A program made the position numbers and the translations under genes. This document shows positions 1-64,000 of a stretch of DNA of 64,000 nucleotides, in pieces (within the stretch, counting starts at the first letter, position 1; the number at the start of each line of letters is the position of its first letter). The stretch comes from Alloprevotella sp. (lineage in GTDB: Bacteria; Bacteroidota; Bacteroidia; Bacteroidales; Bacteroidaceae). The DNA is taken from contig JAFUTC010000002.1 of assembly GCA_017471505.1 (NCBI GenBank), positions 1-64,000 on the forward strand, read 5' to 3'. Under the pieces are notes generated by a model, which had not been told where the DNA came from, searched no databases, and saw only the letters and a list, made by a program, of their open reading frames with translations.

Positions 1-2
1 AA

Positions 3-1400
3 GACAGCGAGAATGCCGTCAACGACATGCCCAAGCAGTTCAACGACTGGATCGAGGAACACCGCGAGCAGATAGAGCTATCGCGTCTGCGGGGCAACGA
101 GCCGTACTTCCTCCGCGACAACACCGGGCGGGTAAACACCGCGCTGGGCATCAGTCAGAGCCAGCCTGTCTATATCCAGCCTACGCTGTTCGATACCGCC
201 AAGCCCGAAGCGCCGAAGGTCACGCCAGCGGAAGCCAGGGCAAAGGTCATCGACGAGCTGCGTAAGCGAGGAAGCCTGCCGAAGGAAGCCATCGACAAGC
301 TCGAACAGATTACCGACCCCGAGGAGTTCAACCGCCGTGCCGACTCCCTGCGCTCCGTGGCCGAACGCCATGAAAAACGGACAGAAAGGCAGATTGCGGA
401 GATACAGCAAGAAGCCACGATGAGGGCAAAGACAATACGTTCTGCCAACGCCCTGTTGAAAGACTTCGAAGGAATTGATGCCGTCGACACCTCTGCCCTA
501 CAGGATGCGGTTAAACATGGACGCTGGGCAGATGCTCGCGCCGAAGCCCTTGTCTTGGCACAACGAAAGAGGTCTATTCTTAAACTGCTGAAAGAAGAGC
601 ACGCCCTGGTATCATTAGAGCAATTCAAATCAAATCGTTCGCCGAAGCAAGTAAACGGTATAATAACCGAACTTGAGACAAAGCAGAAGGCGTATGAATT
701 CTTACACAAGATTGACAACAGCGTTCAAAAGAGTGATATCACTATCACCAACGGCGCAGTTGCCCTAACCATCGAACAGCATCGTTTATTGGCGCAGTCG
801 CAGAAGGTTCGCTACACAGAACACCATGCCATTTACGACGATTATATTGGAACACCCAATTCTTTTAAAATCAACGGAGCATTACGCGATGTAAAACATA
901 AAGGCCAATACGCCATACATGGTAAGGTAAGAGGAAACCCGAATGTGCCTTTCGCAGCCGATATGAAAGGAGCAAAACTCAAACCTGACGACATAGACAC
1001 CATTGAGGCTCTCGACGCGGTAGTCGCACGGCATACGACACCATTTCCCATACGAGTCGTGCGACATGTCAACTTTGATGCGGTAGAATCTTTATTCAGC
1101 CTTTCAAATATGCCAGAGAATAGCGATGCCACCAATTACAAGACTGTCATCGACCATTTGTCGAAAAAAGATATAAGACAAGACGAAGGCTTCGCGAGTG
1201 TTTCGACAGTGCCAGATGCGAATCTGTTCAAAGATAGAGACTGCCAATTAGAAATCATCATACCCGAGGGGGCTCCGATGTTTATTAGCACGAACCAAAA
1301 AGAGAGTGAAGGCATTCTCGGGCGAGAAACGAAACTCTATTACGAAAACCACTTTTGCTATAATGGCAAACTGATTATACAGTGCAGAGTTGAAAAATAA
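3..1400 (+). CDS. Phage minor head protein (Mu gpF-like) with C-terminal ADP-ribosyltransferase domain, 5' end outside window
   Basis: The reading frame is open to the left edge, so the gene starts outside the window; the first internal ATG is at 27. The first visible part (NDWIEEHREQIELSRLRGN, then PYFLRDN) resembles the end of phage Mu F-like head-morphogenesis proteins of Bacteroidetes phages. A charged helical region follows. The last ~130 residues look like an ADP-ribosyltransferase fold: an Arg in VVRHVNF, an S-x-S-type strand (GFASVSTV) and an E-x-E motif (ESE, codons 1302-1310, residues 426-428 counted from the ATG at 27) before GILGRETKL. Such ART tails are known on phage head proteins and may modify host or capsid proteins; the target here is unknown. 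It ends in a hairpin shared with the convergent gene. The domain assignment is by motif only. Confidence 0.75.
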   Translation, partial: DSENAVNDMPKQFNDWIEEHREQIELSRLRGNEPYFLRDNTGRVNTALGISQSQPVYIQPTLFDTAKPEAPKVTPAEARAKVIDELRKRGSLPKEAIDKLEQITDPEEFNRRADSLRSVAERHEKRTERQIAEIQQEATMRAKTIRSANALLKDFEGIDAVDTSALQDAVKHGRWADARAEALVLAQRKRSILKLLKEEHALVSLEQFKSNRSPKQVNGIITELETKQKAYEFLHKIDNSVQKSDITITNGAVALTIEQHRLLAQSQKVRYTEHHAIYDDYIGTPNSFKINGALRDVKHKGQYAIHGKVRGNPNVPFAADMKGAKLKPDDIDTIEALDAVVARHTTPFPIRVVRHVNFDAVESLFSLSNMPENSDATNYKTVIDHLSKKDIRQDEGFASVSTVPDANLFKDRDCQLEIIIPEGAPMFISTNQKESEGILGRETKLYYENHFCYNGKLIIQCRVEK

Positions 1401-1423
1401 AGAGGGACTTTTCCCTCTTTATT
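1396..1423. terminator. Bidirectional terminator between convergent phage genes
   Basis: A perfect 12-base inverted repeat (1396-1407 with 1412-1423) encloses a 4-base loop, with A/T-rich flanks on both sides. It lies between the head-protein stop codon and the stop codon of the leftward gene, so it can serve both directions. Confidence 0.7.
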
Positions 1424-1772
1424 CTATTTTAACCTTATCAGCACAGGCATGCTTGTCATACGCAATACGCTGAAAAGCCCGAGAATGAATTTCACAATCC
1501 CCTGGCCCCCAATGGACACAACCATCACATATAGGAGCCAACCTATTTCCACGCCTGTTCCATTCCTCCCACCAGGCAACATCGTGTCCGGAGAAACTCG
1601 GGTCGTCATGGATTGAGAATGGGATGCTCGCGTCTTTCCAGTAAAAGCAAGAACTGGCGTCTTTTAACTTCATACGCTCGGAATCTGAAACCCCCGCCAT
1701 ACAAGGAAAAGCAGAATCTCCTTCATCAAAAAAACGACAGCGTCCACATATTTGACTTAAATCCTTTTTCAT
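1419..1772 (-). CDS. Hypothetical cysteine-rich small protein of the mobile element
   Basis: This is a 117-residue protein starting at MKKDLSQICGRC; the longer upstream reading is not supported because the preceding gene occupies it. It has two cysteine clusters: C-x2-C near the N-terminus followed by further Cys (CMAG, SCFYW), and CDGC followed by DCEIH and a late HAC. This suggests metal binding, but I recognise no family. Its start overlaps the stop of the upstream gene by ATGA, so the two are probably translationally coupled. The context is the mobile-element end. Confidence 0.6.
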   Translation of the reverse strand: MKKDLSQICGRCRFFDEGDSAFPCMAGVSDSERMKLKDASSCFYWKDASIPFSIHDDPSFSGHDVAWWEEWNRRGNRLAPICDGCVHWGPGDCEIHSRAFQRIAYDKHACADKVKIE

Positions 1773-2053
1773 ACGGCACTCCACAGAATAAACATAACGA
1801 CATTCACGATAGTAATCACGCCAGCGACGGCGGTAACGAGCCACGGCCAGGAGTGGCCCTGCATATAATCGGCCAGCCTGTTGCAGCCCTCGAAGGTAAG
1901 GCTGGCATCGTCGGGCGTATGCCCTTCCGACCACGCCACCCGGATAAGTCCCTCGCGCTTCAGGAGCGAGCACCAGGGCGCATCCTGCTGAAGGTCGCCG
2001 AGCCACACGCAATAGAGCGCAAACATCTTCTTACGATAGTTTCTGAAAAACAT
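1769..2053 (-). CDS. Hypothetical phage/mobile-element protein with C-terminal membrane segment
   Basis: This is a 94-residue protein with the likely start MFFRNYRKKMFALYC (a second Met lies 9 codons in). The middle is soluble (VWLGDLQQDAPWCSLLKREGLI) and the last ~24 residues form one hydrophobic segment (WPWLVTAVAGVITIVNVVMF). It lies 10 bases after the truncated gene upstream and overlaps the next gene by ATGA, forming a small leftward operon. I do not recognise the family. A single tail-anchored segment could fit a lysis-associated or membrane accessory role, but nothing in the sequence proves that. Confidence 0.55.
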   Translation of the reverse strand: MFFRNYRKKMFALYCVWLGDLQQDAPWCSLLKREGLIRVAWSEGHTPDDASLTFEGCNRLADYMQGHSWPWLVTAVAGVITIVNVVMFILWSAV

Positions 2054-2063
2054 AGGCACAAAG

Positions 2064-2297
2064 TTAAGGATTATTACTTGCACCGGCAACGCGGTGCGGA
2101 TTTTGTTGCTTCTTGCGGTAGGCATGAACCACGCGGATGGTGCAGAGGGAGTTCTCATAGCGACCACCACGCGACAGGTGCATGGCATAGATAGCCTTCT
2201 GCGTGACGCCAACCTGCAAAGGGGTGAACTGGTCGTAGATGGCAGCAGGGCTGAAGAAGAAGAAGTCCACCTGCGGGCTGTCCGCAAAGGGGACCCA
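2064..2297 (-). pseudogene. Truncated mobile-element gene, N-terminus missing at element boundary
   Basis: The frame is open for 77 codons from 2297 to 2064 (WVPFADSPQVDFFFFSPAA, then IYDQFTPLQVGVTQKAIYAM). It is blocked upstream by TAG at 2298-2300, with no plausible start near its beginning; the only in-frame initiator is a GTG at 2270 with no ribosome site. It reads as the tail of a longer protein and lies exactly at the transition from mobile-element genes to core ribosomal genes. It is followed after 10 bases by the next leftward gene. The family is not recognised. Confidence 0.45.
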
Positions 2298-2300
2298 CTA
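2289..2300. other. Probable boundary of the prophage or mobile element
   Basis: Phage-type genes stop here and conserved ribosomal-protein genes begin 100 bases later. The plus strand ends ...GGGGACCCA at 2297, so an element ending here would have the CA/TG terminus seen in Mu-like transposable phages. The other end is outside the window, so this is a suggestion only. Confidence 0.3.
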
Positions 2301-2330
2301 AGTTGAGTATAAGTTCATACACCTATAAAC

Positions 2331-2368
2331 ACAGAACAGGCCTGAAGACTGCTTCAGGCCTGTTCTGT
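2331..2368 (-). terminator. Terminator of the rpmB-rpmG-DUF4295 operon
   Basis: A perfect 17-base inverted repeat (2331-2347 with 2352-2368) with a 4-base loop lies 39 bases beyond the DUF4295 stop. It is the strongest hairpin in the region and also separates the core operon from the mobile element. Confidence 0.8.
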
Positions 2369-2406
2369 AAATTTCTGTCAATATCGTTTTCGACAGAACG
2401 CTTGGT

Positions 2407-2565
2407 TTAGTTCTTGAAAAAGTCTTGCACCTTTTCGTTGGGAACCATCTGTTCGTCAAAAATATATGCGCCGGTCTTCGGACTCTTTACCATCTTGATG
2501 ACTTTCGTATAAGAGCGACCGTCTTTCTTACCTTCTTGAAGGGTTGCAACTGTTTTCTTTGCCAT
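2407..2565 (-). CDS. DUF4295 family protein (ribosome-associated small protein)
   Basis: This is a 52-residue basic protein that I translated directly: it begins MAKKTVATLQEGKKDG and ends VQDFFKN. DUF4295 proteins are short Bacteroidetes proteins almost always found directly after rpmB and rpmG, and here the order is exactly that, 12 bases after rpmG. The composition (many Lys, no Cys, no membrane segment) fits an accessory or phylum-specific ribosomal protein. That role is inferred from genomic context. Confidence 0.85.
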   Translation of the reverse strand: MAKKTVATLQEGKKDGRSYTKVIKMVKSPKTGAYIFDEQMVPNEKVQDFFKN

Positions 2566-2577
2566 AGTTAGGTAGTA

Positions 2578-2766
2578 TTACTTGATTTCTTTGTGAACGG
2601 TCATTCTTTTCAGTATGGGGTTGTATTTTTTCAACTCCATGCGCTCCGGCGTGTTCTTACGATTTTTGGTCGTAATATAGCGAGATGTGCCGGGAAGTCC
2701 GCTTTCCTTCATTTCGGTGCACTCAAGGATTACTTGCACGCGATTTCCTTTAACTTTCTTTGCCAT
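2578..2766 (-). CDS. rpmG: 50S ribosomal protein L33
   Basis: A 62-residue protein beginning [18 protein letters not shown] and containing the L33 core [20 protein letters not shown] with a basic C-terminus. It belongs to the large ribosomal subunit near the E site. It is the cysteine-free (zinc-independent) type apart from one Cys in LECTE. It lies 13 bases after rpmB and 12 before the DUF4295 gene, in the usual Bacteroidetes order. Length and sequence are typical. Confidence 0.96.
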
Positions 2767-2779
2767 AATAATTCTGTTC

Positions 2780-3040
2780 TTAGCCGATTACTTTGATAGA
2801 ATTCCAATCGCAATAACCTTTAGCCACCGCATTGTTCAACGCAGCATCCAGGCCAATCTTATTAATAAGGCGCAAACCTGCAGCACTTATGCGCAATGTA
2901 ATCCAGCAATCCTGCTCTACGTAATAAAACTTCTTTCTAAACAAGTTTACGTCGAACGTGCGCTTTGTACGGCGGTTCGATTTCGAAACATTGTTGCCAA
3001 CCATGGCTTTCTTTCCTGTGATTTGACAAATCTTGGACAT
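2780..3040 (-). CDS. rpmB: 50S ribosomal protein L28
   Basis: An 86-residue protein starting [19 protein letters not shown], with the L28 hallmark [15 protein letters not shown] and a C-terminal [14 protein letters not shown] segment. It is a large-subunit structural protein. First gene of the three-gene operon with rpmG and DUF4295; a promoter-like TATATTTG lies about 55 bases upstream. It lacks the CXXC pair of zinc-type L28. Confidence 0.96.
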
Positions 3041-3093
3041 TTCTATCTGTATGTTATTTTGTTCGTTATAAGCAATATTTCCAATTCGGCGTG

Positions 3094-3101
3094 CAAATAT
3101 A
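3094..3101 (-). promoter_or_regulatory. Bacteroidetes -7 promoter element for rpmB operon
   Basis: On the minus strand it reads TATATTTG, matching TAnnTTTG. A TTG lies 21 bases upstream (3125-3123). It lies 54 bases before the rpmB start, in an A/T-rich gap that has no other function I can see. Confidence 0.55.
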
Positions 3102-3182
3102 ATACTTTGTTTTGGAATAGTGCAACAAATTTTATGAAATTATTTTTCAACCAATAAGTTTTTCTGGGAATCGGACTGGTCT

Positions 3183-3704
3183 CTATTCGGCCACGATTTC
3201 GCCGAGCTCGTCAACCAAATAGTCGCGCAAAAGGCGTACGGCACAGACTGTTGCGTATTCCAGATTGCGTTCGCGTCCCTTATCTTCGTCCAATTTCACC
3301 GTACGAATGTTGCCTTCTCTTCCTACTGCTATCCAAATGGTTCCGACCGGTACACTCGTGCCCGAGTTGGTGCTGTCGCCGCCAGGGCCGGCATAGCCGC
3401 TTATGGCAATGGCATAGTCGGTCTGGAACATACTGTTGGCCCCGACAACCATCTGACGCACCACGTTCTCGCTAACTACGGTTTCGCGGCAGATTGTTTC
3501 GGGATCTACATGGAGAAAACTTTCCTTCAGATCGGTCCAATAGCACACCAATCCGCCCTTAAAGTAGTTTGAACTTCCAGGTATGGATGTAATCACGCTG
3601 CTGATACGCCCGGCGGTGCAACTCTCTGCAGTCGACAGGGTTTTGTGGTTGCGCCAGAGAAGCGCACTTATTTCTCGGCTGACGATTTTTGAGTCAAAAG
3701 TCAT
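3183..3704 (-). CDS. CinA C-terminal family protein (nicotinamide-nucleotide amidase, PncC-like)
   Basis: With the start at MTFDSKIVSREISALL the protein has 173 residues, the usual length of the stand-alone CinA C-terminal domain. The hallmark loops TAESCTAG (25-32) and ISGYAGPGG (about 101-109) are present, as is PVGTIWIAV. Members deamidate nicotinamide mononucleotide in the pyridine nucleotide cycle. An upstream Met gives 23 extra residues but runs into tsaD, so I prefer the shorter form. It follows tsaD by 26 bases on the same strand and is probably co-transcribed with it. Confidence 0.85.
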   Translation of the reverse strand: MTFDSKIVSREISALLWRNHKTLSTAESCTAGRISSVITSIPGSSNYFKGGLVCYWTDLKESFLHVDPETICRETVVSENVVRQMVVGANSMFQTDYAIAISGYAGPGGDSTNSGTSVPVGTIWIAVGREGNIRTVKLDEDKGRERNLEYATVCAVRLLRDYLVDELGEIVAE

Positions 3705-3730
3705 TTCAATTCTTCTGTTTTTCAGTGAAA

Positions 3731-4750
3731 CTATAAAACGGTTTGCGAGAAGGCAGGTTTTGCCAAATCGCAAAAGTCCTTGTCCAAATATTTATAATAG
3801 CCTGTCATGGCTATCATAGCCGCGTTGTCGGTTGTATAGCCGAACTTGGGAATATAAATCCTCCATCCGCGTTTTTCCTGCCTGTCTCTGAACGCTTGCC
3901 TTAGGGCAGTGTTCGCACTCACTCCCCCACTCAACGCCACGTCCTTGATGCCGGTTTGCTTGACAGCCATTTCGAGTTTTTGCATCAGGATATCTACAAT
4001 TGTCTTTTCGAGAGAGGCCGCAAGGTCTTCCTTGTGCGTCTCGATAAAGTCCGGGGCAGTCTTCAACTCGTCCCTTAGGAAATAAAGAAACGATGTTTTC
4101 AGCCCGCTGAAGCTGTAGTTGAGGCCGGCCACATGTGGTTTGGCAAACTTGTATGCTTCCGGATTTCCCTTTCTCGCCAGACGATCGATGACAGGTCCGC
4201 CCGGATAGCCCAGACCCATGACCTTGGAACACTTGTCCATAGCCTCGCCAGCTGCGTCGTCTATGGTCTGCCCCAACATCTCCATTTTGTTGTAAGCGTC
4301 CACACGGACAATTTGCGTATTTCCCCCACTGACCATCAGACACAAGTAGGGATAAGGTGGCGCAGGATCGGTTTCGTCTGCGGTACGAATGAAGTGCGCC
4401 AAGATATGTCCTTGCAGGTGGTTCACTTCAATAAGAGGCACATTCAGAGCCGTGGCAATTCCTTTGGCAAAAGAGACACCCACCAAAAGCGAACCCATCA
4501 GACCCGGGCCGAGCGTTACGGCAACGGCCGAGATGTCCGACTTGTCGACCCCTGCCTGCTTCAAAGCCTGATCGACCACAGGCACGATGTGCTGCTGGTG
4601 TGCCCTGCTGGCCAGTTCGGGTACCACGCCGCCATAAGCCTCATGCACTTTCTGCGAGGCCGTTACGTTGCTGAGCAGTATTCCGTCACAAATCACTGCA
4701 GCCGACGTATCATCACAACTCGATTCTATTCCAAGGACACAGACCCTCAT
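3731..4750 (-). CDS. tsaD: tRNA N6-adenosine threonylcarbamoyltransferase
   Basis: A 339-residue member of the Kae1/TsaD/Qri7 family, which transfers the threonylcarbamoyl group to A37 of ANN-decoding tRNAs as part of the TsaBDE complex. The N-terminal ASKHA motif GIESSCDDTSAAV, the metal-binding H111-x3-H115 in NHLQGHILAH, and SGGNTQIV and ALSGGVSANTALR are all present. The length is normal. Encoded between map and cinA on the minus strand, 18 bases after map, so probably one transcript. Confidence 0.96.
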   Translation of the reverse strand: MRVCVLGIESSCDDTSAAVICDGILLSNVTASQKVHEAYGGVVPELASRAHQQHIVPVVDQALKQAGVDKSDISAVAVTLGPGLMGSLLVGVSFAKGIATALNVPLIEVNHLQGHILAHFIRTADETDPAPPYPYLCLMVSGGNTQIVRVDAYNKMEMLGQTIDDAAGEAMDKCSKVMGLGYPGGPVIDRLARKGNPEAYKFAKPHVAGLNYSFSGLKTSFLYFLRDELKTAPDFIETHKEDLAASLEKTIVDILMQKLEMAVKQTGIKDVALSGGVSANTALRQAFRDRQEKRGWRIYIPKFGYTTDNAAMIAMTGYYKYLDKDFCDLAKPAFSQTVL

Positions 4751-4768
4751 TCTCGCACGCGTATATAT

Positions 4769-5650
4769 TTATTGAGTCAGAATTTCCAAGCCATCTTCCG
4801 TCACGAGGAACGTGTGCTCCCATTGTGCACTGGGCAGGCCGTCTTCCGTACATACCGTCCAGTTGTCGTCGCTGTCTATGAACACGTGGCGCTTGCCCAT
4901 GTTAATCATCGGTTCAATAGTAAACACCATTCCCGGCACCAACAGCATACCATCGGCATGCGTGTCGTAGTGGTCCACTTCCGGCTCGTCGTGGAAGACA
5001 AGTCCAACTCCATGTCCACAAAACTCGCGCACCACGCTGTATCCGTTCTTGTGGGCGTGTTGTGCGATAGCCTTGCCGACGTCGCCGATATGTCCCCAAG
5101 GCTTTGCAGCGGCAGCGCCAATCTCCAAGCACTCTTTCGTGACGCGCACCAGGCGCTCTTTCTGCGGCGTTGTCTTTCCTATGATAAACATGCGCGAGGC
5201 ATCGCTGAAGTAGCCGTCCTTGATGGTCGACACGTCCACATTTACAATATCGCCCTCCTCTAGAATTTCATCCTCCGAGGGTATTCCGTGGCAGACCACA
5301 TCGTCAATGCTCGTACACACGCTTTTCGGGTAGCCTTCGTAGCCGAGGTCGGCAGGAATGGCACCATGGGCTATCGTGTAGTCGTACACAATCTTATCGA
5401 TTTCAGCCGTCGACATTCCGGCACAAATCTTTTCGGCAACGGCATCGAGGACTCCCGTATTGATGACAGCCGAGCGGCGGATTCCTTCAATCTGCTCTTG
5501 GTTAAGCACCAGCCTGCGAGGCGGGCACAAATCGCCTCGGTTTTGGTGGGCGAGAATTTTCAAGTCGAGCGCCGTAGGCTCCTGCCCTTTCGGCACATAC
5601 CAGTTCTTCTTTCGAAAGTTGAACATCTTCTTCAGTATTGACAGGTCCAT
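4769..5650 (-). CDS. map: Type I methionine aminopeptidase with N-terminal extension
   Basis: The 293-residue protein carries the type I fold with all expected metal ligands in sequence: Asp in NVDVSTIKDG and FSDASRMF, His in CGHGVGLVFHDEP, Glu in FTIEPMIN and Glu in QWEHTFLV. It removes initiator methionine from nascent proteins. About 45 residues precede the catalytic core, including FRKKNWYVPKGQEP and CPPRR. The alternative start at 5626 (MFNFRKK) gives 285 residues. The gene starts only 28 bases after the 3' end of the tmRNA gene with no clear terminator between, so read-through transcription is possible. Confidence 0.94.
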   Translation of the reverse strand: MDLSILKKMFNFRKKNWYVPKGQEPTALDLKILAHQNRGDLCPPRRLVLNQEQIEGIRRSAVINTGVLDAVAEKICAGMSTAEIDKIVYDYTIAHGAIPADLGYEGYPKSVCTSIDDVVCHGIPSEDEILEEGDIVNVDVSTIKDGYFSDASRMFIIGKTTPQKERLVRVTKECLEIGAAAAKPWGHIGDVGKAIAQHAHKNGYSVVREFCGHGVGLVFHDEPEVDHYDTHADGMLLVPGMVFTIEPMINMGKRHVFIDSDDNWTVCTEDGLPSAQWEHTFLVTEDGLEILTQ

Positions 5651-5678
5651 TTCTTCAACAGATTCCTGAAAACATTTG

Positions 5679-6080
5679 TGGACCAGGAGGGAATCGAACC
5701 CTCGTCCAAACGAGGAACGACTGTGCTTTCTACACGCTTATCTCCGAATTGGTTGTCGGGAACACACTTGGTTCGAAGCCTCCAGTCGTCTGTTCCTTAT
5801 CCTCTGTTGTTTCACGCCTTGCGCGAGGCCGCAAGACGCAATCCCCGATTTACTGCACCACTTTTACCTGCGAGCCTCGGAGCAAGAGCTTCAGAGTGAT
5901 GTCTCGTCGCAGCACCTTGTGCCGCGATAAAGCCTCAACTTACTGTGCTTCGGTTAGGCAGCGAGAGCGTAATTGTTTTCGCCAATTAAATTTGTGAAAG
6001 CCGAGATTAAAGTGCCCACCTTCAGGCGCACTGCGTGCTTACACACCCTTTCTACTCGCTGTCAAATCCAGGTCTGGCCC
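5679..6080 (-). ncRNA. ssrA: Transfer-messenger RNA
   Basis: The 5' end reads GGGCCAGACCTGGATTTGAC and the 3' end carries a T-arm (GAGGG TTCGATT CCCTC) followed by CTGGTCC and discriminator A, so the two ends form a 7-bp acceptor stem with one G-U pair. The internal tag frame, read leftward from 5983, encodes GENNYALAA followed by TAA (5954-5956), the typical Bacteroidetes tag. tmRNA with SmpB rescues stalled ribosomes and marks products for proteolysis. CCA is not encoded and must be added. The span is 402 bases, normal for the family. Confidence 0.96.
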
Positions 6081-6112
6081 ATATTGTTGCGAACAGAGTG
6101 CGCATTGAGTGG

Positions 6113-6143
6113 CAAAAGTAGCACAAATATTTCTAAGCACAAA
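6113..6143 (-). promoter_or_regulatory. tmRNA promoter
   Basis: On the minus strand TTTG (6143-6140) is followed after exactly 19 bases by TACTTTTG (6120-6113), a full Bacteroidetes sigma consensus. It lies 33 bases before the mature tmRNA 5' end, which leaves room for a short processed leader. Confidence 0.75.
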
Positions 6144-6267
6144 ACACACTTGTTGCTGTCAGGAAAAAACTGGCGCCCCGGAGCCGACGGTTGCAGAGGC
6201 TCGCGCCAATGGCTACCGTTCAAGTTGCAAATCTTCTAAAAGATTTAAAAAAGAAGCATGATTTCGC

Positions 6268-6275
6268 TATTTTTG
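6268..6275 (+). promoter_or_regulatory. -7 promoter element for the HAD phosphatase gene
   Basis: TATTTTTG matches TAnnTTTG and lies 25 bases before the ATG at 6301. No clear -33 element is visible; the upstream sequence is a run of T and A. Confidence 0.5.
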
Positions 6276-6300
6276 CACCACAAAAACAAAAGCCCACCCT

Positions 6301-6969
6301 ATGATGAATCCCCTTTGTGTTCTTTTCGACCTCGACGGCACTCTTCTCAATACGCTCGACGACCTGACGACCTCCGTCAATGCCACGCTTTCCCATCTGC
6401 ATTGTCCCACGCGCGACAAGGACGACGTTCGTCGATTCCTCGGCAACGGCTATCGCTATCTGATCTCCAATGCCTTGCCGGCCAATGTTCCCGAATCAAC
6501 CCTCAACGAGGCGTTGCAATTCTTCGGTGCCTTCTACGCAGCGCATTGCCTCGACCAGACACGCCCCTACGACGGCATGGCGGAACTACTTGAACGGCTG
6601 AAAAAAGAGAGTATTTTAGTGGCCATCGTATCGAACAAAGGACAACAGGCTGCTTCGGAAGTATGCGAGCGATTCTTCCCTGGCACATTGGTCATAGGCG
6701 AGACGTCGAAGACTCCGCGCAAACCCAGTCCGGCCATGTTGCTTGAAGCCGTTCGACTGTTGGGTGCCGACAAAGAACGCACCGTCTTCGTGGGAGATTC
6801 GGAGGTCGACATCCAAACCGCAGAGCATGCAGCAATCCCATGCATCTCGTGCACGTGGGGATTCAGAAATAAAGAGGAACTCCTGTCGTCCGGAGCGACG
6901 ACATTGGTCGAGACCGTAGCACAACTGGGCGAGGCTATCGATTCACTAACGCTTCGAGCCGCGGAATAA
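6301..6969 (+). CDS. HAD family hydrolase, phosphoglycolate phosphatase-like
   Basis: The 222-residue protein begins with the HAD motif FDLDGTLLNT (nucleophile Asp10, acid/base Asp12), has a helical cap of about 70 residues, then motif II IVSNKG, motif III Lys in RKPSP and motif IV VFVGDSEVD. This is the subclass of phosphoglycolate phosphatase and PpaX-like enzymes; the exact substrate cannot be read from sequence. Two adjacent ATGs (6301 and 6304) can serve as start. Its last 35 bases overlap the end of the convergent Crp-type gene, so antisense interference between the two is possible. Confidence 0.88.
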   Translation: MMNPLCVLFDLDGTLLNTLDDLTTSVNATLSHLHCPTRDKDDVRRFLGNGYRYLISNALPANVPESTLNEALQFFGAFYAAHCLDQTRPYDGMAELLERLKKESILVAIVSNKGQQAASEVCERFFPGTLVIGETSKTPRKPSPAMLLEAVRLLGADKERTVFVGDSEVDIQTAEHAAIPCISCTWGFRNKEELLSSGATTLVETVAQLGEAIDSLTLRAAE

Positions 6970-7618
6970 CGATGTGCTCGCGGTGGGTCTCAATCAGTCC
7001 ACATTCGCGCAGACCATTCAGCAACCTTGATATATTGAGCCGTGTGGTGCCAAGTTCTTGGCTCAGGCGGCTCATTTTTATTTGCAAGTCCTTGTGTCCG
7101 GCCGGTCGGATGCACCGAGCCAACATGAAATCAATCAGTTTTGCCTCCAACTCCGAACGCTTGTTCTTCCACAGTTCATAGTCGCGTCGTTGCACCTGAA
7201 AGCACAGCGCATTGAGCAAGTTCACCCGGAACGTGGGAAAGTCGAACATCACCTCGCGCACGGCCTGCTTGCCCACCACCAGCATTTGCACGTCGGTCTG
7301 CGCCTCTATGGTATGGGCGTAGCGTGTGTGCATGCCGAAAAGGTTTTCGGGTTCAAACACATAGGGGGCACTAATCTGCTCGCTGACAGCATAGGTATGG
7401 TCGTCGCTCTCACGCCGGCAGCTGACGGTGCCCTCAATCAGTAAATACAACTCCTCGCAGCGAGTTCCCTGACGGGTTATGACGGCCGTCCGTGCATGCT
7501 TTTGGAAATGCAGCGCCACCTTTTCGGCTAACTGAAACACCTCACGGCGGCTCATGCCTTGCAGGAGCGGCAGTTGCAGGATATAGTCAAGCGAACGGAT
7601 TGATGCGTCGGAGGCCAT
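6935..7618 (-). CDS. Crp/Fnr family transcriptional regulator
   Basis: A 227-residue protein with an N-terminal cyclic-nucleotide-binding-like barrel (about 15-125) and a C-terminal winged helix with helix-turn-helix LSQELGTTRLNISRLLNGL. There is no FNR cysteine cluster, and the barrel lacks a clear cAMP-binding RxS pair, so the ligand is unknown. It follows apbE by 3 bases on the same strand and overlaps the 3' end of the HAD gene by 35 bases. It could control the apbE/DUF6048 group with which it is transcribed. Confidence 0.85.
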   Translation of the reverse strand: MASDASIRSLDYILQLPLLQGMSRREVFQLAEKVALHFQKHARTAVITRQGTRCEELYLLIEGTVSCRRESDDHTYAVSEQISAPYVFEPENLFGMHTRYAHTIEAQTDVQMLVVGKQAVREVMFDFPTFRVNLLNALCFQVQRRDYELWKNKRSELEAKLIDFMLARCIRPAGHKDLQIKMSRLSQELGTTRLNISRLLNGLRECGLIETHREHIVIPRLEALVNR

Positions 7619-7621
7619 CGG

Positions 7622-8620
7622 TCAATTGATTTTTTCGGTCACATATCCGTCGTTGCCGGCCAGAATGAAATAGGCCGACAGTTTCGGATGATTCTTGAAG
7701 AATGCACGGCTCTTCTCCGCCCCCATCACCATACAGGCGGTGGCATAGGCATCAGCCTCGGCACAGGTGGGAGCAACCACTGTGGCCGACAGCAGGTCGT
7801 GCACAATCGGACGACCCGTCTGCGGACTGATGGTATGGGACACGCGCTTGCCGTCCCGGACATAGTAGTTGTGATAATTGCCGCTTGTGGCCACGGCACG
7901 GTCGGTCATCTCCACCACTTCCTGCAGTGCACCACCGACATTGGTGGTGTCGGGCTGCTCGATACCGATGTGCCACGATTCGCCTTCGTCATTCTTTCCG
8001 CTGACCACTATTTCGCCGCCAATCTCTATCATAAAATTCTCCACCTGGTTCTCGCGCAGCAACTGGGCCACCTTGTCCACCGCATAGCCCTTGGCTATTG
8101 CACCGCAGTCTATCTGCACGCGCTTGTCGGACTTGCTCACGGTGCGCCCCGACAGCGAAAGGTTGCGATAGCCCACAAATTGCCGCAGGCTGTCTATGTG
8201 CGCATCCGAAAGGGTGGTTTGCTCCTCCGTGCCGAAGCCCCATGCGTTGACAAGCGGTGCTACGGTCACGTCGAAAGCCCCGCCCGTCTCTTCCGAGATG
8301 CGCAGTGCCAGCCGCAAGACCTCTTCGACCATGACATCGGCCTTGTCGGTCTCGCCGCGGTTAATCTTCGACAGGGTCGACTGCTTATTGAACAGCGACA
8401 GCGAAGCATCGACCTGGTCGAGCACGCTGCGAATGCGGTCGTGCAAGTCGGTGGGACTCTTATAGCGAATGTGGTAAGTAGTGCCGAACACGAAACCTTC
8501 GTTCTGCTGCATAGGTGCCTGAAAGCGACGCAGCAAGATAATCGTGCCGGCTACTATCAGAAACAGCAGAAACAGCGTTCCACAGCTCCGACGAATCAGT
8601 CCTCTCTTCGATTGGGTCAT
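7622..8620 (-). CDS. apbE: FAD:protein FMN transferase (ApbE family)
   Basis: A 332-residue protein with an N-terminal membrane anchor (GTLFLLFLIVAGTIILL) and the ApbE domain: DCGAIAKGYAVD, IEIGGEIVVSG and SHTISPQTGRPI. ApbE covalently attaches FMN to threonine in flavoproteins such as NqrB/C and RnfG outside the cytoplasm. I chose the ATG at 8620; the longer form needs a TTG start inside the preceding gene. It lies between DUF6048 upstream and the Crp-type regulator downstream. Confidence 0.9.
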   Translation of the reverse strand: MTQSKRGLIRRSCGTLFLLFLIVAGTIILLRRFQAPMQQNEGFVFGTTYHIRYKSPTDLHDRIRSVLDQVDASLSLFNKQSTLSKINRGETDKADVMVEEVLRLALRISEETGGAFDVTVAPLVNAWGFGTEEQTTLSDAHIDSLRQFVGYRNLSLSGRTVSKSDKRVQIDCGAIAKGYAVDKVAQLLRENQVENFMIEIGGEIVVSGKNDEGESWHIGIEQPDTTNVGGALQEVVEMTDRAVATSGNYHNYYVRDGKRVSHTISPQTGRPIVHDLLSATVVAPTCAEADAYATACMVMGAEKSRAFFKNHPKLSAYFILAGNDGYVTEKIN

Positions 8621-8633
8621 TGGCCTTGCACAA

Positions 8634-9347
8634 TTAGATTTCAATAATCACGTTAAACGTACCGCCAAGCCGATGGCCACCGGTCTTTCCGTAGCCGGGC
8701 ACATACCAGGCATTGCCCACCTCGGGCTTGCTCTCATGCAGCCTTAACTTGTAGCGCACGCTCCAGCCCAGATGAAACCATTTCCATATACGCGTCTCGG
8801 CTCCGGCCACCACTTCGGCCCACACCATCGTGCCCTTCTGCCCTTTGTACTCAAACGGATAGTAGTCCATATAGACTGGGTCCTGCACGGCAGGTCCTGT
8901 CAGGTCGAACTTATATGGGCTCATTCCGAAGCGCAGTCCGAGCAACACGCGGCTACGGTTTTCAAAGTTTTTCAACAGGTTATAGTCCATGCCCACACGG
9001 AAGTAGGGCGAAGTCGTCTTATAGCGCAGATGGGTGTCCTCGTCCTCGTGGTCGCTCGTGCCAAGGCCTATTTCAACAATAGGAAAAAAACGCTGGCGCA
9101 GATTGACCCGCACCGCTGCCTCATATTGCCCGAAGGGCGTGGCAAGGGCCATCACCGTGCCACAAAGGTCGTAACTCACCGACACACCGCTGAACAGCGG
9201 CGCTTTCTTCGTCGACTGACCCGACACAACCTTCGGGGGCTGAATGCCCATGACGCGAGCGGTGTCGGCATCGGTACGCTGGGCCCATGCGAGGCTACTC
9301 GTCAGTAGTAGCACGCAGATAGATGCGCAGATTCTCGGCATTTTCAT
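8634..9347 (-). CDS. DUF6048 family outer-membrane-type protein
   Basis: A 237-residue protein with a signal peptide (ICASICVLLLTSSLAWAQ) and a body of alternating short strands (GVSVSYDLCGTVMAL, YFRVGMDYNLL, GWSVRYKLRL) ending in GTFNVIIEI, as expected of a small beta-barrel that closes at its C-terminus. DUF6048 proteins are paired with DUF6452 lipoproteins in Bacteroidetes, as here. The function is unknown. The start at 9347 still overlaps the end of the DUF6452 gene by about 50 bases, so the two are coupled. Confidence 0.75.
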   Translation of the reverse strand: MKMPRICASICVLLLTSSLAWAQRTDADTARVMGIQPPKVVSGQSTKKAPLFSGVSVSYDLCGTVMALATPFGQYEAAVRVNLRQRFFPIVEIGLGTSDHEDEDTHLRYKTTSPYFRVGMDYNLLKNFENRSRVLLGLRFGMSPYKFDLTGPAVQDPVYMDYYPFEYKGQKGTMVWAEVVAGAETRIWKWFHLGWSVRYKLRLHESKPEVGNAWYVPGYGKTGGHRLGGTFNVIIEI

Positions 9348-9819
9348 AGTCCACTTGGTTGCGTTTAATTTCGATATTATCAATGGTTAGCGGCATCAAG
9401 GCCAAGGGGTGCGAAGTCCAACGAACCTCATTGATGGCATGGTAGTAACTGACCGGGCAACCCTCGCTTTCAAAATGCACCGTAGCCGTATGGTCCACAA
9501 AGACGGTGTCGACGGCATACTGCCCTATGTCGTTCGAGAAGCGGAACAGCAAGGTGTCGACGCCGCTACGATAGCGCAGCGACAGTCCGAAGTGGTCGAG
9601 CGAGATGCCGCGGTTGAGCAGCACCTGGTCGGTGCCACGGGCAGTCACCGTAAGGGTGTCGGTCAGCGTGAGCGACTTGGCGGTTTCCTTGGCGTAGAGA
9701 TTGCACGTCATCTCTACAGTACTATCCAGCGGGCAGTCGATGCTCGTGCAGCCCATAAGCACAGCCACGCACACCACGGCTACCGCCCACCGTTTTTTCA
9801 AAGATTGCATCAACGACAT
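9295..9819 (-). CDS. DUF6452 family lipoprotein
   Basis: A 174-residue protein with a lipoprotein signal (AVAVVCVAVLMGC, lipid Cys24) followed by a beta-rich body (DSTVEMTCNLYAKE, TLLFRFSNDIGQY, TVHFESEGCPVSYYHAI). Two body cysteines (CPLD, EGCPV) could form a disulfide. It is transcribed after the glycosyltransferase, with its ATG adjacent to that gene's stop, and overlaps DUF6048. A partner role at the outer membrane is inferred from the pairing only. Confidence 0.72.
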   Translation of the reverse strand: MSLMQSLKKRWAVAVVCVAVLMGCTSIDCPLDSTVEMTCNLYAKETAKSLTLTDTLTVTARGTDQVLLNRGISLDHFGLSLRYRSGVDTLLFRFSNDIGQYAVDTVFVDHTATVHFESEGCPVSYYHAINEVRWTSHPLALMPLTIDNIEIKRNQVDYENAENLRIYLRATTDE

Positions 9820-10773
9820 CTATACTTCTTTTTGAATCTGATAGTGATTGCGACCCTCCGAATTACGCGAAATCAGTTCGCCAAGGAAGCCTGCAAGGAA
9901 AAGTTGTGTGCCCAGCAGCATCATCGTAAGCGAAATGTAAAAATAGGGCGAGTCCGTCACCAGCGGAGCAGGCACGCCGCGACAGATGGCCGTCAATTTG
10001 ATGCCGCCCACAATCATCACGGCCACCAGGCCGATGAAGAACATCAGCGACCCAAGGAAGCCGAACACGTGCATAGGCTTGCGGCCAAAACTGTTTAGGA
10101 ACCACAGCGAAATCAGGTCAAGATAGCCGTTGAAGAAACGGTTCCATCCGCCGAACTTCGTATGTCCGTACTTGCGAGCCTGATGCTGCACCACTTTCTC
10201 ACCGATTTTTGCGAAGCCCGCATTCTTGGCCAGATAGGGAATATAGCGGTGCATCTCTCCATACACCTCGATATTTTTTACCACATCCTTGCGGTAGGCC
10301 TTCAGTCCGCAGTTGAAGTCGTGCAGATTATGAATGCCACTCACGCGACGGGCCGTGGCGTTGAACAGCTTGGTGGGTAGCGTCTTCGAAAGCGGGTCGT
10401 AGCGCTTCTGCTTATAGCCCGACACGAGGTCATAGCCCTCTTCCTTAATCATGCGGTAGAGTCCGGGGATTTCATCGGGCGAATCCTGCAAATCGGCGTC
10501 CATCGTAATGACCACATCGCCCTCGGCACGCGCAAAGCCGCAGTAGAGTGCAGCGCTCTTGCCGTAGTTGCGGCGGAAGTCGATGCCGTGGACCGACGGG
10601 TCGCTCGCCGCCAGTTCTTCGATAAGCGTCCACGAACGGTCGGTGCTACCGTCGTTCACAAACAACAGTTCATAGTCCACTCCCATAGTCTTGAGCACGC
10701 GCACGAGCCACGCATACAAGTCGGGAATACTCTCATCCTCGTTGAACAGAGGAATTACCACTGATATGTCCAT
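9820..10773 (-). CDS. Family 2 glycosyltransferase, polyprenyl-phosphate sugar transferase type
   Basis: The 317-residue protein has a GT-A domain at the N-terminus (PLFNEDESIP, VNDGSTDRSW, metal-binding TMDADLQDSPDE) and two C-terminal membrane helices (FGFLGSLMFFIGLVAVMIVGG and ISLTMMLLGTQLFLAGFLGEL). This is the architecture of GtrB/ArnC/DPM1-like enzymes that load a sugar onto undecaprenyl phosphate at the cytoplasmic face. It is the first gene of the leftward operon to the Crp-type gene, with a full promoter at 10802-10832. Confidence 0.88.
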   Translation of the reverse strand: MDISVVIPLFNEDESIPDLYAWLVRVLKTMGVDYELLFVNDGSTDRSWTLIEELAASDPSVHGIDFRRNYGKSAALYCGFARAEGDVVITMDADLQDSPDEIPGLYRMIKEEGYDLVSGYKQKRYDPLSKTLPTKLFNATARRVSGIHNLHDFNCGLKAYRKDVVKNIEVYGEMHRYIPYLAKNAGFAKIGEKVVQHQARKYGHTKFGGWNRFFNGYLDLISLWFLNSFGRKPMHVFGFLGSLMFFIGLVAVMIVGGIKLTAICRGVPAPLVTDSPYFYISLTMMLLGTQLFLAGFLGELISRNSEGRNHYQIQKEV

Positions 10774-10801
10774 CTGATTAGGCTTTTTGATTATATGTTT
10801 A

Positions 10802-10832
10802 CAAAATTAACATATAGAAGCCGAACAGCAAA
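10802..10832 (-). promoter_or_regulatory. Promoter of the glycosyltransferase operon
   Basis: The minus strand has TTTG (10832-10829), 19 bases, then TAATTTTG (10809-10802), a full Bacteroidetes promoter ending 29 bases before the start codon. The 21-base repeat array begins about 20 bases further upstream. Confidence 0.7.
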
Positions 10833-10852
10833 AGATAGCATCGTTTTTGACA

Positions 10853-10996
10853 ACTATGCGACCGAAAAACCCCATTATGACGCAAAAAAATTGCATTATG
10901 GAATCCAAAAATCCAATAATGCAATTTCGAAATTGTATAATGCAATTTTCAAATTCCATTATGCAATTTTCGCAGCCGATTATGCAATTTTCCGAC
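10853..10996. repeat. 21-base phased repeat array A (six clear units, one degenerate)
   Basis: Core hexamers ATWATG start at 10874, 10895, 10916, 10937, 10958 and 10979, each exactly 21 bases apart; a degenerate core (ACTATG) sits one period earlier at 10853. Flanks are of the form TTGC-core-CAATTTTCGAA, so each unit is a near palindrome around CATWATG. The array lies between the end of the transporter gene and the promoter of the next leftward operon. No reading frame in it looks like a gene. Confidence 0.9.
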
Positions 10997-11025
10997 CCGC
11001 CTATCGCGTTGACCCACAGGTCGTT

Positions 11026-11634
11026 TTAATCGTTCTGCGCCATAGGGTCAAACAGCCGGTAGAGGTTGCAGCCCACCAGGTTGCCAAGAACCTCGGCCAG
11101 ATAGAGCCACAGCGCACCCCACTGCCATAGGTTCTCCCACGGCTGCATGAGGAAATAGAACGCATCGGCTATGCTGTGCGTAAATCCGCACATGATGAAC
11201 GCCGGCACGCCAAAGAGAAGCGGCAGATACTGCCCCTTCGCGCCAAACTTCACGGCAACCGTCATGATAAATCCGCAACCAATGGCCAGACAGAAGCAGG
11301 CCAACGGCCCCTTTGCCATACGAGCCGCAAAAATGCCAGCGGCCGTCTCGGCAATGTCAGGGTTAGCATATTTCATCAGCAACGCACTCAGCAGGCAGCC
11401 GATAATGTTGCCCACCAGCACCATAAGCAAAAAGCGCTTGTCGTGCTTGCAATCGAAAAATCCAGCCTTGCCCGTGTAGAGAAGCCAACGGAAATGAACC
11501 ACCGTAAGTAACCCAAACGAGAACAACACGGCTCCCGCCAGGCCGCCCACTTTCAAATAGACCACGCATCCTATCGAGATGCTGATTCCGGCTAAGATGG
11601 TTTTTGCCCACTGACTGACTTTTTCCTGTATCAT
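11026..11634 (-). CDS. Formate/nitrite transporter family protein
   Basis: A 202-residue membrane protein with about six hydrophobic segments (TILAGISISIGCVVYLKVGG, GAVLFSFGLLTVVHF, FLLMVLVGNIIGCLLSALL, and further). The sequence WAKTILAGISISIG and the conserved glycine-rich turns fit the FNT channels that move formate, nitrite or hydrosulfide; the substrate is not decided. The ATG at 11634 is chosen because the promoter element TAACTTCG at 11664-11657 would lie too close to the longer start at 11655. It is shorter than E. coli FocA, as is usual in Bacteroidetes. Confidence 0.82.
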   Translation of the reverse strand: MIQEKVSQWAKTILAGISISIGCVVYLKVGGLAGAVLFSFGLLTVVHFRWLLYTGKAGFFDCKHDKRFLLMVLVGNIIGCLLSALLMKYANPDIAETAAGIFAARMAKGPLACFCLAIGCGFIMTVAVKFGAKGQYLPLLFGVPAFIMCGFTHSIADAFYFLMQPWENLWQWGALWLYLAEVLGNLVGCNLYRLFDPMAQND

Positions 11635-11656
11635 AGTGTTAAAATTTCCGACCATG

Positions 11657-11686
11657 CGAAGTTAAGCATCTTTCCGCTATCGCACA
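11657..11686 (-). promoter_or_regulatory. Promoter of the formate/nitrite transporter gene
   Basis: On the minus strand TTG (11686-11684), 19 bases, then TAACTTCG (11664-11657). It ends 22 bases before the chosen ATG and decides that start. Confidence 0.6.
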
Positions 11687-11778
11687 ACATTAAGACATAA
11701 AACCTTCTCGTTGCCAACCCCCTTGTTCCGGTTGACAAGTCCGTGCTACGAACCAGCCACACCATACTCCGGAAAAAC

Positions 11779-11810
11779 AAAACGAGCGAAGAAAAATCTT
11801 CGCTCGTTTT
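11779..11810 (-). terminator. Terminator after tRNA-Asp
   Basis: A perfect 14-base inverted repeat (11779-11792 with 11797-11810) with an AAAA loop; it directly abuts the encoded CCA end of tRNA-Asp. The A-rich arm becomes a U tract in the leftward RNA. Confidence 0.85.
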
Positions 11811-11887
11811 GGCGGTGCGTACGGGACTCGAACCCGTGACCCCCTGCGTGACAGGCAGATATTCTAACCAAGCTGAACTAACGCACC
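11810..11887 (-). tRNA. tRNA-Asp (GTC)
   Basis: On the minus strand the acceptor 5' strand GGTGCGT pairs with ACGCACC, the anticodon loop CTGTCAC has anticodon GTC, and the T-arm is CACGG GTTCGAG TCCCG-like. CCA is encoded (11812-11810). It stands alone, with its own promoter upstream and terminator downstream, in the 359-base gap between two protein genes. Confidence 0.95.
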
Positions 11888-11922
11888 ATAGGGTTTTGAA
11901 CTCACTTCCGTGAAATTCGGTG

Positions 11923-11953
11923 CAAAAGTATAATCAAATTTTATATCTCCAAA
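11923..11953 (-). promoter_or_regulatory. Promoter of tRNA-Asp
   Basis: The minus strand carries TTTG (11953-11950), exactly 19 bases, then TACTTTTG (11930-11923). It ends 36 bases before the tRNA 5' end. The -7 element is identical to that of the tmRNA gene. Confidence 0.75.
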
Positions 11954-12014
11954 ACTTTTGCCTGATTTTTTATAGTCGTGCCGACTTTTTTCCTCGTTGT
12001 CCCAACGCGCCGCC

Positions 12015-12512
12015 TTAGAAAATGCGACTGTAGAGCCATACATCCACGTAGCTTCCCTCGGCAAACGACCAGTCGGGCAATGTGGCAACCGCACGGAATG
12101 CGTTTTCCTCGAAAATAGCCTTACAGGCCGCGTGGGTGCGATGGCTGATTTTGGCCACGAGTTGGTGCAAATGGAGCGACTGCGAGGCCTGCTCGCACAA
12201 GAGTCGGAGCGCTGCGCCGCCCGCGCCTTGCAGCCGTTCGGATTCGAGCAGGGCAATGCCCACTTCTGCCCGCTGCGCGATGGGTTCGTAGTTGAACAGG
12301 TCGATGATGCCTATGGCACGACCGTCGCGCACAATGGTCTGGCGCAGTTGGCCCTGTCCGACGAGGTCGTAGGTCTGCGAGGCGATATAGTTCTTCAGTT
12401 CAAAGCGCGAATAGCATGTACCCGGCAGTCCGATGGTCCAGGCTTCGGGTGCGTTTTCTATGCGGTAGAGCAAATCCAAGTCTTCCGGCTCGAGAGGGCG
12501 CAAACTTATCAT
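12015..12512 (-). CDS. GNAT family N-acetyltransferase (RimJ/RimL-like)
   Basis: The 165-residue protein has the acetyltransferase fold: N-terminal strand ISLRPLEPEDLDLLYRIEN, motif A region with RAEVGIALLESERLQGAGGAAL (acetyl-CoA pyrophosphate loop, here QGAGGA) and the C-terminal HRTHAACKAIFEENAFRAV. Members of this branch acetylate protein N-termini, amino sugars or small amines; the substrate is not evident. It is the last gene of the leftward operon starting with the CDF exporter, 26 bases after the glycosyltransferase. Confidence 0.85.
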   Translation of the reverse strand: MISLRPLEPEDLDLLYRIENAPEAWTIGLPGTCYSRFELKNYIASQTYDLVGQGQLRQTIVRDGRAIGIIDLFNYEPIAQRAEVGIALLESERLQGAGGAALRLLCEQASQSLHLHQLVAKISHRTHAACKAIFEENAFRAVATLPDWSFAEGSYVDVWLYSRIF

Positions 12513-12538
12513 AGGACAATATTATGGAACGGAACAAA

Positions 12539-13723
12539 CTAACTGCACACGATGCCTCCGCCAATGAGTCCGCGGACGGAAGGATAGTAGAACCCGACAT
12601 AGTGGCTATGGTCCGACTCGGCAAGCGCGTGCAAGATGGAGGCGTAAGTATAGTCGGCCGTATCAAAAACCCACAGCGGATGGTTGCGGCTGAGGTTCCG
12701 GTCGGCCTGACAGGCGGCCAGCGCGGCATCGGGATTGTCGAAACTGACAAACGGCATCTGCCGGCCGTCGCAAAGCGCGCACACCTCTCCTTCCCTACTG
12801 CCCACATAGACCACGCCTATGGGACGGTCGGACTGCTGCGGTAGCAGGCGCCGCCAACCGGCTCGGACCATCCGCGTAGTCTTGTGCAGGACGGCACGCA
12901 AACCGATAGCCGCCTCGACCAATAGGGAAAGTGCACGATGGGTGGAGTGAAAATGCTTGCGATAGAAGAGAAGCATGGCGCGATGAAAGTGTTGCACGTA
13001 GCGAAGCGAGTCTTTCTGCGTGCTCTCACCCTTGTAGTGGAGAATGGGCGTAGGGAGATAGTAGTTCTGACGGCCGGACTGGCTGATGCGATACGACAAA
13101 TCGATGTCTTCGCCATACATAAAAAACTGCTCGTCGAAGCCGCCAACCTGCTGTATTACGGAACGCGGCACCCACATAAAGGCACCCGACACCACCTCTA
13201 TCGGCGCGGCCGCATCAACGGGTGTCTGGCTCTGATAGTAGCGTCCGAACGTCTTGGAACGCGGGAAGAGCGACGTAAGCCCCACTATCTTGCAGAAGGA
13301 CACCCATGGCGTGGGCAGCCCTCTGCGCGACTCCGGCGCAAAAGCACCGTTGTCCTTCAGCATGCGAACGCCCAACGCGCCTAAATCCGTATGCGACTGC
13401 GAGAAAGCCAGGCAGTCGGACAGCGTTTGCTCCGTCAGCGCCGTGTCGGGATTAAGGAAAAGCACATATTCGCCCTTGGCACGGCTCAGCGCAAGGTTGT
13501 TGGCACGTCCGAAGCCCAGGTTTTCGTTGCTCTGCACCCATGTCAGTTGCGGATAAGTGGATGCAGGAAACAGATGCGCTATGTACTCGCGACTGCCATC
13601 ACTGGAGTCGTTGTCGACCACAATGACTTCCACGTCTATCCCCTTGGCCGACTGCCACACGGAATGCAAGCACTGCGCCAAGTAGTGCTTCACATTGTAA
13701 CTGACAATAAGGATGCTAATCAT
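12539..13723 (-). CDS. Family 2 glycosyltransferase (rhamnosyltransferase-like)
   Basis: A 394-residue protein with an N-terminal GT-A fold: ILIVSYNVKHYL, VVDNDSSDGSRE, NLGFGRANNLAL, metal-binding FLNPDT, and the acceptor-site motif GAFMWVPRS...GGFDEQFFMYGEDIDLSYR. This matches the WbbL/RfbF-like transferases that add rhamnose or related sugars to cell-surface glycans. The C-terminal ~110 residues are not clearly assigned. Starts at 13735 (MSVPMISIL) and 13723 (MISILIVSYN) are both possible. It sits between a small membrane protein gene and the acetyltransferase gene. Confidence 0.87.
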   Translation of the reverse strand: MISILIVSYNVKHYLAQCLHSVWQSAKGIDVEVIVVDNDSSDGSREYIAHLFPASTYPQLTWVQSNENLGFGRANNLALSRAKGEYVLFLNPDTALTEQTLSDCLAFSQSHTDLGALGVRMLKDNGAFAPESRRGLPTPWVSFCKIVGLTSLFPRSKTFGRYYQSQTPVDAAAPIEVVSGAFMWVPRSVIQQVGGFDEQFFMYGEDIDLSYRISQSGRQNYYLPTPILHYKGESTQKDSLRYVQHFHRAMLLFYRKHFHSTHRALSLLVEAAIGLRAVLHKTTRMVRAGWRRLLPQQSDRPIGVVYVGSREGEVCALCDGRQMPFVSFDNPDAALAACQADRNLSRNHPLWVFDTADYTYASILHALAESDHSHYVGFYYPSVRGLIGGGIVCS

Positions 13724-13747
13724 GGGGACGGACATACAGACAAACAA

Positions 13748-14137
13748 CTATCGGGTTTCTTTGCGCGGCCAACACAAAACGCTGCCCAACAAGGTGATGA
13801 GACAGCAGTAGAAAGGTGTGGACGGCGGCGCAAGCAGGGTAAAGATGGCGGTGGTAATGATGGCGCACGAGATGATACCGGTGCGGACCAGCTGCATCTT
13901 CTCGAGGCGCTGTTCGCGCGGGTCCTTGTCCAAATAGTGCTTGACGCGCTCAAACCGGAAGAACCTGCACGCAAAATAGACTCCCGCGATGGCCTCGACC
14001 ACGCAGATGAGATTGACTACGTATATAAGTTGCGGGTCGGCAATAGGACGATCGGGAAAGACACCCATGAAATGGACGGCCAAAAATAGGACGGCCAGTA
14101 CCCAGGACTGTATGAGCAACAAACGTGATAGTTTCAT
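13748..14137 (-). CDS. Small integral membrane protein of unknown function
   Basis: The 129-residue protein has four hydrophobic stretches: WVLAVLFLAVHFMGV, LIYVVNLICVVEAIAGVYFAC, IISCAIITTAIFTLLA and TPFYCCLITLLGSVLCW. A cytoplasmic basic loop (RFERVKHYLDKDPREQRLEKM) lies in the middle. I recognise no enzyme motif. It is located between recR and the glycosyltransferase gene with short gaps (8 and 24 bases), so it is part of the same operon. This type is common in Bacteroidales beside glycosyltransferases, but its role is unknown. Confidence 0.65.
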   Translation of the reverse strand: MKLSRLLLIQSWVLAVLFLAVHFMGVFPDRPIADPQLIYVVNLICVVEAIAGVYFACRFFRFERVKHYLDKDPREQRLEKMQLVRTGIISCAIITTAIFTLLAPPSTPFYCCLITLLGSVLCWPRKETR

Positions 14138-14145
14138 AAACAGGT

Positions 14146-14766
14146 CTAACGGTTTTGTGCGTCGAGACTAACGCGGTTTACAATGGAACGGCCTAAGGTA
14201 ATCTCGTCGGCATACTCCAAATCGTCGCCCACGCTTACGCCGCGGGCCAACGTGGTCATTTTAATGTCGAAGGCCGCCAGTTTTCTCGATATGTAGAATA
14301 TGGTTGTGTCGCCCTCCATCGTAGGATTCAAGGCAAAAATAACTTCCGACACACCTCCTTGTGCCACTCTTTCGACAAGCGAGTCTATCTCGACGTCGTC
14401 GGGGCCTATGCCGTCAATCGGCGAAATTATGCCACCAAGCACATGGTAAAGGCCGTGATAGATTCCCGTACTCTCGATGGTCATAACCCCACGGATGTTT
14501 TCCACCACGCATATGATTGACTGGTTTCGTTGGGAGTCGGAGCAGATTTCGCATATATCCGTGTCGGAAATGTTATGGCAGACCTTGCAGTACTTTATGT
14601 CGTCCACCAACTGGCTAATGCTCTGCGCCAACGCCTGCCCGTCTTCTTTCTTGCGCCGTAATAGATGGAGCGCATAGCGCAGGGCCGTGCGTTGACCCAC
14701 GCCGGGAAGTTGCGAAAAAGCCTCTACACATTGGGCAAGCAACCGCGAAGAATACTGGTCAAGCAT
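14146..14766 (-). CDS. recR: Recombination mediator protein RecR
   Basis: The 206-residue protein has the helix-hairpin-helix [20 protein letters not shown], the zinc finger with Cys60, Cys63, Cys72 and Cys75, the Toprim motif [23 protein letters not shown], and the C-terminal [21 protein letters not shown]. RecR works with RecO and RecF to load RecA on gapped DNA. The length is standard. Second gene of the operon, 29 bases after the CDF exporter. Confidence 0.97.
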
Positions 14767-14795
14767 AGGTGTGAATTCATTTCGCTATAAAAGGG

Positions 14796-15719
14796 TCAGT
14801 GGTCATTATGCCCGCAACTGCAATCGTGGTCCTCGCAATGGGCGCCATCGTGCTCGAACTCGAGCGTACAATGGTGTATGCCCAATTCGCCAAGCCGATG
14901 CTTCAGCAGGTCTTTGGTGGGCTCCATCTCCGTAAGGCTATCTACCACGACGTGGGCGGTCAGTGCCACCTCGGTAGTGGAAATGGCCCAGATGTGTATG
15001 TGATGGACATCGACGATATGGTCGTGCGCCAGCATCTCGCTGCGAATCTGCTGCGGGTCGATGCCCTCGGGCATTCCGTCAAGGCTAAGACGCAGGCTCT
15101 CGGACAAAAGGCGCCAGGTCGATATGAAGATGACAGCGGCAATAACGAGCGAAATAATCGGGTCTATGTAAGTCCAGCCCGTGAGCAGGATAACGATACC
15201 GCTGATAACGACGCCGACCGACACCAGTGTGTCGGCAAGCATATGCAAGTAGGCGCCGCGCACATTGAGGTCCTTATTTCCGCGAGGCATAAGTAGCCAG
15301 GCTGTCAGGCCGTTGATAACGATTCCCACCCCAGCGGTCCACGAAATCAACCCACCGTCAACGGGCGACGGACTTATGAACTTGTGCACGCTCTCTATGA
15401 CAATGGCTCCCACGGCTACCAAAAGGATGAACGCATTAAGCAAAGAAATAAGAATGGTGCTTTTCTTGTATCCGTAGGTATAGGTTTTCGTTCCGTGCAA
15501 GCGAGCAAGTTGAATGCCGAACAGGGCCAGCACCAAAGAGAATACGTCGCCAAGATTGTGGCCCGCATCTGACAGCAGGCCCAACGATTGTCCGTAGAAA
15601 CCCACCCCTGCTTCCACAGCCACGAACAGCACATTCAGCACAATGCAAAAGACAAACGTGGCGCTAAGCGACTTGGGCGCTTCCACATGATGGTGATGAT
15701 GATGGTGGTGATGGTCCAT
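14796..15719 (-). CDS. Cation diffusion facilitator, zinc/cadmium exporter type
   Basis: A 307-residue CDF protein with six membrane helices. Metal-binding pairs are visible in helix 2 (SDAGHNLGDVFSL) and helix 5 (LHMLADTLVSVG), followed by a cytoplasmic domain (AHDHIVDVHHIHIWAISTTEVAL). The N-terminus has nine consecutive histidines directly after MD, and the C-terminus ends in HDGAHCEDHDCSCGHNDH, two likely metal-sensing tails. The ATG at 15719 is required because the promoter element lies at 15748-15741. It heads the recR operon. Confidence 0.92.
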   Translation of the reverse strand: MDHHHHHHHHHVEAPKSLSATFVFCIVLNVLFVAVEAGVGFYGQSLGLLSDAGHNLGDVFSLVLALFGIQLARLHGTKTYTYGYKKSTILISLLNAFILLVAVGAIVIESVHKFISPSPVDGGLISWTAGVGIVINGLTAWLLMPRGNKDLNVRGAYLHMLADTLVSVGVVISGIVILLTGWTYIDPIISLVIAAVIFISTWRLLSESLRLSLDGMPEGIDPQQIRSEMLAHDHIVDVHHIHIWAISTTEVALTAHVVVDSLTEMEPTKDLLKHRLGELGIHHCTLEFEHDGAHCEDHDCSCGHNDH

Positions 15720-15740
15720 TTGGTTCACAGGTTTAGATTG

Positions 15741-15748
15741 CAAAGGTA
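15741..15748 (-). promoter_or_regulatory. -7 element of the CDF/recR operon
   Basis: TACCTTTG on the minus strand matches TAnnTTTG and lies 21 bases before the ATG at 15719, ruling out the TTG start at 15743. It is divergent from the engB promoter in the same 159-base gap. Confidence 0.6.
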
Positions 15749-15835
15749 AGAAATAATATTATATGCCTGCCACACCTTTCGGCGAAATTATGCTATTTTG
15801 CAAGACGATTGGCACACTAATTGGCGGATTTAGAC

Positions 15836-15843
15836 TATATTTG
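15836..15843 (+). promoter_or_regulatory. -7 element of the engB operon
   Basis: TATATTTG matches TAnnTTTG and lies 35 bases before the engB start. The -33 position is weak. Confidence 0.55.
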
Positions 15844-15878
15844 CACCAAACAATCGGACTCACACACGCACCAACCGC

Positions 15879-16496
15879 ATGGACATAAAAAAAGCCGAGT
15901 TTATCATCAGCGCCGCCAAGTTAGGCCAATGCCCACCGACCACCTGTCCGGAATACGCATTCATCGGTCGAAGCAATGTAGGCAAGAGTTCCCTGATTAA
16001 CATGCTCACGGGGCGCAAAGGACTTGCAAAGACTTCGGCCACACCCGGCAAGACGCTCCTGATTAACTTCTTCAAGATAGACGACCGCTGGATGCTTGTC
16101 GACCTCCCCGGCTATGGCTATGCAAAGCGCGGAAAGGCGGTGCAGGAAGACTTGAAGCGCATCATCGAGTCGTATGTCTTTCAGCGTGAGCCACTCATCT
16201 GTCTTTTCGTGCTGGTGGACATTCGTCTGGAGCCGCAAAAGATTGACCTCGAATTTATCCATAGTCTTGGTGAACAAGGAGTGCCTTTTGCCATCATCTT
16301 TACCAAAGCCGACAAGGTGTCGGGTAGTAAGGCGCAGCAAAACATGGCAGCATTCAAGCGGAAACTCCATGAAGAGTGGGAGGAACTGCCTCCGATGTTT
16401 GCCACCAGCAGTGCTTCGCGTGCCGGCCGCCATGAAGTGCTCGACTACATCGATTCCATCAACCAACAACTGCTTGCAAGCAACCCAAAGCCGTGA
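15879..16496 (+). CDS. engB: Ribosome biogenesis GTP-binding protein EngB (YsxC/YihA)
   Basis: The 205-residue GTPase has the P-loop GRSNVGKSS (30-38), the switch I region SATPGKT, the G3 motif DLPGYGYAK, the G4 motif TKAD and the G5 segment ATSSASR. EngB is needed for late assembly of the 50S subunit. The length is typical. Its stop overlaps the GTG start of the following histidine kinase (GTGA), which couples the two. Confidence 0.95.
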
Positions 16497-17668
16497 TCAA
16501 CCGGACGCTCAAAATAGTATTTCTGCTCACGTCACTGCTCATTGCCGCAGTTTCGCTATGGGTGAGCAACTCGCTCATATCCGATCTGAAAAAGCAAGAG
16601 ATGCAGCGTGTCGAAATATGGGCCGAAGCAATGCGTTCGTTTATGGAGGCCGACGAAACCACAGACCTAAACCTGGTTTGGCATGTGCTGAATGACAACA
16701 ACACCATACCTGTGGTTGCGCTCTACGATAACGGCCAGGTTTTTGCCGCCAGAAACGTAGCCATACCCCAAGACAGCATCGAGGCCGCCCTTTCCGACAG
16801 CTTGACAACTGACCACCAACAACTGCTTTCGACCCTCAAGGCACGGGCTGCCATAATGAAACGCAACGGCACCTGCCTTGAAACACCGCTAAACGATAAG
16901 ACTTCCATCACTGTATGCTATGAGTCGTCGCTACTACTCAAGCGCCTGACTTGGTTCCCTTATATCCAGCTCGCCGTAGTGGCTCTGCTTCTGTTGCTGG
17001 CCTTTGCGGTGCTTTTGGCAGCCAAGCGCAACGAGCAAAACAAGGTTTGGGTAGGACTGTCGCGTGAGACTGCACACCAACTGGGCACTCCGCTGTCCTC
17101 GCTGATGGCTGGCGCGGCCATCCTGCACGAAGAAAATCCCGACAACCCCTTGCTGACTGAGATAGACAAGGACATAAACCGACTGCAACTAATAGCCGAA
17201 CGCTTCTCAAAAATAGGTTCCGTGCCCGTGCTGGAGTTGCAGCCGTTGCAAACCGTATTGGAACGTGTGGTTTCCTACCTGCAGAAACGCACAGGCAGCC
17301 ACATCGAGTTCGTGCAAGAGTTCCCCGAATCCGCCGTATATGCCCGCGTCAATGCCCCCTTGTTCGAATGGGTTATAGAAAACTTGTCGAAAAACGCAAT
17401 AGACGCCATGGGCGGCGAAGGACGGCTCACCATACGGATAGCAGAGACCTCGCAGCACATTATCACTGAGGTGTCGGACACCGGCAAAGGAATAGCGAAG
17501 AAAAACTGGCGGCGCGTATTCAAGCCCGGCTATACAACCAAGGCACGCGGCTGGGGACTCGGTCTGTCGCTGGCTCGGAGAATCGTGGAAGAGTATCACC
17601 GCGGAAAAATATTCGTTAAGACAAGTTCGCCCGAGGGAACCACGTTCTGCATCCAACTGAAGAAATAG
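16493..17668 (+). CDS. Membrane sensor histidine kinase without adjacent response regulator
   Basis: A 391-residue kinase starting with GTG: membrane helix at 7-25, a periplasmic sensor of about 125 residues, a second helix at about 158-177, then the dimerisation domain with the phospho-acceptor His195 ([14 protein letters not shown]) and an ATPase domain with an N-box in [16 protein letters not shown]1 DTGKGIAKK and G2 [11 protein letters not shown]. There is no HAMP domain. The sensor holds few motifs, so the signal is unknown. No response regulator is next to it, and the ribosome-assembly GTPase upstream overlaps it by four bases. Confidence 0.9.
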
Positions 17669-17723
17669 CCACCAGCGCTATCGCACCCATCCTCATCCCT
17701 ATAAAACACTTTTTTCGACCTAT

Positions 17724-19067
17724 ATGATAAAAGTTATCACTTATGGCACCTACGATCTTCTGCACTACGGCCACGTCAGGCTGCTAGAGCGCGCCAAGGC
17801 ATTAGGCGACTATCTGATTGTGGGAGTAACCGCCGATTCGTTCGACCAGGCCCGCGGAAAAATTAACGTACAGCAATCGCTCGTAGAACGCATTGAAGCC
17901 GTCCGCGCCACAGGACTGGCCGACGAAATCATTGTGGAAGAATACGACGGTCAAAAGATTGATGACATCCGTCGCTATGGCATCGACGTGTTTGCCATTG
18001 GTTCCGACTGGCAAGGCCGTTTCGACTACCTCAACGACTATTGCCGCGTGGTGTATCTCGAGCGAACCGACGGCGTGTCAAGCACCGAACTGCGGGCGCA
18101 ACAGAGAAACACGCGCATCGGTCTCGTGGGCGAACTCAACATGGTAAACAAATTCGAGGCGGAGTCGCACTTCGTGAACGGCGTCACTATTTCAGGCTTC
18201 TATGCCGCCGAGCAAAGTTTTCTGTCGGATGCAATTGTCAACCTGCCGCTTAAGGCAACGAGCCTGGACGAACTGCTCGATGCCAGCGACGCCATATATA
18301 TTGTCTCGCATCCCTCGCTTCACTACCGGCAGGCCAAGCAAGCCCTGCTGCGCGGCAAGCATGTCATCTGCGAAGCCCCCAGCTCGCTGTCGGCATCTGA
18401 ATGGGACGAACTGCAAGCCTTGTCCAAGGAACACAACTGCATATTAATGGACTCGATTAAGACGGCCTATTCGCTCGCCTATTCGAGATTGCTGCTGCTG
18501 GCAAAGAGCGGCAAAATCGGAAAAATAGTTTCTGTCGATGCCGTATGCACCAGCCTGACCGACTTAGCCATGAAGCAAGGCAAAGACCTATCGCACACGT
18601 GGAACAGCATGTGCCAGTGGGGACCAACAGCCTTGCTTCCGGTGTTTCAACTATTGGGCACGCAATATGTAGAGAAGTCGGTGGTCAGCCACTACTCCGA
18701 CGAACACGAAGGCTTCGACCTCTTCACGAAAGCCTCCTACATCTATCCCGATGCAGTAGCCTCGGTGAAGGTCGGAAAGGGTGTCAAGTCGGAAGGCGAA
18801 TTGGTCATCTCCGGCACAAAGGGCTACATCTATGTACCTGCCCCCTGGTGGAAGAACGCATACTTCGAAATCCGCTATGAAAACCCGGCCGACAATATGC
18901 GATACTTCTATCAAAACGACGGAGAGGGCATTCGCTACATGATTATGTCCTTTTTGCAGTCTATCGCCCACAACCGCCACCTCACCTATATACAGCCGGA
19001 AGTCTCAAGGGCTATTGTCGGCGAAATCGACTATTTCACCCACTCGGGAAAGGTTCGGAAAATCTGA
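17724..19067 (+). CDS. Cytidylyltransferase (TagD-like) fused to a Gfo/Idh/MocA-type oxidoreductase domain
   Basis: The 447-residue protein has two parts. Residues 1-130 match glycerol-3-phosphate cytidylyltransferase: GTYDLLHYGHVRLLERAK with the HxGH motif and RTDGVSSTELR (the RTxGxSTT signature). Residues 133-447 look like a Gfo/Idh/MocA dehydrogenase: a degenerate Rossmann start GLVGELNMV, SDAIYIVSHPSLHYRQAKQA, GKHVICEAP, and a C-terminal sheet domain. The usual EKP lysine is Ala here (E217-A218-P219) and the dinucleotide glycines are poor, so dehydrogenase activity is doubtful. It may make a CDP-activated polyol for a surface glycan. The sulfatase gene starts 8 bases later. Confidence 0.82.
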   Translation: MIKVITYGTYDLLHYGHVRLLERAKALGDYLIVGVTADSFDQARGKINVQQSLVERIEAVRATGLADEIIVEEYDGQKIDDIRRYGIDVFAIGSDWQGRFDYLNDYCRVVYLERTDGVSSTELRAQQRNTRIGLVGELNMVNKFEAESHFVNGVTISGFYAAEQSFLSDAIVNLPLKATSLDELLDASDAIYIVSHPSLHYRQAKQALLRGKHVICEAPSSLSASEWDELQALSKEHNCILMDSIKTAYSLAYSRLLLLAKSGKIGKIVSVDAVCTSLTDLAMKQGKDLSHTWNSMCQWGPTALLPVFQLLGTQYVEKSVVSHYSDEHEGFDLFTKASYIYPDAVASVKVGKGVKSEGELVISGTKGYIYVPAPWWKNAYFEIRYENPADNMRYFYQNDGEGIRYMIMSFLQSIAHNRHLTYIQPEVSRAIVGEIDYFTHSGKVRKI

Positions 19068-19074
19068 CACGCCT

Positions 19075-20619
19075 ATGAAACGCAACCGACTGATTGGCCT
19101 CTCGGCCGGCGCGCTTATATGCACCGGTTCCGCGGCACAGACGCAGCCCAACATCCTGCTCTTTCTGGTGGACGACATGGGCTGGCAGGAAACCAGCGTA
19201 CCCTTCTACAGCGAACGGACGCCACTTAACGACCGCTACCATACGCCGAACATGGAACGGCTGGCTCAGCGCGGCGTGAAGTTTATGGAAGCCTACGCAT
19301 GCGCCATTTCCTCGCCCTCGCGCTGCAGTCTGCTGTCGGGAATGAACGCTGCTCGCCACCGCGTCACTAATTGGACGCTCCGCTACGACGAGATGACCGA
19401 CATGAAAGACCCAGACTTCGCCGTGCCCGACTGGAACTACAACGGAATACAACCTGACACTGTCTCGTCCGATAAGGACCGGAAAAACACCACCCTTATC
19501 ACCGCGCTACCGCAGTTGCTGAAGGACAACGGCTATCATACCATCCACTGCGGAAAGGCACATTTCGGCGCACAGCATACGGCCGGAGCCGACCCGCGCA
19601 GTTTTGGATTTGAGGTCAATATTGCCGGCGCAGCAAACGGCGGACCTGCCAGTTACCTGGCCACCGACAATTTCGGCACAGGCGACTTCCATGTGGAAGG
19701 ACTCGAGGCCTATCACGGCAAAAACATATTCCTGACCGAGGCACTTACCCAAGAAGCCATCAAGGCGCTTAAGGAACACATTCAGCGCAACGACCAGTCG
19801 GACCAGAAGAAGCCGTTTTTCCTCTACATGTCGCACTATGCCATCCACATTCCCTATGACGCCGACCCGCGCTTCACTCCGAACTACCGCGAAGCCAATG
19901 GCGAGGGAAAAATGGACCGACTTCTCGGCCAGCGCCTCAGCAACAGCGAAATCAGCCATGCGGCACTCATCGAAGGAATGGACAAGAGCCTGGGCGACTT
20001 GATGGACTTCCTCGACGAGCGGCCCGACGTGGCAGCCAACACCATCATCCTGTTCATGTCGGACAACGGCGGACAGGCCATCGGCCCAAGGCAGGGACGC
20101 CACAACTACGACCAAAACTTCCCGGCAAGGGGCGGAAAAGGCTCGGCCCTGCTCGGAGGAATACGCGAGCCTATGATTGTGAGTTGGCCGGGCGTCACGC
20201 AGGGCGGAACCACCAACGAGAGCCGCGTCATGATAGAGGACTTCTTCCCCACCCTGCTCGACATGGCCGGCATACGCCACTACCGCACCTCCCAGACTAT
20301 CGACGGAAAAAGTTTCGCCCCGGTTCTGCGCAAGGGCAAGCGTCAGGCCGACCGACAACTCATTTGGCACTACCCGAATCTTTGGACCGATGGAATATAC
20401 GAAGCTGACGGCTACGGGCCCTACTCGGCCATCATGCGCGGCGACTATCAGTTAATCTATTTCTACAAGACCGGCCACAGCGTGCTCTATAACATCCGCA
20501 CCGACATCAGTCAGACCCACGACCTCGCCGCCGAAAAACCGCGGCTGCATAAGCGGATGCTCCGACGCCTGTGGCATGCGCTCGAAAAAGTCAACGCACA
20601 GATTCCGCCCCATAAGTAA
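19075..20619 (+). CDS. Sulfatase (arylsulfatase family, serine-type active site)
   Basis: From MKRNRLIGLS the protein has 514 residues and a signal peptide ending near GSAAQ. The N-terminal metal site LVDDMGW and the sulfatase signature S79-S-P-S-R83 followed by CSLLSG are present, then HCGKAHFG and FMSDNGG. The active-site residue is serine, so the enzyme needs an anaerobic maturase (anSME) to form formylglycine. Such exported sulfatases desulfate host glycans such as mucin or glycosaminoglycans; the exact substrate is not clear. It follows the cytidylyltransferase fusion by 8 bases. The stop codon lies where repeat array B begins. Confidence 0.92.
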   Translation: MKRNRLIGLSAGALICTGSAAQTQPNILLFLVDDMGWQETSVPFYSERTPLNDRYHTPNMERLAQRGVKFMEAYACAISSPSRCSLLSGMNAARHRVTNWTLRYDEMTDMKDPDFAVPDWNYNGIQPDTVSSDKDRKNTTLITALPQLLKDNGYHTIHCGKAHFGAQHTAGADPRSFGFEVNIAGAANGGPASYLATDNFGTGDFHVEGLEAYHGKNIFLTEALTQEAIKALKEHIQRNDQSDQKKPFFLYMSHYAIHIPYDADPRFTPNYREANGEGKMDRLLGQRLSNSEISHAALIEGMDKSLGDLMDFLDERPDVAANTIILFMSDNGGQAIGPRQGRHNYDQNFPARGGKGSALLGGIREPMIVSWPGVTQGGTTNESRVMIEDFFPTLLDMAGIRHYRTSQTIDGKSFAPVLRKGKRQADRQLIWHYPNLWTDGIYEADGYGPYSAIMRGDYQLIYFYKTGHSVLYNIRTDISQTHDLAAEKPRLHKRMLRRLWHALEKVNAQIPPHK

Positions 20620-20628
20620 TCCTGAAAA

Positions 20629-20746
20629 TTGTATAATACAATCGCCGAATTGCATTATATAATTTCGAAATTGCATTATGGAATTCTGAACTTGCATTAT
20701 GGAATTTACCGATTTCATAATGCAATTTTTTCATTTCCCATTTACG
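20629..20746. repeat. 21-base phased repeat array B (five units plus shifted terminal unit)
   Basis: Cores start at 20633 (ATAATA), 20654 (ATTATA), 20675, 20696 and 20717, each 21 bases apart; typical flanks are TTGC before and GAATTT after. A possible terminal unit, CCCATTTAC, has its core at 20740, 23 bases after the last. The array starts 14 bases after the sulfatase stop, and one period before the first unit the stop region itself reads ATAAGTAAT. It ends about 100 bases before the tRNA-Ser promoter. Confidence 0.9.
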
Positions 20747-20843
20747 TGTCGCCATGCCCCATTCTACGGACACGGAACGACTATGCCGCCCACCGATTTC
20801 ATAAAAATTCGAATCCGTTGCCCTTGTTTTTGAAATTTTCCTA

Positions 20844-20851
20844 TATCTTTG
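20844..20851 (+). promoter_or_regulatory. -7 promoter element of tRNA-Ser
   Basis: TATCTTTG matches TAnnTTTG; TTG at 20824-20826 lies 17 bases upstream. The tRNA 5' end is 28 bases downstream. Confidence 0.6.
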
Positions 20852-20878
20852 CACCCGATTTTAATAATCATCTCGACT

Positions 20879-20966
20879 GGAAAGGTGCTCGAGTGGTTGA
20901 AGAGGCACGCCTGGAAAGCGTGTAACCGGCAAAACTGGTTCGTAGGTTCGAATCCTATCCTTTCCG
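20879..20966 (+). tRNA. tRNA-Ser (GGA)
   Basis: Acceptor strands GGAAAGG and CCTTTCC pair; the anticodon loop CTGGAAA has anticodon GGA; a long variable arm (GTAACCGGCAAAACTGGTTC region) and the T-arm GGTTCGAATCC are present. The length of 88 bases without CCA fits a class II serine tRNA. CCA is not encoded. Confidence 0.96.
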
Positions 20967-20967
20967 C

Positions 20968-21006
20968 AAAAAGGGTTTCACGACAAAAAGTCGCGAAACC
21001 CTTTTT
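20968..21006 (+). terminator. Terminator of tRNA-Ser
   Basis: An inverted repeat of about 17 bases with one mismatch (20968-20984 with 20990-21006) ends in TTTTT. It lies 2 bases after the tRNA and before the end of the convergent oxidoreductase gene, so it may serve both. Confidence 0.85.
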
Positions 21007-21039
21007 CATTGCCTTATGGTGCCAAGCGGTTTCCTACGG

Positions 21040-22491
21040 TCAGAACAGGCGGTCGGCCACTTTTCCATTGCGCTTCAGGTTCTCCACAAACACATCAATC
21101 TTGCGCATCTCCTCGGGAATATCGATGCGCTGCGGACATTCGGGAACGCAGTGCCCGCAAGCAATGCAATGATTGGCCTGACGGAGGCGCGGAACGCTCC
21201 GGTCGTAGCCCACCAGGAAGGCACGGCGGCGCCGGCGGAAATCGGCGTGCTGCCGCTCGTTGGGCATATTGCCCTCGCGGATGCACTTGTTGTAGTGGGA
21301 GAAAATGCCGGGAATGTCGATGCCATAAGGGCAGGGCATGCAGTAATTGCACTCGTTGCAGGGAATGGTATTGAGATTGTAGATGTCGTTAGCAATCTCC
21401 ATGAGAAAAGCATCCTCCTCGGGCGAGATGGGAACAAGCGGCGAATAGGTGGCAATATTCTCCTGCAGATGTTCCATATAGGTCATTCCGCTCAGTACGG
21501 TCAGCACACCCGCCGGAGTACCCGCATAGCGGAAAGCCCACGAGGCCACGCTGGCTTCGGGATTGCGCCGCTTCATTTTCTCAACAATGTAGTCGGGCAC
21601 ATTAGCCAGTCGGCCGCCAAGCAAGGGTTCCATGATGACGGCTGGTATGCCGCGCCTCTGCAGTTCGGCATATAGATATTTGGCGTCCGTATTGCGTTCG
21701 TTGATTTCATTGGCCCATTCCCAGTCGAGATAGTTGAGTTCAATCTGCACAAAGTCCCAGTGGTAGCGACCTTCGTCGTGCCAGGCCAGCAACTTGTCGA
21801 ACACCGCCACGTCGCCGTGGTAGGAGAAACCCAGGTTACGGATGCGGCCGCGCTTCTGCTGTTCCACCAGCCAGTCCAATATGCCGTTGTCCATATAGCG
21901 CGCGTCGAACGTCTCCATACTATCGAGTTCCCGACCGTCAAGCGTACGGCCCGTGCCGCCAATCGCATGCAACAGCAGATAATCAACATAGTCCACCTGC
22001 AATTCCCTAAGCGACTGCTCAAACATCTCTATCGACTCAGTCCGTCCCCATGTGCTCGGGGCAAAATTAATCAGTTTGGTAGCCACAAAGTATTCGGAAC
22101 GCTTATGGCGGTGCAGGGCAATGCCCGTGCATCCCTCTGATTTTCCCATGCAGTAGGCAGGCGATGTGTCGAAATAGTTCACTCCGTGCTCAATGGCATA
22201 GTCTATCTGCCGATTGACCATTTCCTGGTCGATTTCGGCCTCTGGATTGTCGCGGAGCGAGCCACCTCCCACCACGGGCAACCGCATCATGCCGTAGCCC
22301 AACAGCGAAACCTTTTCGCCGGTCTTGGGATTGGTTCGATACTCCATCGTTCCACCGGACTCCGATGCGTAGCCGGCCGCCGTCGGACTGAGGTGCCGCT
22401 TGCAGGCCGTGAGCAATGCCGAGCCGCCAACGACTCCCAGACCGAGAGCCTTGACAAATTCGCGACGGTTCATATTTTTTTTCATAGTCAT
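21040..22491 (-). CDS. Tat-exported aldo/keto reductase with ferredoxin-type C-terminus
   Basis: The 483-residue protein has a twin-arginine signal (MNRREFVKALGLGVVGGSALL) that ends at a lipobox-like LTAC. The aldo/keto reductase barrel follows (LGYGMMRLP, YFDTSPAYCMGKSE, VATKL, DYLLLHAIGG). The C-terminal ~120 residues carry two cysteine sets, CNECNYCMPCPYGIDIP and CIACGHCVPECPQRIDIP, for two [4Fe-4S] clusters. It is the last gene of the tatA-tatC-ferredoxin operon, so it is probably a Tat substrate encoded with its exporter. The redox partner is probably the upstream membrane ferredoxin protein. Confidence 0.88.
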   Translation of the reverse strand: MTMKKNMNRREFVKALGLGVVGGSALLTACKRHLSPTAAGYASESGGTMEYRTNPKTGEKVSLLGYGMMRLPVVGGGSLRDNPEAEIDQEMVNRQIDYAIEHGVNYFDTSPAYCMGKSEGCTGIALHRHKRSEYFVATKLINFAPSTWGRTESIEMFEQSLRELQVDYVDYLLLHAIGGTGRTLDGRELDSMETFDARYMDNGILDWLVEQQKRGRIRNLGFSYHGDVAVFDKLLAWHDEGRYHWDFVQIELNYLDWEWANEINERNTDAKYLYAELQRRGIPAVIMEPLLGGRLANVPDYIVEKMKRRNPEASVASWAFRYAGTPAGVLTVLSGMTYMEHLQENIATYSPLVPISPEEDAFLMEIANDIYNLNTIPCNECNYCMPCPYGIDIPGIFSHYNKCIREGNMPNERQHADFRRRRRAFLVGYDRSVPRLRQANHCIACGHCVPECPQRIDIPEEMRKIDVFVENLKRNGKVADRLF

Positions 22492-22503
22492 CTTGGCTTT
22501 TGA

Positions 22504-23982
22504 TTAGTTAAAACGATGCACTTCGTGGCCTTCCACATAGATGGCGCTGAAAGGTCGGGCCGGACAAACGTTTTCACAGGCGCCGCAACCGATGCAACGC
22601 GACTCGTCGACAGCAGGAACCTCGGGCGAATTTTCGTCGTCGGGGTTCACGGGCACCATCATTATGGCACCGGCCGGACAGTGGCGCATGCAGTTGCCGC
22701 ACTTTACGCCGTCGGTCAGGATGACGCAGTTCTGCCCCAGCCATACGGCATGTCCGATTTGAGTGGACGATTTGTCTTCGAGCGAGATGGGCTTGATGGC
22801 ACCCGTCGGACAGACTTCCGAACAACGATGACACTCGGGCCGGCAAAAACCACGCTCGTAACTCATGTGCGGCTGCAGAAACGCAGTCAGGTCGCTACCG
22901 GGCCGAAGCACCTGATTGGGACACTCGGAAACGCAAAGTTGGCAGGCGGTGCAATGCTTCGCGAAATGGGCTGTCGAAACAGACCCCGGCGGCGTAAGCC
23001 TTGTGCGGCGGGTCGGTTCCACCTTGTCCTCGATAGCCGCAAGTCCTCCGTCCACTTTCTTCTTTACCTGTGCCATGGCTCCCACGGCAGTAAACGACGC
23101 AAGCGACAGCAGCATGGAACGCCGCCCCTTATCGGGCTCGCCGGCAGGTGCTGTGGCGGCTTTCGGCGAATGCTTCGGATGAGCGTAGTGGAGTGCATCA
23201 AAACTGCATTGCTCTAAGCAATTGCCGCAGACCACACATCGGCTGTAATCGACAGAATGGGTTTTGAAATCAATACACGATGCTTTGCAGTTGCGCGAGC
23301 ATTTTCCGCAGTTCTTACACTTCTCCGTGTCGAAAAAGATGCGGAACCACGAGAAACGTGCCAATAGGCTCAGCATGGTTCCCACGGGACAGATGGTGTT
23401 GCAATAAGTGCGTCCGTAGCGCCAAGCCAGCCATCCGACGACAAGTAGTGTGGCGCCAGCCACTGCCACCGCCCAAATGCTCTTCAGCCATACTTCGTGG
23501 CCGTAGAACGCATAACTGTTGAAGTGGGCGGCTATGGCGGCGAGCACATTGTTACCCCAAGCATAGAGCGGGCCCAACAAATGGGTGGCTATCCGCCCAA
23601 AACTGCTGTAGGGGGCCAACAAAGAAACCACGGCGCCTATGCCCGCCGCAAAACAGCCAAGGAAAACGACCAGCATGCCATAGCGCAGCCATTTTTTTTC
23701 GGGCGAATAGGAATAATGATTCTTTTTCCGGTTCAGCCGGGCTATCAAGTCTTGCAAGATGCCAAGCGGACAAATCACGGAGCAATAGATGCGACCGAAA
23801 ACAAGGGTCAGCACAACCAGCCCGACTATGACGCCCACATTCAGAGCCAGCAGAGCCGGCCAAAACTGTATCTTGGCCAGCCAGCCGAGCCAGTGGTGCA
23901 GCGCTCCGCTTATGTCGAGAAACAACAGCGTTATTCCCACGAACGAGAACAGGGCTAATGCGCGACGAAACTTCTGTAGCAT
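22504..23982 (-). CDS. Membrane polyferredoxin: NapH-like part fused to NapG-like part
   Basis: A 492-residue protein. The N-terminal ~220 residues have four to five membrane helices with two CP motifs (CSVICPLGI, CNTICPVGT) as in NapH/CcoG. Two ferredoxin motifs follow (CKNCGKCSRNC, CVVCGNCLEQC). At about residue 300 there is a Tat-like stretch, GRRSMLLSLASFTAVGAMA, and after it several more [4Fe-4S] motifs (CTACQLCVSECP, CHRCSEVCP, CGNCMRHCP, CIGCGACENVCP). It probably passes electrons from the quinol pool to periplasmic acceptors. It lies 19 bases after tatC and 12 before the Tat-signal reductase. Confidence 0.87.
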   Translation of the reverse strand: MLQKFRRALALFSFVGITLLFLDISGALHHWLGWLAKIQFWPALLALNVGVIVGLVVLTLVFGRIYCSVICPLGILQDLIARLNRKKNHYSYSPEKKWLRYGMLVVFLGCFAAGIGAVVSLLAPYSSFGRIATHLLGPLYAWGNNVLAAIAAHFNSYAFYGHEVWLKSIWAVAVAGATLLVVGWLAWRYGRTYCNTICPVGTMLSLLARFSWFRIFFDTEKCKNCGKCSRNCKASCIDFKTHSVDYSRCVVCGNCLEQCSFDALHYAHPKHSPKAATAPAGEPDKGRRSMLLSLASFTAVGAMAQVKKKVDGGLAAIEDKVEPTRRTRLTPPGSVSTAHFAKHCTACQLCVSECPNQVLRPGSDLTAFLQPHMSYERGFCRPECHRCSEVCPTGAIKPISLEDKSSTQIGHAVWLGQNCVILTDGVKCGNCMRHCPAGAIMMVPVNPDDENSPEVPAVDESRCIGCGACENVCPARPFSAIYVEGHEVHRFN

Positions 23983-24001
23983 AAGTAGAAAGAATAAATT
24001 G

Positions 24002-24757
24002 TTACTGTTTTTTCTGCGAGATTTTCACAATGCCAATACTTGCCTCGTAGAGTAGCCATATAGGCAACGAAACTATCATAAGCGTGAATGCATCGGTGGT
24101 AGGGGTAATGATGGCCGCCACTATGAGGATGACCACGATGGCGTGGCGGCGGTAGCGCGACATCCATTCTGCACGCAAGACACCTATTTTTGCCAACAGC
24201 CACGATAAAGCTGGTATCTCGAACATCAGTCCGAACATCAGGCACATCAGCAGCAACGTATCAATATAACTGTTGAGCGTGAGCATGGTCTGGACCGACG
24301 CATCGACTTGATAGGTGCCGAGAAAGCGTACCGTAAGCGGAAAAATCAGCAGGTAGTTTATCGTCACTCCCACCATAAACAAAACGAACGACGCCACGAC
24401 CATAACCGACGAATAGCGACGTTCGTTATCATAGAGTGCAGGGGCCACAAACCGAAACAACTGATAAATGACATAGGGCGAGGCCACAATCAGTCCGCAG
24501 ACCAATGCCACCTTCATGTGCACCATGAACTGTTCGGTCAGTTGCGTATTGACGAGATGAATCGGCGGATTGTCTATGCCAATCCAATCAAGGAAGAAAA
24601 AATTGCCCTTGGCCGGCGCAAGCACCAGACGGAACACCGGCTCTTTGAACATAAAGCACACCACACCGGCCACTATCACAGCCAGCAACGCACGTATGAG
24701 CGTAGAGCGCAACTCCTCCAGATGCTCCCAAAAGTTCATGGTCGGCTCGTCGGACAT
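24002..24757 (-). CDS. tatC: Twin-arginine translocase subunit TatC
   Basis: A 251-residue protein starting MSDEPTMNFWEHLEELR, with the TatC N-terminal motif WEHLEELRSTLIRALLAVIV, six membrane helices and the characteristic FRFVAPALYDNERRYS and FGLMFEIPALSWLLAKIGV segments. TatC recognises the RR signal peptide in the membrane. The ATG at 24757 fits the family better than the earlier one. It is translated directly after tatA and precedes two genes for iron-sulfur proteins, one with an RR signal. Confidence 0.96.
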   Translation of the reverse strand: MSDEPTMNFWEHLEELRSTLIRALLAVIVAGVVCFMFKEPVFRLVLAPAKGNFFFLDWIGIDNPPIHLVNTQLTEQFMVHMKVALVCGLIVASPYVIYQLFRFVAPALYDNERRYSSVMVVASFVLFMVGVTINYLLIFPLTVRFLGTYQVDASVQTMLTLNSYIDTLLLMCLMFGLMFEIPALSWLLAKIGVLRAEWMSRYRRHAIVVILIVAAIITPTTDAFTLMIVSLPIWLLYEASIGIVKISQKKQ

Positions 24758-24772
24758 AAGCGGGCAAATCAA

Positions 24773-24967
24773 CTATTCGGGGTTATCTTTTTTCTCCTCT
24801 TCCTTTTTGGGCTCTTCGACGGGGTCGTTCATTCCAGCCTTAAAACTTTTCACGCCCTGCCCGAGGCTACGCATCAAAGCGGGTATTCTAGAGGCTCCGA
24901 AGAACAACAAAACGACCAGTGCAATAATGATAATTTCCTGAAGTCCTAAGATGTTTAATAGTACCAT
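24773..24967 (-). CDS. tatA: Sec-independent protein translocase TatA
   Basis: A 64-residue protein starting MVLLNILGLQEIIIIALVVL: one N-terminal membrane helix, the FGASRIPALMRSLGQGVKSFKAG amphipathic helix with its conserved Phe-Gly, and an acidic/lysine tail (EEPKKEEEKKDNPE). TatA forms the pore with TatC. There is no separate TatB, as in other Bacteroidetes. It is the first gene of the four-gene leftward operon, 15 bases before tatC. Confidence 0.95.
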   Translation of the reverse strand: MVLLNILGLQEIIIIALVVLLFFGASRIPALMRSLGQGVKSFKAGMNDPVEEPKKEEEKKDNPE

Positions 24968-25109
24968 AGCGTTACAAATGTAGGGTAAAAGGATAATAAT
25001 CGTTTTCACTTGCCTAAACGGCAGAAACTCCGTCCAATAGGCATATTCCATACAAAAATAAACATTTACAATATTTTCGCGACGGAATTACCTAAAACTT
25101 TTTTTCGGA

Positions 25110-25206
25110 TCGGATTATGAAATTTCAAAATGCGTCGTTTTGCTTTTAACGAATTTTATTAGAACTTTGCCATGCCATAATGCGACATGCTGGTTGCATA
25201 TATTTC
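25110..25206 (+). repeat. Possible in-phase 21-base units upstream of dnaA
   Basis: Three cores resemble the array unit and lie on one 21-base grid: ATTATG at 25114 (GGATTATGAAATTTCAAA), ATAATG at 25177 (CCATAATGCGAC) and ATATAT at 25198 (TTGCATATATTTC). The positions 25135 and 25156 between them have decayed or were never units. The gap is A/T-rich, so chance matches are possible. No standard DnaA box (TTATCCACA) is seen in the tatA-dnaA gap. Confidence 0.35.
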
Positions 25207-26532
25207 ATGGAGGATAAATTTAAGACATATTGGGATAATTGCCGACTTTTGCTTAAAAGCCAAGTTCCCGAACAACAGTTCGAAACTTGGTTTTCTTCTG
25301 TGGAATATGCACATTTCTCAGGTGACCGGCTGACGCTCTACGTTCCCAATCGCATCGTGGCCGACTATATTGAAGGACATTTTGCCAAAGAACTAAAGAA
25401 AAGCATCACCTCTACTTTCGGTCCGGAAATCCAACTTGTCTTTCAGATAAAAAGCACCGTAGAAACCCCCGACGAAGAAAACTCCCACAGAAATAATTCC
25501 GCCCCCCGAATCGACTCACATCTGAACGAAAACTTCACGATGGAATCGTTTTTGGAAGGCACGAGCAACAAGACCGCCCGTTCTGTCGGCAAAGCCATCG
25601 CGAAGAATCCGGGCAAAATGGCGTTCAATCCGTTCTTCGTATATGGTTCCAGCGGCGTAGGCAAGACCCACCTGATAAACGCAATAGGCTTGAAGACGCT
25701 GGAACTGCACCCGGAGAAGCGCGTGCTTTACATCCCAGCCCATCTCTTTAAGGTACAGTTCAGCGAAGCAGCAGTCACGAACAAACTGAATGATTTTATT
25801 CATTTCTACCAAAGCATCGACGTGCTGATTATAGACGACATTCAGGAGTTCACAACGGCTAAGACGCAACAAGCCTTTTTCCATATCTTCAACCATCTGC
25901 ATCTCAACGGCCGCCAGATAATCATCTCGTCCGACAGAGAACCCGCAAAATTCGAGGGCATAGAGGAACGCATGCTTTCCAGGTTCAACTCTGGCATCAC
26001 CGCCGAGATTGAACGTCCCGACATAGCCTTGCGTCGCGCTTTCATACAGGCAAAGCTCCGCCGCGACGGGTTGCGCTTCCCCAAAGAGGTCGTGGACTAC
26101 ATCGTGAACCATGTAGAGAGTAGCGTCAGGGAGTTGCAGGGCATCATCAACTCGCTGATGGCCTATTCCGTAGTGGACGACTGCAACATCAACCTCGAAC
26201 TGGCTGAGCGCGTAGTGGCACGAGCCGTCAACTTAGAGAAACGCGAACTTTCCCCGGAAAGTATTCTCCAATCGGTCTGCAAGAACAAAAAGGTCAAAGT
26301 ACGCGACGTGCTATCGAAAGAGAGAAAACAGCCCATCGTATTAGCGCGTCAGTTGGCCATGTACCTCATCCACAAATATACCCAAGTCTCTTATGCCGAA
26401 ATAGGGCGTATCATGGGCAAGAAAGACCATACAACCGTGTTGCATGCCTGTGACCGCATAAAAAAACGCCTTGCCACCGACAAAGACTTCCGTAAAGAAG
26501 TTGAAGAAATCGAGGTTTCACTCAAGAAGTAA
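25207..26532 (+). CDS. dnaA: Chromosomal replication initiator protein DnaA
   Basis: A 441-residue protein from MEDKFKTYWDN: domain I (1-~85), a short variable linker, the AAA+ domain with Walker A GSSGVGKT (147-154) and Walker B LIIDDIQEF, and domain IV with the DnaA-box-binding signature YAEIGRIMGKKDHTTVLHAC. An upstream ATG at 25180 would add nine atypical residues. The stop codon overlaps the ATG of the following SDR gene by one base. DnaA opens the origin; no origin-like cluster of boxes is visible here. Confidence 0.97.
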   Translation: MEDKFKTYWDNCRLLLKSQVPEQQFETWFSSVEYAHFSGDRLTLYVPNRIVADYIEGHFAKELKKSITSTFGPEIQLVFQIKSTVETPDEENSHRNNSAPRIDSHLNENFTMESFLEGTSNKTARSVGKAIAKNPGKMAFNPFFVYGSSGVGKTHLINAIGLKTLELHPEKRVLYIPAHLFKVQFSEAAVTNKLNDFIHFYQSIDVLIIDDIQEFTTAKTQQAFFHIFNHLHLNGRQIIISSDREPAKFEGIEERMLSRFNSGITAEIERPDIALRRAFIQAKLRRDGLRFPKEVVDYIVNHVESSVRELQGIINSLMAYSVVDDCNINLELAERVVARAVNLEKRELSPESILQSVCKNKKVKVRDVLSKERKQPIVLARQLAMYLIHKYTQVSYAEIGRIMGKKDHTTVLHACDRIKKRLATDKDFRKEVEEIEVSLKK

Positions 26533-27350
26533 TGTTCTCACAGTTCCTACATAAATTCTTTAAGTATATCCGATTCTGCACTCAAGGCGGATATACTAAC
26601 CTTCATGTTGCTACCATTACGGAAGGCGCGCTTCTGCAAGACAAACGCATTATTATCACAGGCGGTTCCGACGGAATAGGACTTGCAATGGCAAACACTT
26701 TTATCCATCAAGGTGCAAAAGTACTGATATGTGGACGCCGGCAGGAGAAACTGGACGAAGCCAAAAGTAAAATCAATAGCGACAAGCTCTTTTCGATGCA
26801 ATGGGACGTGAGTCTGATTGATAGCCTTGAGACAAAATTGCAAGAAGCTATTAAAATTCTTGGCGGACTTGACATTTTCTTCAACAATGCCGCTTTTCTC
26901 GCCGCAGAGAAAAAGACGATGGATTTTTTCAATACCACTTTGCAGACAAATGTCACTGCGCCCTATGTGCTTTGCAGACTTGTCGGCGACTACTATAAGC
27001 AAAACAACAAAGAACAAGGCGGAAAAATAATCAACACCTCAAGCATCAACGCCAATCAGAGTAGCACGCATCCCTATTTCTTATCCAAATCTGCTCTTAA
27101 CTCACTCACTCGGGGATACGCTAAAGAATTTGCCGCATACAATATTATTGTCAACGCCATTGCCCCAGGCTATTGTGCCTCGAGCATAAACTGGCGCGAC
27201 GTTAGTCGTAATGCTTACGATTCTGATACGGCCAATCATCGAATTACTACGCCACAAGACGTTGCATCTCTGGCTCTTTTCCTCGCTTCGGACATGAGTA
27301 ATGCCATCATTGGTCAGGTGCTTACCATTGACGGAGGGTCCACGCTGTAG
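26532..27350 (+). CDS. Short-chain dehydrogenase/reductase
   Basis: A 272-residue SDR. Its nucleotide-binding motif TGGSDGIG is at 43-50, with NNAAF, NTSSINANQ and the catalytic YxxxK as YFLSK, and IAPGYCASSI after that. The first ~33 residues precede the usual SDR start and contain no alternative ATG; the annotated ATG overlaps the dnaA stop (TAATG), suggesting coupled translation. The substrate is unknown. It lies with an aldo/keto reductase gene 60 bases downstream, so the two may act on related carbonyl compounds. Confidence 0.82.
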   Translation: MFSQFLHKFFKYIRFCTQGGYTNLHVATITEGALLQDKRIIITGGSDGIGLAMANTFIHQGAKVLICGRRQEKLDEAKSKINSDKLFSMQWDVSLIDSLETKLQEAIKILGGLDIFFNNAAFLAAEKKTMDFFNTTLQTNVTAPYVLCRLVGDYYKQNNKEQGGKIINTSSINANQSSTHPYFLSKSALNSLTRGYAKEFAAYNIIVNAIAPGYCASSINWRDVSRNAYDSDTANHRITTPQDVASLALFLASDMSNAIIGQVLTIDGGSTL

Positions 27351-27410
27351 ACATATCTTGCGTGGGCAGACTTCGCATATTTCCCTTCCCCAGAAAAACC
27401 GATTATAAAT

Positions 27411-28274
27411 ATGGAGCATCTGTTGTTGTCGAACGGAGTCGTAATGCCCCAAGTCGGACTCGGCACTTATACACTCAAAGACCAAACACTTGAGTCCGTA
27501 GTATTACGCGCTGCAGAGGATGGATACTCCATGTTTGACACAGCAAGCCGTTATGGCAACGAAGAAGCCTTGGGCCATGCACTTAAGACTACTTTGCTGC
27601 CGCGCGAAAAGTTATTTATCACGACAAAACTGTATGTGCTGGATATTTACCGCTTCTATCATCCGCGCTACCATATTATGTGGAGAAACAAGACTGTAGA
27701 AGATGCCTACGACAATAGCTGTTCCCGCTTAGGCGTTGCACAAGCAGATCTTTACCTACTCCATGCCTGCTGGCCTCCAGTCCTAAAGAAAATGTGGCGT
27801 GGGATAGAAGACCTCTATTTAAGCGGACGGGTTCGCGCCATTGGCGTGGCAAATTTTGGCATACCGCAACTGGAGTTGTTGAACCAGATAAATCCGCGTG
27901 TCATGCCTATGGTCAACCAACTGGAGTGTACTCCGTATTTCCACAACAGGCCTGCCATCGAGAAAAGCCGTCAGTTGGGAATGCAAGTCTATGCCACTTC
28001 CCCATTAGGCCGCGGTTTGGTTACGGAACAACTGTTGGCCGAACCAGTTCTACAGACCATCGCGTCGCAAGTAGGGCGTTCGCCGGCACAGGTCGTATTG
28101 CGCTGGGTGATACAACAGCGGTTGGGTGTTCTCAGCCGTAGCAAAAAGACCGAGAAAGTATCTCAGAACATTCAACTATTCGACTTTTGTCTGACAAAAG
28201 AGCAGATGCAAGCCATATCAAAGTTGGAATGCAACCTGTCTACTTCCAGCGGAATTGTACACTACGTTCCCTGA
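27411..28274 (+). CDS. Aldo/keto reductase
   Basis: The 287-residue protein shows the single-domain AKR barrel: LGTYTLKD near the start, catalytic Asp and Tyr in GYSMFDTASRYGNEEALG, Lys in FITTKLYV, His in LLHACWPP, and the cofactor-binding C-terminal part SPLGRGLV and LSRSKKTEKVSQN. No iron-sulfur motifs or signal peptide, in contrast to the AKR at 21040. It probably acts in the cytoplasm with NADPH; the substrate is unknown. Encoded after the SDR gene. Confidence 0.87.
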   Translation: MEHLLLSNGVVMPQVGLGTYTLKDQTLESVVLRAAEDGYSMFDTASRYGNEEALGHALKTTLLPREKLFITTKLYVLDIYRFYHPRYHIMWRNKTVEDAYDNSCSRLGVAQADLYLLHACWPPVLKKMWRGIEDLYLSGRVRAIGVANFGIPQLELLNQINPRVMPMVNQLECTPYFHNRPAIEKSRQLGMQVYATSPLGRGLVTEQLLAEPVLQTIASQVGRSPAQVVLRWVIQQRLGVLSRSKKTEKVSQNIQLFDFCLTKEQMQAISKLECNLSTSSGIVHYVP

Positions 28275-28400
28275 CGCCTACATCACCAACCTTTTCCGCA
28301 GCCCATATACTCCAGGTTTTCCCAATAAGATTGTCAGTGCAAATTCCTTGTTTGTTCTGACAGCCACCTTGTTGTTTTATGCAATTCAAACTGCTTGTAT

Positions 28401-28431
28401 TTTGAAAATTAAGGTATAGGTGCTAATTTCG
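28401..28431 (+). promoter_or_regulatory. Promoter of the amidase gene
   Basis: TTTG (28401-28404), exactly 19 bases, then TAATTTCG (28424-28431), ending 23 bases before the ATG. Confidence 0.65.
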
Positions 28432-28454
28432 CAGATTGAACGAAGAATTTCATT

Positions 28455-29621
28455 ATGCAAAAAATGCTTCGCCTAATATTGTCGGTCGTGGTGCTTATGG
28501 TTTGCACAAGCACTGCTATGGCGCAAAAGAAATTCACTATTGTCATTGACGCGGGCCATGGTGGACACGATGCCGGTGCTATTGGCGATTTCTCACGCGA
28601 AAAGGATATCTGTCTGAAAGTGGCTCTGGCCTTCGGCAAGATGCTGGAGGAGAAGAGCAAGGACGTACGCGTTTTGTACACCCGAAAGACCGATGTGTTC
28701 ATTCCCCTATACCAGCGGCCTCAGGTAGCCAACAAGGCAAAGGCCGACCTATTCGTTTCGATTCATGTAAACTCGGTTGAAAAAGGATCGCCGCGCACGG
28801 CTCGCGGAGTAGAGACCTATACGAACGGAATTGCGCAGTCGAAGGCAAACATGGCCGTGGCGCAGCGCGAGAACTCGGTAATTCTGCTCGAAAGCGACTA
28901 TAAGGAGCACTACGACGGCTTTAATCCGAACGAACCGGAGTCGTATGTCATGTGGGAGTTCATGCAGAATCAGTACATGGCAAAGAGTGTCGAGCTGGCC
29001 CGATGCTTCCAGCTGCAGCTGCGTCAGTCGGGCGGACGCCAAGACCGCGGGGTAAAGCAGACCAGCCTTGCGGTTCTGCGCGGTGCCACTATGCCAAGCG
29101 TGCTGGTGGAAGTCGGATTTATCTCGACCCCGCAGGAAGAGCAGTTCCTCAATACGCCCCAAGGCATACAGACCACGGCTCTATGTCTGTACAACGGCGT
29201 TGTCGACTACCGCAACAAGCACGACCGCCGCAGCAATAAGCTCTCGACCGAGCCTGTGCCTAAACCTGTCGCCAGCGAGCCTGCTGCAACTCCCGAAGCC
29301 AAACCTGCGGCCAAGGAGGCGGCACCTGCCGTGCAGCCCGAGCCACAACCGGCCAAAGAAACCGCACAAAGCGAGCCGAAGCCCGCCACTCCGAACTTCC
29401 GCATCCAATTTCTCACGTCGCCCCATAAGCTTGCCGACAACGATGCCCGTCTTTCCGGCCTCGACCACGTCAGCTTCTACCGCGACGGACAGCTCTACAA
29501 ATACACGTCGGGCACCTATGCCACGCGGGCAGAAGCCAACAAGAAGATTGGCGAGGTGCGCCAGCGCTATCCCGACGCCTTTATCGTGAAATTCATGGGC
29601 GACGAGCGGGCCACACAATAG
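28455..29621 (+). CDS. N-acetylmuramoyl-L-alanine amidase with C-terminal SPOR-like region
   Basis: A 388-residue exported protein: signal peptide about 1-23 (VCTSTAMAQ), Amidase_3 domain with the zinc ligands in VIDAGHGGHDAG, Glu in SREKDICLKVA, His in VSIHVNSVE and the catalytic Glu in VLVEVGFIS, then a Pro/Ala/Lys-rich linker (about 255-312) and a C-terminal part (FRIQFLTSPHKLADND, YRDGQLYKYTSGTY) that fits a SPOR peptidoglycan-binding fold. It cleaves septal peptidoglycan during cell separation. A second ATG nine bases in could also serve. mlaD follows 62 bases later. Confidence 0.9.
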   Translation: MQKMLRLILSVVVLMVCTSTAMAQKKFTIVIDAGHGGHDAGAIGDFSREKDICLKVALAFGKMLEEKSKDVRVLYTRKTDVFIPLYQRPQVANKAKADLFVSIHVNSVEKGSPRTARGVETYTNGIAQSKANMAVAQRENSVILLESDYKEHYDGFNPNEPESYVMWEFMQNQYMAKSVELARCFQLQLRQSGGRQDRGVKQTSLAVLRGATMPSVLVEVGFISTPQEEQFLNTPQGIQTTALCLYNGVVDYRNKHDRRSNKLSTEPVPKPVASEPAATPEAKPAAKEAAPAVQPEPQPAKETAQSEPKPATPNFRIQFLTSPHKLADNDARLSGLDHVSFYRDGQLYKYTSGTYATRAEANKKIGEVRQRYPDAFIVKFMGDERATQ

Positions 29622-29683
29622 CATCGTCCCGCAAGACTGAGCACCATTTCCACGCCACTATCCCTTAGCCAACACATCCAGTC

Positions 29684-30610
29684 ATGAAAATTTTTACAAA
29701 AGAAGTAAAAATCGCTCTCACGGCCATTCTGGCCATCGCCCTGCTCTACTATATCATCAGTTTTATGAAGGGCGTCAACATCTTTAAGTCGAGCAACACC
29801 TACTTTGTGCAGTTCGAGAACATCCAGGGCCTTCCCGTCTCGTCGTCGGTCTACGCCAACGGTTTCCCCGTGGGCATCGTGCGCGACATTGTGTACGACT
29901 ACGACCGCACCGACAAAGTGGTGGTAATCGTCGACCTTGACAAGGCTATGCAAGTGCCCAAGGGAACTCGCGCCGAGTTGGAGACGTCTTTGATGGGCGG
30001 AGTGACCATGAGCCTGCTTCTCGGCCCGAATCCGACCGACCTGGTCAGCAAGGGCGATACGATTATCGGACAGGTGCATCAAGGTGCGCTCGCACAAGCC
30101 GAGAAGATTGTGCCCGACCTCATTGCCATGGCTCCGAAGCTCGACTCTATCATGACCAACCTCAATCAACTCACCGGCGATCCCGCACTTCGCCAAACTC
30201 TGGCCAATGCCGCCGCGCTGACCAGCAATCTGAAGAGTTCGTCGGACAAGCTCAACGCGATGATGAATAACGACCTGCCGCAAATCATGACTCACCTACA
30301 CCAGGTCAGTAAGAACTTCGATCAGGTTAGCGGCGACATCAGCAATGCCCAACTGGGAACGACGCTGGCCGAACTGGGCAACACGCTCAACGAAGTAAAG
30401 CAGTTCTCGGCAAATCTCAACAGCATCTCCACAAACCTCGACCAGAAACTCAACGGCAAGGACAACTCGCTCGGACTGCTGCTCAACGACCGCAAACTAT
30501 ACGACAACCTGAACCACACCATAGAGAGCGCCGACACTCTCGTAACCGACCTGAAGCTGCACCCAAAGCGCTACGTGCACTTCAGCGTGTTCGGTGGCAA
30601 AAACAAGTAG
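29684..30610 (+). CDS. MlaD family (MCE domain) lipid-transport protein
   Basis: The 308-residue protein has one N-terminal membrane helix (VKIALTAILAIALLYYIISF), then the MCE domain (YFVQFENIQGLPVSSSVYANGFPVGIVRDI...ETSLMGGVTMSLLL). The C-terminal half is helical with regular Leu/Asn/Ser patterns that could form a coiled-coil tube (NLNSISTNLDQKLNG). MlaD-type proteins bind phospholipids and move them between the inner and outer membranes; the ABC partners MlaE and MlaF are not adjacent here. Confidence 0.9.
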   Translation: MKIFTKEVKIALTAILAIALLYYIISFMKGVNIFKSSNTYFVQFENIQGLPVSSSVYANGFPVGIVRDIVYDYDRTDKVVVIVDLDKAMQVPKGTRAELETSLMGGVTMSLLLGPNPTDLVSKGDTIIGQVHQGALAQAEKIVPDLIAMAPKLDSIMTNLNQLTGDPALRQTLANAAALTSNLKSSSDKLNAMMNNDLPQIMTHLHQVSKNFDQVSGDISNAQLGTTLAELGNTLNEVKQFSANLNSISTNLDQKLNGKDNSLGLLLNDRKLYDNLNHTIESADTLVTDLKLHPKRYVHFSVFGGKNK

Positions 30611-30621
30611 AAGCTTGTCTG

Positions 30622-30747
30622 TCGCATAATGTGACAGAAAAATTGCATAATCGAATCTGAGAATTGCATAATACAATTTGAAAATTGCATAATTGAATTT
30701 CGCGATTGTATTATGCAATTTTTTCATCCCATAATCCAACTTTTTCC
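30622..30747. repeat. 21-base phased repeat array C (six units)
   Basis: Cores start at 30626 (ATAATG), 30647 (ATAATC), 30668 (ATAATA), 30689 (ATAATT), 30710 (ATTATG) and 30731 (ATAATC), all exactly 21 bases apart. Flanks are TTGC before and CAATTT or GAATTT after. It fills most of the 149-base gap between mlaD and the AI-2E family permease, and ends about 13 bases before that start codon; any translated peptide in it would only repeat heptads. Confidence 0.9.
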
Positions 30748-30759
30748 TCCTACAGACTC

Positions 30760-31869
30760 ATGACCCGACAAAAGAAAGAAATCAACTTCGACCGCTTTGT
30801 GCGCGGACTGATTGCATTATCCGGCTTCGTGCTGCTATACCTGCTCATCGTCTATCTGAGTCCGGTATTGCTGCCTTTCTTTATAGCCTGGCTCTTCGCC
30901 TATATGCTCTACCCCATCGTCCGATTCTTCGAAGTGAAATGCCGGCTGCGGTCGCGCCTGCTTAGCATCATCCTGACACTCGGTCTTGTGGGAGGTATTG
31001 CCACGGCTGTAGGAATGGCCATCGTGCCTGCCTTTCTCGACGAGATGAGCCATCTCAAGGTGGTGGCCCATAACTACGTGACAAACGACAATAATGAAAT
31101 AAAGCAGATTCCTCAACAGTTGCAGGAACTGGCCAAGACCTATCTGAGCGAAGAAAAGATATCCGAGTTCATCCAGCAGTCCAACGTTCAGGAAATCATA
31201 CAGAAGATGGTGCCCAAAGTATGGGGACTGCTGCGCTCTACGGCCGGCATCGTCATCAGCATCATTTCGTCGCTCATCGGCATACTCTATTTCTTCTTCC
31301 TGCTTATCGACTACGAGCGCTACTCGGAGGGATGGAAGAAACTCATACCCCACAAGAACCGTTCGACTACCGTGCAGGTGGTCGGCGACGTGGAACGAAA
31401 TATGAACGCCTACTTCCGCGGCCAGGCCCTGGTGGCCCTGTCGAACTGCATTATGTTTTCCATCGGTTTCGCGTTGCTGGGCCTTCCCGTGCCTGTGGCG
31501 CTGGGCATCTTCATCGGCATCATCAGTTTCGTGCCCTACCTGCAGCTCATCGGCTTTATCCCCGCCACGCTCTTGGCTTTCCTGCACAGCCTGGAGACCG
31601 GACAAAACTTCTGGCTACTCATGGGCGGCGTCTGCCTGGTCTATATTGTCGTGCAAATACTGCAAGACACCATCGTGACGCCCAAGGTTATGGGCAAAAT
31701 TATGGGATTGCGTCCGGCCATCGTCTTATTGTCGCTGACGGTATGGGGATACATGCTCGGCGTAATTGGCTTGATCATCGCGCTGCCAATGACCACCCTG
31801 CTCATTTCCTACTACACGCGCTACATACAACAGACCGACCCGACGGTACAACCGTCAGACCAGTCGTAA
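30760..31869 (+). CDS. AI-2E family transporter (permease)
   Basis: With the ATG at 30760 the protein has 369 residues and about eight membrane helices: two near the N-terminus (IALSGFVLLYLLIVYLSPVLL, FFIAWLFAYMLYPIVR), one after SIILTLGLVGGIATAVGMAIV, then a soluble segment, then a C-terminal set (ISIISSLIGILYFFFLL and onwards). The conserved PK-VMG-IMGLRP region is present. The family includes TqsA and sodium/proton exporters, so the substrate remains open. The earlier ATG at 30706 lies inside the repeat array and is not used. Confidence 0.88.
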   Translation: MTRQKKEINFDRFVRGLIALSGFVLLYLLIVYLSPVLLPFFIAWLFAYMLYPIVRFFEVKCRLRSRLLSIILTLGLVGGIATAVGMAIVPAFLDEMSHLKVVAHNYVTNDNNEIKQIPQQLQELAKTYLSEEKISEFIQQSNVQEIIQKMVPKVWGLLRSTAGIVISIISSLIGILYFFFLLIDYERYSEGWKKLIPHKNRSTTVQVVGDVERNMNAYFRGQALVALSNCIMFSIGFALLGLPVPVALGIFIGIISFVPYLQLIGFIPATLLAFLHSLETGQNFWLLMGGVCLVYIVVQILQDTIVTPKVMGKIMGLRPAIVLLSLTVWGYMLGVIGLIIALPMTTLLISYYTRYIQQTDPTVQPSDQS

Positions 31870-31949
31870 GAACCGATTTGCATGGCTGTTGCTGAAGCCT
31901 GTCAAAAGATTATTGCTTCTGCCCAGCCAGTCAAAACGTCGAATGAATA

Positions 31950-31993
31950 AAAAAACACAGGGCCACAAAACAAATTGTGGTCCTGTGTTTTTT
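31950..31993. terminator. Bidirectional terminator between the permease and pheS
   Basis: A long hairpin with arms CACAGGNCCACA and TGTGGNCCTGTG (31956-31967, 31976-31987) and A/T tracts on both sides (six A, six T). It lies between convergent genes, so it serves both. Confidence 0.85.
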
Positions 31994-32137
31994 ATAGTGT
32001 AAGCCGTTCTGTCCGGCCCTCACCTTTACTGAGCATAACTCCTAATCAATCCGCACCAAAGCATGATGCAATCATCTGCTTCTCATATTGGTTGTCAGGA
32101 TTCAGTAAGTAGAGAAAAATGTTCAACAATGGTGCAC

Positions 32138-33181
32138 CTATCCGGCACTGGTAAATTCTTCGAGGAAACGGACGTCGTTCTCGGAGAACATACGCAGGTC
32201 GCGCACTCGATAGAGCAGGTTGGCGATACGCTCGAGTCCCATGCCGAACGCATAGCCCATATATTTTGTCGAATCGATGCCGTTGAGTTCAAGTACGTTG
32301 GGGTCAACCATACCACAGCCCAAGATTTCTACCCAACCTGTGCCCTTGCAGAGCGCACAGGTGTGGCCGTCTTCCGTGTGCCCCGTTCCGCCGCAAATGT
32401 GGCAGCTAATGTCCATTTCTGCACTCGGTTCGGTGAACGGGAAGTAGGACGGACGCATCCGGATTTGGGTCTGCGCACCGAAGAGTTCGCGACTGAACGA
32501 CAGCATTACCTGCATGAGGTCGGCAAACGACACTTTCTCGTCGATGTAAAGCCCCTCGAGCTGATGGAAGAAGCAATGGGCACGCGACGATATGGCCTCG
32601 TTGCGATAGACACGCCCCGGGCAGATGACGCGTATGGGCGGCTCCGTCTTCTCCATGACGCGAGCTTGGACGCTGCTAGTATGCGTGCGAAGCACTATGT
32701 CGGGGTGCTGCTCCACGAAGAAAGTGTCCTGCATGTCGCGGGCCGGATGGTCTTCGGCAAAGTTCATCGACGAGAACACGTGCCAGTCGTCTTCCACCTC
32801 AGGTCCGTCGGCCATTGTGAAGCCCATGTGCGAGAAGATGTCTATCAGGCGCTCCTTGACAATGTTGATAGGATGGCGCGTACCCAAGGGAAGCGGATAC
32901 GGCGTACGCGTCAAGTCGGGAACGTCGGTGGCGTCGTCCTGCTGCATAAGACTGTTGCGCAGTTCGTTAATCTTTTCCTGCGCCTGCGTCTTGAGTTCGT
33001 TCAGTTTCATACCGATGGTGCGCTTCTCCTCATTGGGAACGTCGCGGAACTCGGTCATCAGGTCGTTCAGAAGGCCCTTCTTGCTCAGATACTTTATGCG
33101 AAGTGCCTCCAATTCCTCTGCATTTTTTGCATGGAGCTGTTGCACCTGCTGAAGCAATTCTTGTATTTTTTCTGCTAACAT
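32138..33181 (-). CDS. pheS: Phenylalanine--tRNA ligase alpha subunit
   Basis: A 347-residue protein: N-terminal coiled-coil arm (about 1-85, AEKIQELLQQVQQLHAKNAEE), the class II catalytic domain with PLPLGTRHPI, GPEVEDDWHVFSSMNFAEDHPARD, PSYFPFTEPS, a zinc-knuckle-like insert (CHICGG...CALCKGTGW) and motif 3 GMGLERIANLLY. It charges tRNA-Phe together with PheT, which is not in this window. The length is standard. A small hairpin sits at 33212-33234 in its leader. Confidence 0.97.
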   Translation of the reverse strand: MLAEKIQELLQQVQQLHAKNAEELEALRIKYLSKKGLLNDLMTEFRDVPNEEKRTIGMKLNELKTQAQEKINELRNSLMQQDDATDVPDLTRTPYPLPLGTRHPINIVKERLIDIFSHMGFTMADGPEVEDDWHVFSSMNFAEDHPARDMQDTFFVEQHPDIVLRTHTSSVQARVMEKTEPPIRVICPGRVYRNEAISSRAHCFFHQLEGLYIDEKVSFADLMQVMLSFSRELFGAQTQIRMRPSYFPFTEPSAEMDISCHICGGTGHTEDGHTCALCKGTGWVEILGCGMVDPNVLELNGIDSTKYMGYAFGMGLERIANLLYRVRDLRMFSENDVRFLEEFTSAG

Positions 33182-33211
33182 GTGTGTATAGAAATTCAGA
33201 TTATGGTGGGC

Positions 33212-33234
33212 ATAGAAAGCACAATTCTTTCTAT
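33212..33234 (-). promoter_or_regulatory. Small inverted repeat in the pheS leader
   Basis: ATAGAAAG (33212-33219) and CTTTCTAT (33227-33234) form an 8-bp stem with a 7-base loop, 31 bases before the pheS start. It could be a protein-binding site or RNA hairpin; nothing more can be said. Confidence 0.3.
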
Positions 33235-33380
33235 CAGCGTGCTAAATTAAACTATTTGTAGCGAAGAGAAAAACCCTCAAACAAAAAGCCTATGAAAAAA
33301 TATGCGTTCTATCTGATAAAGATACGGTAAAAAACAAGTAACTTCGCCAGTGATTTTGAAACATTGCAAGGTTCATTCTT

Positions 33381-34208
33381 ATGAGATTTACTGCCTACTT
33401 GTTTGTCATCCTACTTTTCCTGACAGCCTGCTCAAGGAAAGGCAACGATATTGCCGACGAGGAGATTGCTCCGACGGACAGCGTCGTTCTGGCCGATACG
33501 ACAGACTCGGTCGAGGTTAAGGAAGTGCCTGTACCCAAGGCTGCCGACCTCATGTTCGACGACTTCATCTACAATTTCATGAGCAACAAATCGTTCCAGA
33601 ACAGTCGCGTCAAATTTCCGCTCAGTTATACGGCTCACGGAGAAACGAGGAAGATTGAGAAAAAACAATGGACGTTCGACTCGATATATGCCAATCAAGA
33701 TATTTTCCTCATGATTTTCCCCAACGAGAGTGCCCTGGAAAAGCGCAACACGGAGAAAACGACCAGCGTCGAAGTGCAGGAACTCGACTTCACACGCAAC
33801 AACATTAAGCAGTATAATTTCAACAAGGACGAAGGCCGTTGGACACTCTCGTCCATCCAAGAAAACCATCTCGACAAGGCTCCCAACCGCGAGTTTCTGC
33901 AATTCTACCAGAAATTCGCCTCGGATTCCATCTATCGCGAGCAACATATCCACAATCCGTTCACACTTGTTTTCCAAGACGAGGATACTTTTGAGCCCGT
34001 GCAAGGCATAGCCAGTCCGGAGCAATGGTGTATCTATGCGCCCGAATTGCCTCACGAGAAAATCACCAATGTCAACTACAATCAGGACATAAAGGATCCG
34101 ACGAAAGTAGTGTTGATGATTGGCACGCAAAACGGTTCGATGAGCAGCATATTGACTTTCCGCCAGCAAAACGGCGAGTGGAAACTCATTAAACTGGAAA
34201 ACAACTAA
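33381..34208 (+). CDS. Lipoprotein of the DUF4348 type
   Basis: A 275-residue protein with a lipoprotein signal (LFVILLFLTACS, lipid Cys17) and an acidic linker with repeated Asp/Thr (TDSVVLADTTDSVEV). The body has two halves of mixed strands and helices (DFIYNFMSNKSFQNSRVKFPLSY, QWCIYAPELPHEKITNVNY) and ends with the NTF2-like phrase SILTFRQQNGEWKLIKLE. The resemblance to DUF4348 lipoproteins of Bacteroidetes is from memory. It is cell-surface or periplasmic. It precedes murB by 7 bases, so it is probably co-transcribed. Confidence 0.7.
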   Translation: MRFTAYLFVILLFLTACSRKGNDIADEEIAPTDSVVLADTTDSVEVKEVPVPKAADLMFDDFIYNFMSNKSFQNSRVKFPLSYTAHGETRKIEKKQWTFDSIYANQDIFLMIFPNESALEKRNTEKTTSVEVQELDFTRNNIKQYNFNKDEGRWTLSSIQENHLDKAPNREFLQFYQKFASDSIYREQHIHNPFTLVFQDEDTFEPVQGIASPEQWCIYAPELPHEKITNVNYNQDIKDPTKVVLMIGTQNGSMSSILTFRQQNGEWKLIKLENN

Positions 34209-34215
34209 ACGTCCT

Positions 34216-35238
34216 ATGCGAATCTTCCGCGACCATTCGCTGTTAGGCCACAATACCTTTGGCATCGATGCCAAGGCCGCTTGCTTTGTGGAATACGACA
34301 ACGAAGACGAACTGAAGCAACTGCTTGCCGACTACATGGATAATCGCTATCCGTTGCCGCTTATTCACATCGGCGAGGGGTCTAATTTTCTCTTTTCCGG
34401 CAACTTTAACGGCACCGTGGCCCACTCTTGCATTCGCGGAGTGGAGGAAGTTGAGCGCGACGACCACAGCGTGTTGCTCCGGGTGGGCGCTGCCGAAAAT
34501 TGGGACAGCCTTGTTGCCACCACCATCGACCGCGGTTTCTACGGATTGGAGAACCTTTCGCTCATACCCGGCGAAGTAGGTGCCGCAGCCGTCCAAAATA
34601 TCGGTGCCTACGGTGCAGAAGCGGAACAGTTTATCGAAGCCGTAGAAGGAATCACCATTCACGGCAAAGCAACCACCTATACGCACGACGAATGCCAGTA
34701 TGCGTATCGTTCATCGGTCTTTAAGCACGACCTGAAAGACCGTTTCTATGTCACGCACGTGCTTCTGCGGCTGTCGCTCCAATTCATGCCGAACCTGTCG
34801 TATGGTGCGCTGCAACGGCTTCTCGAGGAAAACGGTCTCGATGCCACCAGCGTCAGCGTAGCCGACATTCGTCGCCTCATCGTCAACTTTAGAAAAGAAA
34901 AACTCCCCCAGCCTTCCGAGGTGGGCAGCGCAGGTTCGTTCTTCGTCAATCCTGTCGTGTCGGAACAAGTCTTTGCCAAACTGCAGGCCGACTATCCCGA
35001 CATGCCGCACTTCAAGGCTCCGAACGGAGTCAAGATACCTGCCGGCTGGCTAATCGAACAAACCGGATGGCGCGGCAAGAACCTGGGACGGGCCGGCGTA
35101 TGGGCCAAGCAGGCACTCGTATTGGTGAACCTCGGAGGTGCCACCGGCGAAGAAATTGTAACGCTCAGTCAGACCATCCAAAAGGATGTCTACGAAAAAT
35201 TCGGCATCATGCTCAACCCCGAAGCAAACATCGTGTAG
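34216..35238 (+). CDS. murB: UDP-N-acetylmuramate dehydrogenase
   Basis: The 340-residue flavoprotein has the N-terminal HNTFGIDAKA, the FAD-binding IGEGSNFLFSG, NLSLIPGEVGAAAVQNIGAYGAE, the catalytic Ser region in SAGSFFVNP and the C-terminal catalytic Glu in LNPEANIV. It reduces UDP-GlcNAc-enolpyruvate to UDP-MurNAc. Length and the YAYRSSVFK segment fit the E. coli-type (class I) MurB. It lies between the lipoprotein gene and the beta-lactamase-fold gene on the same strand. Confidence 0.96.
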   Translation: MRIFRDHSLLGHNTFGIDAKAACFVEYDNEDELKQLLADYMDNRYPLPLIHIGEGSNFLFSGNFNGTVAHSCIRGVEEVERDDHSVLLRVGAAENWDSLVATTIDRGFYGLENLSLIPGEVGAAAVQNIGAYGAEAEQFIEAVEGITIHGKATTYTHDECQYAYRSSVFKHDLKDRFYVTHVLLRLSLQFMPNLSYGALQRLLEENGLDATSVSVADIRRLIVNFRKEKLPQPSEVGSAGSFFVNPVVSEQVFAKLQADYPDMPHFKAPNGVKIPAGWLIEQTGWRGKNLGRAGVWAKQALVLVNLGGATGEEIVTLSQTIQKDVYEKFGIMLNPEANIV

Positions 35239-35266
35239 CCACTACTACGACACGGGGCCATCGTAT

Positions 35267-36109
35267 ATGAAACTTACATTCTTAGGTACTGGAACAAGTT
35301 CAGGCAACCCGTCGCTGGGCTGCAACTGCGAGGTGTGCCGGTCGAAAGACCCGCACGACCACCGTTTTCGCACCTCGGCGCTGCTCGAAACCAGTTCCGG
35401 CGAGCGAATACTATTTGACTGCGGTCCGGATTTCAGGCAGCAAATGCTGCGCTGGACCGACACCCTGCCCGAAGATAGTCCCGCACGCGACTTTTTGACA
35501 CAGGTTCCGCAGCCGGGACAGCCACTTCCACGCGTACTGCACGCTGTTCTCATCACACACATCCATTACGACCATGTGTCCGGACTGGATGACCTCCGGC
35601 CCTACTCCATTGCCCACCCGTTGCCCATATATTGCTCGGAAGAGGTAGCTGACACACTTCGAAAACGCTTGCCTTATTGTTTCCACAAGCCGGAAACCAA
35701 CACGTTTGTGCCTCGGTTTGAACTGCATCCCGTTGAGTTGCACCAACACTATAGTATTGCGGGCCTCGACGTCGAGCCCATCAAACTGAACCACGGACTC
35801 GTGCCCACATTCGGCTACCGCATCGGACGCTTTGCCTATCTGACCGACCTACACGACCTGCCTGAAAGTGAATATGCCCATCTGCAGGGCCTCGACACCA
35901 TCGTTATCGATGCACTCCATAAATATAAGGCGCACCCCACCCATGAATCGGTACCCGAAGCCTTGCGCGTCATCGAACGCCTCAAGCCTCGGCGAGCATA
36001 CCTCGTTCACATGAGCCACCGTGCCGGACTTCACGCCGAGTCGCATAGTTTCTTGCCCGAAAACGTGCAGTACGCCTACGATACACTTACCATAGAACTT
36101 CCAGAATAA
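35267..36109 (+). CDS. Metallo-beta-lactamase-fold hydrolase, PhnP-like
   Basis: From MKLTFLGTGTSSG the protein has 280 residues. The metal motif THIHYDHVSGLDDL (HxHxDH), the N-terminal zinc-type CNCEVC and the C-terminal HMSHRAGLHAE fit the PhnP-like cyclic phosphodiesterase and lipoate-related branch (RNase Z superfamily). The precise substrate is not clear from sequence. I reject the ATG at 35186, which lies inside murB. It ends one base before the terminator hairpin at 36109. Confidence 0.85.
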   Translation: MKLTFLGTGTSSGNPSLGCNCEVCRSKDPHDHRFRTSALLETSSGERILFDCGPDFRQQMLRWTDTLPEDSPARDFLTQVPQPGQPLPRVLHAVLITHIHYDHVSGLDDLRPYSIAHPLPIYCSEEVADTLRKRLPYCFHKPETNTFVPRFELHPVELHQHYSIAGLDVEPIKLNHGLVPTFGYRIGRFAYLTDLHDLPESEYAHLQGLDTIVIDALHKYKAHPTHESVPEALRVIERLKPRRAYLVHMSHRAGLHAESHSFLPENVQYAYDTLTIELPE

Positions 36110-36138
36110 AAGCAGGGAAACAAACGCTTCCCTGCTTT
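36109..36138. terminator. Bidirectional terminator
   Basis: AAAGCAGGGAA (36109-36119) pairs perfectly with TTCCCTGCTTT (36128-36138), loop 8 bases, between convergent genes. Confidence 0.85.
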
Positions 36139-36164
36139 CTTGTTTTATGCCATTCGTGTTTTGG

Positions 36165-37901
36165 TTACTTGAATAAGATGACCGAGTCGCGCTGGGCTGC
36201 CGGAACCGTCCACTCCTCGGGAATAAATTTCCACTGGTTAAGTTTCTTCGGCGAAAGTTGCTTCAACTGACGAATTTCCTGCATCAAGTAGAAACGAAGA
36301 TCCTTGTCTGTGCTCCACTCAATACGGTTCTTCAGTTCATCCTTATCAATGCGGGCACCGTGAGTAAGCAACCTGCCACCGCCATTACCGCGATAAGAAT
36401 TAACCGCCACGCGGTAGGTCTTCTGCATATCAAACGGCTCCCCATTTGCAAGACTGATAATTTTAACCTTATGGCCTTTCGGTTCGCGCACATCAACCGT
36501 ATAGATAATACCGGCCGCCGAGTCGAAATTATAACTGGGCGTGCGCAGACGCTGCCATGGGTCGGGCGAATCGATAGTACGACGATTGAAGAGCAATAGA
36601 TGGTCTTCAGGTTTCGTCATCTGCTGTGTCCATCCGTTATAACTGTACTCCAAAAAGTCTTTGATTTCCTTTCCGGTAAGGCGCATAACATAGAGAAAGT
36701 TCTCGAATTTGTATAGGTTGAACATATCGCTCACTCGAATTTCCCCAGCCGGAATTTTCGCATCAAAACTCAACGGAGCGGCGAAACTGATGTCGGCGCC
36801 GCTAATCTTAAGTTGCAGCTGATGTATAAAGTCCACAAACTCGGATGGTCCGAAAAATGCCGCACGCGTATCAAGTTCCGTGCTACAATCTCCGATTTTC
36901 TCCTGCACATATCCATCCACGTCGTTCACGTGCTTGTCGAAGTGAGCCACAAAATCGGCATCCGGTTCCAAGTCGCAGATGTTCACGAGTTCGCCATCAA
37001 CCTGTTCGACCATCACCTTATTCTTCTGTTTCGTTACCACAATCGTTGCGGCAGCCACATATTCGGCATTGGCTCCCGTATTGAGTATCTGAACCGAATC
37101 ACCATTACGGCACACCATCTTACGGCAGGCGCGGCGATGGTCGTGCCCACAAAGTATCAAGTCAAAGCCCGGAACTTCGCGCGCCACTTGCAGACTTGCG
37201 TTTTCGTTCTTTGTCCCGGTGGCTTTCTCACTACCCACGCCACTGTGGAATAGTCCGATGACCACATCGGATTGTGCTTTCATCTCGGGCATATACTTGC
37301 GTGCAGTCTCCACCATATCTTCAAAGTCCATGCCACTCCACAAGTTCTCCGGAAGCCAGTTGGGTATGCCCGTTGTCAGCATACCCAGAACGGCAAAGCG
37401 TATGCCATCTTTCTTCACGATAGTATACGGTTTCCAATAAGTAGACCCGTCCGTCTTCCGCACTATGTTTGCGCCCAACATCGGCATCTTGCACTGCAAA
37501 CTCCACCTATCATATACTGCGTGGCCGGCTTCTACGTCGTGATTGCCTATGGTTGCCGCATCGTAGCCCATATAGTTCAGGACAGCGGCACAGGCATGCG
37601 TGGTCACCGTATCGACATAATTATAGAAATATGCCGAGGGCTGCCCCTGCAGAATATCACCGGCATCGAACAGAAGCACGTGCGAACGCCCATGTTGCTG
37701 GCGTTGCTGCTTCACATAGGTGTAGATGCGAGCCATACTACCGTTTCCGGCCGTACAATTGATAAAATCACGGGGAAAATAGTTGCCGTGCACATCGGTA
37801 GTTTCCAGTACGCGGAAAGTAATCTTCTTCGGGCGGGCCGCACTTCCGAAGGCCACAAAGGCCAAGGCAAACAGCACCAACAAAACCTGCTTTCTTCTCA
37901 T
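36165..37901 (-). CDS. Exported bifunctional 5'-nucleotidase / 2',3'-cyclic phosphodiesterase
   Basis: A 578-residue protein with a signal peptide (LLVLFALAFVAFGSAA), an N-terminal calcineurin-like domain with the metal motifs TTDVHGNYFP, DAGDILQGQP, GNHDVEAG and LCGHDHRRA, and a C-terminal 5'-nucleotidase domain (SFDAKIPAGEIRVSDMFNLYKFEN, YRVAVNSYRGNGGG). It is probably periplasmic and releases phosphate and nucleosides from nucleotides. It is transcribed leftward after folA, 21 bases downstream, so nucleotide salvage and folate genes share a cluster. Confidence 0.92.
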   Translation of the reverse strand: MRRKQVLLVLFALAFVAFGSAARPKKITFRVLETTDVHGNYFPRDFINCTAGNGSMARIYTYVKQQRQQHGRSHVLLFDAGDILQGQPSAYFYNYVDTVTTHACAAVLNYMGYDAATIGNHDVEAGHAVYDRWSLQCKMPMLGANIVRKTDGSTYWKPYTIVKKDGIRFAVLGMLTTGIPNWLPENLWSGMDFEDMVETARKYMPEMKAQSDVVIGLFHSGVGSEKATGTKNENASLQVAREVPGFDLILCGHDHRRACRKMVCRNGDSVQILNTGANAEYVAAATIVVTKQKNKVMVEQVDGELVNICDLEPDADFVAHFDKHVNDVDGYVQEKIGDCSTELDTRAAFFGPSEFVDFIHQLQLKISGADISFAAPLSFDAKIPAGEIRVSDMFNLYKFENFLYVMRLTGKEIKDFLEYSYNGWTQQMTKPEDHLLLFNRRTIDSPDPWQRLRTPSYNFDSAAGIIYTVDVREPKGHKVKIISLANGEPFDMQKTYRVAVNSYRGNGGGRLLTHGARIDKDELKNRIEWSTDKDLRFYLMQEIRQLKQLSPKKLNQWKFIPEEWTVPAAQRDSVILFK

Positions 37902-37922
37902 CGTATTCTCTTGTTAATCGGT

Positions 37923-38420
37923 TTATCTTCTCTTTTTTCGCACATATTCCACAAAGTCGAACGCCACTTCGTTTTTCTCGTCGGCAGGATGCTCCTCACG
38001 GCTGACTTCCGTCCACTTGCTGAAATCTACCATCGGGAAAAACACATCGGCCTCTTGCGGACTGGCATGTATCTCCGTCAGATACATCCGGTCAACTATG
38101 AGAACCGCCTGCCTATAGAGCATGGCGCCACCTATGATAAAGATTTCTTCGTCGCGAGGGCAACTGTCGATGGCCTTCTTTAAGTTTGGGAACACTTCCA
38201 CATTGGGAGCCGCAAATTCACTATTACGCGACAGCACAAGGTTGCGTCTGTTTGGCAACGCCCCCTTAGGTAGTGAGTCAAAAGTCCGTCGGCCCATCAA
38301 AACCGTATGGCCTGTAGTCAGTTTTTTAAATCGTTTCAGGTCGTCCGACAGGCGAAACAACAAACGGTTTTGGTATCCGATGGCGCCGTCTTCGGCTACT
38401 GCACAAATCAAGTTAATCAT
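37923..38420 (-). CDS. folA: Dihydrofolate reductase
   Basis: The 165-residue enzyme begins MINLICAVAEDGAIGYQNRL, has the catalytic acidic residue in RLSDDLKRFKKLT, the NADPH-binding TVLMGRRTFDSLPKG and FIIGGAMLYRQA, and the C-terminal VAFDFVEYVRKK. It regenerates tetrahydrofolate after thymidylate synthesis. The 38420 ATG is used; the longer reading needs a TTG. It follows thyA by 20 bases, the common thyA-folA pair. Confidence 0.96.
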   Translation of the reverse strand: MINLICAVAEDGAIGYQNRLLFRLSDDLKRFKKLTTGHTVLMGRRTFDSLPKGALPNRRNLVLSRNSEFAAPNVEVFPNLKKAIDSCPRDEEIFIIGGAMLYRQAVLIVDRMYLTEIHASPQEADVFFPMVDFSKWTEVSREEHPADEKNEVAFDFVEYVRKKRR

Positions 38421-38440
38421 GGTCTTGCTCAATAATTACG

Positions 38441-39235
38441 TTATACCGACACATCGGCCTTGATATGTGGCCAAGGTTCGTATCCTTCCAGTTCGAAATC
38501 TTCGTAGCGGAAAGCAAAGATATCCTTCACGTCAGGATTGATTTTCATGCGCGGAAGTGACTTGGGCTGTCGCGTCAGTTGAAGTTTTGCCTGCTCCAGG
38601 TGGTTCAGATAGAGATGCGTGTCGCCAGTTGTGTGCACAAAGTCGCCTGCTTCCAATCCGCACACCTGTGCCATCATCTGCAGCAATAAGGCATAGGAGG
38701 CAATGTTAAAAGGAACGCCCAAAAAAGTATCGGCACTGCGCTGATAAAGTTGCAGCGACAGCCGGTTTTCAGCCACATAGAACTGGAACAGCGTATGACA
38801 CGGCGGCAAAGCCATATCCTTTACTTCTGCCACATTCCATGCCGAAACGATAATCCGCCTTGAATCGGGATGATGCTTTATTAAATCTATGGCCTGGCTA
38901 ATCTGGTCGATTGTTCCTCCATTGTAATCGGGCCACGAACGCCACTGATGGCCATAAACCGGCCCGAGATTTCCGTCTTCATCGGCCCATTCGTTCCAAA
39001 TCCTTACGCCGTGTTCCTGCAAATAGCGCACATTGGTCGAACCCTGTAAGAACCACAACAATTCGTATATGATAGACTTCAGATGCAGCTTTTTAGTGGT
39101 CAAAACAGGAAAGCCTTCACTCAAATCGAACCGCATTTGGTGGCCGAAGATGCTTTTTGTGCCCGTGCCGGTACGGTCGGTTTTCACAACGCCTTTATCT
39201 ATGATTTCCTGCAACAAGTCTAAGTATTGTTTCAT
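38441..39235 (-). CDS. thyA: Thymidylate synthase
   Basis: A 264-residue protein with [19 protein letters not shown], the catalytic Cys146 in [12 protein letters not shown], the dUMP-binding [20 protein letters not shown] and the C-terminal [18 protein letters not shown]. It makes dTMP from dUMP with methylene-tetrahydrofolate, which folA then regenerates. The first ATG of the longer reading lies inside the upstream gene, so the MKQYLDLL start is chosen. Confidence 0.97.
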
Positions 39236-39255
39236 GACTTTTATGGTTTTGTTTC

Positions 39256-40731
39256 CTATTTGTTTTTCTGCACAAACACACCTTCGAGGGTCAGGTCTCC
39301 GTCCACCCACTCGGCAGGTATGGTAGCACAGTTGTCTTTGTCTATTTGGTCGGCTCCGATGTAGTCGTCGCGGAACTGTACGACGCCATGTATCGTTGGT
39401 TGGCCCTGATGTCCGTACCCGTGGCGTACGCGAATGCCGCTGAACGTAAATCCGTTCTCCGGACGCAACCGCACTACGAACGATTGGCCAAATGCCTGGC
39501 GCGAACGCAACGGGGTTCCGTCGGCATTCAACACGTCTCCGTTCCGGTTGTCCTCGTGCACGCTGACAAAATCTTCGTGTACATTGAGCGTTGCATCGAC
39601 CACTCCGCCGCCATTCCTCTGTAAATGGTTGTCGGCATTGACATTTCCACCGGCATCCATATCGTCCCAGTCGCTCTTAAAGCGAATCCGATAGAAACCT
39701 TTTGACAATGTCGACGGCAGACGGAAGTTGGGCAGTTTAGCATTATTGCCGTCGGCAACTACCTTGCCCTTGCTGTCGGTGCTATTAAGGTGCGAGAAAC
39801 TAACCAGTTCCGACATTTCCGCAGGTAGTCCGTCGCTGCCAATCTGTGGTTCAAACTTGCCGTCCTGATTATAGTCGATATAGCAAAAGCCGTTCATCCA
39901 TTCGCCTCGCAGGCTTAAAAACGGCTCGACCTCGCTACCTATTTTTGCACGGAACACGCGGTCAGAATGGTCGGAGTATAGTAGCGAGCCAATGGTCAGT
40001 TCCTCACCCAGGCACAACGTGTCGTTTCCAATGCCCAAATATAGTATGCCTCGGTCATCGCGTTCCTTCAGCGTCGTTTTCGCAGAGAAATTGAGCGGAT
40101 AATCCTCATATTGGACGCGCGGCATATACGAGTCGTCAACAACTATATTGTCCACATAGGCCACATAGTCGGACGTGAGCGAGTGTGTACTCTCCAAGTC
40201 GGTAACAACTACCAAGCTGTAGATTTCTACGCCCTCGGCTCCTTTTACTGCGAACACGGCGTCGTCCCACTTATTGAGAGGCACCGCTGAAAGGCTCTGT
40301 TCCCAAAATTGCTCCACTTCGCTCGACTGGCCACTACGGTCGGTGCGTTTTCCAAGTCCAATCAGCATGACGCGACCGTTCTGCGGCCTGTGAAGAAGCA
40401 CGTGCACGTATTTTGTAGTAGGCGTCAGCGCAAACGGACGCTTCAAGTCTATCCGCACGCCAAAGACATTCGACCCGAAGCGCGACCTTTGAAATGCCAA
40501 CACCTTTTCGCTTGCATTGGCCACCTGTCCTATCTGCTCATCGTACTGTCGGTCGGGATTGTCGGTCACGGCTACATTTCCGGCCAACTGACCCGTACGA
40601 AAAGGCGACTGTTCCCAGCGGTCGTAGATGCCGACCGATTTGAAATCGGACACTTCAAACTGCACACATACCTGTGCGCCAAGACCGCAGGTCATTGACA
40701 GAAACAGAAAGATGAATAGTAGGCGTTTCAT
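39256..40731 (-). CDS. Secreted protein of unknown function beside the fucosidase
   Basis: A 491-residue protein starting [20 protein letters not shown], a clear signal peptide. The body is rich in beta strands. Its first half ([34 protein letters not shown]) resembles a carbohydrate-binding jelly-roll. The second half has [19 protein letters not shown] and [18 protein letters not shown], like the GEVED repeats of secreted Bacteroidetes proteins. It is translated 49 bases after the GH29 fucosidase and probably acts on the same glycan, though no catalytic site can be named. Confidence 0.6.
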
Positions 40732-40780
40732 TCGTAAGCAGATTTTTCGACTCCTATATATAAAAAGTTCGTTATACAAA

Positions 40781-42241
40781 TTAATATACCGACAGCCGGC
40801 TCAGCAAGGGGCATGCCCTACTGTCGCTGATGTGCACCCTTATGCCCTTGACGCGGAAGCCTTCGCCGTAGCTGTGCTCCACACTGCCATTGAGCGGCAC
40901 TATTCGCTTGTAGCCTATTGTCGTTGTTTCTATGTTCTGAGCCACAGGCGTCCAGTGAGTTCCGTCGGTGGTAATTTCAATTTCGAAGTTTCTGACGCGC
41001 TGGCCCTTACGAATGTATTCTTGCAACATAAGGTAGCGCACCGTTTGCGGGCGTTTCCACCGCAATGTGACAGTGGCATCGGTTTCCTCATCGTTGGTAG
41101 CCCAATAGGTGTCTTTGTTTCCGTCGGTCAGGTTCTTGGCACTGTAGCGTCCTCCAGTGCGAGTTGCCGACGCGCTTATCTTTGCCTTGGGAGCAAGGTC
41201 GTTTCCGAACCGCGTCTTTAGCTTTTCGCCGAGAGCCACCAATTGTATGGAATCGGAGGCCGGCAGTTTTCCCGTTCGGTCGGGTGGAAAGTTGAGAATG
41301 AAAGTGGCATTGCGCCCCACGGACTGGAGGTACATCTTAAAAAGCTCCTCCGAATCGCGGCAAACTTCGCCCGGATGCCAGAACCAACCTTTGTCGGTGG
41401 CTTTTGTATCGACTTCGCTGGGCATCCAAAGCCAGCCGTCTTCGTTTCCACTGAGTCCTTCGCCCATCGACCAGGTGGTTTCGTTGGTATATCCGCTTTC
41501 CGTGCCACACCAACGGGCTTCTCCGCCCAAACCCCACATGATAAGTTGCGGACAAAGCACGTGGACGCTGTCGCGAATATTGGGCATGTCGTAGTAGATA
41601 CTTGCATCGATCTTGACATTGCCACCTTTTGCACCATCGAACCACATTTCGAACTGATCGCTACCGAGCGAGGCGAGTTCAACTATTTGTTTGTGAAAGA
41701 CTTCCTTGACATAGCGGTCGGTGCCATAATAGGGGCTGTTGGCATCCCACGGCGACACGTAGAAGCCATATTTCATGCCCAGCTTGCGAGCCGCTTTCTG
41801 AAAATCGCGGGGAATGTTTGTCTGGCGCCCGTAGTCGTTGCCGGCATTAACCACGCTGTGCGAGGTGGTTGCCGTGGGCCATGTGCAAAAACCATCGTGG
41901 TGTTTGACGGTTACAATGCCGCCCCTCATTCCTCCTGCCTTCACCAGACGCAACCATTGCTCCGGATCGGGTGCGGCAGTGGGTTGGAAGAGTTTTTCAT
42001 CTTCCTGTCCGTTTCCCCATTCGACATCGGTAAAGGTGTTCATTCCGAAATGGAAAAACGCATAGAATTCGGTTTCCTGCCAACGGATCTGATTCTCGGT
42101 AGGTACGGGAAAAACTGGTCGGGGCTCGTTGTACGGATTGGCAAGTTCCTGCTTTTGAAGCGAAAACGGCTGGGCGCCAAGCATTCCACTATAGCCCACG
42201 AATAGACAAAGTAATAAGGCCTTCAATCCTGTGCGGTGCAT
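40781..42241 (-). CDS. Alpha-L-fucosidase (GH29) with C-terminal F5/8-type carbohydrate-binding domain
   Basis: The 486-residue protein has a signal peptide (LLLCLFVGYSGMLGAQ), the GH29 barrel (FFHFGMNTFTDVEWG, VTVKHHDGFCTWPT, YVSPWDANSPYYG) and the nucleophile Asp202 in EMWFDGAKGG. The last ~130 residues (KISASATRTGGRYSAKNLTDG, ATVTLRWKRPQTVRYLML) form an F5/8-type C domain. It removes alpha-linked fucose from host or milk glycans, probably in the periplasm or at the surface. No SusC/SusD pair is next to it; its partner is the 491-residue secreted protein downstream. Confidence 0.93.
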   Translation of the reverse strand: MHRTGLKALLLCLFVGYSGMLGAQPFSLQKQELANPYNEPRPVFPVPTENQIRWQETEFYAFFHFGMNTFTDVEWGNGQEDEKLFQPTAAPDPEQWLRLVKAGGMRGGIVTVKHHDGFCTWPTATTSHSVVNAGNDYGRQTNIPRDFQKAARKLGMKYGFYVSPWDANSPYYGTDRYVKEVFHKQIVELASLGSDQFEMWFDGAKGGNVKIDASIYYDMPNIRDSVHVLCPQLIMWGLGGEARWCGTESGYTNETTWSMGEGLSGNEDGWLWMPSEVDTKATDKGWFWHPGEVCRDSEELFKMYLQSVGRNATFILNFPPDRTGKLPASDSIQLVALGEKLKTRFGNDLAPKAKISASATRTGGRYSAKNLTDGNKDTYWATNDEETDATVTLRWKRPQTVRYLMLQEYIRKGQRVRNFEIEITTDGTHWTPVAQNIETTTIGYKRIVPLNGSVEHSYGEGFRVKGIRVHISDSRACPLLSRLSVY

Positions 42242-42333
42242 ACGATTAGGATTTGACTAACAATTAGAAACCCAAAGTTCCGAAAAATTCCCTTATGAGC
42301 CAAGCACCGATGCCAATATTTCACAAAAAAAGA

Positions 42334-44244
42334 CTATGCTTTTTCATCGTCGGACGACAGGCTTTCCAATACGCACGACTCGTATAGCCGTCGATAGAAC
42401 GCATGGCGGCAAAGGGTTTCTGCGGCGCCCAAAATAATCACCTTATAGCGGGCTCGGGTAATGGCCACATTCATGCGCCGAAGGTCGCGCAAAAATCCGA
42501 TTTCACCCTGCTCGTTCGACCTTACCAAGGATATCAGGATGACATCGCGCTCCTGCCCCTGAAAAGAATCGACCGTGTTGATGGTAATTTGTTTGCGCAG
42601 CGGTTTCAGATAGTCGGACCGGCGGACAAGTTGGCGCATATACTGGATTTGTGCCCTATAGGGCGAGATGATGCCTATGTCCACATTCTCTTCAATAAGA
42701 CGGTGGCGCGACAGGCGGTTTGCAAAGTCGTGGAGCGCACGGATGGCCGCCTTTGCCTCGGGCTTGTTGATGCGTCCGAAGTTGTGGCCCACGAATTCCT
42801 CCGTCACTTGCTGCACGACACTACCGTCGTCGGTCGGCAGGCTGCTGGTGTCTATCCATACCAGCGGATTTTCGATGTCGGCAAGTATGCTGCGCTCCCT
42901 GACCATAGGAGCGGCCTTCAGTTCGCCATGGTAGAACCATTCGGAACTAAACCTCATCAGTTCTTCGCTCATGCGATATTGCACGTTGAGCATCGAAACG
43001 GCCGAAGGATGCTTTTCAACCAGTTGTTCCATAAGCGTCTGCCCCAGATTGCCTTTGAGGGCGGCAGGGCTCTTTATGGTGGGCGGCAGTTGGCAGTGGT
43101 CGCCCGCCAAAATCACACGGTCGCATTTCTGCATGGCTATCCAACAGGCTACTTCCATGGCTTGTGCAGCCTCGTCGACAAAGAGTGTGTGAAAATGGGT
43201 GGCTTGCAACAACGGCGAGGCACTTCCTGCCAGCGTGCAGGCTATGACTCGGCTAGTGTCGAACAGTTCGGTGCGGATTTTCCATTCGAGTTCGTCGGCC
43301 TTTTCCCTGAGGCGTGCCACTTTCTGATGGAACGATTCGCCACGGCGACTATGGGACTGGTCGTAAAGTTGCCGAATGGTGCGACGAATTGCCCACAGTG
43401 TGGAATAAGAAGGGTGGTTTTCGAAGCGCCGCTCATAGGTGAACGACAGCATCTTATCGGTTACGCGCGTCGGATTGCCTAACCGAAGCACCGAAAGTCC
43501 GCGGTCGCTGAGTTGCTCGCTAATCCAGTCGACAGCCATATTGCTCTGGGCACACACCAACACCTGCGTCTCGCGGCGAAGTACCTCCGAGACGGCCTCG
43601 ACCAAGGTGGTGGTCTTTCCGGTACCCGGAGGCCCGTGCACCACCATCACGTCATGTGCCACCAGTATGCGGCGGACGGCTTCCTGCTGGCTTTCGTTGA
43701 GCCAGGGCCATCGGAGCGTCGACGGCAAGGCACCAAAGGCGGGTTTCTCACTTCCATGTACTAGATTGCGTAGGTGGGCCAGGCTGCCGTCCTTGGCTGC
43801 CATCGTGCGCTGTAATGCCGTTGTCATGAGTTGATAGGACGTCTCGTCGAAACCCAACTGCACGCCCCACCGCTCATAAGCCACCAAACGGCTCAGTGCA
43901 CTTTCGTCGGGCAGCACCACTACCATGCGCTCCGATTCGGCATAGCTGACGACGCCTGTGAACGAGGCATAGGAAAGTTGCTCGACGGCATCGGCCTGAA
44001 AGAACTGCACCGTGCGCCCATACTCGAAGTTGTGTTCCACGTCTTCGCTATGGTCGCGGTAGATTTCTACCACCAGGCGATTCATGGCATTATAGTAGGA
44101 GCGCCCAAGTCGGGCCGGGAACCAACAGTCGCCGCGCTTTACCTTTCGGCGAATGCCATACGTCTCCGTTTCGCGGCGAAATTCGTCGCGTTCGTAGTCG
44201 CGTTCGGCACGGAGCAGGTCGAGTTGCTGCAACAAAGTAGGCAT
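42334..44244 (-). CDS. UPF1-like superfamily 1B DNA/RNA helicase
   Basis: The 636-residue protein has an N-terminal barrel-like part (1-~175), then the SF1 motors: Walker A GPPGTGKT (204-211), motif II VDEAAQAMEV, motif III GDHCQLPPTIKS, motif IV QYRMSEELMRF, motif V NTVDSFQGQERDVILIS and motif VI VAITRARYKVIILG. This is the IGHMBP2/Dna2/Upf1-like family (AAA_11/AAA_12), found widely in Bacteroidetes, where its in vivo role is not well defined. It is transcribed alone, 92 bases upstream of the fucosidase start. Confidence 0.9.
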   Translation of the reverse strand: MPTLLQQLDLLRAERDYERDEFRRETETYGIRRKVKRGDCWFPARLGRSYYNAMNRLVVEIYRDHSEDVEHNFEYGRTVQFFQADAVEQLSYASFTGVVSYAESERMVVVLPDESALSRLVAYERWGVQLGFDETSYQLMTTALQRTMAAKDGSLAHLRNLVHGSEKPAFGALPSTLRWPWLNESQQEAVRRILVAHDVMVVHGPPGTGKTTTLVEAVSEVLRRETQVLVCAQSNMAVDWISEQLSDRGLSVLRLGNPTRVTDKMLSFTYERRFENHPSYSTLWAIRRTIRQLYDQSHSRRGESFHQKVARLREKADELEWKIRTELFDTSRVIACTLAGSASPLLQATHFHTLFVDEAAQAMEVACWIAMQKCDRVILAGDHCQLPPTIKSPAALKGNLGQTLMEQLVEKHPSAVSMLNVQYRMSEELMRFSSEWFYHGELKAAPMVRERSILADIENPLVWIDTSSLPTDDGSVVQQVTEEFVGHNFGRINKPEAKAAIRALHDFANRLSRHRLIEENVDIGIISPYRAQIQYMRQLVRRSDYLKPLRKQITINTVDSFQGQERDVILISLVRSNEQGEIGFLRDLRRMNVAITRARYKVIILGAAETLCRHAFYRRLYESCVLESLSSDDEKA

Positions 44245-44372
44245 CGGACAGACTGAATGGTGAATGGTTTCAGAAAATACGAGGCAAAGATACAGCGAAT
44301 TAAGATTTGATTAGATTTTTTACCATTTAATAGGGCGCATCCTAATGCGTTTCTGCTTATTTTCGCACCAAA

Positions 44373-45071
44373 ATGAACGAAATCCTTATGCGACTGACAC
44401 GCCACATAGCAGTCCTCCTCGCAGTCATGATGGTACCGACGTGCCTGATGGGCCAAGAGATGGTTGACACGATTGCAGCCTCGGCGCCTGCCGAGGTGAA
44501 GGCCGACACGCTTATGATGGCGCCCGAGGCCATCGGCATGCGCGTGGCTTCGCCCATGCCTTATGCTCCCGTCATAGGTTCCTATCTGTCGCCCTATATG
44601 TGGCAGTTGCACGAAGGCTTCAACGCGCAGTTCGGCCTTACGCTGGCAGCGGCTTTCGGTAAGCACGCGCCCCACGGCGTAGGCTTCGGCCAGTCGGTGG
44701 CTCTTGCCTACGTGCATCCGCTTACGAAAAAATTCTACTTTGCCGTCGGACTGACTGCCAGCCACATGGCTTGGGACCACAACCAGTTCAACGAGGTGGG
44801 CATCGGGGCACTGCTGGGCTATCGCGTAAGCGAACGCCTCGACCTCTATGCCTATGCCGAGAAGAATCTGCTTACCAACCGCTCCGACCACTATTACGGC
44901 TATCCGTGGATGCGTCCTCCCAAGCACCGCATCGGTGTAGGCATGGAATACAAAGTGAGTCCGGTATTTTCGGTAGGGCTAAACGTGGAACACGGCTCAT
45001 ACGACGGATTCAACCCCTACTACGCGCCGACAACCAGCCTGATAAGGCCCTACCAAGGTCTGGACTGGTAA
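44373..45071 (+). CDS. Putative outer-membrane beta-barrel protein
   Basis: The 232-residue protein has a signal peptide (LLAVMMVPTCLMGQ), a linker rich in Ala/Met, and about 150 residues of alternating strands with aromatic ends (GFNAQFGLTLAAAFG, FYFAVGLTASHMAW, RLDLYAYAEKNL, PVFSVGLNVEHGSYDGF). It ends in LDW, not in the usual aromatic terminal strand, so the barrel assignment is tentative. A second ATG at 44388 is possible. The gene stands alone between the helicase (divergent) and rubrerythrin. Confidence 0.55.
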   Translation: MNEILMRLTRHIAVLLAVMMVPTCLMGQEMVDTIAASAPAEVKADTLMMAPEAIGMRVASPMPYAPVIGSYLSPYMWQLHEGFNAQFGLTLAAAFGKHAPHGVGFGQSVALAYVHPLTKKFYFAVGLTASHMAWDHNQFNEVGIGALLGYRVSERLDLYAYAEKNLLTNRSDHYYGYPWMRPPKHRIGVGMEYKVSPVFSVGLNVEHGSYDGFNPYYAPTTSLIRPYQGLDW

Positions 45072-45105
45072 GCCGGACCCTACATGCAATTTATCGGCAT
45101 CATCC

Positions 45106-45135
45106 TTGCTCAGACAAGAATGTTTCGTATTTTTG
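45106..45135 (+). promoter_or_regulatory. Promoter of the rubrerythrin gene
   Basis: TTG (45106-45108), 19 bases, then TATTTTTG (45128-45135), 50 bases before the ATG. Confidence 0.65.
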
Positions 45136-45185
45136 TACCACTGATTATAAAATCTTTTTACATAACAATTTAACTACTCAATTCT

Positions 45186-45734
45186 ATGAAGAAAAAATTT
45201 GTCTGCACCGTATGTGGCTATGTTCACGAAGGTGATTCCGCTCCGGCCGAGTGCCCTGTTTGCCATGTTAAGGCTGACAAGTTCAAGGAAGTCGTAGAGG
45301 ACGAACTCCCTTGGGCATCTGAGCACGTGATTGGCGTAGGCGCCGACGTGGACGCAGAGATTAAGGAAGGATTGCAAGCCCACTGGCTGGGCGAATGCTC
45401 CGAGGTGGGAATGTATCTGGCTATGAGCCGCCAGGCCGACCGCGAGGGATATCCCGAAATTGCCGAGGCATTCAAGCGCTACGCCTTCGAAGAGGCTGAG
45501 CATGCCGCCAAATTCTGCGAACTGCTTGGCGAAAACGTCTGGGACACTAAGACCAACGTCTACAAGCGTATGATTGCCGAGAGTGGCGCCTGCGAAGACA
45601 AGACCCGCATAGCCAAGAAAGCCAAGGCCCTTGGTCTGGACGCCATTCACGATACCGTGCACGAAATGGCCCGCGACGAAGCACGCCACGGACAAGGTTT
45701 CCAGGGTCTCTGGAAGCGCTATTTCGACAAATAG
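45186..45734 (+). CDS. Rubrerythrin with N-terminal rubredoxin domain (reverse rubrerythrin type)
   Basis: The 182-residue protein starts with a rubredoxin-like iron site (Cys7, Cys10, Cys23, Cys26), and the rest is a four-helix ferritin-like diiron domain: [28 protein letters not shown], and [16 protein letters not shown], with the Glu/His ligands in EAEHA and DEARHG. The order rubredoxin first is the reverse of classical rubrerythrin. It reduces hydrogen peroxide with electrons from NADH via a partner, protecting this strict anaerobe. It has its own promoter and a terminator. Confidence 0.93.
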
Positions 45735-45757
45735 TCCGTCCGGCAGTTACCACACAC

Positions 45758-45786
45758 AAAGCCGTTGCCCCGTGGCAACGGCTTTT
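45758..45786 (+). terminator. Rubrerythrin terminator
   Basis: A perfect stem: AAAGCCGTTGCC (45758-45769) with GGCAACGGCTTT (45774-45785), loop of 4 bases, followed by a T-rich run. It lies about 23 bases after the stop, before repeat array D. Confidence 0.9.
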
Positions 45787-45814
45787 CTTTTTGCACCGTA
45801 CGGAAACCGGAAAA

Positions 45815-45915
45815 TCGCATTATGAAATCGCAAAATTCCATTATACAATCTGAAAATTGCATTATGGAATTGGCAAATTGCATAATTGGATTTTTCTGCG
45901 CCATTATGCAATCCG
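45815..45915. repeat. 21-base phased repeat array D (five units)
   Basis: Cores start at 45819 (ATTATG), 45840 (ATTATA), 45861 (ATTATG), 45882 (ATAATT) and 45903 (ATTATG), exactly 21 bases apart, with TTGC or TTCC before and CAAT or GAAT after. It is between the rubrerythrin terminator and the purA promoter, about 60 bases upstream of the latter. It is distinct from the terminator, which shows that the arrays are not simply transcription stops. Confidence 0.9.
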
Positions 45916-45977
45916 TGCATCGAATGCCGTTGCTGAAAAATATTCTTACAGAATGGTGCCGAACAAGGATGTTTTCG

Positions 45978-45985
45978 TATCTTTG
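45978..45985 (+). promoter_or_regulatory. -7 promoter element of purA
   Basis: TATCTTTG matches TAnnTTTG and lies 33 bases before the purA ATG. No convincing -33 element is seen. Confidence 0.55.
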
Positions 45986-46018
45986 TAAAGTTAAGCGAAC
46001 CAAAAAGACAACACTGAC

Positions 46019-47287
46019 ATGACAAAAGGAAAGGTCGACGCGCTGCTGGGCATAGTTTTCGGCGACGAAGGTAAGGGTAAAGTGGTTGATTTCTTTACGC
46101 CACGCTACGATGCGGTAGCCCGCTATGCCGGAGGTCCCAATGCCGGGCACACCATCTTGTTCGAAGGTAAGAAATTCGTACTGCGCTCCATTCCCTCGGG
46201 CATCTTCTGCGAAAACACGCAGAACTTCATCGGCAACGGGTGCGTGATAGCCCCGGACCTGTTTATGAAAGAAGCGCGCGAACTTGAGGCAGCAGGCTAC
46301 GACCCCGCCAAGCGCATCCACATCAGTATGCGCGCTCACCTCATCCTGCCCACGCACCGCGTGCTGGACCTTGCCTACGAAGCCGCAAAAGGCAAAAACA
46401 AGGTTGGCACCACGGGAAAAGGCATCGGCCCTACCTATTCGGACAAAGCGGCCCGCATCGGCTTGCGCGTGGGAGACATCCTGGAAAACTTCACCGAGAA
46501 ATATGCCGCGCTGAAAGCCCGCCACGAGCAGATATTGCGCGACCTGAACTACACGAACTATGACCTGGCAGAAACGGAGCGTGAATGGTTCGAAGGCGTC
46601 GAATATATGAAACGATGCCACCTGTGCAACACCGAAACGGAACTGAACCGCCTGCTGGCAGAAGGCAAGAACATACTGGCAGAAGGCGCACAGGGCTCGT
46701 TGCTCGATATCGACCACGGCACTTACCCGTTCGTATCGTCGTCGTCGACCACGATAGGCGGCGTCTGCACTGGCCTGGGCGTGGCGCCGAGGGACATCGG
46801 CCGCGTCTTCGGCATCTTCAAGGCCTATTCCACACGCGTAGGCGCCGGTCCGTTCCCCGTAGAACTGTTTGACACGGTGGGCGACGAAATCCGCCGTATC
46901 GGCCACGAATACGGAGCCGTGACGGGACGCAACAGAAGGTGCGGATGGCTCGACCTGGTAGCCTTGAACTACGCCATCACCATCAACGGCGTGAGCGACC
47001 TTGTGCTGATGAAGAACGACGTACTCGACACGTTCGACACCATAAAGGTATGCACGGCCTACACGAAAGACGGCGTCACCACCACCGACATGCCCTACGA
47101 CACCGCAGGCTGGCAGCCCATCTACGAAGAACTGCCGGGCTGGAAGACTCCGCTCACCGACATCAGGCAAGAGGAATACTTCCCCGAACGCTTCAAAAAC
47201 TACATCAACTACATCGAAACCCACACGAACACGCCCATACACATTGTCAGTGTGGGGCCCGACCGCGAAGCAACCATTCTTCGCTGA
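46019..47287 (+). CDS. purA: Adenylosuccinate synthase
   Basis: The 422-residue enzyme begins with the P-loop variant VFGDEGKGKVVDF, has GGPNAGHTI, the catalytic His in this segment, GTTGKGIGPTYSDKAAR, the IMP-binding region GAQGSLLDIDHGTYPFVSSS, and TRVGAGPFPVEL. It converts IMP and aspartate to adenylosuccinate with GTP, the first step to AMP. The length is normal. It stands after array D and upstream of corA, 219 bases away. Confidence 0.97.
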   Translation: MTKGKVDALLGIVFGDEGKGKVVDFFTPRYDAVARYAGGPNAGHTILFEGKKFVLRSIPSGIFCENTQNFIGNGCVIAPDLFMKEARELEAAGYDPAKRIHISMRAHLILPTHRVLDLAYEAAKGKNKVGTTGKGIGPTYSDKAARIGLRVGDILENFTEKYAALKARHEQILRDLNYTNYDLAETEREWFEGVEYMKRCHLCNTETELNRLLAEGKNILAEGAQGSLLDIDHGTYPFVSSSSTTIGGVCTGLGVAPRDIGRVFGIFKAYSTRVGAGPFPVELFDTVGDEIRRIGHEYGAVTGRNRRCGWLDLVALNYAITINGVSDLVLMKNDVLDTFDTIKVCTAYTKDGVTTTDMPYDTAGWQPIYEELPGWKTPLTDIRQEEYFPERFKNYINYIETHTNTPIHIVSVGPDREATILR

Positions 47288-47506
47288 AATTGCATAAATC
47301 ACTCAATTCGTTTGGATGTTTCAACAAAAAACACCACTTTTGCGCTCACAAATCAAACTATAGCCAAACGTCCGTGCCCGCCTTGACGGCACACGGCCAT
47401 AGGCAAACCGAACAAATGGACGACTATTACGCGGAAAACCAAAACTGATTCGACCGGAAACTACGCATAGCTTTCCGATCGGACTATCTTATTTTAGCAG
47501 AAAGTT

Positions 47507-48433
47507 ATGCGAACCTACTGGAACATCAGCCAAACGCTGCGTATGCTTGATGAATGGCAGCCCAACTGCTGGACTCAAGTCACCTGCCCTACTACCGACG
47601 ACGAAGAGTTCCTCTTCAACAAGTTGGAAATCCCTACCTACTTTCTCGACGACATACGAGACAAGGACGAACGCTCACGCTATGAATACGACGAAGGGTG
47701 GACGCTCATCATCTTGCGTATCCCATACGTGAAAGAAGTACGCAGCCGCACTCCGCACACTACCATCCCTCTCGGCATCATACTGAACAAGGGCATATGC
47801 GTTACGGTGTGCAACTACGAGACGAACATGATGATTGACTTCGTATCGTATCAGCAGAAACGCAATAGCGGATTCACCGACTCGGTGGACCTGGTGTTCC
47901 GCTTATTCCTGTCAAGCGCCGTATGGTACCTGAAACGACTCAAGCAGATAAACGTGCTCATCGAAGAGGCAAAGCGCAACCTGGACCACAGTATCGACAA
48001 CGAGGACCTCATAAACCTGAGCCGTCTCCAAGATAGCCTGACTTACTTTACCACCTCCATTCGCGGCAACGAAACCTTGCTAGCGAAACTGAAGTTTAAG
48101 CTGCCTGTCGACGAGCTTGATGCCGACCTGATTGAGGACGTGAACATTGAGATGAACCAGGCCCGGGAAACGACTAACATATACGCAAACATCCTTGACT
48201 CCACGATGGAGACCTACGCCAGTATCATCAACAACAATATGGCCGGCGTGATGAAACAACTCACAAGCGTGAGCATCATCCTCATGTTCCCGACGCTCAT
48301 CGCCAGTATTTTCGGCATGAACCTCTTTAGCGGAATGGAGACCGCCGTATGGGGATTCCCCACCGTCATAGTCGGCTCGCTCCTCGTGACAGGTGTATTC
48401 TATTGGTGGTTCCGTCGGAAAACCTGGCTGTAG
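47507..48433 (+). CDS. corA: CorA family divalent-cation (magnesium) transporter
   Basis: A 308-residue protein: a cytoplasmic N-terminal domain of about 240 residues rich in helices (NLDHSIDNEDLINLSRLQDSL), then two C-terminal membrane helices with the selectivity motif GMN (IFGMNLFSGME) directly after the first. This is the pentameric CorA/Mrs2 type for Mg2+ or Co2+. The length fits. A short hairpin-like element (47456-47479, ACTACGCATAG flanked by GGAAA/TTTCC) lies upstream of the start; its role is unclear. Confidence 0.93.
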   Translation: MRTYWNISQTLRMLDEWQPNCWTQVTCPTTDDEEFLFNKLEIPTYFLDDIRDKDERSRYEYDEGWTLIILRIPYVKEVRSRTPHTTIPLGIILNKGICVTVCNYETNMMIDFVSYQQKRNSGFTDSVDLVFRLFLSSAVWYLKRLKQINVLIEEAKRNLDHSIDNEDLINLSRLQDSLTYFTTSIRGNETLLAKLKFKLPVDELDADLIEDVNIEMNQARETTNIYANILDSTMETYASIINNNMAGVMKQLTSVSIILMFPTLIASIFGMNLFSGMETAVWGFPTVIVGSLLVTGVFYWWFRRKTWL

Positions 48434-48604
48434 CATTCTGAGACACAAAAAGTCTGCAAAAAAGACCGCGAGAATTTTCCTATCCCGCCAAAAATCCTTT
48501 TATTTGCATTGAATAAGTAACCAGCAACTATCTGCCGTAAGCCTATCGGCACGACAGACGGTTGCCTATGCACATTTTATTACCCTCTCACTGCTTTCAA
48601 AACT

Positions 48605-50497
48605 ATGGAAGAAAAAAAACTCACCGAAAACGAAGAAATCAAAGAAGTAATCGTTGAAAACGAAAATCCAGTTGTCGCCGACGAGCAACCTGCTGCCGAA
48701 CCCGACCCCACAGTCGAGCCGGAAGACACACCTGCCGACAGCGACAATAAAGATGAGGAGAAAAAAACACCTCAGTCGAAAGCAGACGTACTTGACATCC
48801 TAAAGGAAGTGGCTCAGAACGGCGGCAACATTCGTCGTCAGGACCTGGAAGCCCTTAAACAGGCCTACCATCGCTATCGCACGGCCGAAATAGCCAAAGA
48901 ACGCGAAGATTACCTGGCTGGCGGCGGACAAGAAGACACCTTTATCCCCACGCCCGACCCCGATGAGCAGAACTTCAAGGCACAATACAACCTGATTCGC
49001 GAACAAAGAGCAAAATTTGCCGAAGAAGAAGAAAGCGAAAAGAAACAAAATCTGGCACGCAAACTTGAAATCATTGAACAAATCAAGCAAGCCGCCACGT
49101 CGCCCGATGAAGCCGACAAAAACTACGAACTTGTCAAGCAACTGCAAGCCAAGTGGAAAGAGATTAAATTAGTGCCGGCCGAGAATGCCACTGAGTTGTG
49201 GAAGAATTACCAGCACCATGTGGAGCAGTTCTACGACCAACTGCACCTCAACTACGAGGCACGCCAGTACGACTTTAAGAAAAATCTCGAAATCAAACTC
49301 CGCCTGTGCGAGGCCGTAGAGAAACTGGCCAACATGGACGATGTAATCTCTGCATTCCACCAACTTCAGAACCTGCACCAGCAATTTCGCGAGACAGGCC
49401 CCGTTGCAAAAACCGAGCGCGAAGCAGTATGGAATCGATTCAAGGATGCTTCCACCGTCATCAATAAGCGTCATCAGGCATACTTCGAGGAGCAGAAAAA
49501 AGCCGAATTAGAAAACCTGGAGAAAAAAACGGCACTCTGCGAAGAAATCGAGCAAATCGACGTCGACCAAATAAGCGGACGCAGCGAATGGGAAAAGTTT
49601 ACCAAGAAAATCATAGACATACAGACCCGCTGGAGAGCCATCGGCTTCACTCCGCGTAAGCAAAACGCCGAAATCTTTGAGCGTTTCCGCGCCGCCTGCG
49701 ACAAATTCTTCCAGAAGAAAGCCGCTTTCTTCAAGGAACAGCGTGAAAGCTTTGCCGCCAACCTTCGCGCCAAGAACGAACTCGTTCAAGCCGCCGAAGA
49801 ACTCAAGGACAGCACCGAATGGAATAAAACTACCAACAAAATCATCGAACTTCAGAAACGATGGAAAGAAATTGGTCCGGTAGCCCATAAAGCAAGCGAA
49901 ACCGTTTGGCAACGTTTCAACGACGCATGTAATTATTTCTTCGAGAAGAAGAATGAAGCCACCTCGGGCCAACGGCAAGAAGAGGCCGAGAACCTTGCAA
50001 AGAAGTTGCAGATTATTGCCGACCTTGAAAAACTGGCTGAAGAAAAAGCCGACGATATTGCCGAAAAATTCCACCAACTGCAAGATGAGTGGGCCAATAC
50101 GGGGCATGTTCCGTTCCGTAAGAAAGAAAAAATCTATCGCCAATATCGCGAAGTGTGCGACAAGCTTTACGAAGAATTCCACCTTTCTGCCCGTCGCCGC
50201 GAGGTAGAAAACTTCCGCAAGCACGTATCCGAGAAATCCGGAAGTTCGCTCGAACGCGAGATTGCACGCTTGCAGGCCGCTTTCGAAGCCAAAAAGGAAG
50301 AGATAAAGAACTACGAGACCAATCTTTCATTCTTCAGCAGCAAATCGAAAACGGGCAATTCGCTGGTAGAAGAGATTAACAAGAAGATTGAACACTTGAA
50401 GCAAGACCTCCAAGTATTGGCCGACAAAATCAGTGCCGCACAATCGCAGGAAACTACTGAGCAGTCCGCCGACGAAACGGCTGAAACTGAAGTCTAA
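48605..50497 (+). CDS. DUF349 repeat protein
   Basis: A 630-residue, very charged protein without signal or membrane segments. After an acidic N-terminal ~60 residues it carries several DUF349 repeats, each a short three-helix unit with the pattern LQxxWKEIGPV and WxRFxxACDxFFxxK (for example ELQKRWKEIGPVAHKASETVWQRF). Near the C-terminus there is a long coiled coil (SSLEREIARLQAAFEAKKEEI). Family members occur across Bacteroidetes and Actinobacteria; the function is unknown, possibly nucleic-acid related. It ends before a good terminator. Confidence 0.85.
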   Translation: MEEKKLTENEEIKEVIVENENPVVADEQPAAEPDPTVEPEDTPADSDNKDEEKKTPQSKADVLDILKEVAQNGGNIRRQDLEALKQAYHRYRTAEIAKEREDYLAGGGQEDTFIPTPDPDEQNFKAQYNLIREQRAKFAEEEESEKKQNLARKLEIIEQIKQAATSPDEADKNYELVKQLQAKWKEIKLVPAENATELWKNYQHHVEQFYDQLHLNYEARQYDFKKNLEIKLRLCEAVEKLANMDDVISAFHQLQNLHQQFRETGPVAKTEREAVWNRFKDASTVINKRHQAYFEEQKKAELENLEKKTALCEEIEQIDVDQISGRSEWEKFTKKIIDIQTRWRAIGFTPRKQNAEIFERFRAACDKFFQKKAAFFKEQRESFAANLRAKNELVQAAEELKDSTEWNKTTNKIIELQKRWKEIGPVAHKASETVWQRFNDACNYFFEKKNEATSGQRQEEAENLAKKLQIIADLEKLAEEKADDIAEKFHQLQDEWANTGHVPFRKKEKIYRQYREVCDKLYEEFHLSARRREVENFRKHVSEKSGSSLEREIARLQAAFEAKKEEIKNYETNLSFFSSKSKTGNSLVEEINKKIEHLKQDLQVLADKISAAQSQETTEQSADETAETEV

Positions 50498-50528
50498 ATC
50501 TATTGTTCCTATCAATCAATCTATAGCA

Positions 50529-50570
50529 GAAAGGGAAGCGCCATGACCATTGGCGTCTCCCTTTCTTTTT
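50529..50570 (+). terminator. Terminator after the DUF349 gene
   Basis: Arms AGAAAGGGA..CGCCA (50529-50543) and TGGCG..TCCCTTTCT (50551-50565) with a 7-base loop, followed by TTTTT. It is 31 bases after the stop. Confidence 0.88.
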
Positions 50571-50606
50571 CCGCTCCGCAACCCATTCACCCACGCCATT
50601 TCCCCT

Positions 50607-52874
50607 ATGCGTCCCTTCCACCCCATACTCCGACGACTTGCGCTCATAAGCCTGTTCACCGTCCTGCCCGCTTTCCTGTCGCAAGCCCTGGCCGAATCGT
50701 CCGACCCCATTGGCGCACTGCTCCACCGCATACTTCCGCGCCACCACGATGCCGACCGATTCTCCTACCGGATTATTACCTCCGACCGACCGCACGACTT
50801 CTTCACGCTTTCGTCCGACGGACAGACCGTTCGCATTGAGGCAAACAGTCAACTCTCTGTCGCCACGGCCGTCAACTGGTTCTTGCAGCACCACGCCGGC
50901 GTGCAAATCGGGTGGAACCATATGCAGGGCGAACTTCCTACGGACCTTCCCATCGTCAAGTCCGAGACCCACGTGGCCACGGCCGACCTCCGCTACTATC
51001 TGAACTTCTGCACCCACAGTTACACAATGCCGTTCTGGGATTGGACGCGGTGGGAACAGGAAATCGACCTCATGGCGCTCCACGGCATAAACCTGCCACT
51101 CATCACCACAGGCTTCGAGTGCGTCTGGAAACGAGTTCTCGAGTCATACGGCTATCGGGACAGCGACGAGGTGGGCACTTTCATCCCGGGACCCACTTAT
51201 CTGGCGTGGTTCTATATGGCAAACATGAGCCAGTACGGCGGTCCTTTACCCAGGCAATGGTACCACAGGCAGGAACAACTGGCCCGCAAGATTTTCCGAC
51301 GCCTCCGCGACTTCGACATCACCCCTGTCGTACCCGGTTGGAACGGCATGATTCCGCACGACTTCCTACGGCATGCCCGCAAGGCCGAGGGATGGACCGA
51401 CACCACTATCGTGCCGACCGGCACATGGAATGCGTTCGAACGCCCGGCCTTAGTGGCCGACACCGCCCATATTGCCGAGTTCGCCAAAGCCTATTACGAA
51501 GCCGTCGACCATATTTACGGCGACGTGCTTCATACTCATTTCTATGCGCTCGACCCATTCCACGAGGGAAACGTGCCTGCCACCCTGCAACCGCAGCCAC
51601 TTGTCGATGCACTCTATAAGTCGCTGCTCCGCCACGACAGTCGTTCCGTGTGGGTTGCACAGTGCTGGGAAGGCAATCCACAAGGGTTCGTCACGAAAAC
51701 CATACCCAAGCACCGCCTTCTCCTGCTGCACCTGAACGGCGACACGGAGAATCCGACCAACCCGCATATTCTCCACACCGACCGCCAAGACCTGCCACAC
51801 GACTGGCTATTGGGATGCGTCAACAACTTTGGCGGAAACACCGGCTACTTCGGCCGTCTCCGCCAAATGTCCGGACACTATGCACAGGCCATGGCGCAAT
51901 CGTCGCACAACGCACTCCGCGGCATTGCCTACCTGCCCGAAGGTATCGAAAACAACGAGATGCTCTTCGACTTCCTCTTTGCCCTGCCGTGGTATGCCGA
52001 GATTCCGTCGCAAGAGGAATGGGTGCAGACCTACGCCACTATGCGCTACGGGCTTCCCCTAAAAGAAAACCAACAGGGGCACGACCTTCTGACCCAAGCC
52101 TGGCAGCTGTTGGCCGACGGCATCTACAACTGTCCGAACCCGAGGCAGCAAGGTGCCACCGAGAGTGTGTTCCTGATGCGTCCGAGCCATCAGCCGGGCA
52201 GCGTCAGTACGTGGGCTAACTCTTCCTGGTATTGGTCGGCCGATAGTCTTACGAAAGCCGTCGGCCTGTTTGCCGAAGCCGCCCCCTACTTTATGCACAA
52301 CGATCGCTATGCCTACGACCTGGTCGACATCACGCGCCAATGGCTCGGCGACAAGGGCAAACTCGTGCTCGACTCGCTCCAGTCGTCCGATGCGGCTTGT
52401 CGCCCGTGTCTGCAACACTATTTCCTCAGTCTGATTCTCGATGCCGACACGCTGCTGGCCACTCGTCCGGAGTTCCGGCTCGGACACTGGACCGAACCGG
52501 CCCGTCGCGCCGGACATACACATAGGCAGGCCGACCGATACGAACGTCTTGCACGCACGCTTCTCACCACCTGGGCCGACAGTGCTGCCTGCAATGTGGG
52601 CCGACTACACGACTACGCCAACCACGAGTATGCAGGTCTGCTTTCGGCCTACTATTACCCGCGCTGGATGGCCTATTTCTCCGGTCAGCACACTACGCCG
52701 GCCGAATGGTTTGCCTATTTTGAGCGTCCGTTCGCCGAGGGCATCGAAAGTCGCAACAAGGTTTTCATGCCAAAAGGTGCCGCCTATCGACTCGGTCGTT
52801 TCTCCGAGCGCCGAAAAGGTCAGTCGGTGCCCACCGCGCTGCGCCTCATACGGAAACATTGGCTTCTTCCATAG
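50607..52874 (+). CDS. Alpha-N-acetylglucosaminidase (GH89, NAGLU-like)
   Basis: From MRPFHPILRRL the protein has 755 residues, with a signal peptide ending near QALA. It has the three-domain NAGLU layout: a small N-terminal domain (GALLHRILPRHHDADRF, SPRP-like strand), a TIM-barrel-like middle region (YYLNFCTHSYTMPFWDWTRWEQEIDLMALHGINLPL, RKIFRRLRDFDITPVVPGWNG, YALDPFHEGNVP, AQCWEGNPQG) and an all-helical C-terminal domain. It removes terminal alpha-1,4-GlcNAc from mucin or heparan-like glycans. Not next to SusC/D genes. The ATG at 50550 is rejected, as it lies inside the terminator. Confidence 0.93.
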   Translation: MRPFHPILRRLALISLFTVLPAFLSQALAESSDPIGALLHRILPRHHDADRFSYRIITSDRPHDFFTLSSDGQTVRIEANSQLSVATAVNWFLQHHAGVQIGWNHMQGELPTDLPIVKSETHVATADLRYYLNFCTHSYTMPFWDWTRWEQEIDLMALHGINLPLITTGFECVWKRVLESYGYRDSDEVGTFIPGPTYLAWFYMANMSQYGGPLPRQWYHRQEQLARKIFRRLRDFDITPVVPGWNGMIPHDFLRHARKAEGWTDTTIVPTGTWNAFERPALVADTAHIAEFAKAYYEAVDHIYGDVLHTHFYALDPFHEGNVPATLQPQPLVDALYKSLLRHDSRSVWVAQCWEGNPQGFVTKTIPKHRLLLLHLNGDTENPTNPHILHTDRQDLPHDWLLGCVNNFGGNTGYFGRLRQMSGHYAQAMAQSSHNALRGIAYLPEGIENNEMLFDFLFALPWYAEIPSQEEWVQTYATMRYGLPLKENQQGHDLLTQAWQLLADGIYNCPNPRQQGATESVFLMRPSHQPGSVSTWANSSWYWSADSLTKAVGLFAEAAPYFMHNDRYAYDLVDITRQWLGDKGKLVLDSLQSSDAACRPCLQHYFLSLILDADTLLATRPEFRLGHWTEPARRAGHTHRQADRYERLARTLLTTWADSAACNVGRLHDYANHEYAGLLSAYYYPRWMAYFSGQHTTPAEWFAYFERPFAEGIESRNKVFMPKGAAYRLGRFSERRKGQSVPTALRLIRKHWLLP

Positions 52875-52879
52875 ACTGA

Positions 52880-52925
52880 CACCATACTACGGCACAGAAA
52901 TTGCATTATGTAATTTTGAAAAACC
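52880..52925. repeat. Solitary 21-base repeat unit (copy F)
   Basis: One clear unit, TTGCATTATGTAATTTTGAAA (core 52905), and a degenerate core ATACTA one period earlier at 52884. It lies 30 bases after the GH89 stop and before the small lipoprotein gene, the same position relative to genes as the longer arrays. It could be a remnant or seed of an array. Confidence 0.6.
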
Positions 52926-53010
52926 AGCGTTTTTTCGCCCAAAAGAAGTAACTTCGCTTTTCATACCATCACACAATCCATCCACACCACCCATCTTTTC
53001 ACCCCAAACA

Positions 53011-53379
53011 ATGAAGTACACTCTCTTCGCCCTATCGACCCTGCTGCTATTCCTATTGTGGGGCTGCATTCCCGAGGACCGTTCGGGCGAACAGCCGTTT
53101 GCTCCGACAGTTGTCACATTGGGCGCTACGCCTCAAGCCAACTCCGTAGTGGTAGAGGGCGAGATTCAACTCTCGCCCAATAGCCTCATAACTGGTTGCG
53201 GCTTCACCTGGGGCAACGACACACTCCGCCGACAAGAACTCATAGCCGGCGACATTGAGAACTACTTCAGCACGGTCATCGAAGACCTCGAGCCGGGCGA
53301 CTACTTCGTGGCCGCATTTGCCACCAATGGTGTGGGAACCAGTTATGGCGACACGCTGGTCTTCACCATTGACAACTAA
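53011..53379 (+). CDS. Small lipoprotein with fibronectin-like strand pattern
   Basis: The 122-residue protein has a lipoprotein signal (LSTLLLFLLWGCIPED, lipid Cys19) and a body that reads like a single Ig/FN3-like sandwich of strands (VVTLGATPQANSVVVEGEIQL, GCGFTWGNDTLRRQ, YFVAAFATNGVGTSYGDTLVFTI). This phrase set is like repeats found in surface proteins that accompany glycan-degrading systems. No enzyme motif is seen. It lies between the GH89 gene and rsfS; a TAACTTCG element (about 52943-52950) may be its promoter. Confidence 0.65.
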   Translation: MKYTLFALSTLLLFLLWGCIPEDRSGEQPFAPTVVTLGATPQANSVVVEGEIQLSPNSLITGCGFTWGNDTLRRQELIAGDIENYFSTVIEDLEPGDYFVAAFATNGVGTSYGDTLVFTIDN

Positions 53380-53424
53380 GCCGCTCCCCTATTTCCATCC
53401 ATCCAGAAACCTAACCAACCCAAC

Positions 53425-53784
53425 ATGACTCCTACAGAAAAACTCGTTGACAGCCTCGTTCGTGGCATGCAAGAGAAGAAAGCATTCGACATCATAACCA
53501 TAGACTTGCGCAACACGCCATCTGCACCCGCACAGTTCTTTGTCATCTGCTCGGGCAATACGCCCACGCAGGTGGATGCTATTGCTGGCAGTGCGTCCGA
53601 CTTTGCCCGCAAAGAATTGGCCGAGAAGCCCACGTCGGTAGCAGGTTTGCGCAATGCCGAATGGATAGCCTTCGACTACGGCACCGTAATGGTGCATGTC
53701 TTCATCCCGCAGAAACGCGAGTACTACGATATCGAATCGCTGTGGAACGATGGCATCTTCCACGAAATCCCAAACCTCGATTAG
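53425..53784 (+). CDS. rsfS: Ribosomal silencing factor RsfS
   Basis: The 119-residue protein has the RsfS core: VDSLVRGMQEKKAFDIITIDLRN, FFVICSGNTPTQVDAIAGS, AEWIAFDYGTVMVHVFIPQKREYYDIESLW. It binds L14 on the 50S subunit and blocks subunit joining in poor conditions. Located directly before ftsH (21-base gap), a conserved neighbourhood in Bacteroidetes. Confidence 0.95.
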   Translation: MTPTEKLVDSLVRGMQEKKAFDIITIDLRNTPSAPAQFFVICSGNTPTQVDAIAGSASDFARKELAEKPTSVAGLRNAEWIAFDYGTVMVHVFIPQKREYYDIESLWNDGIFHEIPNLD

Positions 53785-53805
53785 CAAACAACCCTTTTAC
53801 GCTCT

Positions 53806-55884
53806 ATGGCAAACGCACCAAAGAAAAAAGGAAAGGTACCCCATTTCAGTGCCACCTTGCTCTATGTGCTCATCCTTATCGGCATACTGACGGCCATCAA
53901 TCTGCCGTCTTTCCAGAATGCCTCTGTCAACAAGGATGTCACTTACACAGAGTTGCAGAACTATATCAAGAAAGGCTACGGTAAGAATATCGCCATCAAC
54001 AAGACGGATGGCACGGCCAAGCTGTATATCAAGGGCGAACACATCCGTGACGTGTTCCAGCAAACCTCCAATGAGGTGGGCAAGGAGCCATCTGTCAGCG
54101 CACAGGTGCCTTCTCCCGAATTAATCTACCAGTTTCTCAACGAACAGGGCTTTGCCGGAAAAATTGAGTATAAGACGTCGAGCGGACTGGTTACCAGCAT
54201 CATCATGAATGTAGGCTGGATTCTGTTGTTCTTCGGTTTTTGGTATTTCATCTTCGGACGTATCGGCCGCTCGTCTAAGGGCGGTGGCATCTTCAGCGTG
54301 GGAAAGAGCCAGGCCCGACTATTTGAGAAAGAAAACGGAACCAACGTATCTTTCAAGGACGTAGCCGGACAGGAAGGTGCCAAGCAAGAAGTGCAGGAAA
54401 TCGTGGACTTTCTGAAAAATCCGGGGCACTACACCGAACTGGGCGGTAAGATTCCCAAAGGCGCCTTGCTGGTAGGTCCTCCGGGAACGGGCAAGACGCT
54501 CTTGGCAAAGGCTGTGGCTGGCGAGGCAAACGTTCCGTTCTTCTCGCTCTCAGGCTCCGACTTCGTTGAGATGTTTGTCGGCGTCGGTGCCAGTCGTGTT
54601 CGCGACCTGTTCCGCCAAGCCAAAGAAAAAGCGCCCTGCATTATCTTCATCGACGAGATTGATGCCATCGGACGCGCCCGTGGTCGGAACATGAACGTCG
54701 GCAGCAACGACGAACGCGAGAGTACGCTCAATCAGTTGCTCACGGAAATGGACGGCTTCGATACGAACAGCGGTGTCATACTGCTTGCCGCCACCAACCG
54801 CGCCGACATTCTCGACAAGGCACTGCTTCGCGCCGGCCGCTTCGACCGTCAGATTCATGTCGACCTGCCCGATTTGGCCGAGCGTGTCGCCATTTTCAAG
54901 GTACATCTGCGTCCTGTGAAATACGACCAGAGCATTGACGTCGAACTGCTGGCTCGCCAGACGCCGGGCTTCAGTGGTGCCGACATCGCCAACGTGTGCA
55001 ACGAGGCTGCCCTCATTGCCGCACGCCACAAGCATACCACCGTCGTCAAGCAAGACTTTATCGACGCCGTCGACCGTATTATTGGCGGCCTGGAGAAGAA
55101 GACAAAGGTGATGACGGAAGAGGAAAAGCGTGTCATTGCCTTACACGAGGCCGGCCATGCCAGCGTGTCCTGGTTGCTGGAATATGCCAATCCGCTGGTC
55201 AAGGTAACCATCGTGCCGCGCGGACAGGCCCTCGGCGCTGCCTGGTACTTGCCCGAAGAGCGCACCATAACCACACGCGAGCAGATGCTCGACGAACTCT
55301 GCGCCTTGCTTGGCGGACGTGCCGCCGAAGAGGTGTTCACGGGCCACATCTCAAGCGGAGCGCTCAACGACCTTGAGCGAGCCACGAAGAGCACATACGG
55401 AATGGTGGCCTACCTTGGCATGAGCGACAAACTCTCTAACCTCTGCTACTACAACAACGAGGAATACGGATTTACGAAGCCCTATTCCGAGAAAACCTCC
55501 GAGACTATCGACGCCGAAGTCCAGCGCATCATCAGCGAACAGTATGAACGCGCCAAGCAAATACTGACCGAGCACGCCGAACAACACGCCGAACTGGCTC
55601 GCGTGCTTACGGAGCGCGAGGTAATCTTTACCGAAGACGTCGAGAAGATATTCGGCCCGCGTCCGTGGAAGAGTCGCGCCGACCAGCTGCTCGAAGAACA
55701 AGAGGACGCCAAGCGCAAAAAGGCCGAGGCCATGGCTGAAGCCCACGCACGCGCCAAGGCTGCGAAAGCCGAAGCCGAAGCAAGCGCAGCCGGCATGCCT
55801 GCCGACGAGTCGCAACTGCCACCTCCGCCCCCGACGCCCAATGGCACCAGTCCGCAACCTACTAACGAACCTACTCATGAATAA
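53806..55884 (+). CDS. ftsH: ATP-dependent zinc metalloprotease FtsH
   Basis: The 692-residue protein has two N-terminal membrane helices ([16 protein letters not shown] and [19 protein letters not shown]), the AAA domain with Walker A GPPGTGKT (224-231) and Walker [12 protein letters not shown], the SRH region, and the zinc-binding HEAGH starting at His447. It degrades membrane and short-lived proteins. The C-terminal ~60 residues are unusually rich in Ala/Glu/Pro with a run of prolines (LPPPPPTP). The stop overlaps the start of cdsA by 8 bases, so the pair is co-translated. Confidence 0.97.
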
Positions 55885-56725
55885 CCTTCTGCTGCGCACC
55901 CTTACGGGCATAGCCTTTCTCATTGTGATGATTGGCGGCATCGTGCTTTCGCCCGTCACGTTCATCCTACTCTTTGCCGCCGTCACAGGACTAGTGACGT
56001 GGGAGTTTGTCACGCTCGTCAACAACCATACCGAAGCCAGCGTCAACCGCGTCATCTGCACGGCCGGTGCCGTCTATTTGTTTTTTGCCTTTGCAGCCTA
56101 CTGCGGGGCATGGCAAGGTGTCGAAGTGTTTGTGCCTTATGTGCTCACACTCATCTATCTGCCCATTGCCGAACTCTATCTGAAAAACAAGCGGCCCATC
56201 GAAAGCTGGGCATACGCCTTTGCCGCGCACCTGTATGTGGCTCTGCCGTTCGCACTGCTCTCTGCCCTTGCCTTCATCGGCAACGATGTTAACGGACTGA
56301 ACACTTACAACTGGCAGTTGCCCCTGAGCATTTTCGTGTTCTTGTGGGTAAACGACACGGGCGCCTATTGCGTGGGTTCGTTGCTCCGAAATCGGTTCAA
56401 GGCCAAGTTGTTTGAGCGCATATCGCCTAAGAAAAGTTGGGTGGGCAGTATTGGCGGCGGCCTATTCGTGCTTATGGCAGCCGCCCTGTTCTATGCGCTC
56501 ACTCCGCTCAATATGTCGCTGCTCCAATGGCTCGGACTGGGACTGACGGTAGCCGTATTCGGCACGTGGGGCGACTTGGTGGAGAGCCACATCAAACGCA
56601 CCTTCGGCGTGAAAGACAGCAGCAACGTCCTGCCAGGACACGGCGGTTTTCTCGACCGCTTCGACAGCAGCCTGATTGCCATACCGGCCGCCGTGCTCTA
56701 CCTTTACACCCTCATGTTCCTGTAA
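55877..56725 (+). CDS. cdsA: Phosphatidate cytidylyltransferase
   Basis: From [21 protein letters not shown] the protein has 282 residues and about eight membrane helices. The C-terminal signature GDLVESHIKRTFGVKDSSNVLPGHGGFLDRFDS is the CDP-diglyceride synthetase motif. It makes CDP-diacylglycerol for phospholipid synthesis. It overlaps ftsH by eight bases and is the last gene before repeat array E. Length and motif are typical. Confidence 0.95.
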   Translation: MNNLLLRTLTGIAFLIVMIGGIVLSPVTFILLFAAVTGLVTWEFVTLVNNHTEASVNRVICTAGAVYLFFAFAAYCGAWQGVEVFVPYVLTLIYLPIAELYLKNKRPIESWAYAFAAHLYVALPFALLSALAFIGNDVNGLNTYNWQLPLSIFVFLWVNDTGAYCVGSLLRNRFKAKLFERISPKKSWVGSIGGGLFVLMAAALFYALTPLNMSLLQWLGLGLTVAVFGTWGDLVESHIKRTFGVKDSSNVLPGHGGFLDRFDSSLIAIPAAVLYLYTLMFL

Positions 56726-56759
56726 GCCCGTCGGCCGACGGCATAGGACAGTTGTCCGA

Positions 56760-56897
56760 TTCAATTATGGAATGAAAAAATTGCATAATTGAATTTTGAA
56801 ATTGCATTATGGAATTTTCCGATTTCATAATGCAATTTTTTTGTCGCATAATCGAATTTCCAGCCGCCATAATGCAATCTGCCGGCATCCCATTTCA
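56760..56897. repeat. 21-base phased repeat array E (six units plus degenerate and terminal units)
   Basis: Cores start at 56764 (ATTATG), 56785 (ATAATT), 56806 (ATTATG), 56827 (ATAATG), 56848 (ATAATC) and 56869 (ATAATG), exactly 21 bases apart; a degenerate ATAGGA sits one period earlier at 56743. A terminal CCCATTTCA is centred on 56892, 23 bases after the last core, as in array B. It lies after cdsA and about 120 bases upstream of the padR promoter region. Confidence 0.9.
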
Positions 56898-57015
56898 GCC
56901 AGTCGGCAGGAGGGTCGCGCGCGCCCGTATGCGTACTTTATGGAGCAGGCGCACGGACAAACGAACCTACAGGAGTATCGTATGGTTAAAAAATCTTAAA
57001 TTATTTTATTTTTAC

Positions 57016-57058
57016 AGTACTTTGTATTGCATAGTACTAAAATAAACATATATCTTTG
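57016..57058 (+). promoter_or_regulatory. padR promoter with candidate PadR operator
   Basis: Two AGTACT palindromes (57016-57021, 57033-57038), 17 bases apart centre to centre, enclose TTG (57027-57029); TATCTTTG follows at 57051-57058, giving a 21-base spacing. The symmetric sites overlap the -33 region, as expected for autorepression by PadR. The ATG is 48 bases further. Confidence 0.5.
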
Positions 57059-57105
57059 CGGTGTAATAGAACTATTGTATTATAAAATCACCCAAAAACA
57101 AGGAT

Positions 57106-57441
57106 ATGAACACTGACAACCAAAAGATGCAGATGCGCAAGGGTATGTTGGAATACTGCGTGCTCTTGCTGCTGAGCCGCCAGCCCTACTACGCCTCGGA
57201 CATCATAGGCGAGCTGAAGCAGGCCAGGCTCATCGTGGTGGAAGGAACGCTCTATCCACTACTCACTCGCTTGAAAAAAGACGGGCTGCTTAGTTACGAA
57301 TGGCGCGAGAGCACACAAGGGCCTCCGCGCAAGTATTATGCGCTCACCGACGAAGGGCGGATGGTGCTGACGGACCTCGATGCGGCCTGGAACGAACTGG
57401 CCGAAACCGTCGGACTGCTGAAGTCGGCACGCGAGGCATAG
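57106..57441 (+). CDS. PadR family transcriptional regulator
   Basis: The 111-residue protein has the PadR winged helix: GMLEYCVLLLLSRQPYYASDII, LIVVEGTLYPLLTRLKKDGLLSYEW and the wing GPPRKYYALTDEGRMVL. This is the short (subfamily 1) form without a large C-terminal dimer domain. The pspC-domain gene starts 50 bases later on the same strand. PadR regulators next to such membrane genes commonly control them together with the downstream transporter. Confidence 0.93.
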   Translation: MNTDNQKMQMRKGMLEYCVLLLLSRQPYYASDIIGELKQARLIVVEGTLYPLLTRLKKDGLLSYEWRESTQGPPRKYYALTDEGRMVLTDLDAAWNELAETVGLLKSAREA

Positions 57442-57490
57442 ACTCCCCCACCCGTTCAACTTATCTATCAACCCCAAACACCGAAACACC

Positions 57491-59158
57491 ATGAAGAAGA
57501 ATATCACCATCAACCTGTTCGGCCAACTCTACCACATCGACGAAGATGCTTTCGAACTGCTCGACAAATATCAGAAGAACATGCAGTCTTATTTCTCGCG
57601 CCAGGAAGGTGGCGACGAGATAGCCGACGATATTGCCCACCGCGTGGCCGAACACTTTTCCGAACTGACCCAGCAGGGCGTGAGCGCCATCACTATCGAA
57701 CACGTGCAACACATTATCGAGCAGATTGGCAACCCCGAGGACCTGGGCGACACCACCGACGCGACGGACGACAGCACCACCCCGCCGCCAAGTCCCGCTA
57801 TGGGAACCGCACAGAAGAAACTCTACCGCGACGGCGACGACAAGATGCTGGGCGGCGTCATAAGCGGACTCTGCCGCTACTTTGGCGGAAACGACTCGCT
57901 GCCTTGGCGCGTGCTCTTCCTGATGGCTTGCATCTTCTCGTACAGCGGACTTTTCTGGGTCTATCTGGTGATGTGGGCACTCATTCCCGAGGCCAAAACG
58001 GCCGAAGAGCGCCTGCTCATGAAAGGAACTCCGGTCAACGCCTCGACGCTCAACCAGGAAATCATGACCGGCATACGCAAGGCACGCAACGAAATAATAA
58101 AACCGGAAAACCGCTCGGCCATGCGCGGCTGCGTGACGGGGCTGCTGAACGTGCTCATACTCCTGCTGAAACTATTATTTGTCCTGTTGCTCGTCAGCTG
58201 TACCGTAGCCGCACTCTTCTTTGTCATCGCGTCGGCAATGACCGTCATTCCGTCCGGCGACACCTTTGCCGGTGGTCCTTTCGGCGACATAGCCGAGGCC
58301 TCTAAAGGTCTGGACGGCGTCAAGTGGCTCATCCTGGCCACCTGCATCTGCATGTTGCTCGTCGTGGCCATTCCGGCTTTCATCACCATACGCGGACTGT
58401 TCGGTCGCAAGAATCCAGAAACCGAAGGAAAGAAGACGTCGAAGACGCTCTGGTTCGCATGGGCCGGCATCTTACTTGCCTTCTTCGTGCTCCTGCCCCT
58501 GTCGATTGTCAAGTCTACACAAACGCTGGCCAACTATGAGGACAAGAGAAACACCCGCGACGGCATCACGCTCTACTACGACAACTGGGAATGGCTCGAT
58601 AATAACAACCTCAAACTCGTCCAACTTCAGCAGGCAGAAAACCGTGTCAAGGGCTACGACGACGACCCGAGAAGTGACCGCAACATGAAACTTCTCCGCA
58701 TCAAAGGACTTGACAACGGCGACTTGCTTCCCATCTATCAGTTCGACCGCGAAGCCGACGTAGAACCCGGACTTTACCGCGTAGAGATGCTCTACCGCAT
58801 CTTCGACAATAAGTCGGCACTCGTGCGCGTCACTGTCCCCGGCAGCGAGAAGGCTCTCACCGACACGCTGAGTTATGAATCCAAAAGAAACAAGTTCTCC
58901 GACTATTCGTGGGAGGAAGCAGCCAACCGGCCCGCCCTTTCCAAAAAGGTAGAGAAAGAAGACTGGACCGCCGTGCAGGCTAACGCCGACTCGCTCGACT
59001 GGCACTACTACAGCTACGACTTTGCCGTCAAGCAACCGGGCAAGGCTGTCGTTTCGCTCCTGCAAGATGCCGACTTCTGTCAAAGTCCGAAAGCGTCGTC
59101 GCACCTTAATTTTGCCAACATCCGTATTCTGAAGATTTCGTCCGATAAAGTTAAATAA
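57491..59158 (+). CDS. PspC domain-containing membrane protein
   Basis: The 555-residue protein starts with a ~100-residue soluble HAAS-like domain (ITINLFGQLYHIDEDAFELLDKY, EHFSELTQQGVSAITIEHV) rich in helices. The PspC core follows (KKLYRDGDDKMLGGVISGLCRYFGGND, WVYLVMWALIPE), then more membrane helices (LLNVLILLLKLLFVLLLVSC, WFAWAGILLAFFVLLPLSIV), and a C-terminal periplasmic part of strand-rich sequence (about 345-555). It is the partner of the upstream PadR regulator; a role in envelope stress is inferred from the PspC family. The C-terminal part is not recognised. Confidence 0.82.
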   Translation: MKKNITINLFGQLYHIDEDAFELLDKYQKNMQSYFSRQEGGDEIADDIAHRVAEHFSELTQQGVSAITIEHVQHIIEQIGNPEDLGDTTDATDDSTTPPPSPAMGTAQKKLYRDGDDKMLGGVISGLCRYFGGNDSLPWRVLFLMACIFSYSGLFWVYLVMWALIPEAKTAEERLLMKGTPVNASTLNQEIMTGIRKARNEIIKPENRSAMRGCVTGLLNVLILLLKLLFVLLLVSCTVAALFFVIASAMTVIPSGDTFAGGPFGDIAEASKGLDGVKWLILATCICMLLVVAIPAFITIRGLFGRKNPETEGKKTSKTLWFAWAGILLAFFVLLPLSIVKSTQTLANYEDKRNTRDGITLYYDNWEWLDNNNLKLVQLQQAENRVKGYDDDPRSDRNMKLLRIKGLDNGDLLPIYQFDREADVEPGLYRVEMLYRIFDNKSALVRVTVPGSEKALTDTLSYESKRNKFSDYSWEEAANRPALSKKVEKEDWTAVQANADSLDWHYYSYDFAVKQPGKAVVSLLQDADFCQSPKASSHLNFANIRILKISSDKVK

Positions 59159-59168
59159 AGTTAAAAAT

Positions 59169-59176
59169 GGGGGGGG
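59169..59176 (+). repeat. G8 homopolymer before the efflux operon
   Basis: Eight consecutive G bases, 25 bases before the -7-like TATCTTCG (59201-59208), in the 190-base gap between the pspC-domain gene and the ABC operon. It falls at the position of the -33 element. The rest of the gap holds no other clear element. Confidence 0.6.
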
Positions 59177-59348
59177 TAGCGTCTTTCTTGTGGCAATTCG
59201 TATCTTCGCCGCGTCCTATAGAAACACACCCTAATGGGAAACGGACAAGGAATTGTATGACACGCACTTTGCATAAGAAGACGCACCCGTGTCTGCCACC
59301 TATCGTCTAACTTTGTAACACATTCTCCTGACGCCAATATTCCGCACT

Positions 59349-60068
59349 ATGATTCACTTAGAAAACATACACAAAACCTACTACGCCGGTTCGCCGCTAC
59401 ACGTCTTGAAAGGCATCTCATTAGACATTGCAGCCGGAGAATTCGTCTCTATCATGGGCGCAAGCGGTAGCGGGAAAAGTACACTGTTGAACATTCTCGG
59501 AATACTGGACACGTACGACGCCGGACAGTACATGCTGAACGACGTGCTTATCAAAGACCTCAGCGAGAACCGCGCCGCCGACTACCGCAATAGGATGATT
59601 GGATTTATCTTCCAGTCGTTCAACCTCATCCCGTTCAAAAACGCCATGGAGAACGTGGCGCTGCCGCTCTACTATATGGGATGGTCGCGCAAGAAAAGAA
59701 ACGCGCTCGCCATGGACTACCTGGAGCGCCTCGGACTTAAGGAATGGGCCCATCACCTACCGTCGGAACTCAGCGGTGGGCAGAAACAGCGCGTGGCCAT
59801 AGCGCGAGCCATCATCACCAAGCCACAAATCATCCTGGCCGACGAACCTACCGGCGCGCTCGACTCGAAGACGAGCGAGGAAGTCATTAATCTGCTCAAG
59901 CAACTCAATGAGGAGGAGAAAATGACTATCGTCGTCGTCACACACGAGAGTGGCGTGGCCTACCACACCAATAAAATCGTCCACATCAAGGATGGCATCA
60001 TCGGAAACATCGAAGAAAACGTCAGCCTCGACACTTCTCCGTTCGGACAGGGCGGACTCATGAAATAA
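59349..60068 (+). CDS. ABC transporter ATP-binding protein, MacB/LolD type
   Basis: A 239-residue ATPase with Walker A GASGSGKST (37-45), the Q-loop in IFQSFNLIPFKNAMENVALPL, the signature LSGGQKQRVAIARAI, Walker B ILADEPTGALD and the H-loop in VVVTHESGVA. The NLIPF-type phrase and size fit the MacB/LolD family of ATPases, which drive extracytoplasmic permeases. First gene of the five-gene run with two permeases, an adaptor and an outer-membrane channel; the gap upstream holds a G8 tract and a promoter-like TATCTTCG at 59201-59208. Confidence 0.93.
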   Translation: MIHLENIHKTYYAGSPLHVLKGISLDIAAGEFVSIMGASGSGKSTLLNILGILDTYDAGQYMLNDVLIKDLSENRAADYRNRMIGFIFQSFNLIPFKNAMENVALPLYYMGWSRKKRNALAMDYLERLGLKEWAHHLPSELSGGQKQRVAIARAIITKPQIILADEPTGALDSKTSEEVINLLKQLNEEEKMTIVVVTHESGVAYHTNKIVHIKDGIIGNIEENVSLDTSPFGQGGLMK

Positions 60069-60081
60069 ACGCAGCCACTAC

Positions 60082-61338
60082 ATGTTCGACGACCTTATCG
60101 AAATATTCAGCAACCTAAAGCGCAACAAGCTCCGCACTATCCTGACGGGGCTCAGCGTAAGCATGGGCATCTTTTTGCTTATCGTGGTGCTGAGCGCGGG
60201 CAACGGACTGATTCACGCCATAGAGTTCAACAGTGGCAACATGGCACTCGACGTCATGGAGGTGTATGCAGGATACACGTCTAAGCCATACGGCGGCCTG
60301 GAAGCCAATCGAGAGATTGAATTCGACAACAGGGACATCGGCATCGGACCGTCCAACTTCCCGAAAGAAGTAGAGGCCGCCTCGGGCATATTAGAAGTGT
60401 GGGGCTCAACCCTGCACGTTGGCTCGAAAAGTTCGTCGGTCAACCTGACCGGATGCTACCCCGAACACGCAGACATAAACAAAATCAACATCACCTACGG
60501 TCGGTTCATCAACCACTCGGACTTGTCGGACCGCCGGAAGAACCTGGTCATCGGCGAAAAGACCGCGCTGGAATTTTTCCCGAGTGCCGCCGAGGCATTG
60601 GGCAAGGTTGTCAGCATCGACAGCACCATCTACACGATTGTAGGCCTATACGGCGGCAACACAGGGTTTGGCGCCGCGAACGGATACATACCCTTCACAA
60701 CGCTCCAAACCATCTATAAAAAAGGAGTCAAGCTCGACGGACTCAAACTACGGACACGTGGCATCACAGAAGAGGCCGACGACACGGTTTTCCAAAATAA
60801 GTTCCGTGCAGCCCTGTCCGCTCAGCACCGATTTGCGCCCGACGACAAGAGCGCAGTATGGATGTACAATACCAGCGTAGGCGCAGCGCAGCAGTCGAAA
60901 GGCATGAACTACATCCGCACAAGCCTGTGGATTGTCGGCCTATTGACGTTGCTCAGCGGCATAGTGGGCATCTCGAACATCATGCTCATAACCGTCAAGG
61001 AGCGTACCCACGAGTTCGGCATCCGCAAGGCGTTGGGCGCCAGGCCTTGGCAAATCTTGCGCAGCGTACTGATAGAGAGTATGCTCATAACCTTCGTGTT
61101 CGGCTACATTGGGTTGCTGCTGGGCATCATAGCCTCAGAATACATGAATTATGTGGCGGGAATTAGCGTCATAGAGTTCGACGGCAACAAGATGTACACG
61201 TTCCTCAATCCGACTATCGACTTGACCATTGCCATGGAGGCCCTGGCTGTCCTGATTATTGCCGGACTGCTCGCAGGCTTCTTCCCTGCCCGCAAAGCCG
61301 TCAAAGTGAAACCCATCGAGGCACTGCACGCCAAATAG
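60082..61338 (+). CDS. ABC transporter permease, MacB-like, first
   Basis: A 418-residue protein: one N-terminal membrane helix (TILTGLSVSMGIFLLIVVLSAGNGL), a periplasmic MacB core domain of about 240 residues, and three C-terminal helices (SLWIVGLLTLLSGIVGISNIMLI, ESMLITFVFGYIGLLLGIIA, AMEALAVLIIAGLLAGFFPARKA) with the FtsX-like end RKAVKVKPIEALHAK. It pairs with the next permease, both with the same ATPase, and so forms a heterodimeric macrolide- or lipoprotein-type exporter. The gap to the ATPase is 13 bases. Confidence 0.9.
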   Translation: MFDDLIEIFSNLKRNKLRTILTGLSVSMGIFLLIVVLSAGNGLIHAIEFNSGNMALDVMEVYAGYTSKPYGGLEANREIEFDNRDIGIGPSNFPKEVEAASGILEVWGSTLHVGSKSSSVNLTGCYPEHADINKINITYGRFINHSDLSDRRKNLVIGEKTALEFFPSAAEALGKVVSIDSTIYTIVGLYGGNTGFGAANGYIPFTTLQTIYKKGVKLDGLKLRTRGITEEADDTVFQNKFRAALSAQHRFAPDDKSAVWMYNTSVGAAQQSKGMNYIRTSLWIVGLLTLLSGIVGISNIMLITVKERTHEFGIRKALGARPWQILRSVLIESMLITFVFGYIGLLLGIIASEYMNYVAGISVIEFDGNKMYTFLNPTIDLTIAMEALAVLIIAGLLAGFFPARKAVKVKPIEALHAK

Positions 61339-61346
61339 ACTATACC

Positions 61347-62591
61347 ATGCGACTGTTCGACCTAAATAGTTTTGAAGAAGTACTGGAAACGCTCCTGCGC
61401 AACAAGTCGCGCTCGCTGCTTACTGCGTTCGGCATATTCTGGGGCATATTCCTGCTGGTGTTCTTCATAGGCGGCGGCAACGGCCTGAAGTATCTGCTGT
61501 CCAAAAACTTTGACGGCGTGGCACAAAACTCCTGTATCATCGGCACGCGCCCTACGAGCATCGCCTACAAAGGCTATCAGACGGGCCGAAACTGGGAACT
61601 TGACGTGGCCGACGCGCAACTTATCATGCAGAAAGTGCCTGAAGTGGCCGTAGCCACGAGTGCAAATATGCGCTACCGCGTTAGTATGCAGGTAGGCAAT
61701 ACTACTGAATCGCGTTCCGTCAAAGGTGTCTTTCCAGAGTATGCTACCATCGACAACCCGCACCTATACGTGGGCCGCTACATCAATCAAACCGACATCG
61801 AGCAGCGCAGAAAAGTGTGCGTCATAGGCAAGAACATCGCCGAAACCTTCTTCCCCGACACGAAAGATCCGTGCGGCCGGCAGATAAACATAGGCAACAT
61901 CCCGTTTACCATTATCGGCGTGAGCCACAGCTCCAACAACATGAGCATCGGAAGTAACGCGGAACGCACCGCCGTTATACCGCGCACGACGATGCAGCAG
62001 TTGTACAACCTCGGCACAAAGGCCGCCCTGATTTGCTATACTGCGAAAGAAGGTTACACGGTCACGTCGATTGCGAAGTCCGTCGAGAATGTCGTCAAGT
62101 CGGAGCATCTAATTGACCCCAACGACAAACAGGCCGTCATGTCCTACAACATGGAGGAGATGTTCCAGATGATTAACGCCCTCTTTAGGGGAGTGGCGTG
62201 GCTGATATGGATTATCGGCATCGGCACGCTCCTTTCCGGCGCCGTGGGCGTTTCAAACATCATGATGGTAACGGTACGCGAGCGCACTACGGAGATAGGC
62301 ATCCGCAGGGCTATCGGAGCGCACCCCAGCCACATACTTTGGCAGATTATCATGGAGAGCGTCGTGCTCACCATAATGGCCGGCCTCAGCGGCATTATCT
62401 TCGCCATCCTCATCCTCTATGGTGTCGAGACCGTAGTGGCTATGATGGGCGCGCAGGCTAATTTCCAAATCCCGTTCAGCATGGCCGCCGGCGCTGCCGC
62501 ACTATTGACCTTGCTCGGCGCATTGGCCGGCCTGGCTCCCGCATACCGCGCCCTGGCGATAAAACCGATTGACGCCATGCGCGAAGAATAG
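61347..62591 (+). CDS. ABC transporter permease, MacB-like, second
   Basis: A 414-residue protein with the same plan as the first permease: N-terminal helix (LLTAFGIFWGIFLLVFFIGGGNGL), a periplasmic domain with VIGTRPTSIAYKGYQTGRNW, and three C-terminal helices (GVAWLIWIIGIGTLLSGAVGV, ESVVLTIMAGLSGIIFAILIL, AGAAALLTLLGALAGLAPAYRA). It ends in the same way as its partner, with IKPIDAMREE. It starts 8 bases after the first permease. The pair is similar but clearly divergent, so they are ancient duplicates and not a recent one. Confidence 0.9.
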   Translation: MRLFDLNSFEEVLETLLRNKSRSLLTAFGIFWGIFLLVFFIGGGNGLKYLLSKNFDGVAQNSCIIGTRPTSIAYKGYQTGRNWELDVADAQLIMQKVPEVAVATSANMRYRVSMQVGNTTESRSVKGVFPEYATIDNPHLYVGRYINQTDIEQRRKVCVIGKNIAETFFPDTKDPCGRQINIGNIPFTIIGVSHSSNNMSIGSNAERTAVIPRTTMQQLYNLGTKAALICYTAKEGYTVTSIAKSVENVVKSEHLIDPNDKQAVMSYNMEEMFQMINALFRGVAWLIWIIGIGTLLSGAVGVSNIMMVTVRERTTEIGIRRAIGAHPSHILWQIIMESVVLTIMAGLSGIIFAILILYGVETVVAMMGAQANFQIPFSMAAGAAALLTLLGALAGLAPAYRALAIKPIDAMREE

Positions 62592-62641
62592 AAACCACAC
62601 GAAAACATATCATATCCATCCATAACACTCACCTATCAATC

Positions 62642-63739
62642 ATGAAAAAGTTGCTAAAATGGGTTTTCATCGTCCTTGCGGCCTTCATCTTTATCATGAC
62701 GTTTGTCTTCCTCTACAAACGCTCACAGCCCAAGGAGATTGTGTACGAAACAATTACGGCCGAGACGCGCACCATAGAGCGCACGAGCATCGTCACGGGT
62801 ACTATCGAGCCGCGCAACGAGGTAAACATCAAACCGCAGATTTCCGGCATCATCTCCGAACTGCTTCACGAGGCAGGCGATAAGGTAAATGCCGGCGACA
62901 TCATTGCCCGCGTCAAAGTGATCCCCGACATGGCCCAATTGTCCAGTACGGAGAACCGGGTTCGCCTTTCTAAAATCAACTTGGACCAGGCTAAGAAAGA
63001 ATTCGAGCGTGAACAGAATCTGTTCAACGAGAAACTCGTGAGTGCAGAAGAATACGAGAAATCCAGACAAACCTACCTTCAGGCCAAAGAAGAAGTGTCG
63101 GCAGCGCAGGAGTCGTTCGAAATTGCCAAGAACGGTGTGTCGTCGCGCCAGAAAGACGTCGGATCGACGCTTGTCCGTAGCACCGTGAGCGGCCTGATAC
63201 TCGACGTGCCCGTCAAGGTAGGCACGAGCGTCATCATGAGCAACTCGTTCAACGATGGTACTACCATAGCCACCGTGGCCAATATGAACGACCTGATTTT
63301 CAAAGGCTCTATCGACGAGACCGAAGTGGCGCGGCTCAAGCCGGGTATGCCCATGATTATTCGCATAGGCGCCTTGCAGGACCAGACCTTCAGCGCGACG
63401 CTCGAGTACGTGGCGCCGCAGGTTACGAGTGGCACGACGGCGGCCAACCAATTTGAAATAAAGGCGGCCGTAAAGCTGTCGAACGACATCACCATCCGCG
63501 CAGGCTACAGTGCCAACGCCGAGATAGTCATCAACCGCCAATCGGATGTTTGCAGCGTGCCCGAGGGCTGCGTCAGCCACGAAGACGGCAAGAACTATGT
63601 CTATGTGCTCACCAAGTCCGCTCCGCAGACCTACGAGAGGCGCGAGGTGACCACCGGCCTTAGCGACGGCATCCACATCGAGGTGAAAAGCGGACTCAAG
63701 CCGGGCGAAAAAGTGCGCGGCAACGTGTTGACGCAGTAG
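62642..63739 (+). CDS. Efflux periplasmic adaptor (MacA/HlyD-type membrane fusion protein)
   Basis: A 365-residue protein: N-terminal anchor (WVFIVLAAFIFIMTFVFLY), a lipoyl half-motif (IVTGTIEPRNEVNIKPQISGIISELLHEAGDKVNAGD), a coiled coil (about 100-165, DQAKKEFEREQNLFNEKLVSAEEYE), the second half (VRSTVSGLILDVPVKVGTSVI), and the beta-barrel and C-terminal domains. It links the MacB-like permeases with an outer-membrane channel, whose gene begins 48 bases later. The substrate is not known. Confidence 0.93.
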   Translation: MKKLLKWVFIVLAAFIFIMTFVFLYKRSQPKEIVYETITAETRTIERTSIVTGTIEPRNEVNIKPQISGIISELLHEAGDKVNAGDIIARVKVIPDMAQLSSTENRVRLSKINLDQAKKEFEREQNLFNEKLVSAEEYEKSRQTYLQAKEEVSAAQESFEIAKNGVSSRQKDVGSTLVRSTVSGLILDVPVKVGTSVIMSNSFNDGTTIATVANMNDLIFKGSIDETEVARLKPGMPMIIRIGALQDQTFSATLEYVAPQVTSGTTAANQFEIKAAVKLSNDITIRAGYSANAEIVINRQSDVCSVPEGCVSHEDGKNYVYVLTKSAPQTYERREVTTGLSDGIHIEVKSGLKPGEKVRGNVLTQ

Positions 63740-63787
63740 TCCCCTATCGTTTCCGTTCATCCCATTCAGCAACAATTTCCCATCGGT

Positions 63788-64000
63788 ATGAAACACATCT
63801 TTATTCTCGCACTCTCGCTCACGTCCATAGGGCTTTCGGCCCAGCGCACCATGACCTTGCGCGACTGCATAGACTATGCGATCGAACGCAATGTGCAAGT
63901 CAAGTTGCAAGAGGTTCAGCGACGCAGCCAGGAGGTCAATCTCTCGTCGGCCCGTAATGCCCGCCTGCCGCAGCTGGCTGGCGGCGTCAACCAGAGTTTC
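63788..64000 (+). CDS. TolC-family outer-membrane channel, 3' end outside window
   Basis: The first 71 codons are in the window: a signal peptide (IFILALSLTSIGLSAQ), then the TolC start TMTLRDCIDYAIERNVQVKLQ and SARNARLPQLAGG, typical of the first helix of outer-membrane efflux proteins. It is the last visible gene of the tripartite operon and continues beyond 64000. Confidence 0.9.
   Translation, partial: MKHIFILALSLTSIGLSAQRTMTLRDCIDYAIERNVQVKLQEVQRRSQEVNLSSARNARLPQLAGGVNQSF

Follow-up and report, generated by a model that had tools for sequence, protein, structure and literature searches.

Five intergenic arrays of 21-bp units lie in the 64,000-nt stretch of Alloprevotella DNA analyzed here (the window), and the question they raise is what kind of element repeats itself at so exact a distance. 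A first-pass annotation described a dispersed family with five to seven near-palindromic units per array, never inside a gene, and compared the layout to iterons and operators. The five arrays were recovered with their exact 21-base steps (Table 1). They contain 28 in-phase AT[AT]AT cores and every in-phase step is 21 bases; all five arrays are intergenic. Array 2 has one extra AT[AT]AT match, which overlaps and is out of phase, and a separate GC-rich hairpin with a T run was seen by eye between the rubrerythrin gene and array 4. At the gathering threshold, Rfam matches in the window were confined to tmRNA and two tRNAs, with none to the arrays.

Table 1. Arrays and solitary unit in the window, with core counts, matrix score spans and gene context
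Feature	Position	Strand	Units	In-phase AT[AT]AT cores	Matrix score span (units)	Context
Array 1	10866..10991	.	six in phase, first weak	6	5	formate/nitrite transporter gene and glycosyltransferase gene, both minus strand
Array 2	20625..20729	.	five	5	5	directly 3' of sulfatase gene stop, ahead of tRNA-Ser
Array 3	30618..30743	.	six in phase, first weak	6	5	MlaD-domain gene and AI-2E-family transporter gene
Array 4	45811..45915	.	five	5	5	3' of rubrerythrin gene, then adenylosuccinate synthetase gene
Array 5	56756..56881	.	six	6	6	CTP_transf_1 (cytidylyltransferase) gene and PadR-like gene
Solitary strong A-family unit	52897..52917	.				93 bp upstream of a called gene start; this gene has no Pfam match

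Phase, unit structure and copy number

The unit family of the window is termed A. A palindromic matrix was built from 26 window units and used at a cut-off of at least 12 bits to search its own genome (G000, 1.44 Mb, 77% complete). Contig C1 (352 kb) gave 154 matches compared with 0-2 for five column-permuted matrices, and 100 of the successive distances among these matches are exactly 21. On contigs C1 and C14 together (447 kb), strong units that are 13-90 bp from their neighbor lie at a multiple of 21 in 135 of 136 cases, and a matrix-free count placed all 90 pairs of CATWATG cores lying no more than 70 bp apart at 21, 42 or 63. Autocorrelation of noncoding DNA from 20 loci of the same genome (383 kb, window excluded) detected 37 clusters at lag 21; lags other than 21 and 42 averaged 0.46. 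The pattern ATTGCATWATGNAATTT has 73 matches across the 1.44 Mb (39 forward and 34 reverse, with perfect palindromes counted on both strands), and the reversed-pattern control has 0. These results bear out a dispersed family whose two-turn spacing holds exact phase beyond chance. Neither permuted matrices nor other lags reproduce the signal, and the chance spacing named earlier as a refutation did not appear.

The A unit has the consensus AAAATTGCATWATGCAATTTT and is palindromic; the near palindrome proposed around CATWATG thus holds with its center corrected to the W. The central TWA is the best-conserved part, with a pairwise identity of 98.6% among units 2-4 compared with 80% for the core and 57% for the linkers, which agrees with the earlier view that cores are kept while linkers drift. 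Linkers of ~4-6 bp separate the cores of the 21-bp units, and A/T tracts border the units. Among the 76 groups of matrix hits on C1 and C14, 42 were taken as arrays and the remainder are single or scattered matches. Solitary A-family units also exist, one of them in the window. The usual array has five units (30 of 42) and a sharp edge, with 17-28 bits of information per 21 bp inside the five units and 3.0-5.9 bits outside. The reported range of five to seven narrows to five or six cores per array in the window, and the usual size is five. Positional analyses covered 37 arrays, with 5 weak or irregular ones omitted and C1:231803 read one unit in. Linkers at the same index are more alike between arrays than other linkers (identity 0.547 versus 0.411), which makes the arrays in part copies of a shared element. 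Mirrored halves show no RNA-like covariation: pairing is 0.717 for U2-U4 (0.724 permuted) and 0.586 for U1-U5 (0.606 permuted).

Unit families in relatives and in array centers

The A family was found in 2 of 37 Alloprevotella genomes. Other species of the genus carry their own units, mostly palindromic with a period of 21 or 22 bp, and the period is 22 bp in other genera of the family Bacteroidaceae. The units of other species are unrelated in sequence and partly GC-rich. One genome, G036, has 209 exact 15-bp cores that occur 0 times in the 36 others, and G002 has 49 species-specific cores. In the 19 G036 arrays viewed, linkers vary and an imperfect unit occupies the same place, the second of four, in 12; one G035 array is bordered by a long inverted repeat (by eye). 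A dyad test of relatives was significant (p ≤ 0.01) for 26 of 55 clusters at lag 21 or 22 versus 13 of 71 at other lags, a count in which two arrays (G012, G020) appear twice and several clusters resemble coding or simple repeats. No convincing array was found in 124 kb of the near-complete relative G004, and none was seen in several small samples of relatives. The single indel viewed by eye in ~10 kb aligned between the close pair G015 and G017 contains no array. In a first synteny comparison, 5 of 124 genes on G002 stretches matched G000. Similar rows with other site sequences in related species suggest a fast-evolving, putative chromosome-organizing protein system.

Single arrays can contain two families, a feature that lies beyond the first-pass annotation, as do even spacing and species-specific unit sequences. 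In a sister species, 14 of 20 flanks of family B blocks carry an A core at the first unit position outside the block, where 0.30 is expected from other offsets. An A core also occupies the second position outward in 10 of the 20, which leaves exchange of a block indistinguishable from its insertion in that species. Around the family C blocks of the own genome, an A core fills the first position in 7 of 8 cases and the second in 0 of 8 (off-phase background 1.7%), which is most simply read as an exchange of the middle three of five units. At the two loci that were compared with the sister species, an array or its remnant is still present, giving two shared positions.

Placement along the chromosome

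On C1 and C14, 36 of the 42 arrays are free of called genes, 5 overlap by at most 12 bp per gene, and C1:20670 overlaps by 101 bp. The claim that arrays never enter genes stands for the window, but 6 of 42 overlap genes called by a rough caller in this larger sample. Gene orientation was analyzed for 41 arrays, 40 of which were placed; C1:4288, with 2 strong matches, was omitted. Arrays occupy 10 of 18 convergent intergenic regions versus 7 of 35 divergent ones (p = 0.013), a preference that speaks against the suggested classical promoter operators. In tandem gene pairs there is a slight tendency toward the upstream gene (16 of 23 arrays).

Arrays picked by automatic criteria have a mean spacing of 10.7 kb and a coefficient of variation of 0.43, with 0 gaps below 4 kb where 11 are expected, and 0 of 3000 random draws of intergenic regions matched this evenness. 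On contig C4 of the same genome, A arrays alone are not even (P = 0.27). The combined lattice of families A and C there loosens when two weak or solitary groups, 25192 and 59526, are counted: they were omitted in the first spacing analysis and restored in a later one, and the nearest A-to-C distance becomes 3.5 kb instead of 8.6 kb. B arrays of the sister species have a minimum gap of 8.2 kb on its contig C14 (P = 0.00035) and no minimum-gap effect on its C5 (P = 0.41); the analysis of its C10 rests on an assumed length. The minimum gap in G036 is 12.4 kb among the matches listed (0 of 20000 simulations), and arrays found with a strict pattern are unevenly placed in the complete genome G065. 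Evenness could also arise from mutual exclusion of a mobile repeat, which counts against an anchoring role. Each of eight strong isolated units (at least 19 bits) is found at a called gene start or upstream of one, and three of the genes encode tRNA synthetases; this placement looks regulatory.

Proposed chromosome anchors and competing explanations

The explanation that we favor, at a probability of roughly 0.45, is that the phased sites would serve a symmetric, cooperatively binding putative protein and form a chromosome-anchoring lattice with a quickly changing recognition sequence. Each array would offer about five palindromic candidate sites to a dimeric, sequence-specific DNA-binding protein, and adjacent sites would be bound cooperatively on one helix face, 21 or 22 bp being two turns. 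Such a lattice would be approximately regular, with an array every 10 kb or so in this genome and mostly outside promoters, and its arrays may act in compaction, as loop or domain boundaries, or as nucleoid or division marks. Lattice and helical ruler would be older than the recognition sequence: a new unit family would fill the center of existing arrays in phase and then spread across the lattice while old flanking units decay. Palindromic units in exact phase, cores conserved over linkers, the usual size of five, even spacing, two shared positions, a new family in array centers with the old one in phase outside, and species-specific sequences are observed; we infer that a protein binds, that it does so cooperatively, that the arrays anchor the chromosome, and how a new block spreads. 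The lack of RNA-like covariation and the convergent preference also favor this reading. Weighing against it are the partial copying of a shared element, the isolated units at gene starts, the uneven A arrays on C4, the missing gap effect on C5 of the sister species, its flanks with A cores two units out, G004 without a convincing array in 124 kb and the uneven placement in G065. The sister count two units out and the dependence of C4 on two groups slightly lower our confidence in anchors and slightly raise it in a selfish repeat.

In animal centromeric satellites, new repeat families are central and older ones lie decayed outside. The layering of families here is analogous, with no homology implied, and differs in being bacterial, with many loci that each carry about five units. 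The proposed repeated rewriting of the recognition code can be likened to centromere satellites and PRDM9 sites. A bolder version, which we consider less likely than not, extends the idea to the Bacteroidaceae: phased palindromic anchors would form a lattice across the chromosome, and their code would be repeatedly rewritten, each species having its own words, new words entering array centers in phase, and two words possible on the lattice of one genome. If true, this would be an undescribed, regularly spaced chromosome-organizing system in a major gut and rumen bacterial family. It would also show, in a bacterium, a DNA-binding protein and its genome-wide sites co-evolving fast, with intermediates visible in single genomes. 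Array DNA used as bait would give a direct handle on nucleoid proteins of Bacteroidales. In the available portion of PMC3116907, the matS (MatP) and SlmA sites of Escherichia coli are likewise palindromic or near-palindromic, chromosome-dispersed and involved in chromosome organization or division. They are short single, domain-restricted sites numbering 23 (matS) or 50 (SlmA) per genome, whereas the present sites come in groups of about five with helical phase, recur every ~10 kb and change quickly in sequence, and the site sequences quoted there differ from those of the arrays.

The main rival to the anchor reading, though we judge it unlikely, is a nested selfish repeat: non-autonomous palindromic REP- or MITE-like elements that copy into the centers of older copies, avoid neighbors by something like target immunity and are tolerated between genes. 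The species-specific bursts in G036 (209 cores) and G002 (49), new blocks inside older arrays, positionally homologous linkers, the recurrent imperfect second unit in G036 (12 of 19) and the long inverted repeat in G035 (by eye) all favor it. Against it, phase and usual size are maintained and cores are conserved over linkers. The own-genome sequence beyond the arrays is hardly conserved (3.0-5.9 versus 17-28 bits), hence terminal repeats are lacking, and the G000 arrays show neither MITE-type terminal inverted repeats nor conserved ends. The Y1 (RAYT-type) transposase domain PF01797 matched 19 of 37 Alloprevotella genomes but neither G000 (77% complete) nor G002 (58% complete), and few arrays were seen in an informal inspection by eye of 20 loci (62 kb) around RAYT genes; a RAYT-driven REP was set aside on these two incomplete genomes and this inspection. 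REP and BIME sequences, in the available text of PMC3733652, are high-copy, mostly intergenic and palindromic, with some families species-specific. The arrays are also high-copy intergenic palindromes but differ by a consensus without a GTAG/CGTC tag, the exact 21-bp phase and the lack of pairing covariation. BrickBuilt of Porphyromonas gingivalis, as far as described in the portion of PMC4596501 consulted, is likewise a dispersed intergenic Bacteroidales element with short tandem repeats, but these are 23-nt repeats within a MITE that has a leader, a tail and IS-like terminal repeats; the arrays have a period of 21 or 22 bp, palindromic units and no such ends in the own genome. No tested known family fits, so the transposon or repeat family named earlier as a refutation was not encountered. 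A selfish repeat that keeps a helical ruler and whose central blocks stay in phase would apparently also be new.

A BIME- or terminator-like element at gene 3' ends, acting on supercoiling or RNA ends, is improbable. The convergent preference, the upstream lean in tandem pairs and the A/T tracts beside units would fit it, but a hairpin needs neither exact phase nor even spacing, array 4 comes after a separate terminator-like hairpin, and divergent regions hold 7 of the 40 placed arrays. The RNA hairpin or terminator reading was rejected by the absence of covariation between mirrored halves.

Very doubtful is a set of operators for a regulator with helically phased boxes, such as an ArgR- or Lrp-type protein. 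ARG boxes are palindromic and lie ~21 bp apart center to center, about two turns, usually as two boxes at promoters. This spacing resembles that of the arrays, and strong isolated units lie upstream of an arginine-repressor gene and of tRNA synthetase genes of the Trp/Tyr, Phe and class-II (Pro-like) types. The ArgR-like protein also diverges quickly, with 31-42% identity across the genus and 55% in the sister species versus 60-78% for PheT. Unlike ARG boxes, the arrays have about five units of changing sequence and occur more often in convergent than divergent regions. By eye, the G036 unit near argR belongs to an ordinary array further upstream, outside the promoter proper, and pheT upstream regions of other species lack obvious copies of their own units; several incomplete genomes without an ArgR match still carry arrays. 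ArgR was rejected as the binder because species-specific units were not seen by eye in the argR and pheT promoters of relatives.

Neutral tandem duplication by slippage, which tandem A/T-rich units in the own genome might suggest, is hardly credible and already contradicted by the same ruler in unrelated, partly GC-rich units, by almost no phase errors with linkers just 57% identical, and by the usual unit number and even spacing. Plasmid iterons, repeats of ~20 bp spaced by about two turns of the helix, belong to replication origins and neighbor a rep gene. The arrays share this geometry but occupy many chromosomal loci, and when the ten flanking genes of the five window arrays were scanned against Pfam together with one more gene, none matched a replication initiator; the proposed iteron likeness is not supported. 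CRISPR was rejected: its repeats are 24-48 bp with unique spacers (in the available part of PMC3733652), and the arrays are 21-bp units with short linkers. A literature search found no published description of such arrays. In a two-unit pattern scan of named genomes, which may omit records of the own genome, Alloprevotella sp. RGIG5064 has 3 matching stretches and Fusibacter bizertensis a single candidate match.

Periodicity and anatomy of the arrays

The first-pass annotation had described five intergenic arrays with an exact 21-base period in the window, and their positions were borne out, with 28 in-phase cores and every step exactly 21 bp. A search with a unit profile was run on contig C1 of the same Alloprevotella genome (G000; assembly 1.44 Mb, 77% complete). 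A palindromic matrix made from 26 units gave 154 matches at a cut-off of at least 12 bits versus 0–2 for column-permuted matrices. On C1 and C14, which holds the window at positions 1–64000, strong units 13–90 bp from their neighbors were separated by 21 bp (n = 130), 42 bp (n = 4), 63 bp (n = 1), or 71 bp (n = 1). The phase is also seen without a matrix: all 90 CATWATG pairs at most 70 bp apart on these two contigs are separated by 21, 42, or 63 bp. A period search of noncoding DNA from 20 G000 loci (18 on C1 and two on C14 past the window) returned 37 clusters at lag 21 and 33 at lag 42, with a mean of 0.46 at other lags.

The unit of this family (A) is AAAATTGCAT-W-ATGCAATTTT, a palindrome with W as its center. 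The matrix hits on C1 and C14 fell into 76 groups, from which 42 arrays were taken, the remainder being single or scattered matches. Thirty arrays have five units, seven have four, three have six, and two have three. Five weak or irregular arrays were set aside, and in the 37 aligned arrays the core matched at 5/7 or more positions in 37, 37, 37, 37, and 35 cases for units 1 to 5 and in only 13 and 9 cases for the units just outside, which is a sharp array edge with a faint in-phase remnant. Identity between units is 98.6% for the central TWA, 80% for the 12-base core, and 57% for the linkers. Variation in the left half-site is independent of, or even opposite to, that in the right (at ±4, 0.34 paired versus 0.47 expected), and no pairing covariation was found between units 1 and 5 or 2 and 4, so an RNA hairpin is not under selection. 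When ten unit pairs were compared, 30 of the 37 arrays had an identical central W in units 1 and 5, as though these two formed a separate class.

Several features point toward a symmetric DNA-binding protein that would sit side by side on the units: these are palindromic, their two-turn phase is exact, the core is conserved and the linkers are free, and RNA covariation is lacking. The binder is putative, and we infer every step of the mechanism from this protein onward. Linkers are homologous by unit index between G000 arrays, and in G036, another Alloprevotella genome, an imperfect unit occupies the identical place in 12 of 19 arrays. These features show that the arrays share ancestry as copies, an outcome that a nested selfish repeat would likewise yield.

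G000 also carries a three-unit, 22-bp palindromic cluster of the GTCCAA..TTGGAC type.

Placement on the chromosome

Thirty-six of the 42 arrays overlap no gene, five overlap by at most 12 bp per gene, and one overlaps by 101 bp, as judged with a rough gene caller. Among intergenic regions that were at least 100 bp long or array-bearing (40 of 41 arrays placed), arrays occupy 10/18 convergent, 23/82 tandem, and 7/35 divergent regions (convergent versus divergent, p = 0.013). With an automatic array criterion (31 + 9 arrays), gaps on C1 and C14 had a mean of 10.7 kb, a CV of 0.43, and a minimum of 4.3 kb; four other thresholds agreed. Random choice of intergenic regions gave a CV of 0.91, and 0 of 3000 draws were as even as the observed arrays. 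Gaps below 4 kb numbered 0 versus 11 under the same random choice.

Two loci were comparable with the sister species G002 (Alloprevotella sp. RGIG5064, roe deer rumen), of the same genus, and an array or array remnant is kept at both. The region 3' of the thymidine kinase gene holds five A units in G000, the last one weak, and in G002 one unit of a second family (B), flanked on one side by decayed A-like cores that keep the phase; the gene beyond the array differs between the genomes. After tRNA-Gln there are five A units in G000 and about six decayed A units in G002. Taken with the lean away from divergent promoters and the loci shared with G002, the even spacing suggests a role at the scale of the chromosome instead of in gene control.

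Unit words in relatives and in array centers

The exact A pattern occurs in 2/37 Alloprevotella genomes (73 matches in G000, 8 in G002) and was not found in two further Alloprevotella genomes, 58 genomes from the family's other genera, or 24 from the order's other families. The array architecture reaches further. Noncoding DNA from another 32 Alloprevotella genomes (2.5–148 kb each) was searched for any short repeat period. Lag 21 gave 39 clusters and lag 22 gave 16, present in 20 of the 32, and the other 35 lags together gave 71, harmonics included; a few clusters are coding, simple repeats, or one array seen twice. The dyad test gave p ≤ 0.01 for 26/55 lag-21/22 clusters versus 13/71 at other lags. 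Unit sequences differ among relatives, many being palindromic, for example GTTACAAASTTTGTAAC (G036), GTGACTTTAAAGTCAC (G012), ACAACCTAGGTTGT (G010, 22 bp), and AAACTTAGGCTTAATTT (G035). TTACAAASTTTGTAA has 209 copies in G036 and 0 in 36 other genomes. G036 clusters lie at least 12.4 kb apart among the matches listed on seven contigs with at least two clusters, as in 0 of 20,000 simulations.

In other genera of the family (16 stretches, 283 kb, coding included), 13 clusters were at lag 22, some of them non-palindromic by eye, with four at lag 44 and 0–3 at other lags. A sample of 261 kb from the order's other families held no convincing array, nor did 124 kb of G004; the G004 result counts against the chromosome-scale reading. 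The complete genome G065 has a two-unit 22-bp pattern at 17 places with up to three mismatches (control, 0). Strict-pattern arrays are absent from 196 kb to 1541 kb of its C1 (dnaA at 609) and most lie at 1.54–2.69 Mb; the arrays are possibly domain-restricted. Searches of an open-access library for arrays of this kind found no description; PMC4596501, PMC5771137, PMC3733652, and PMC3116907 were consulted.

The B family, TTTCACASTGTGAAA, has 49 sites in G002, five in G030, and 0 in 35 others. Blocks in G002 have three units in 8/10 examined. An A core lies exactly one unit beyond the block in 14/20 flanks; at distances of two, three, and four units the counts are 10, 8, and 8 of 20, with 0.3–0.55 at other offsets. 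Counted by themselves, the first seven blocks had 11, 6, 6, and 5 of 14 flanks. Exchange and insertion are both compatible with these flanks. The third family, C (TTYCAAGSCTTGRAA), has 24 sites in G000 and 1–5 in each of five other genomes. Four G000 blocks of three C units have an A core as the next unit outward in 7/8 flanks and as the unit after that in 0/8, as though the three central units of a five-unit array had been exchanged with the phase kept (A-C-C-C-A). Gene conversion in which the flanking A units serve as homology arms would fit the spread of new blocks, as would homing-like insertion. The species unit is central in 19/19 G036 arrays viewed, and by eye a different 21-bp unit with A/T tracts lies on either side. 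The C word is spaced at 22 bp in some species and 21 bp in others; the two-turn ruler is separable from the word. The word changes fast while the frame stays, which points to co-evolution of the word with the putative protein.

On G000 contig C4, where A positions are a mixture of exact-pattern sites and arrays, A and C arrays interleave, the nearest being 8.6 kb apart (P = 0.0035 if C is random), with a CV of 0.44 (P = 0.00045). Including two weak or solitary groups gave a nearest A–C distance of 3.5 kb, a CV of 0.51 (P = 0.0014), and a minimum-gap P of 0.010. Evenness was not found for A arrays by themselves on C4 (P = 0.27). On G002 C14 the smallest gap between B arrays is 8.2 kb (P = 0.00035), and 7/10 gaps are 10–12 kb. 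The minimum-gap P was 0.002 on G002 C10, with contig extent assumed, and the effect was not found on G002 C5 (P = 0.41).

By eye, one four-unit array in G035 lies within a long near-perfect inverted repeat with A/T tracts at its ends, like an array enclosed in a terminator stem. RAYT-type Y1 transposase matches (L213–L232) occur in 19/37 genus genomes, at most five per genome.

Isolated units and the argR-like gene

A point against the chromosome-scale reading is that every isolated unit of at least 19 bits (n = 8) is at or upstream of a called gene start; the genes behind strong isolated units include Trp/Tyr-, Phe-, and class-II (Pro-like) tRNA synthetases and the arginine repressor. Among three weaker units checked, one is within a called gene and one is far from any start. 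The pheT unit belongs to a C block, as its outer unit. Strong isolated units may be real operators or remnants, and those near the synthetase and arginine-repressor genes could possibly mark an amino-acid-related regulon or be array remnants.

Coordinates of individual features by genome
Feature	Genome	Position	Locus label
Isolated units upstream of the synthetase and arginine-repressor genes	G000	C1:166203, C1:172088, C1:239119, C14:84151	L009, L012, L020
argR-like gene, two copies	G000	C7:600-1088, C14:84248-84736	
C word, 21-bp spacing	G000	C1:61383	
C word, 22-bp spacing	G024	C18:7575	
C word, 22/44-bp spacing	G023	C162:2499	
Three-unit 22-bp palindromic cluster	G000	C1:305234	
Four-unit array in inverted repeat	G035	11090-11290	L098

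The ArgR-like protein (L020:248-739, L141–L168) has 31–42% identity across the genus and 55% in the sister species, and PheT has 60–78%. No ArgR-like match was found in 10 of the 37 genomes searched. The G000 protein has GFDT, and many relatives have GDDT. The two G000 copies of the gene, one near the start of C7, encode proteins of 100% identity and are possibly an assembly redundancy.
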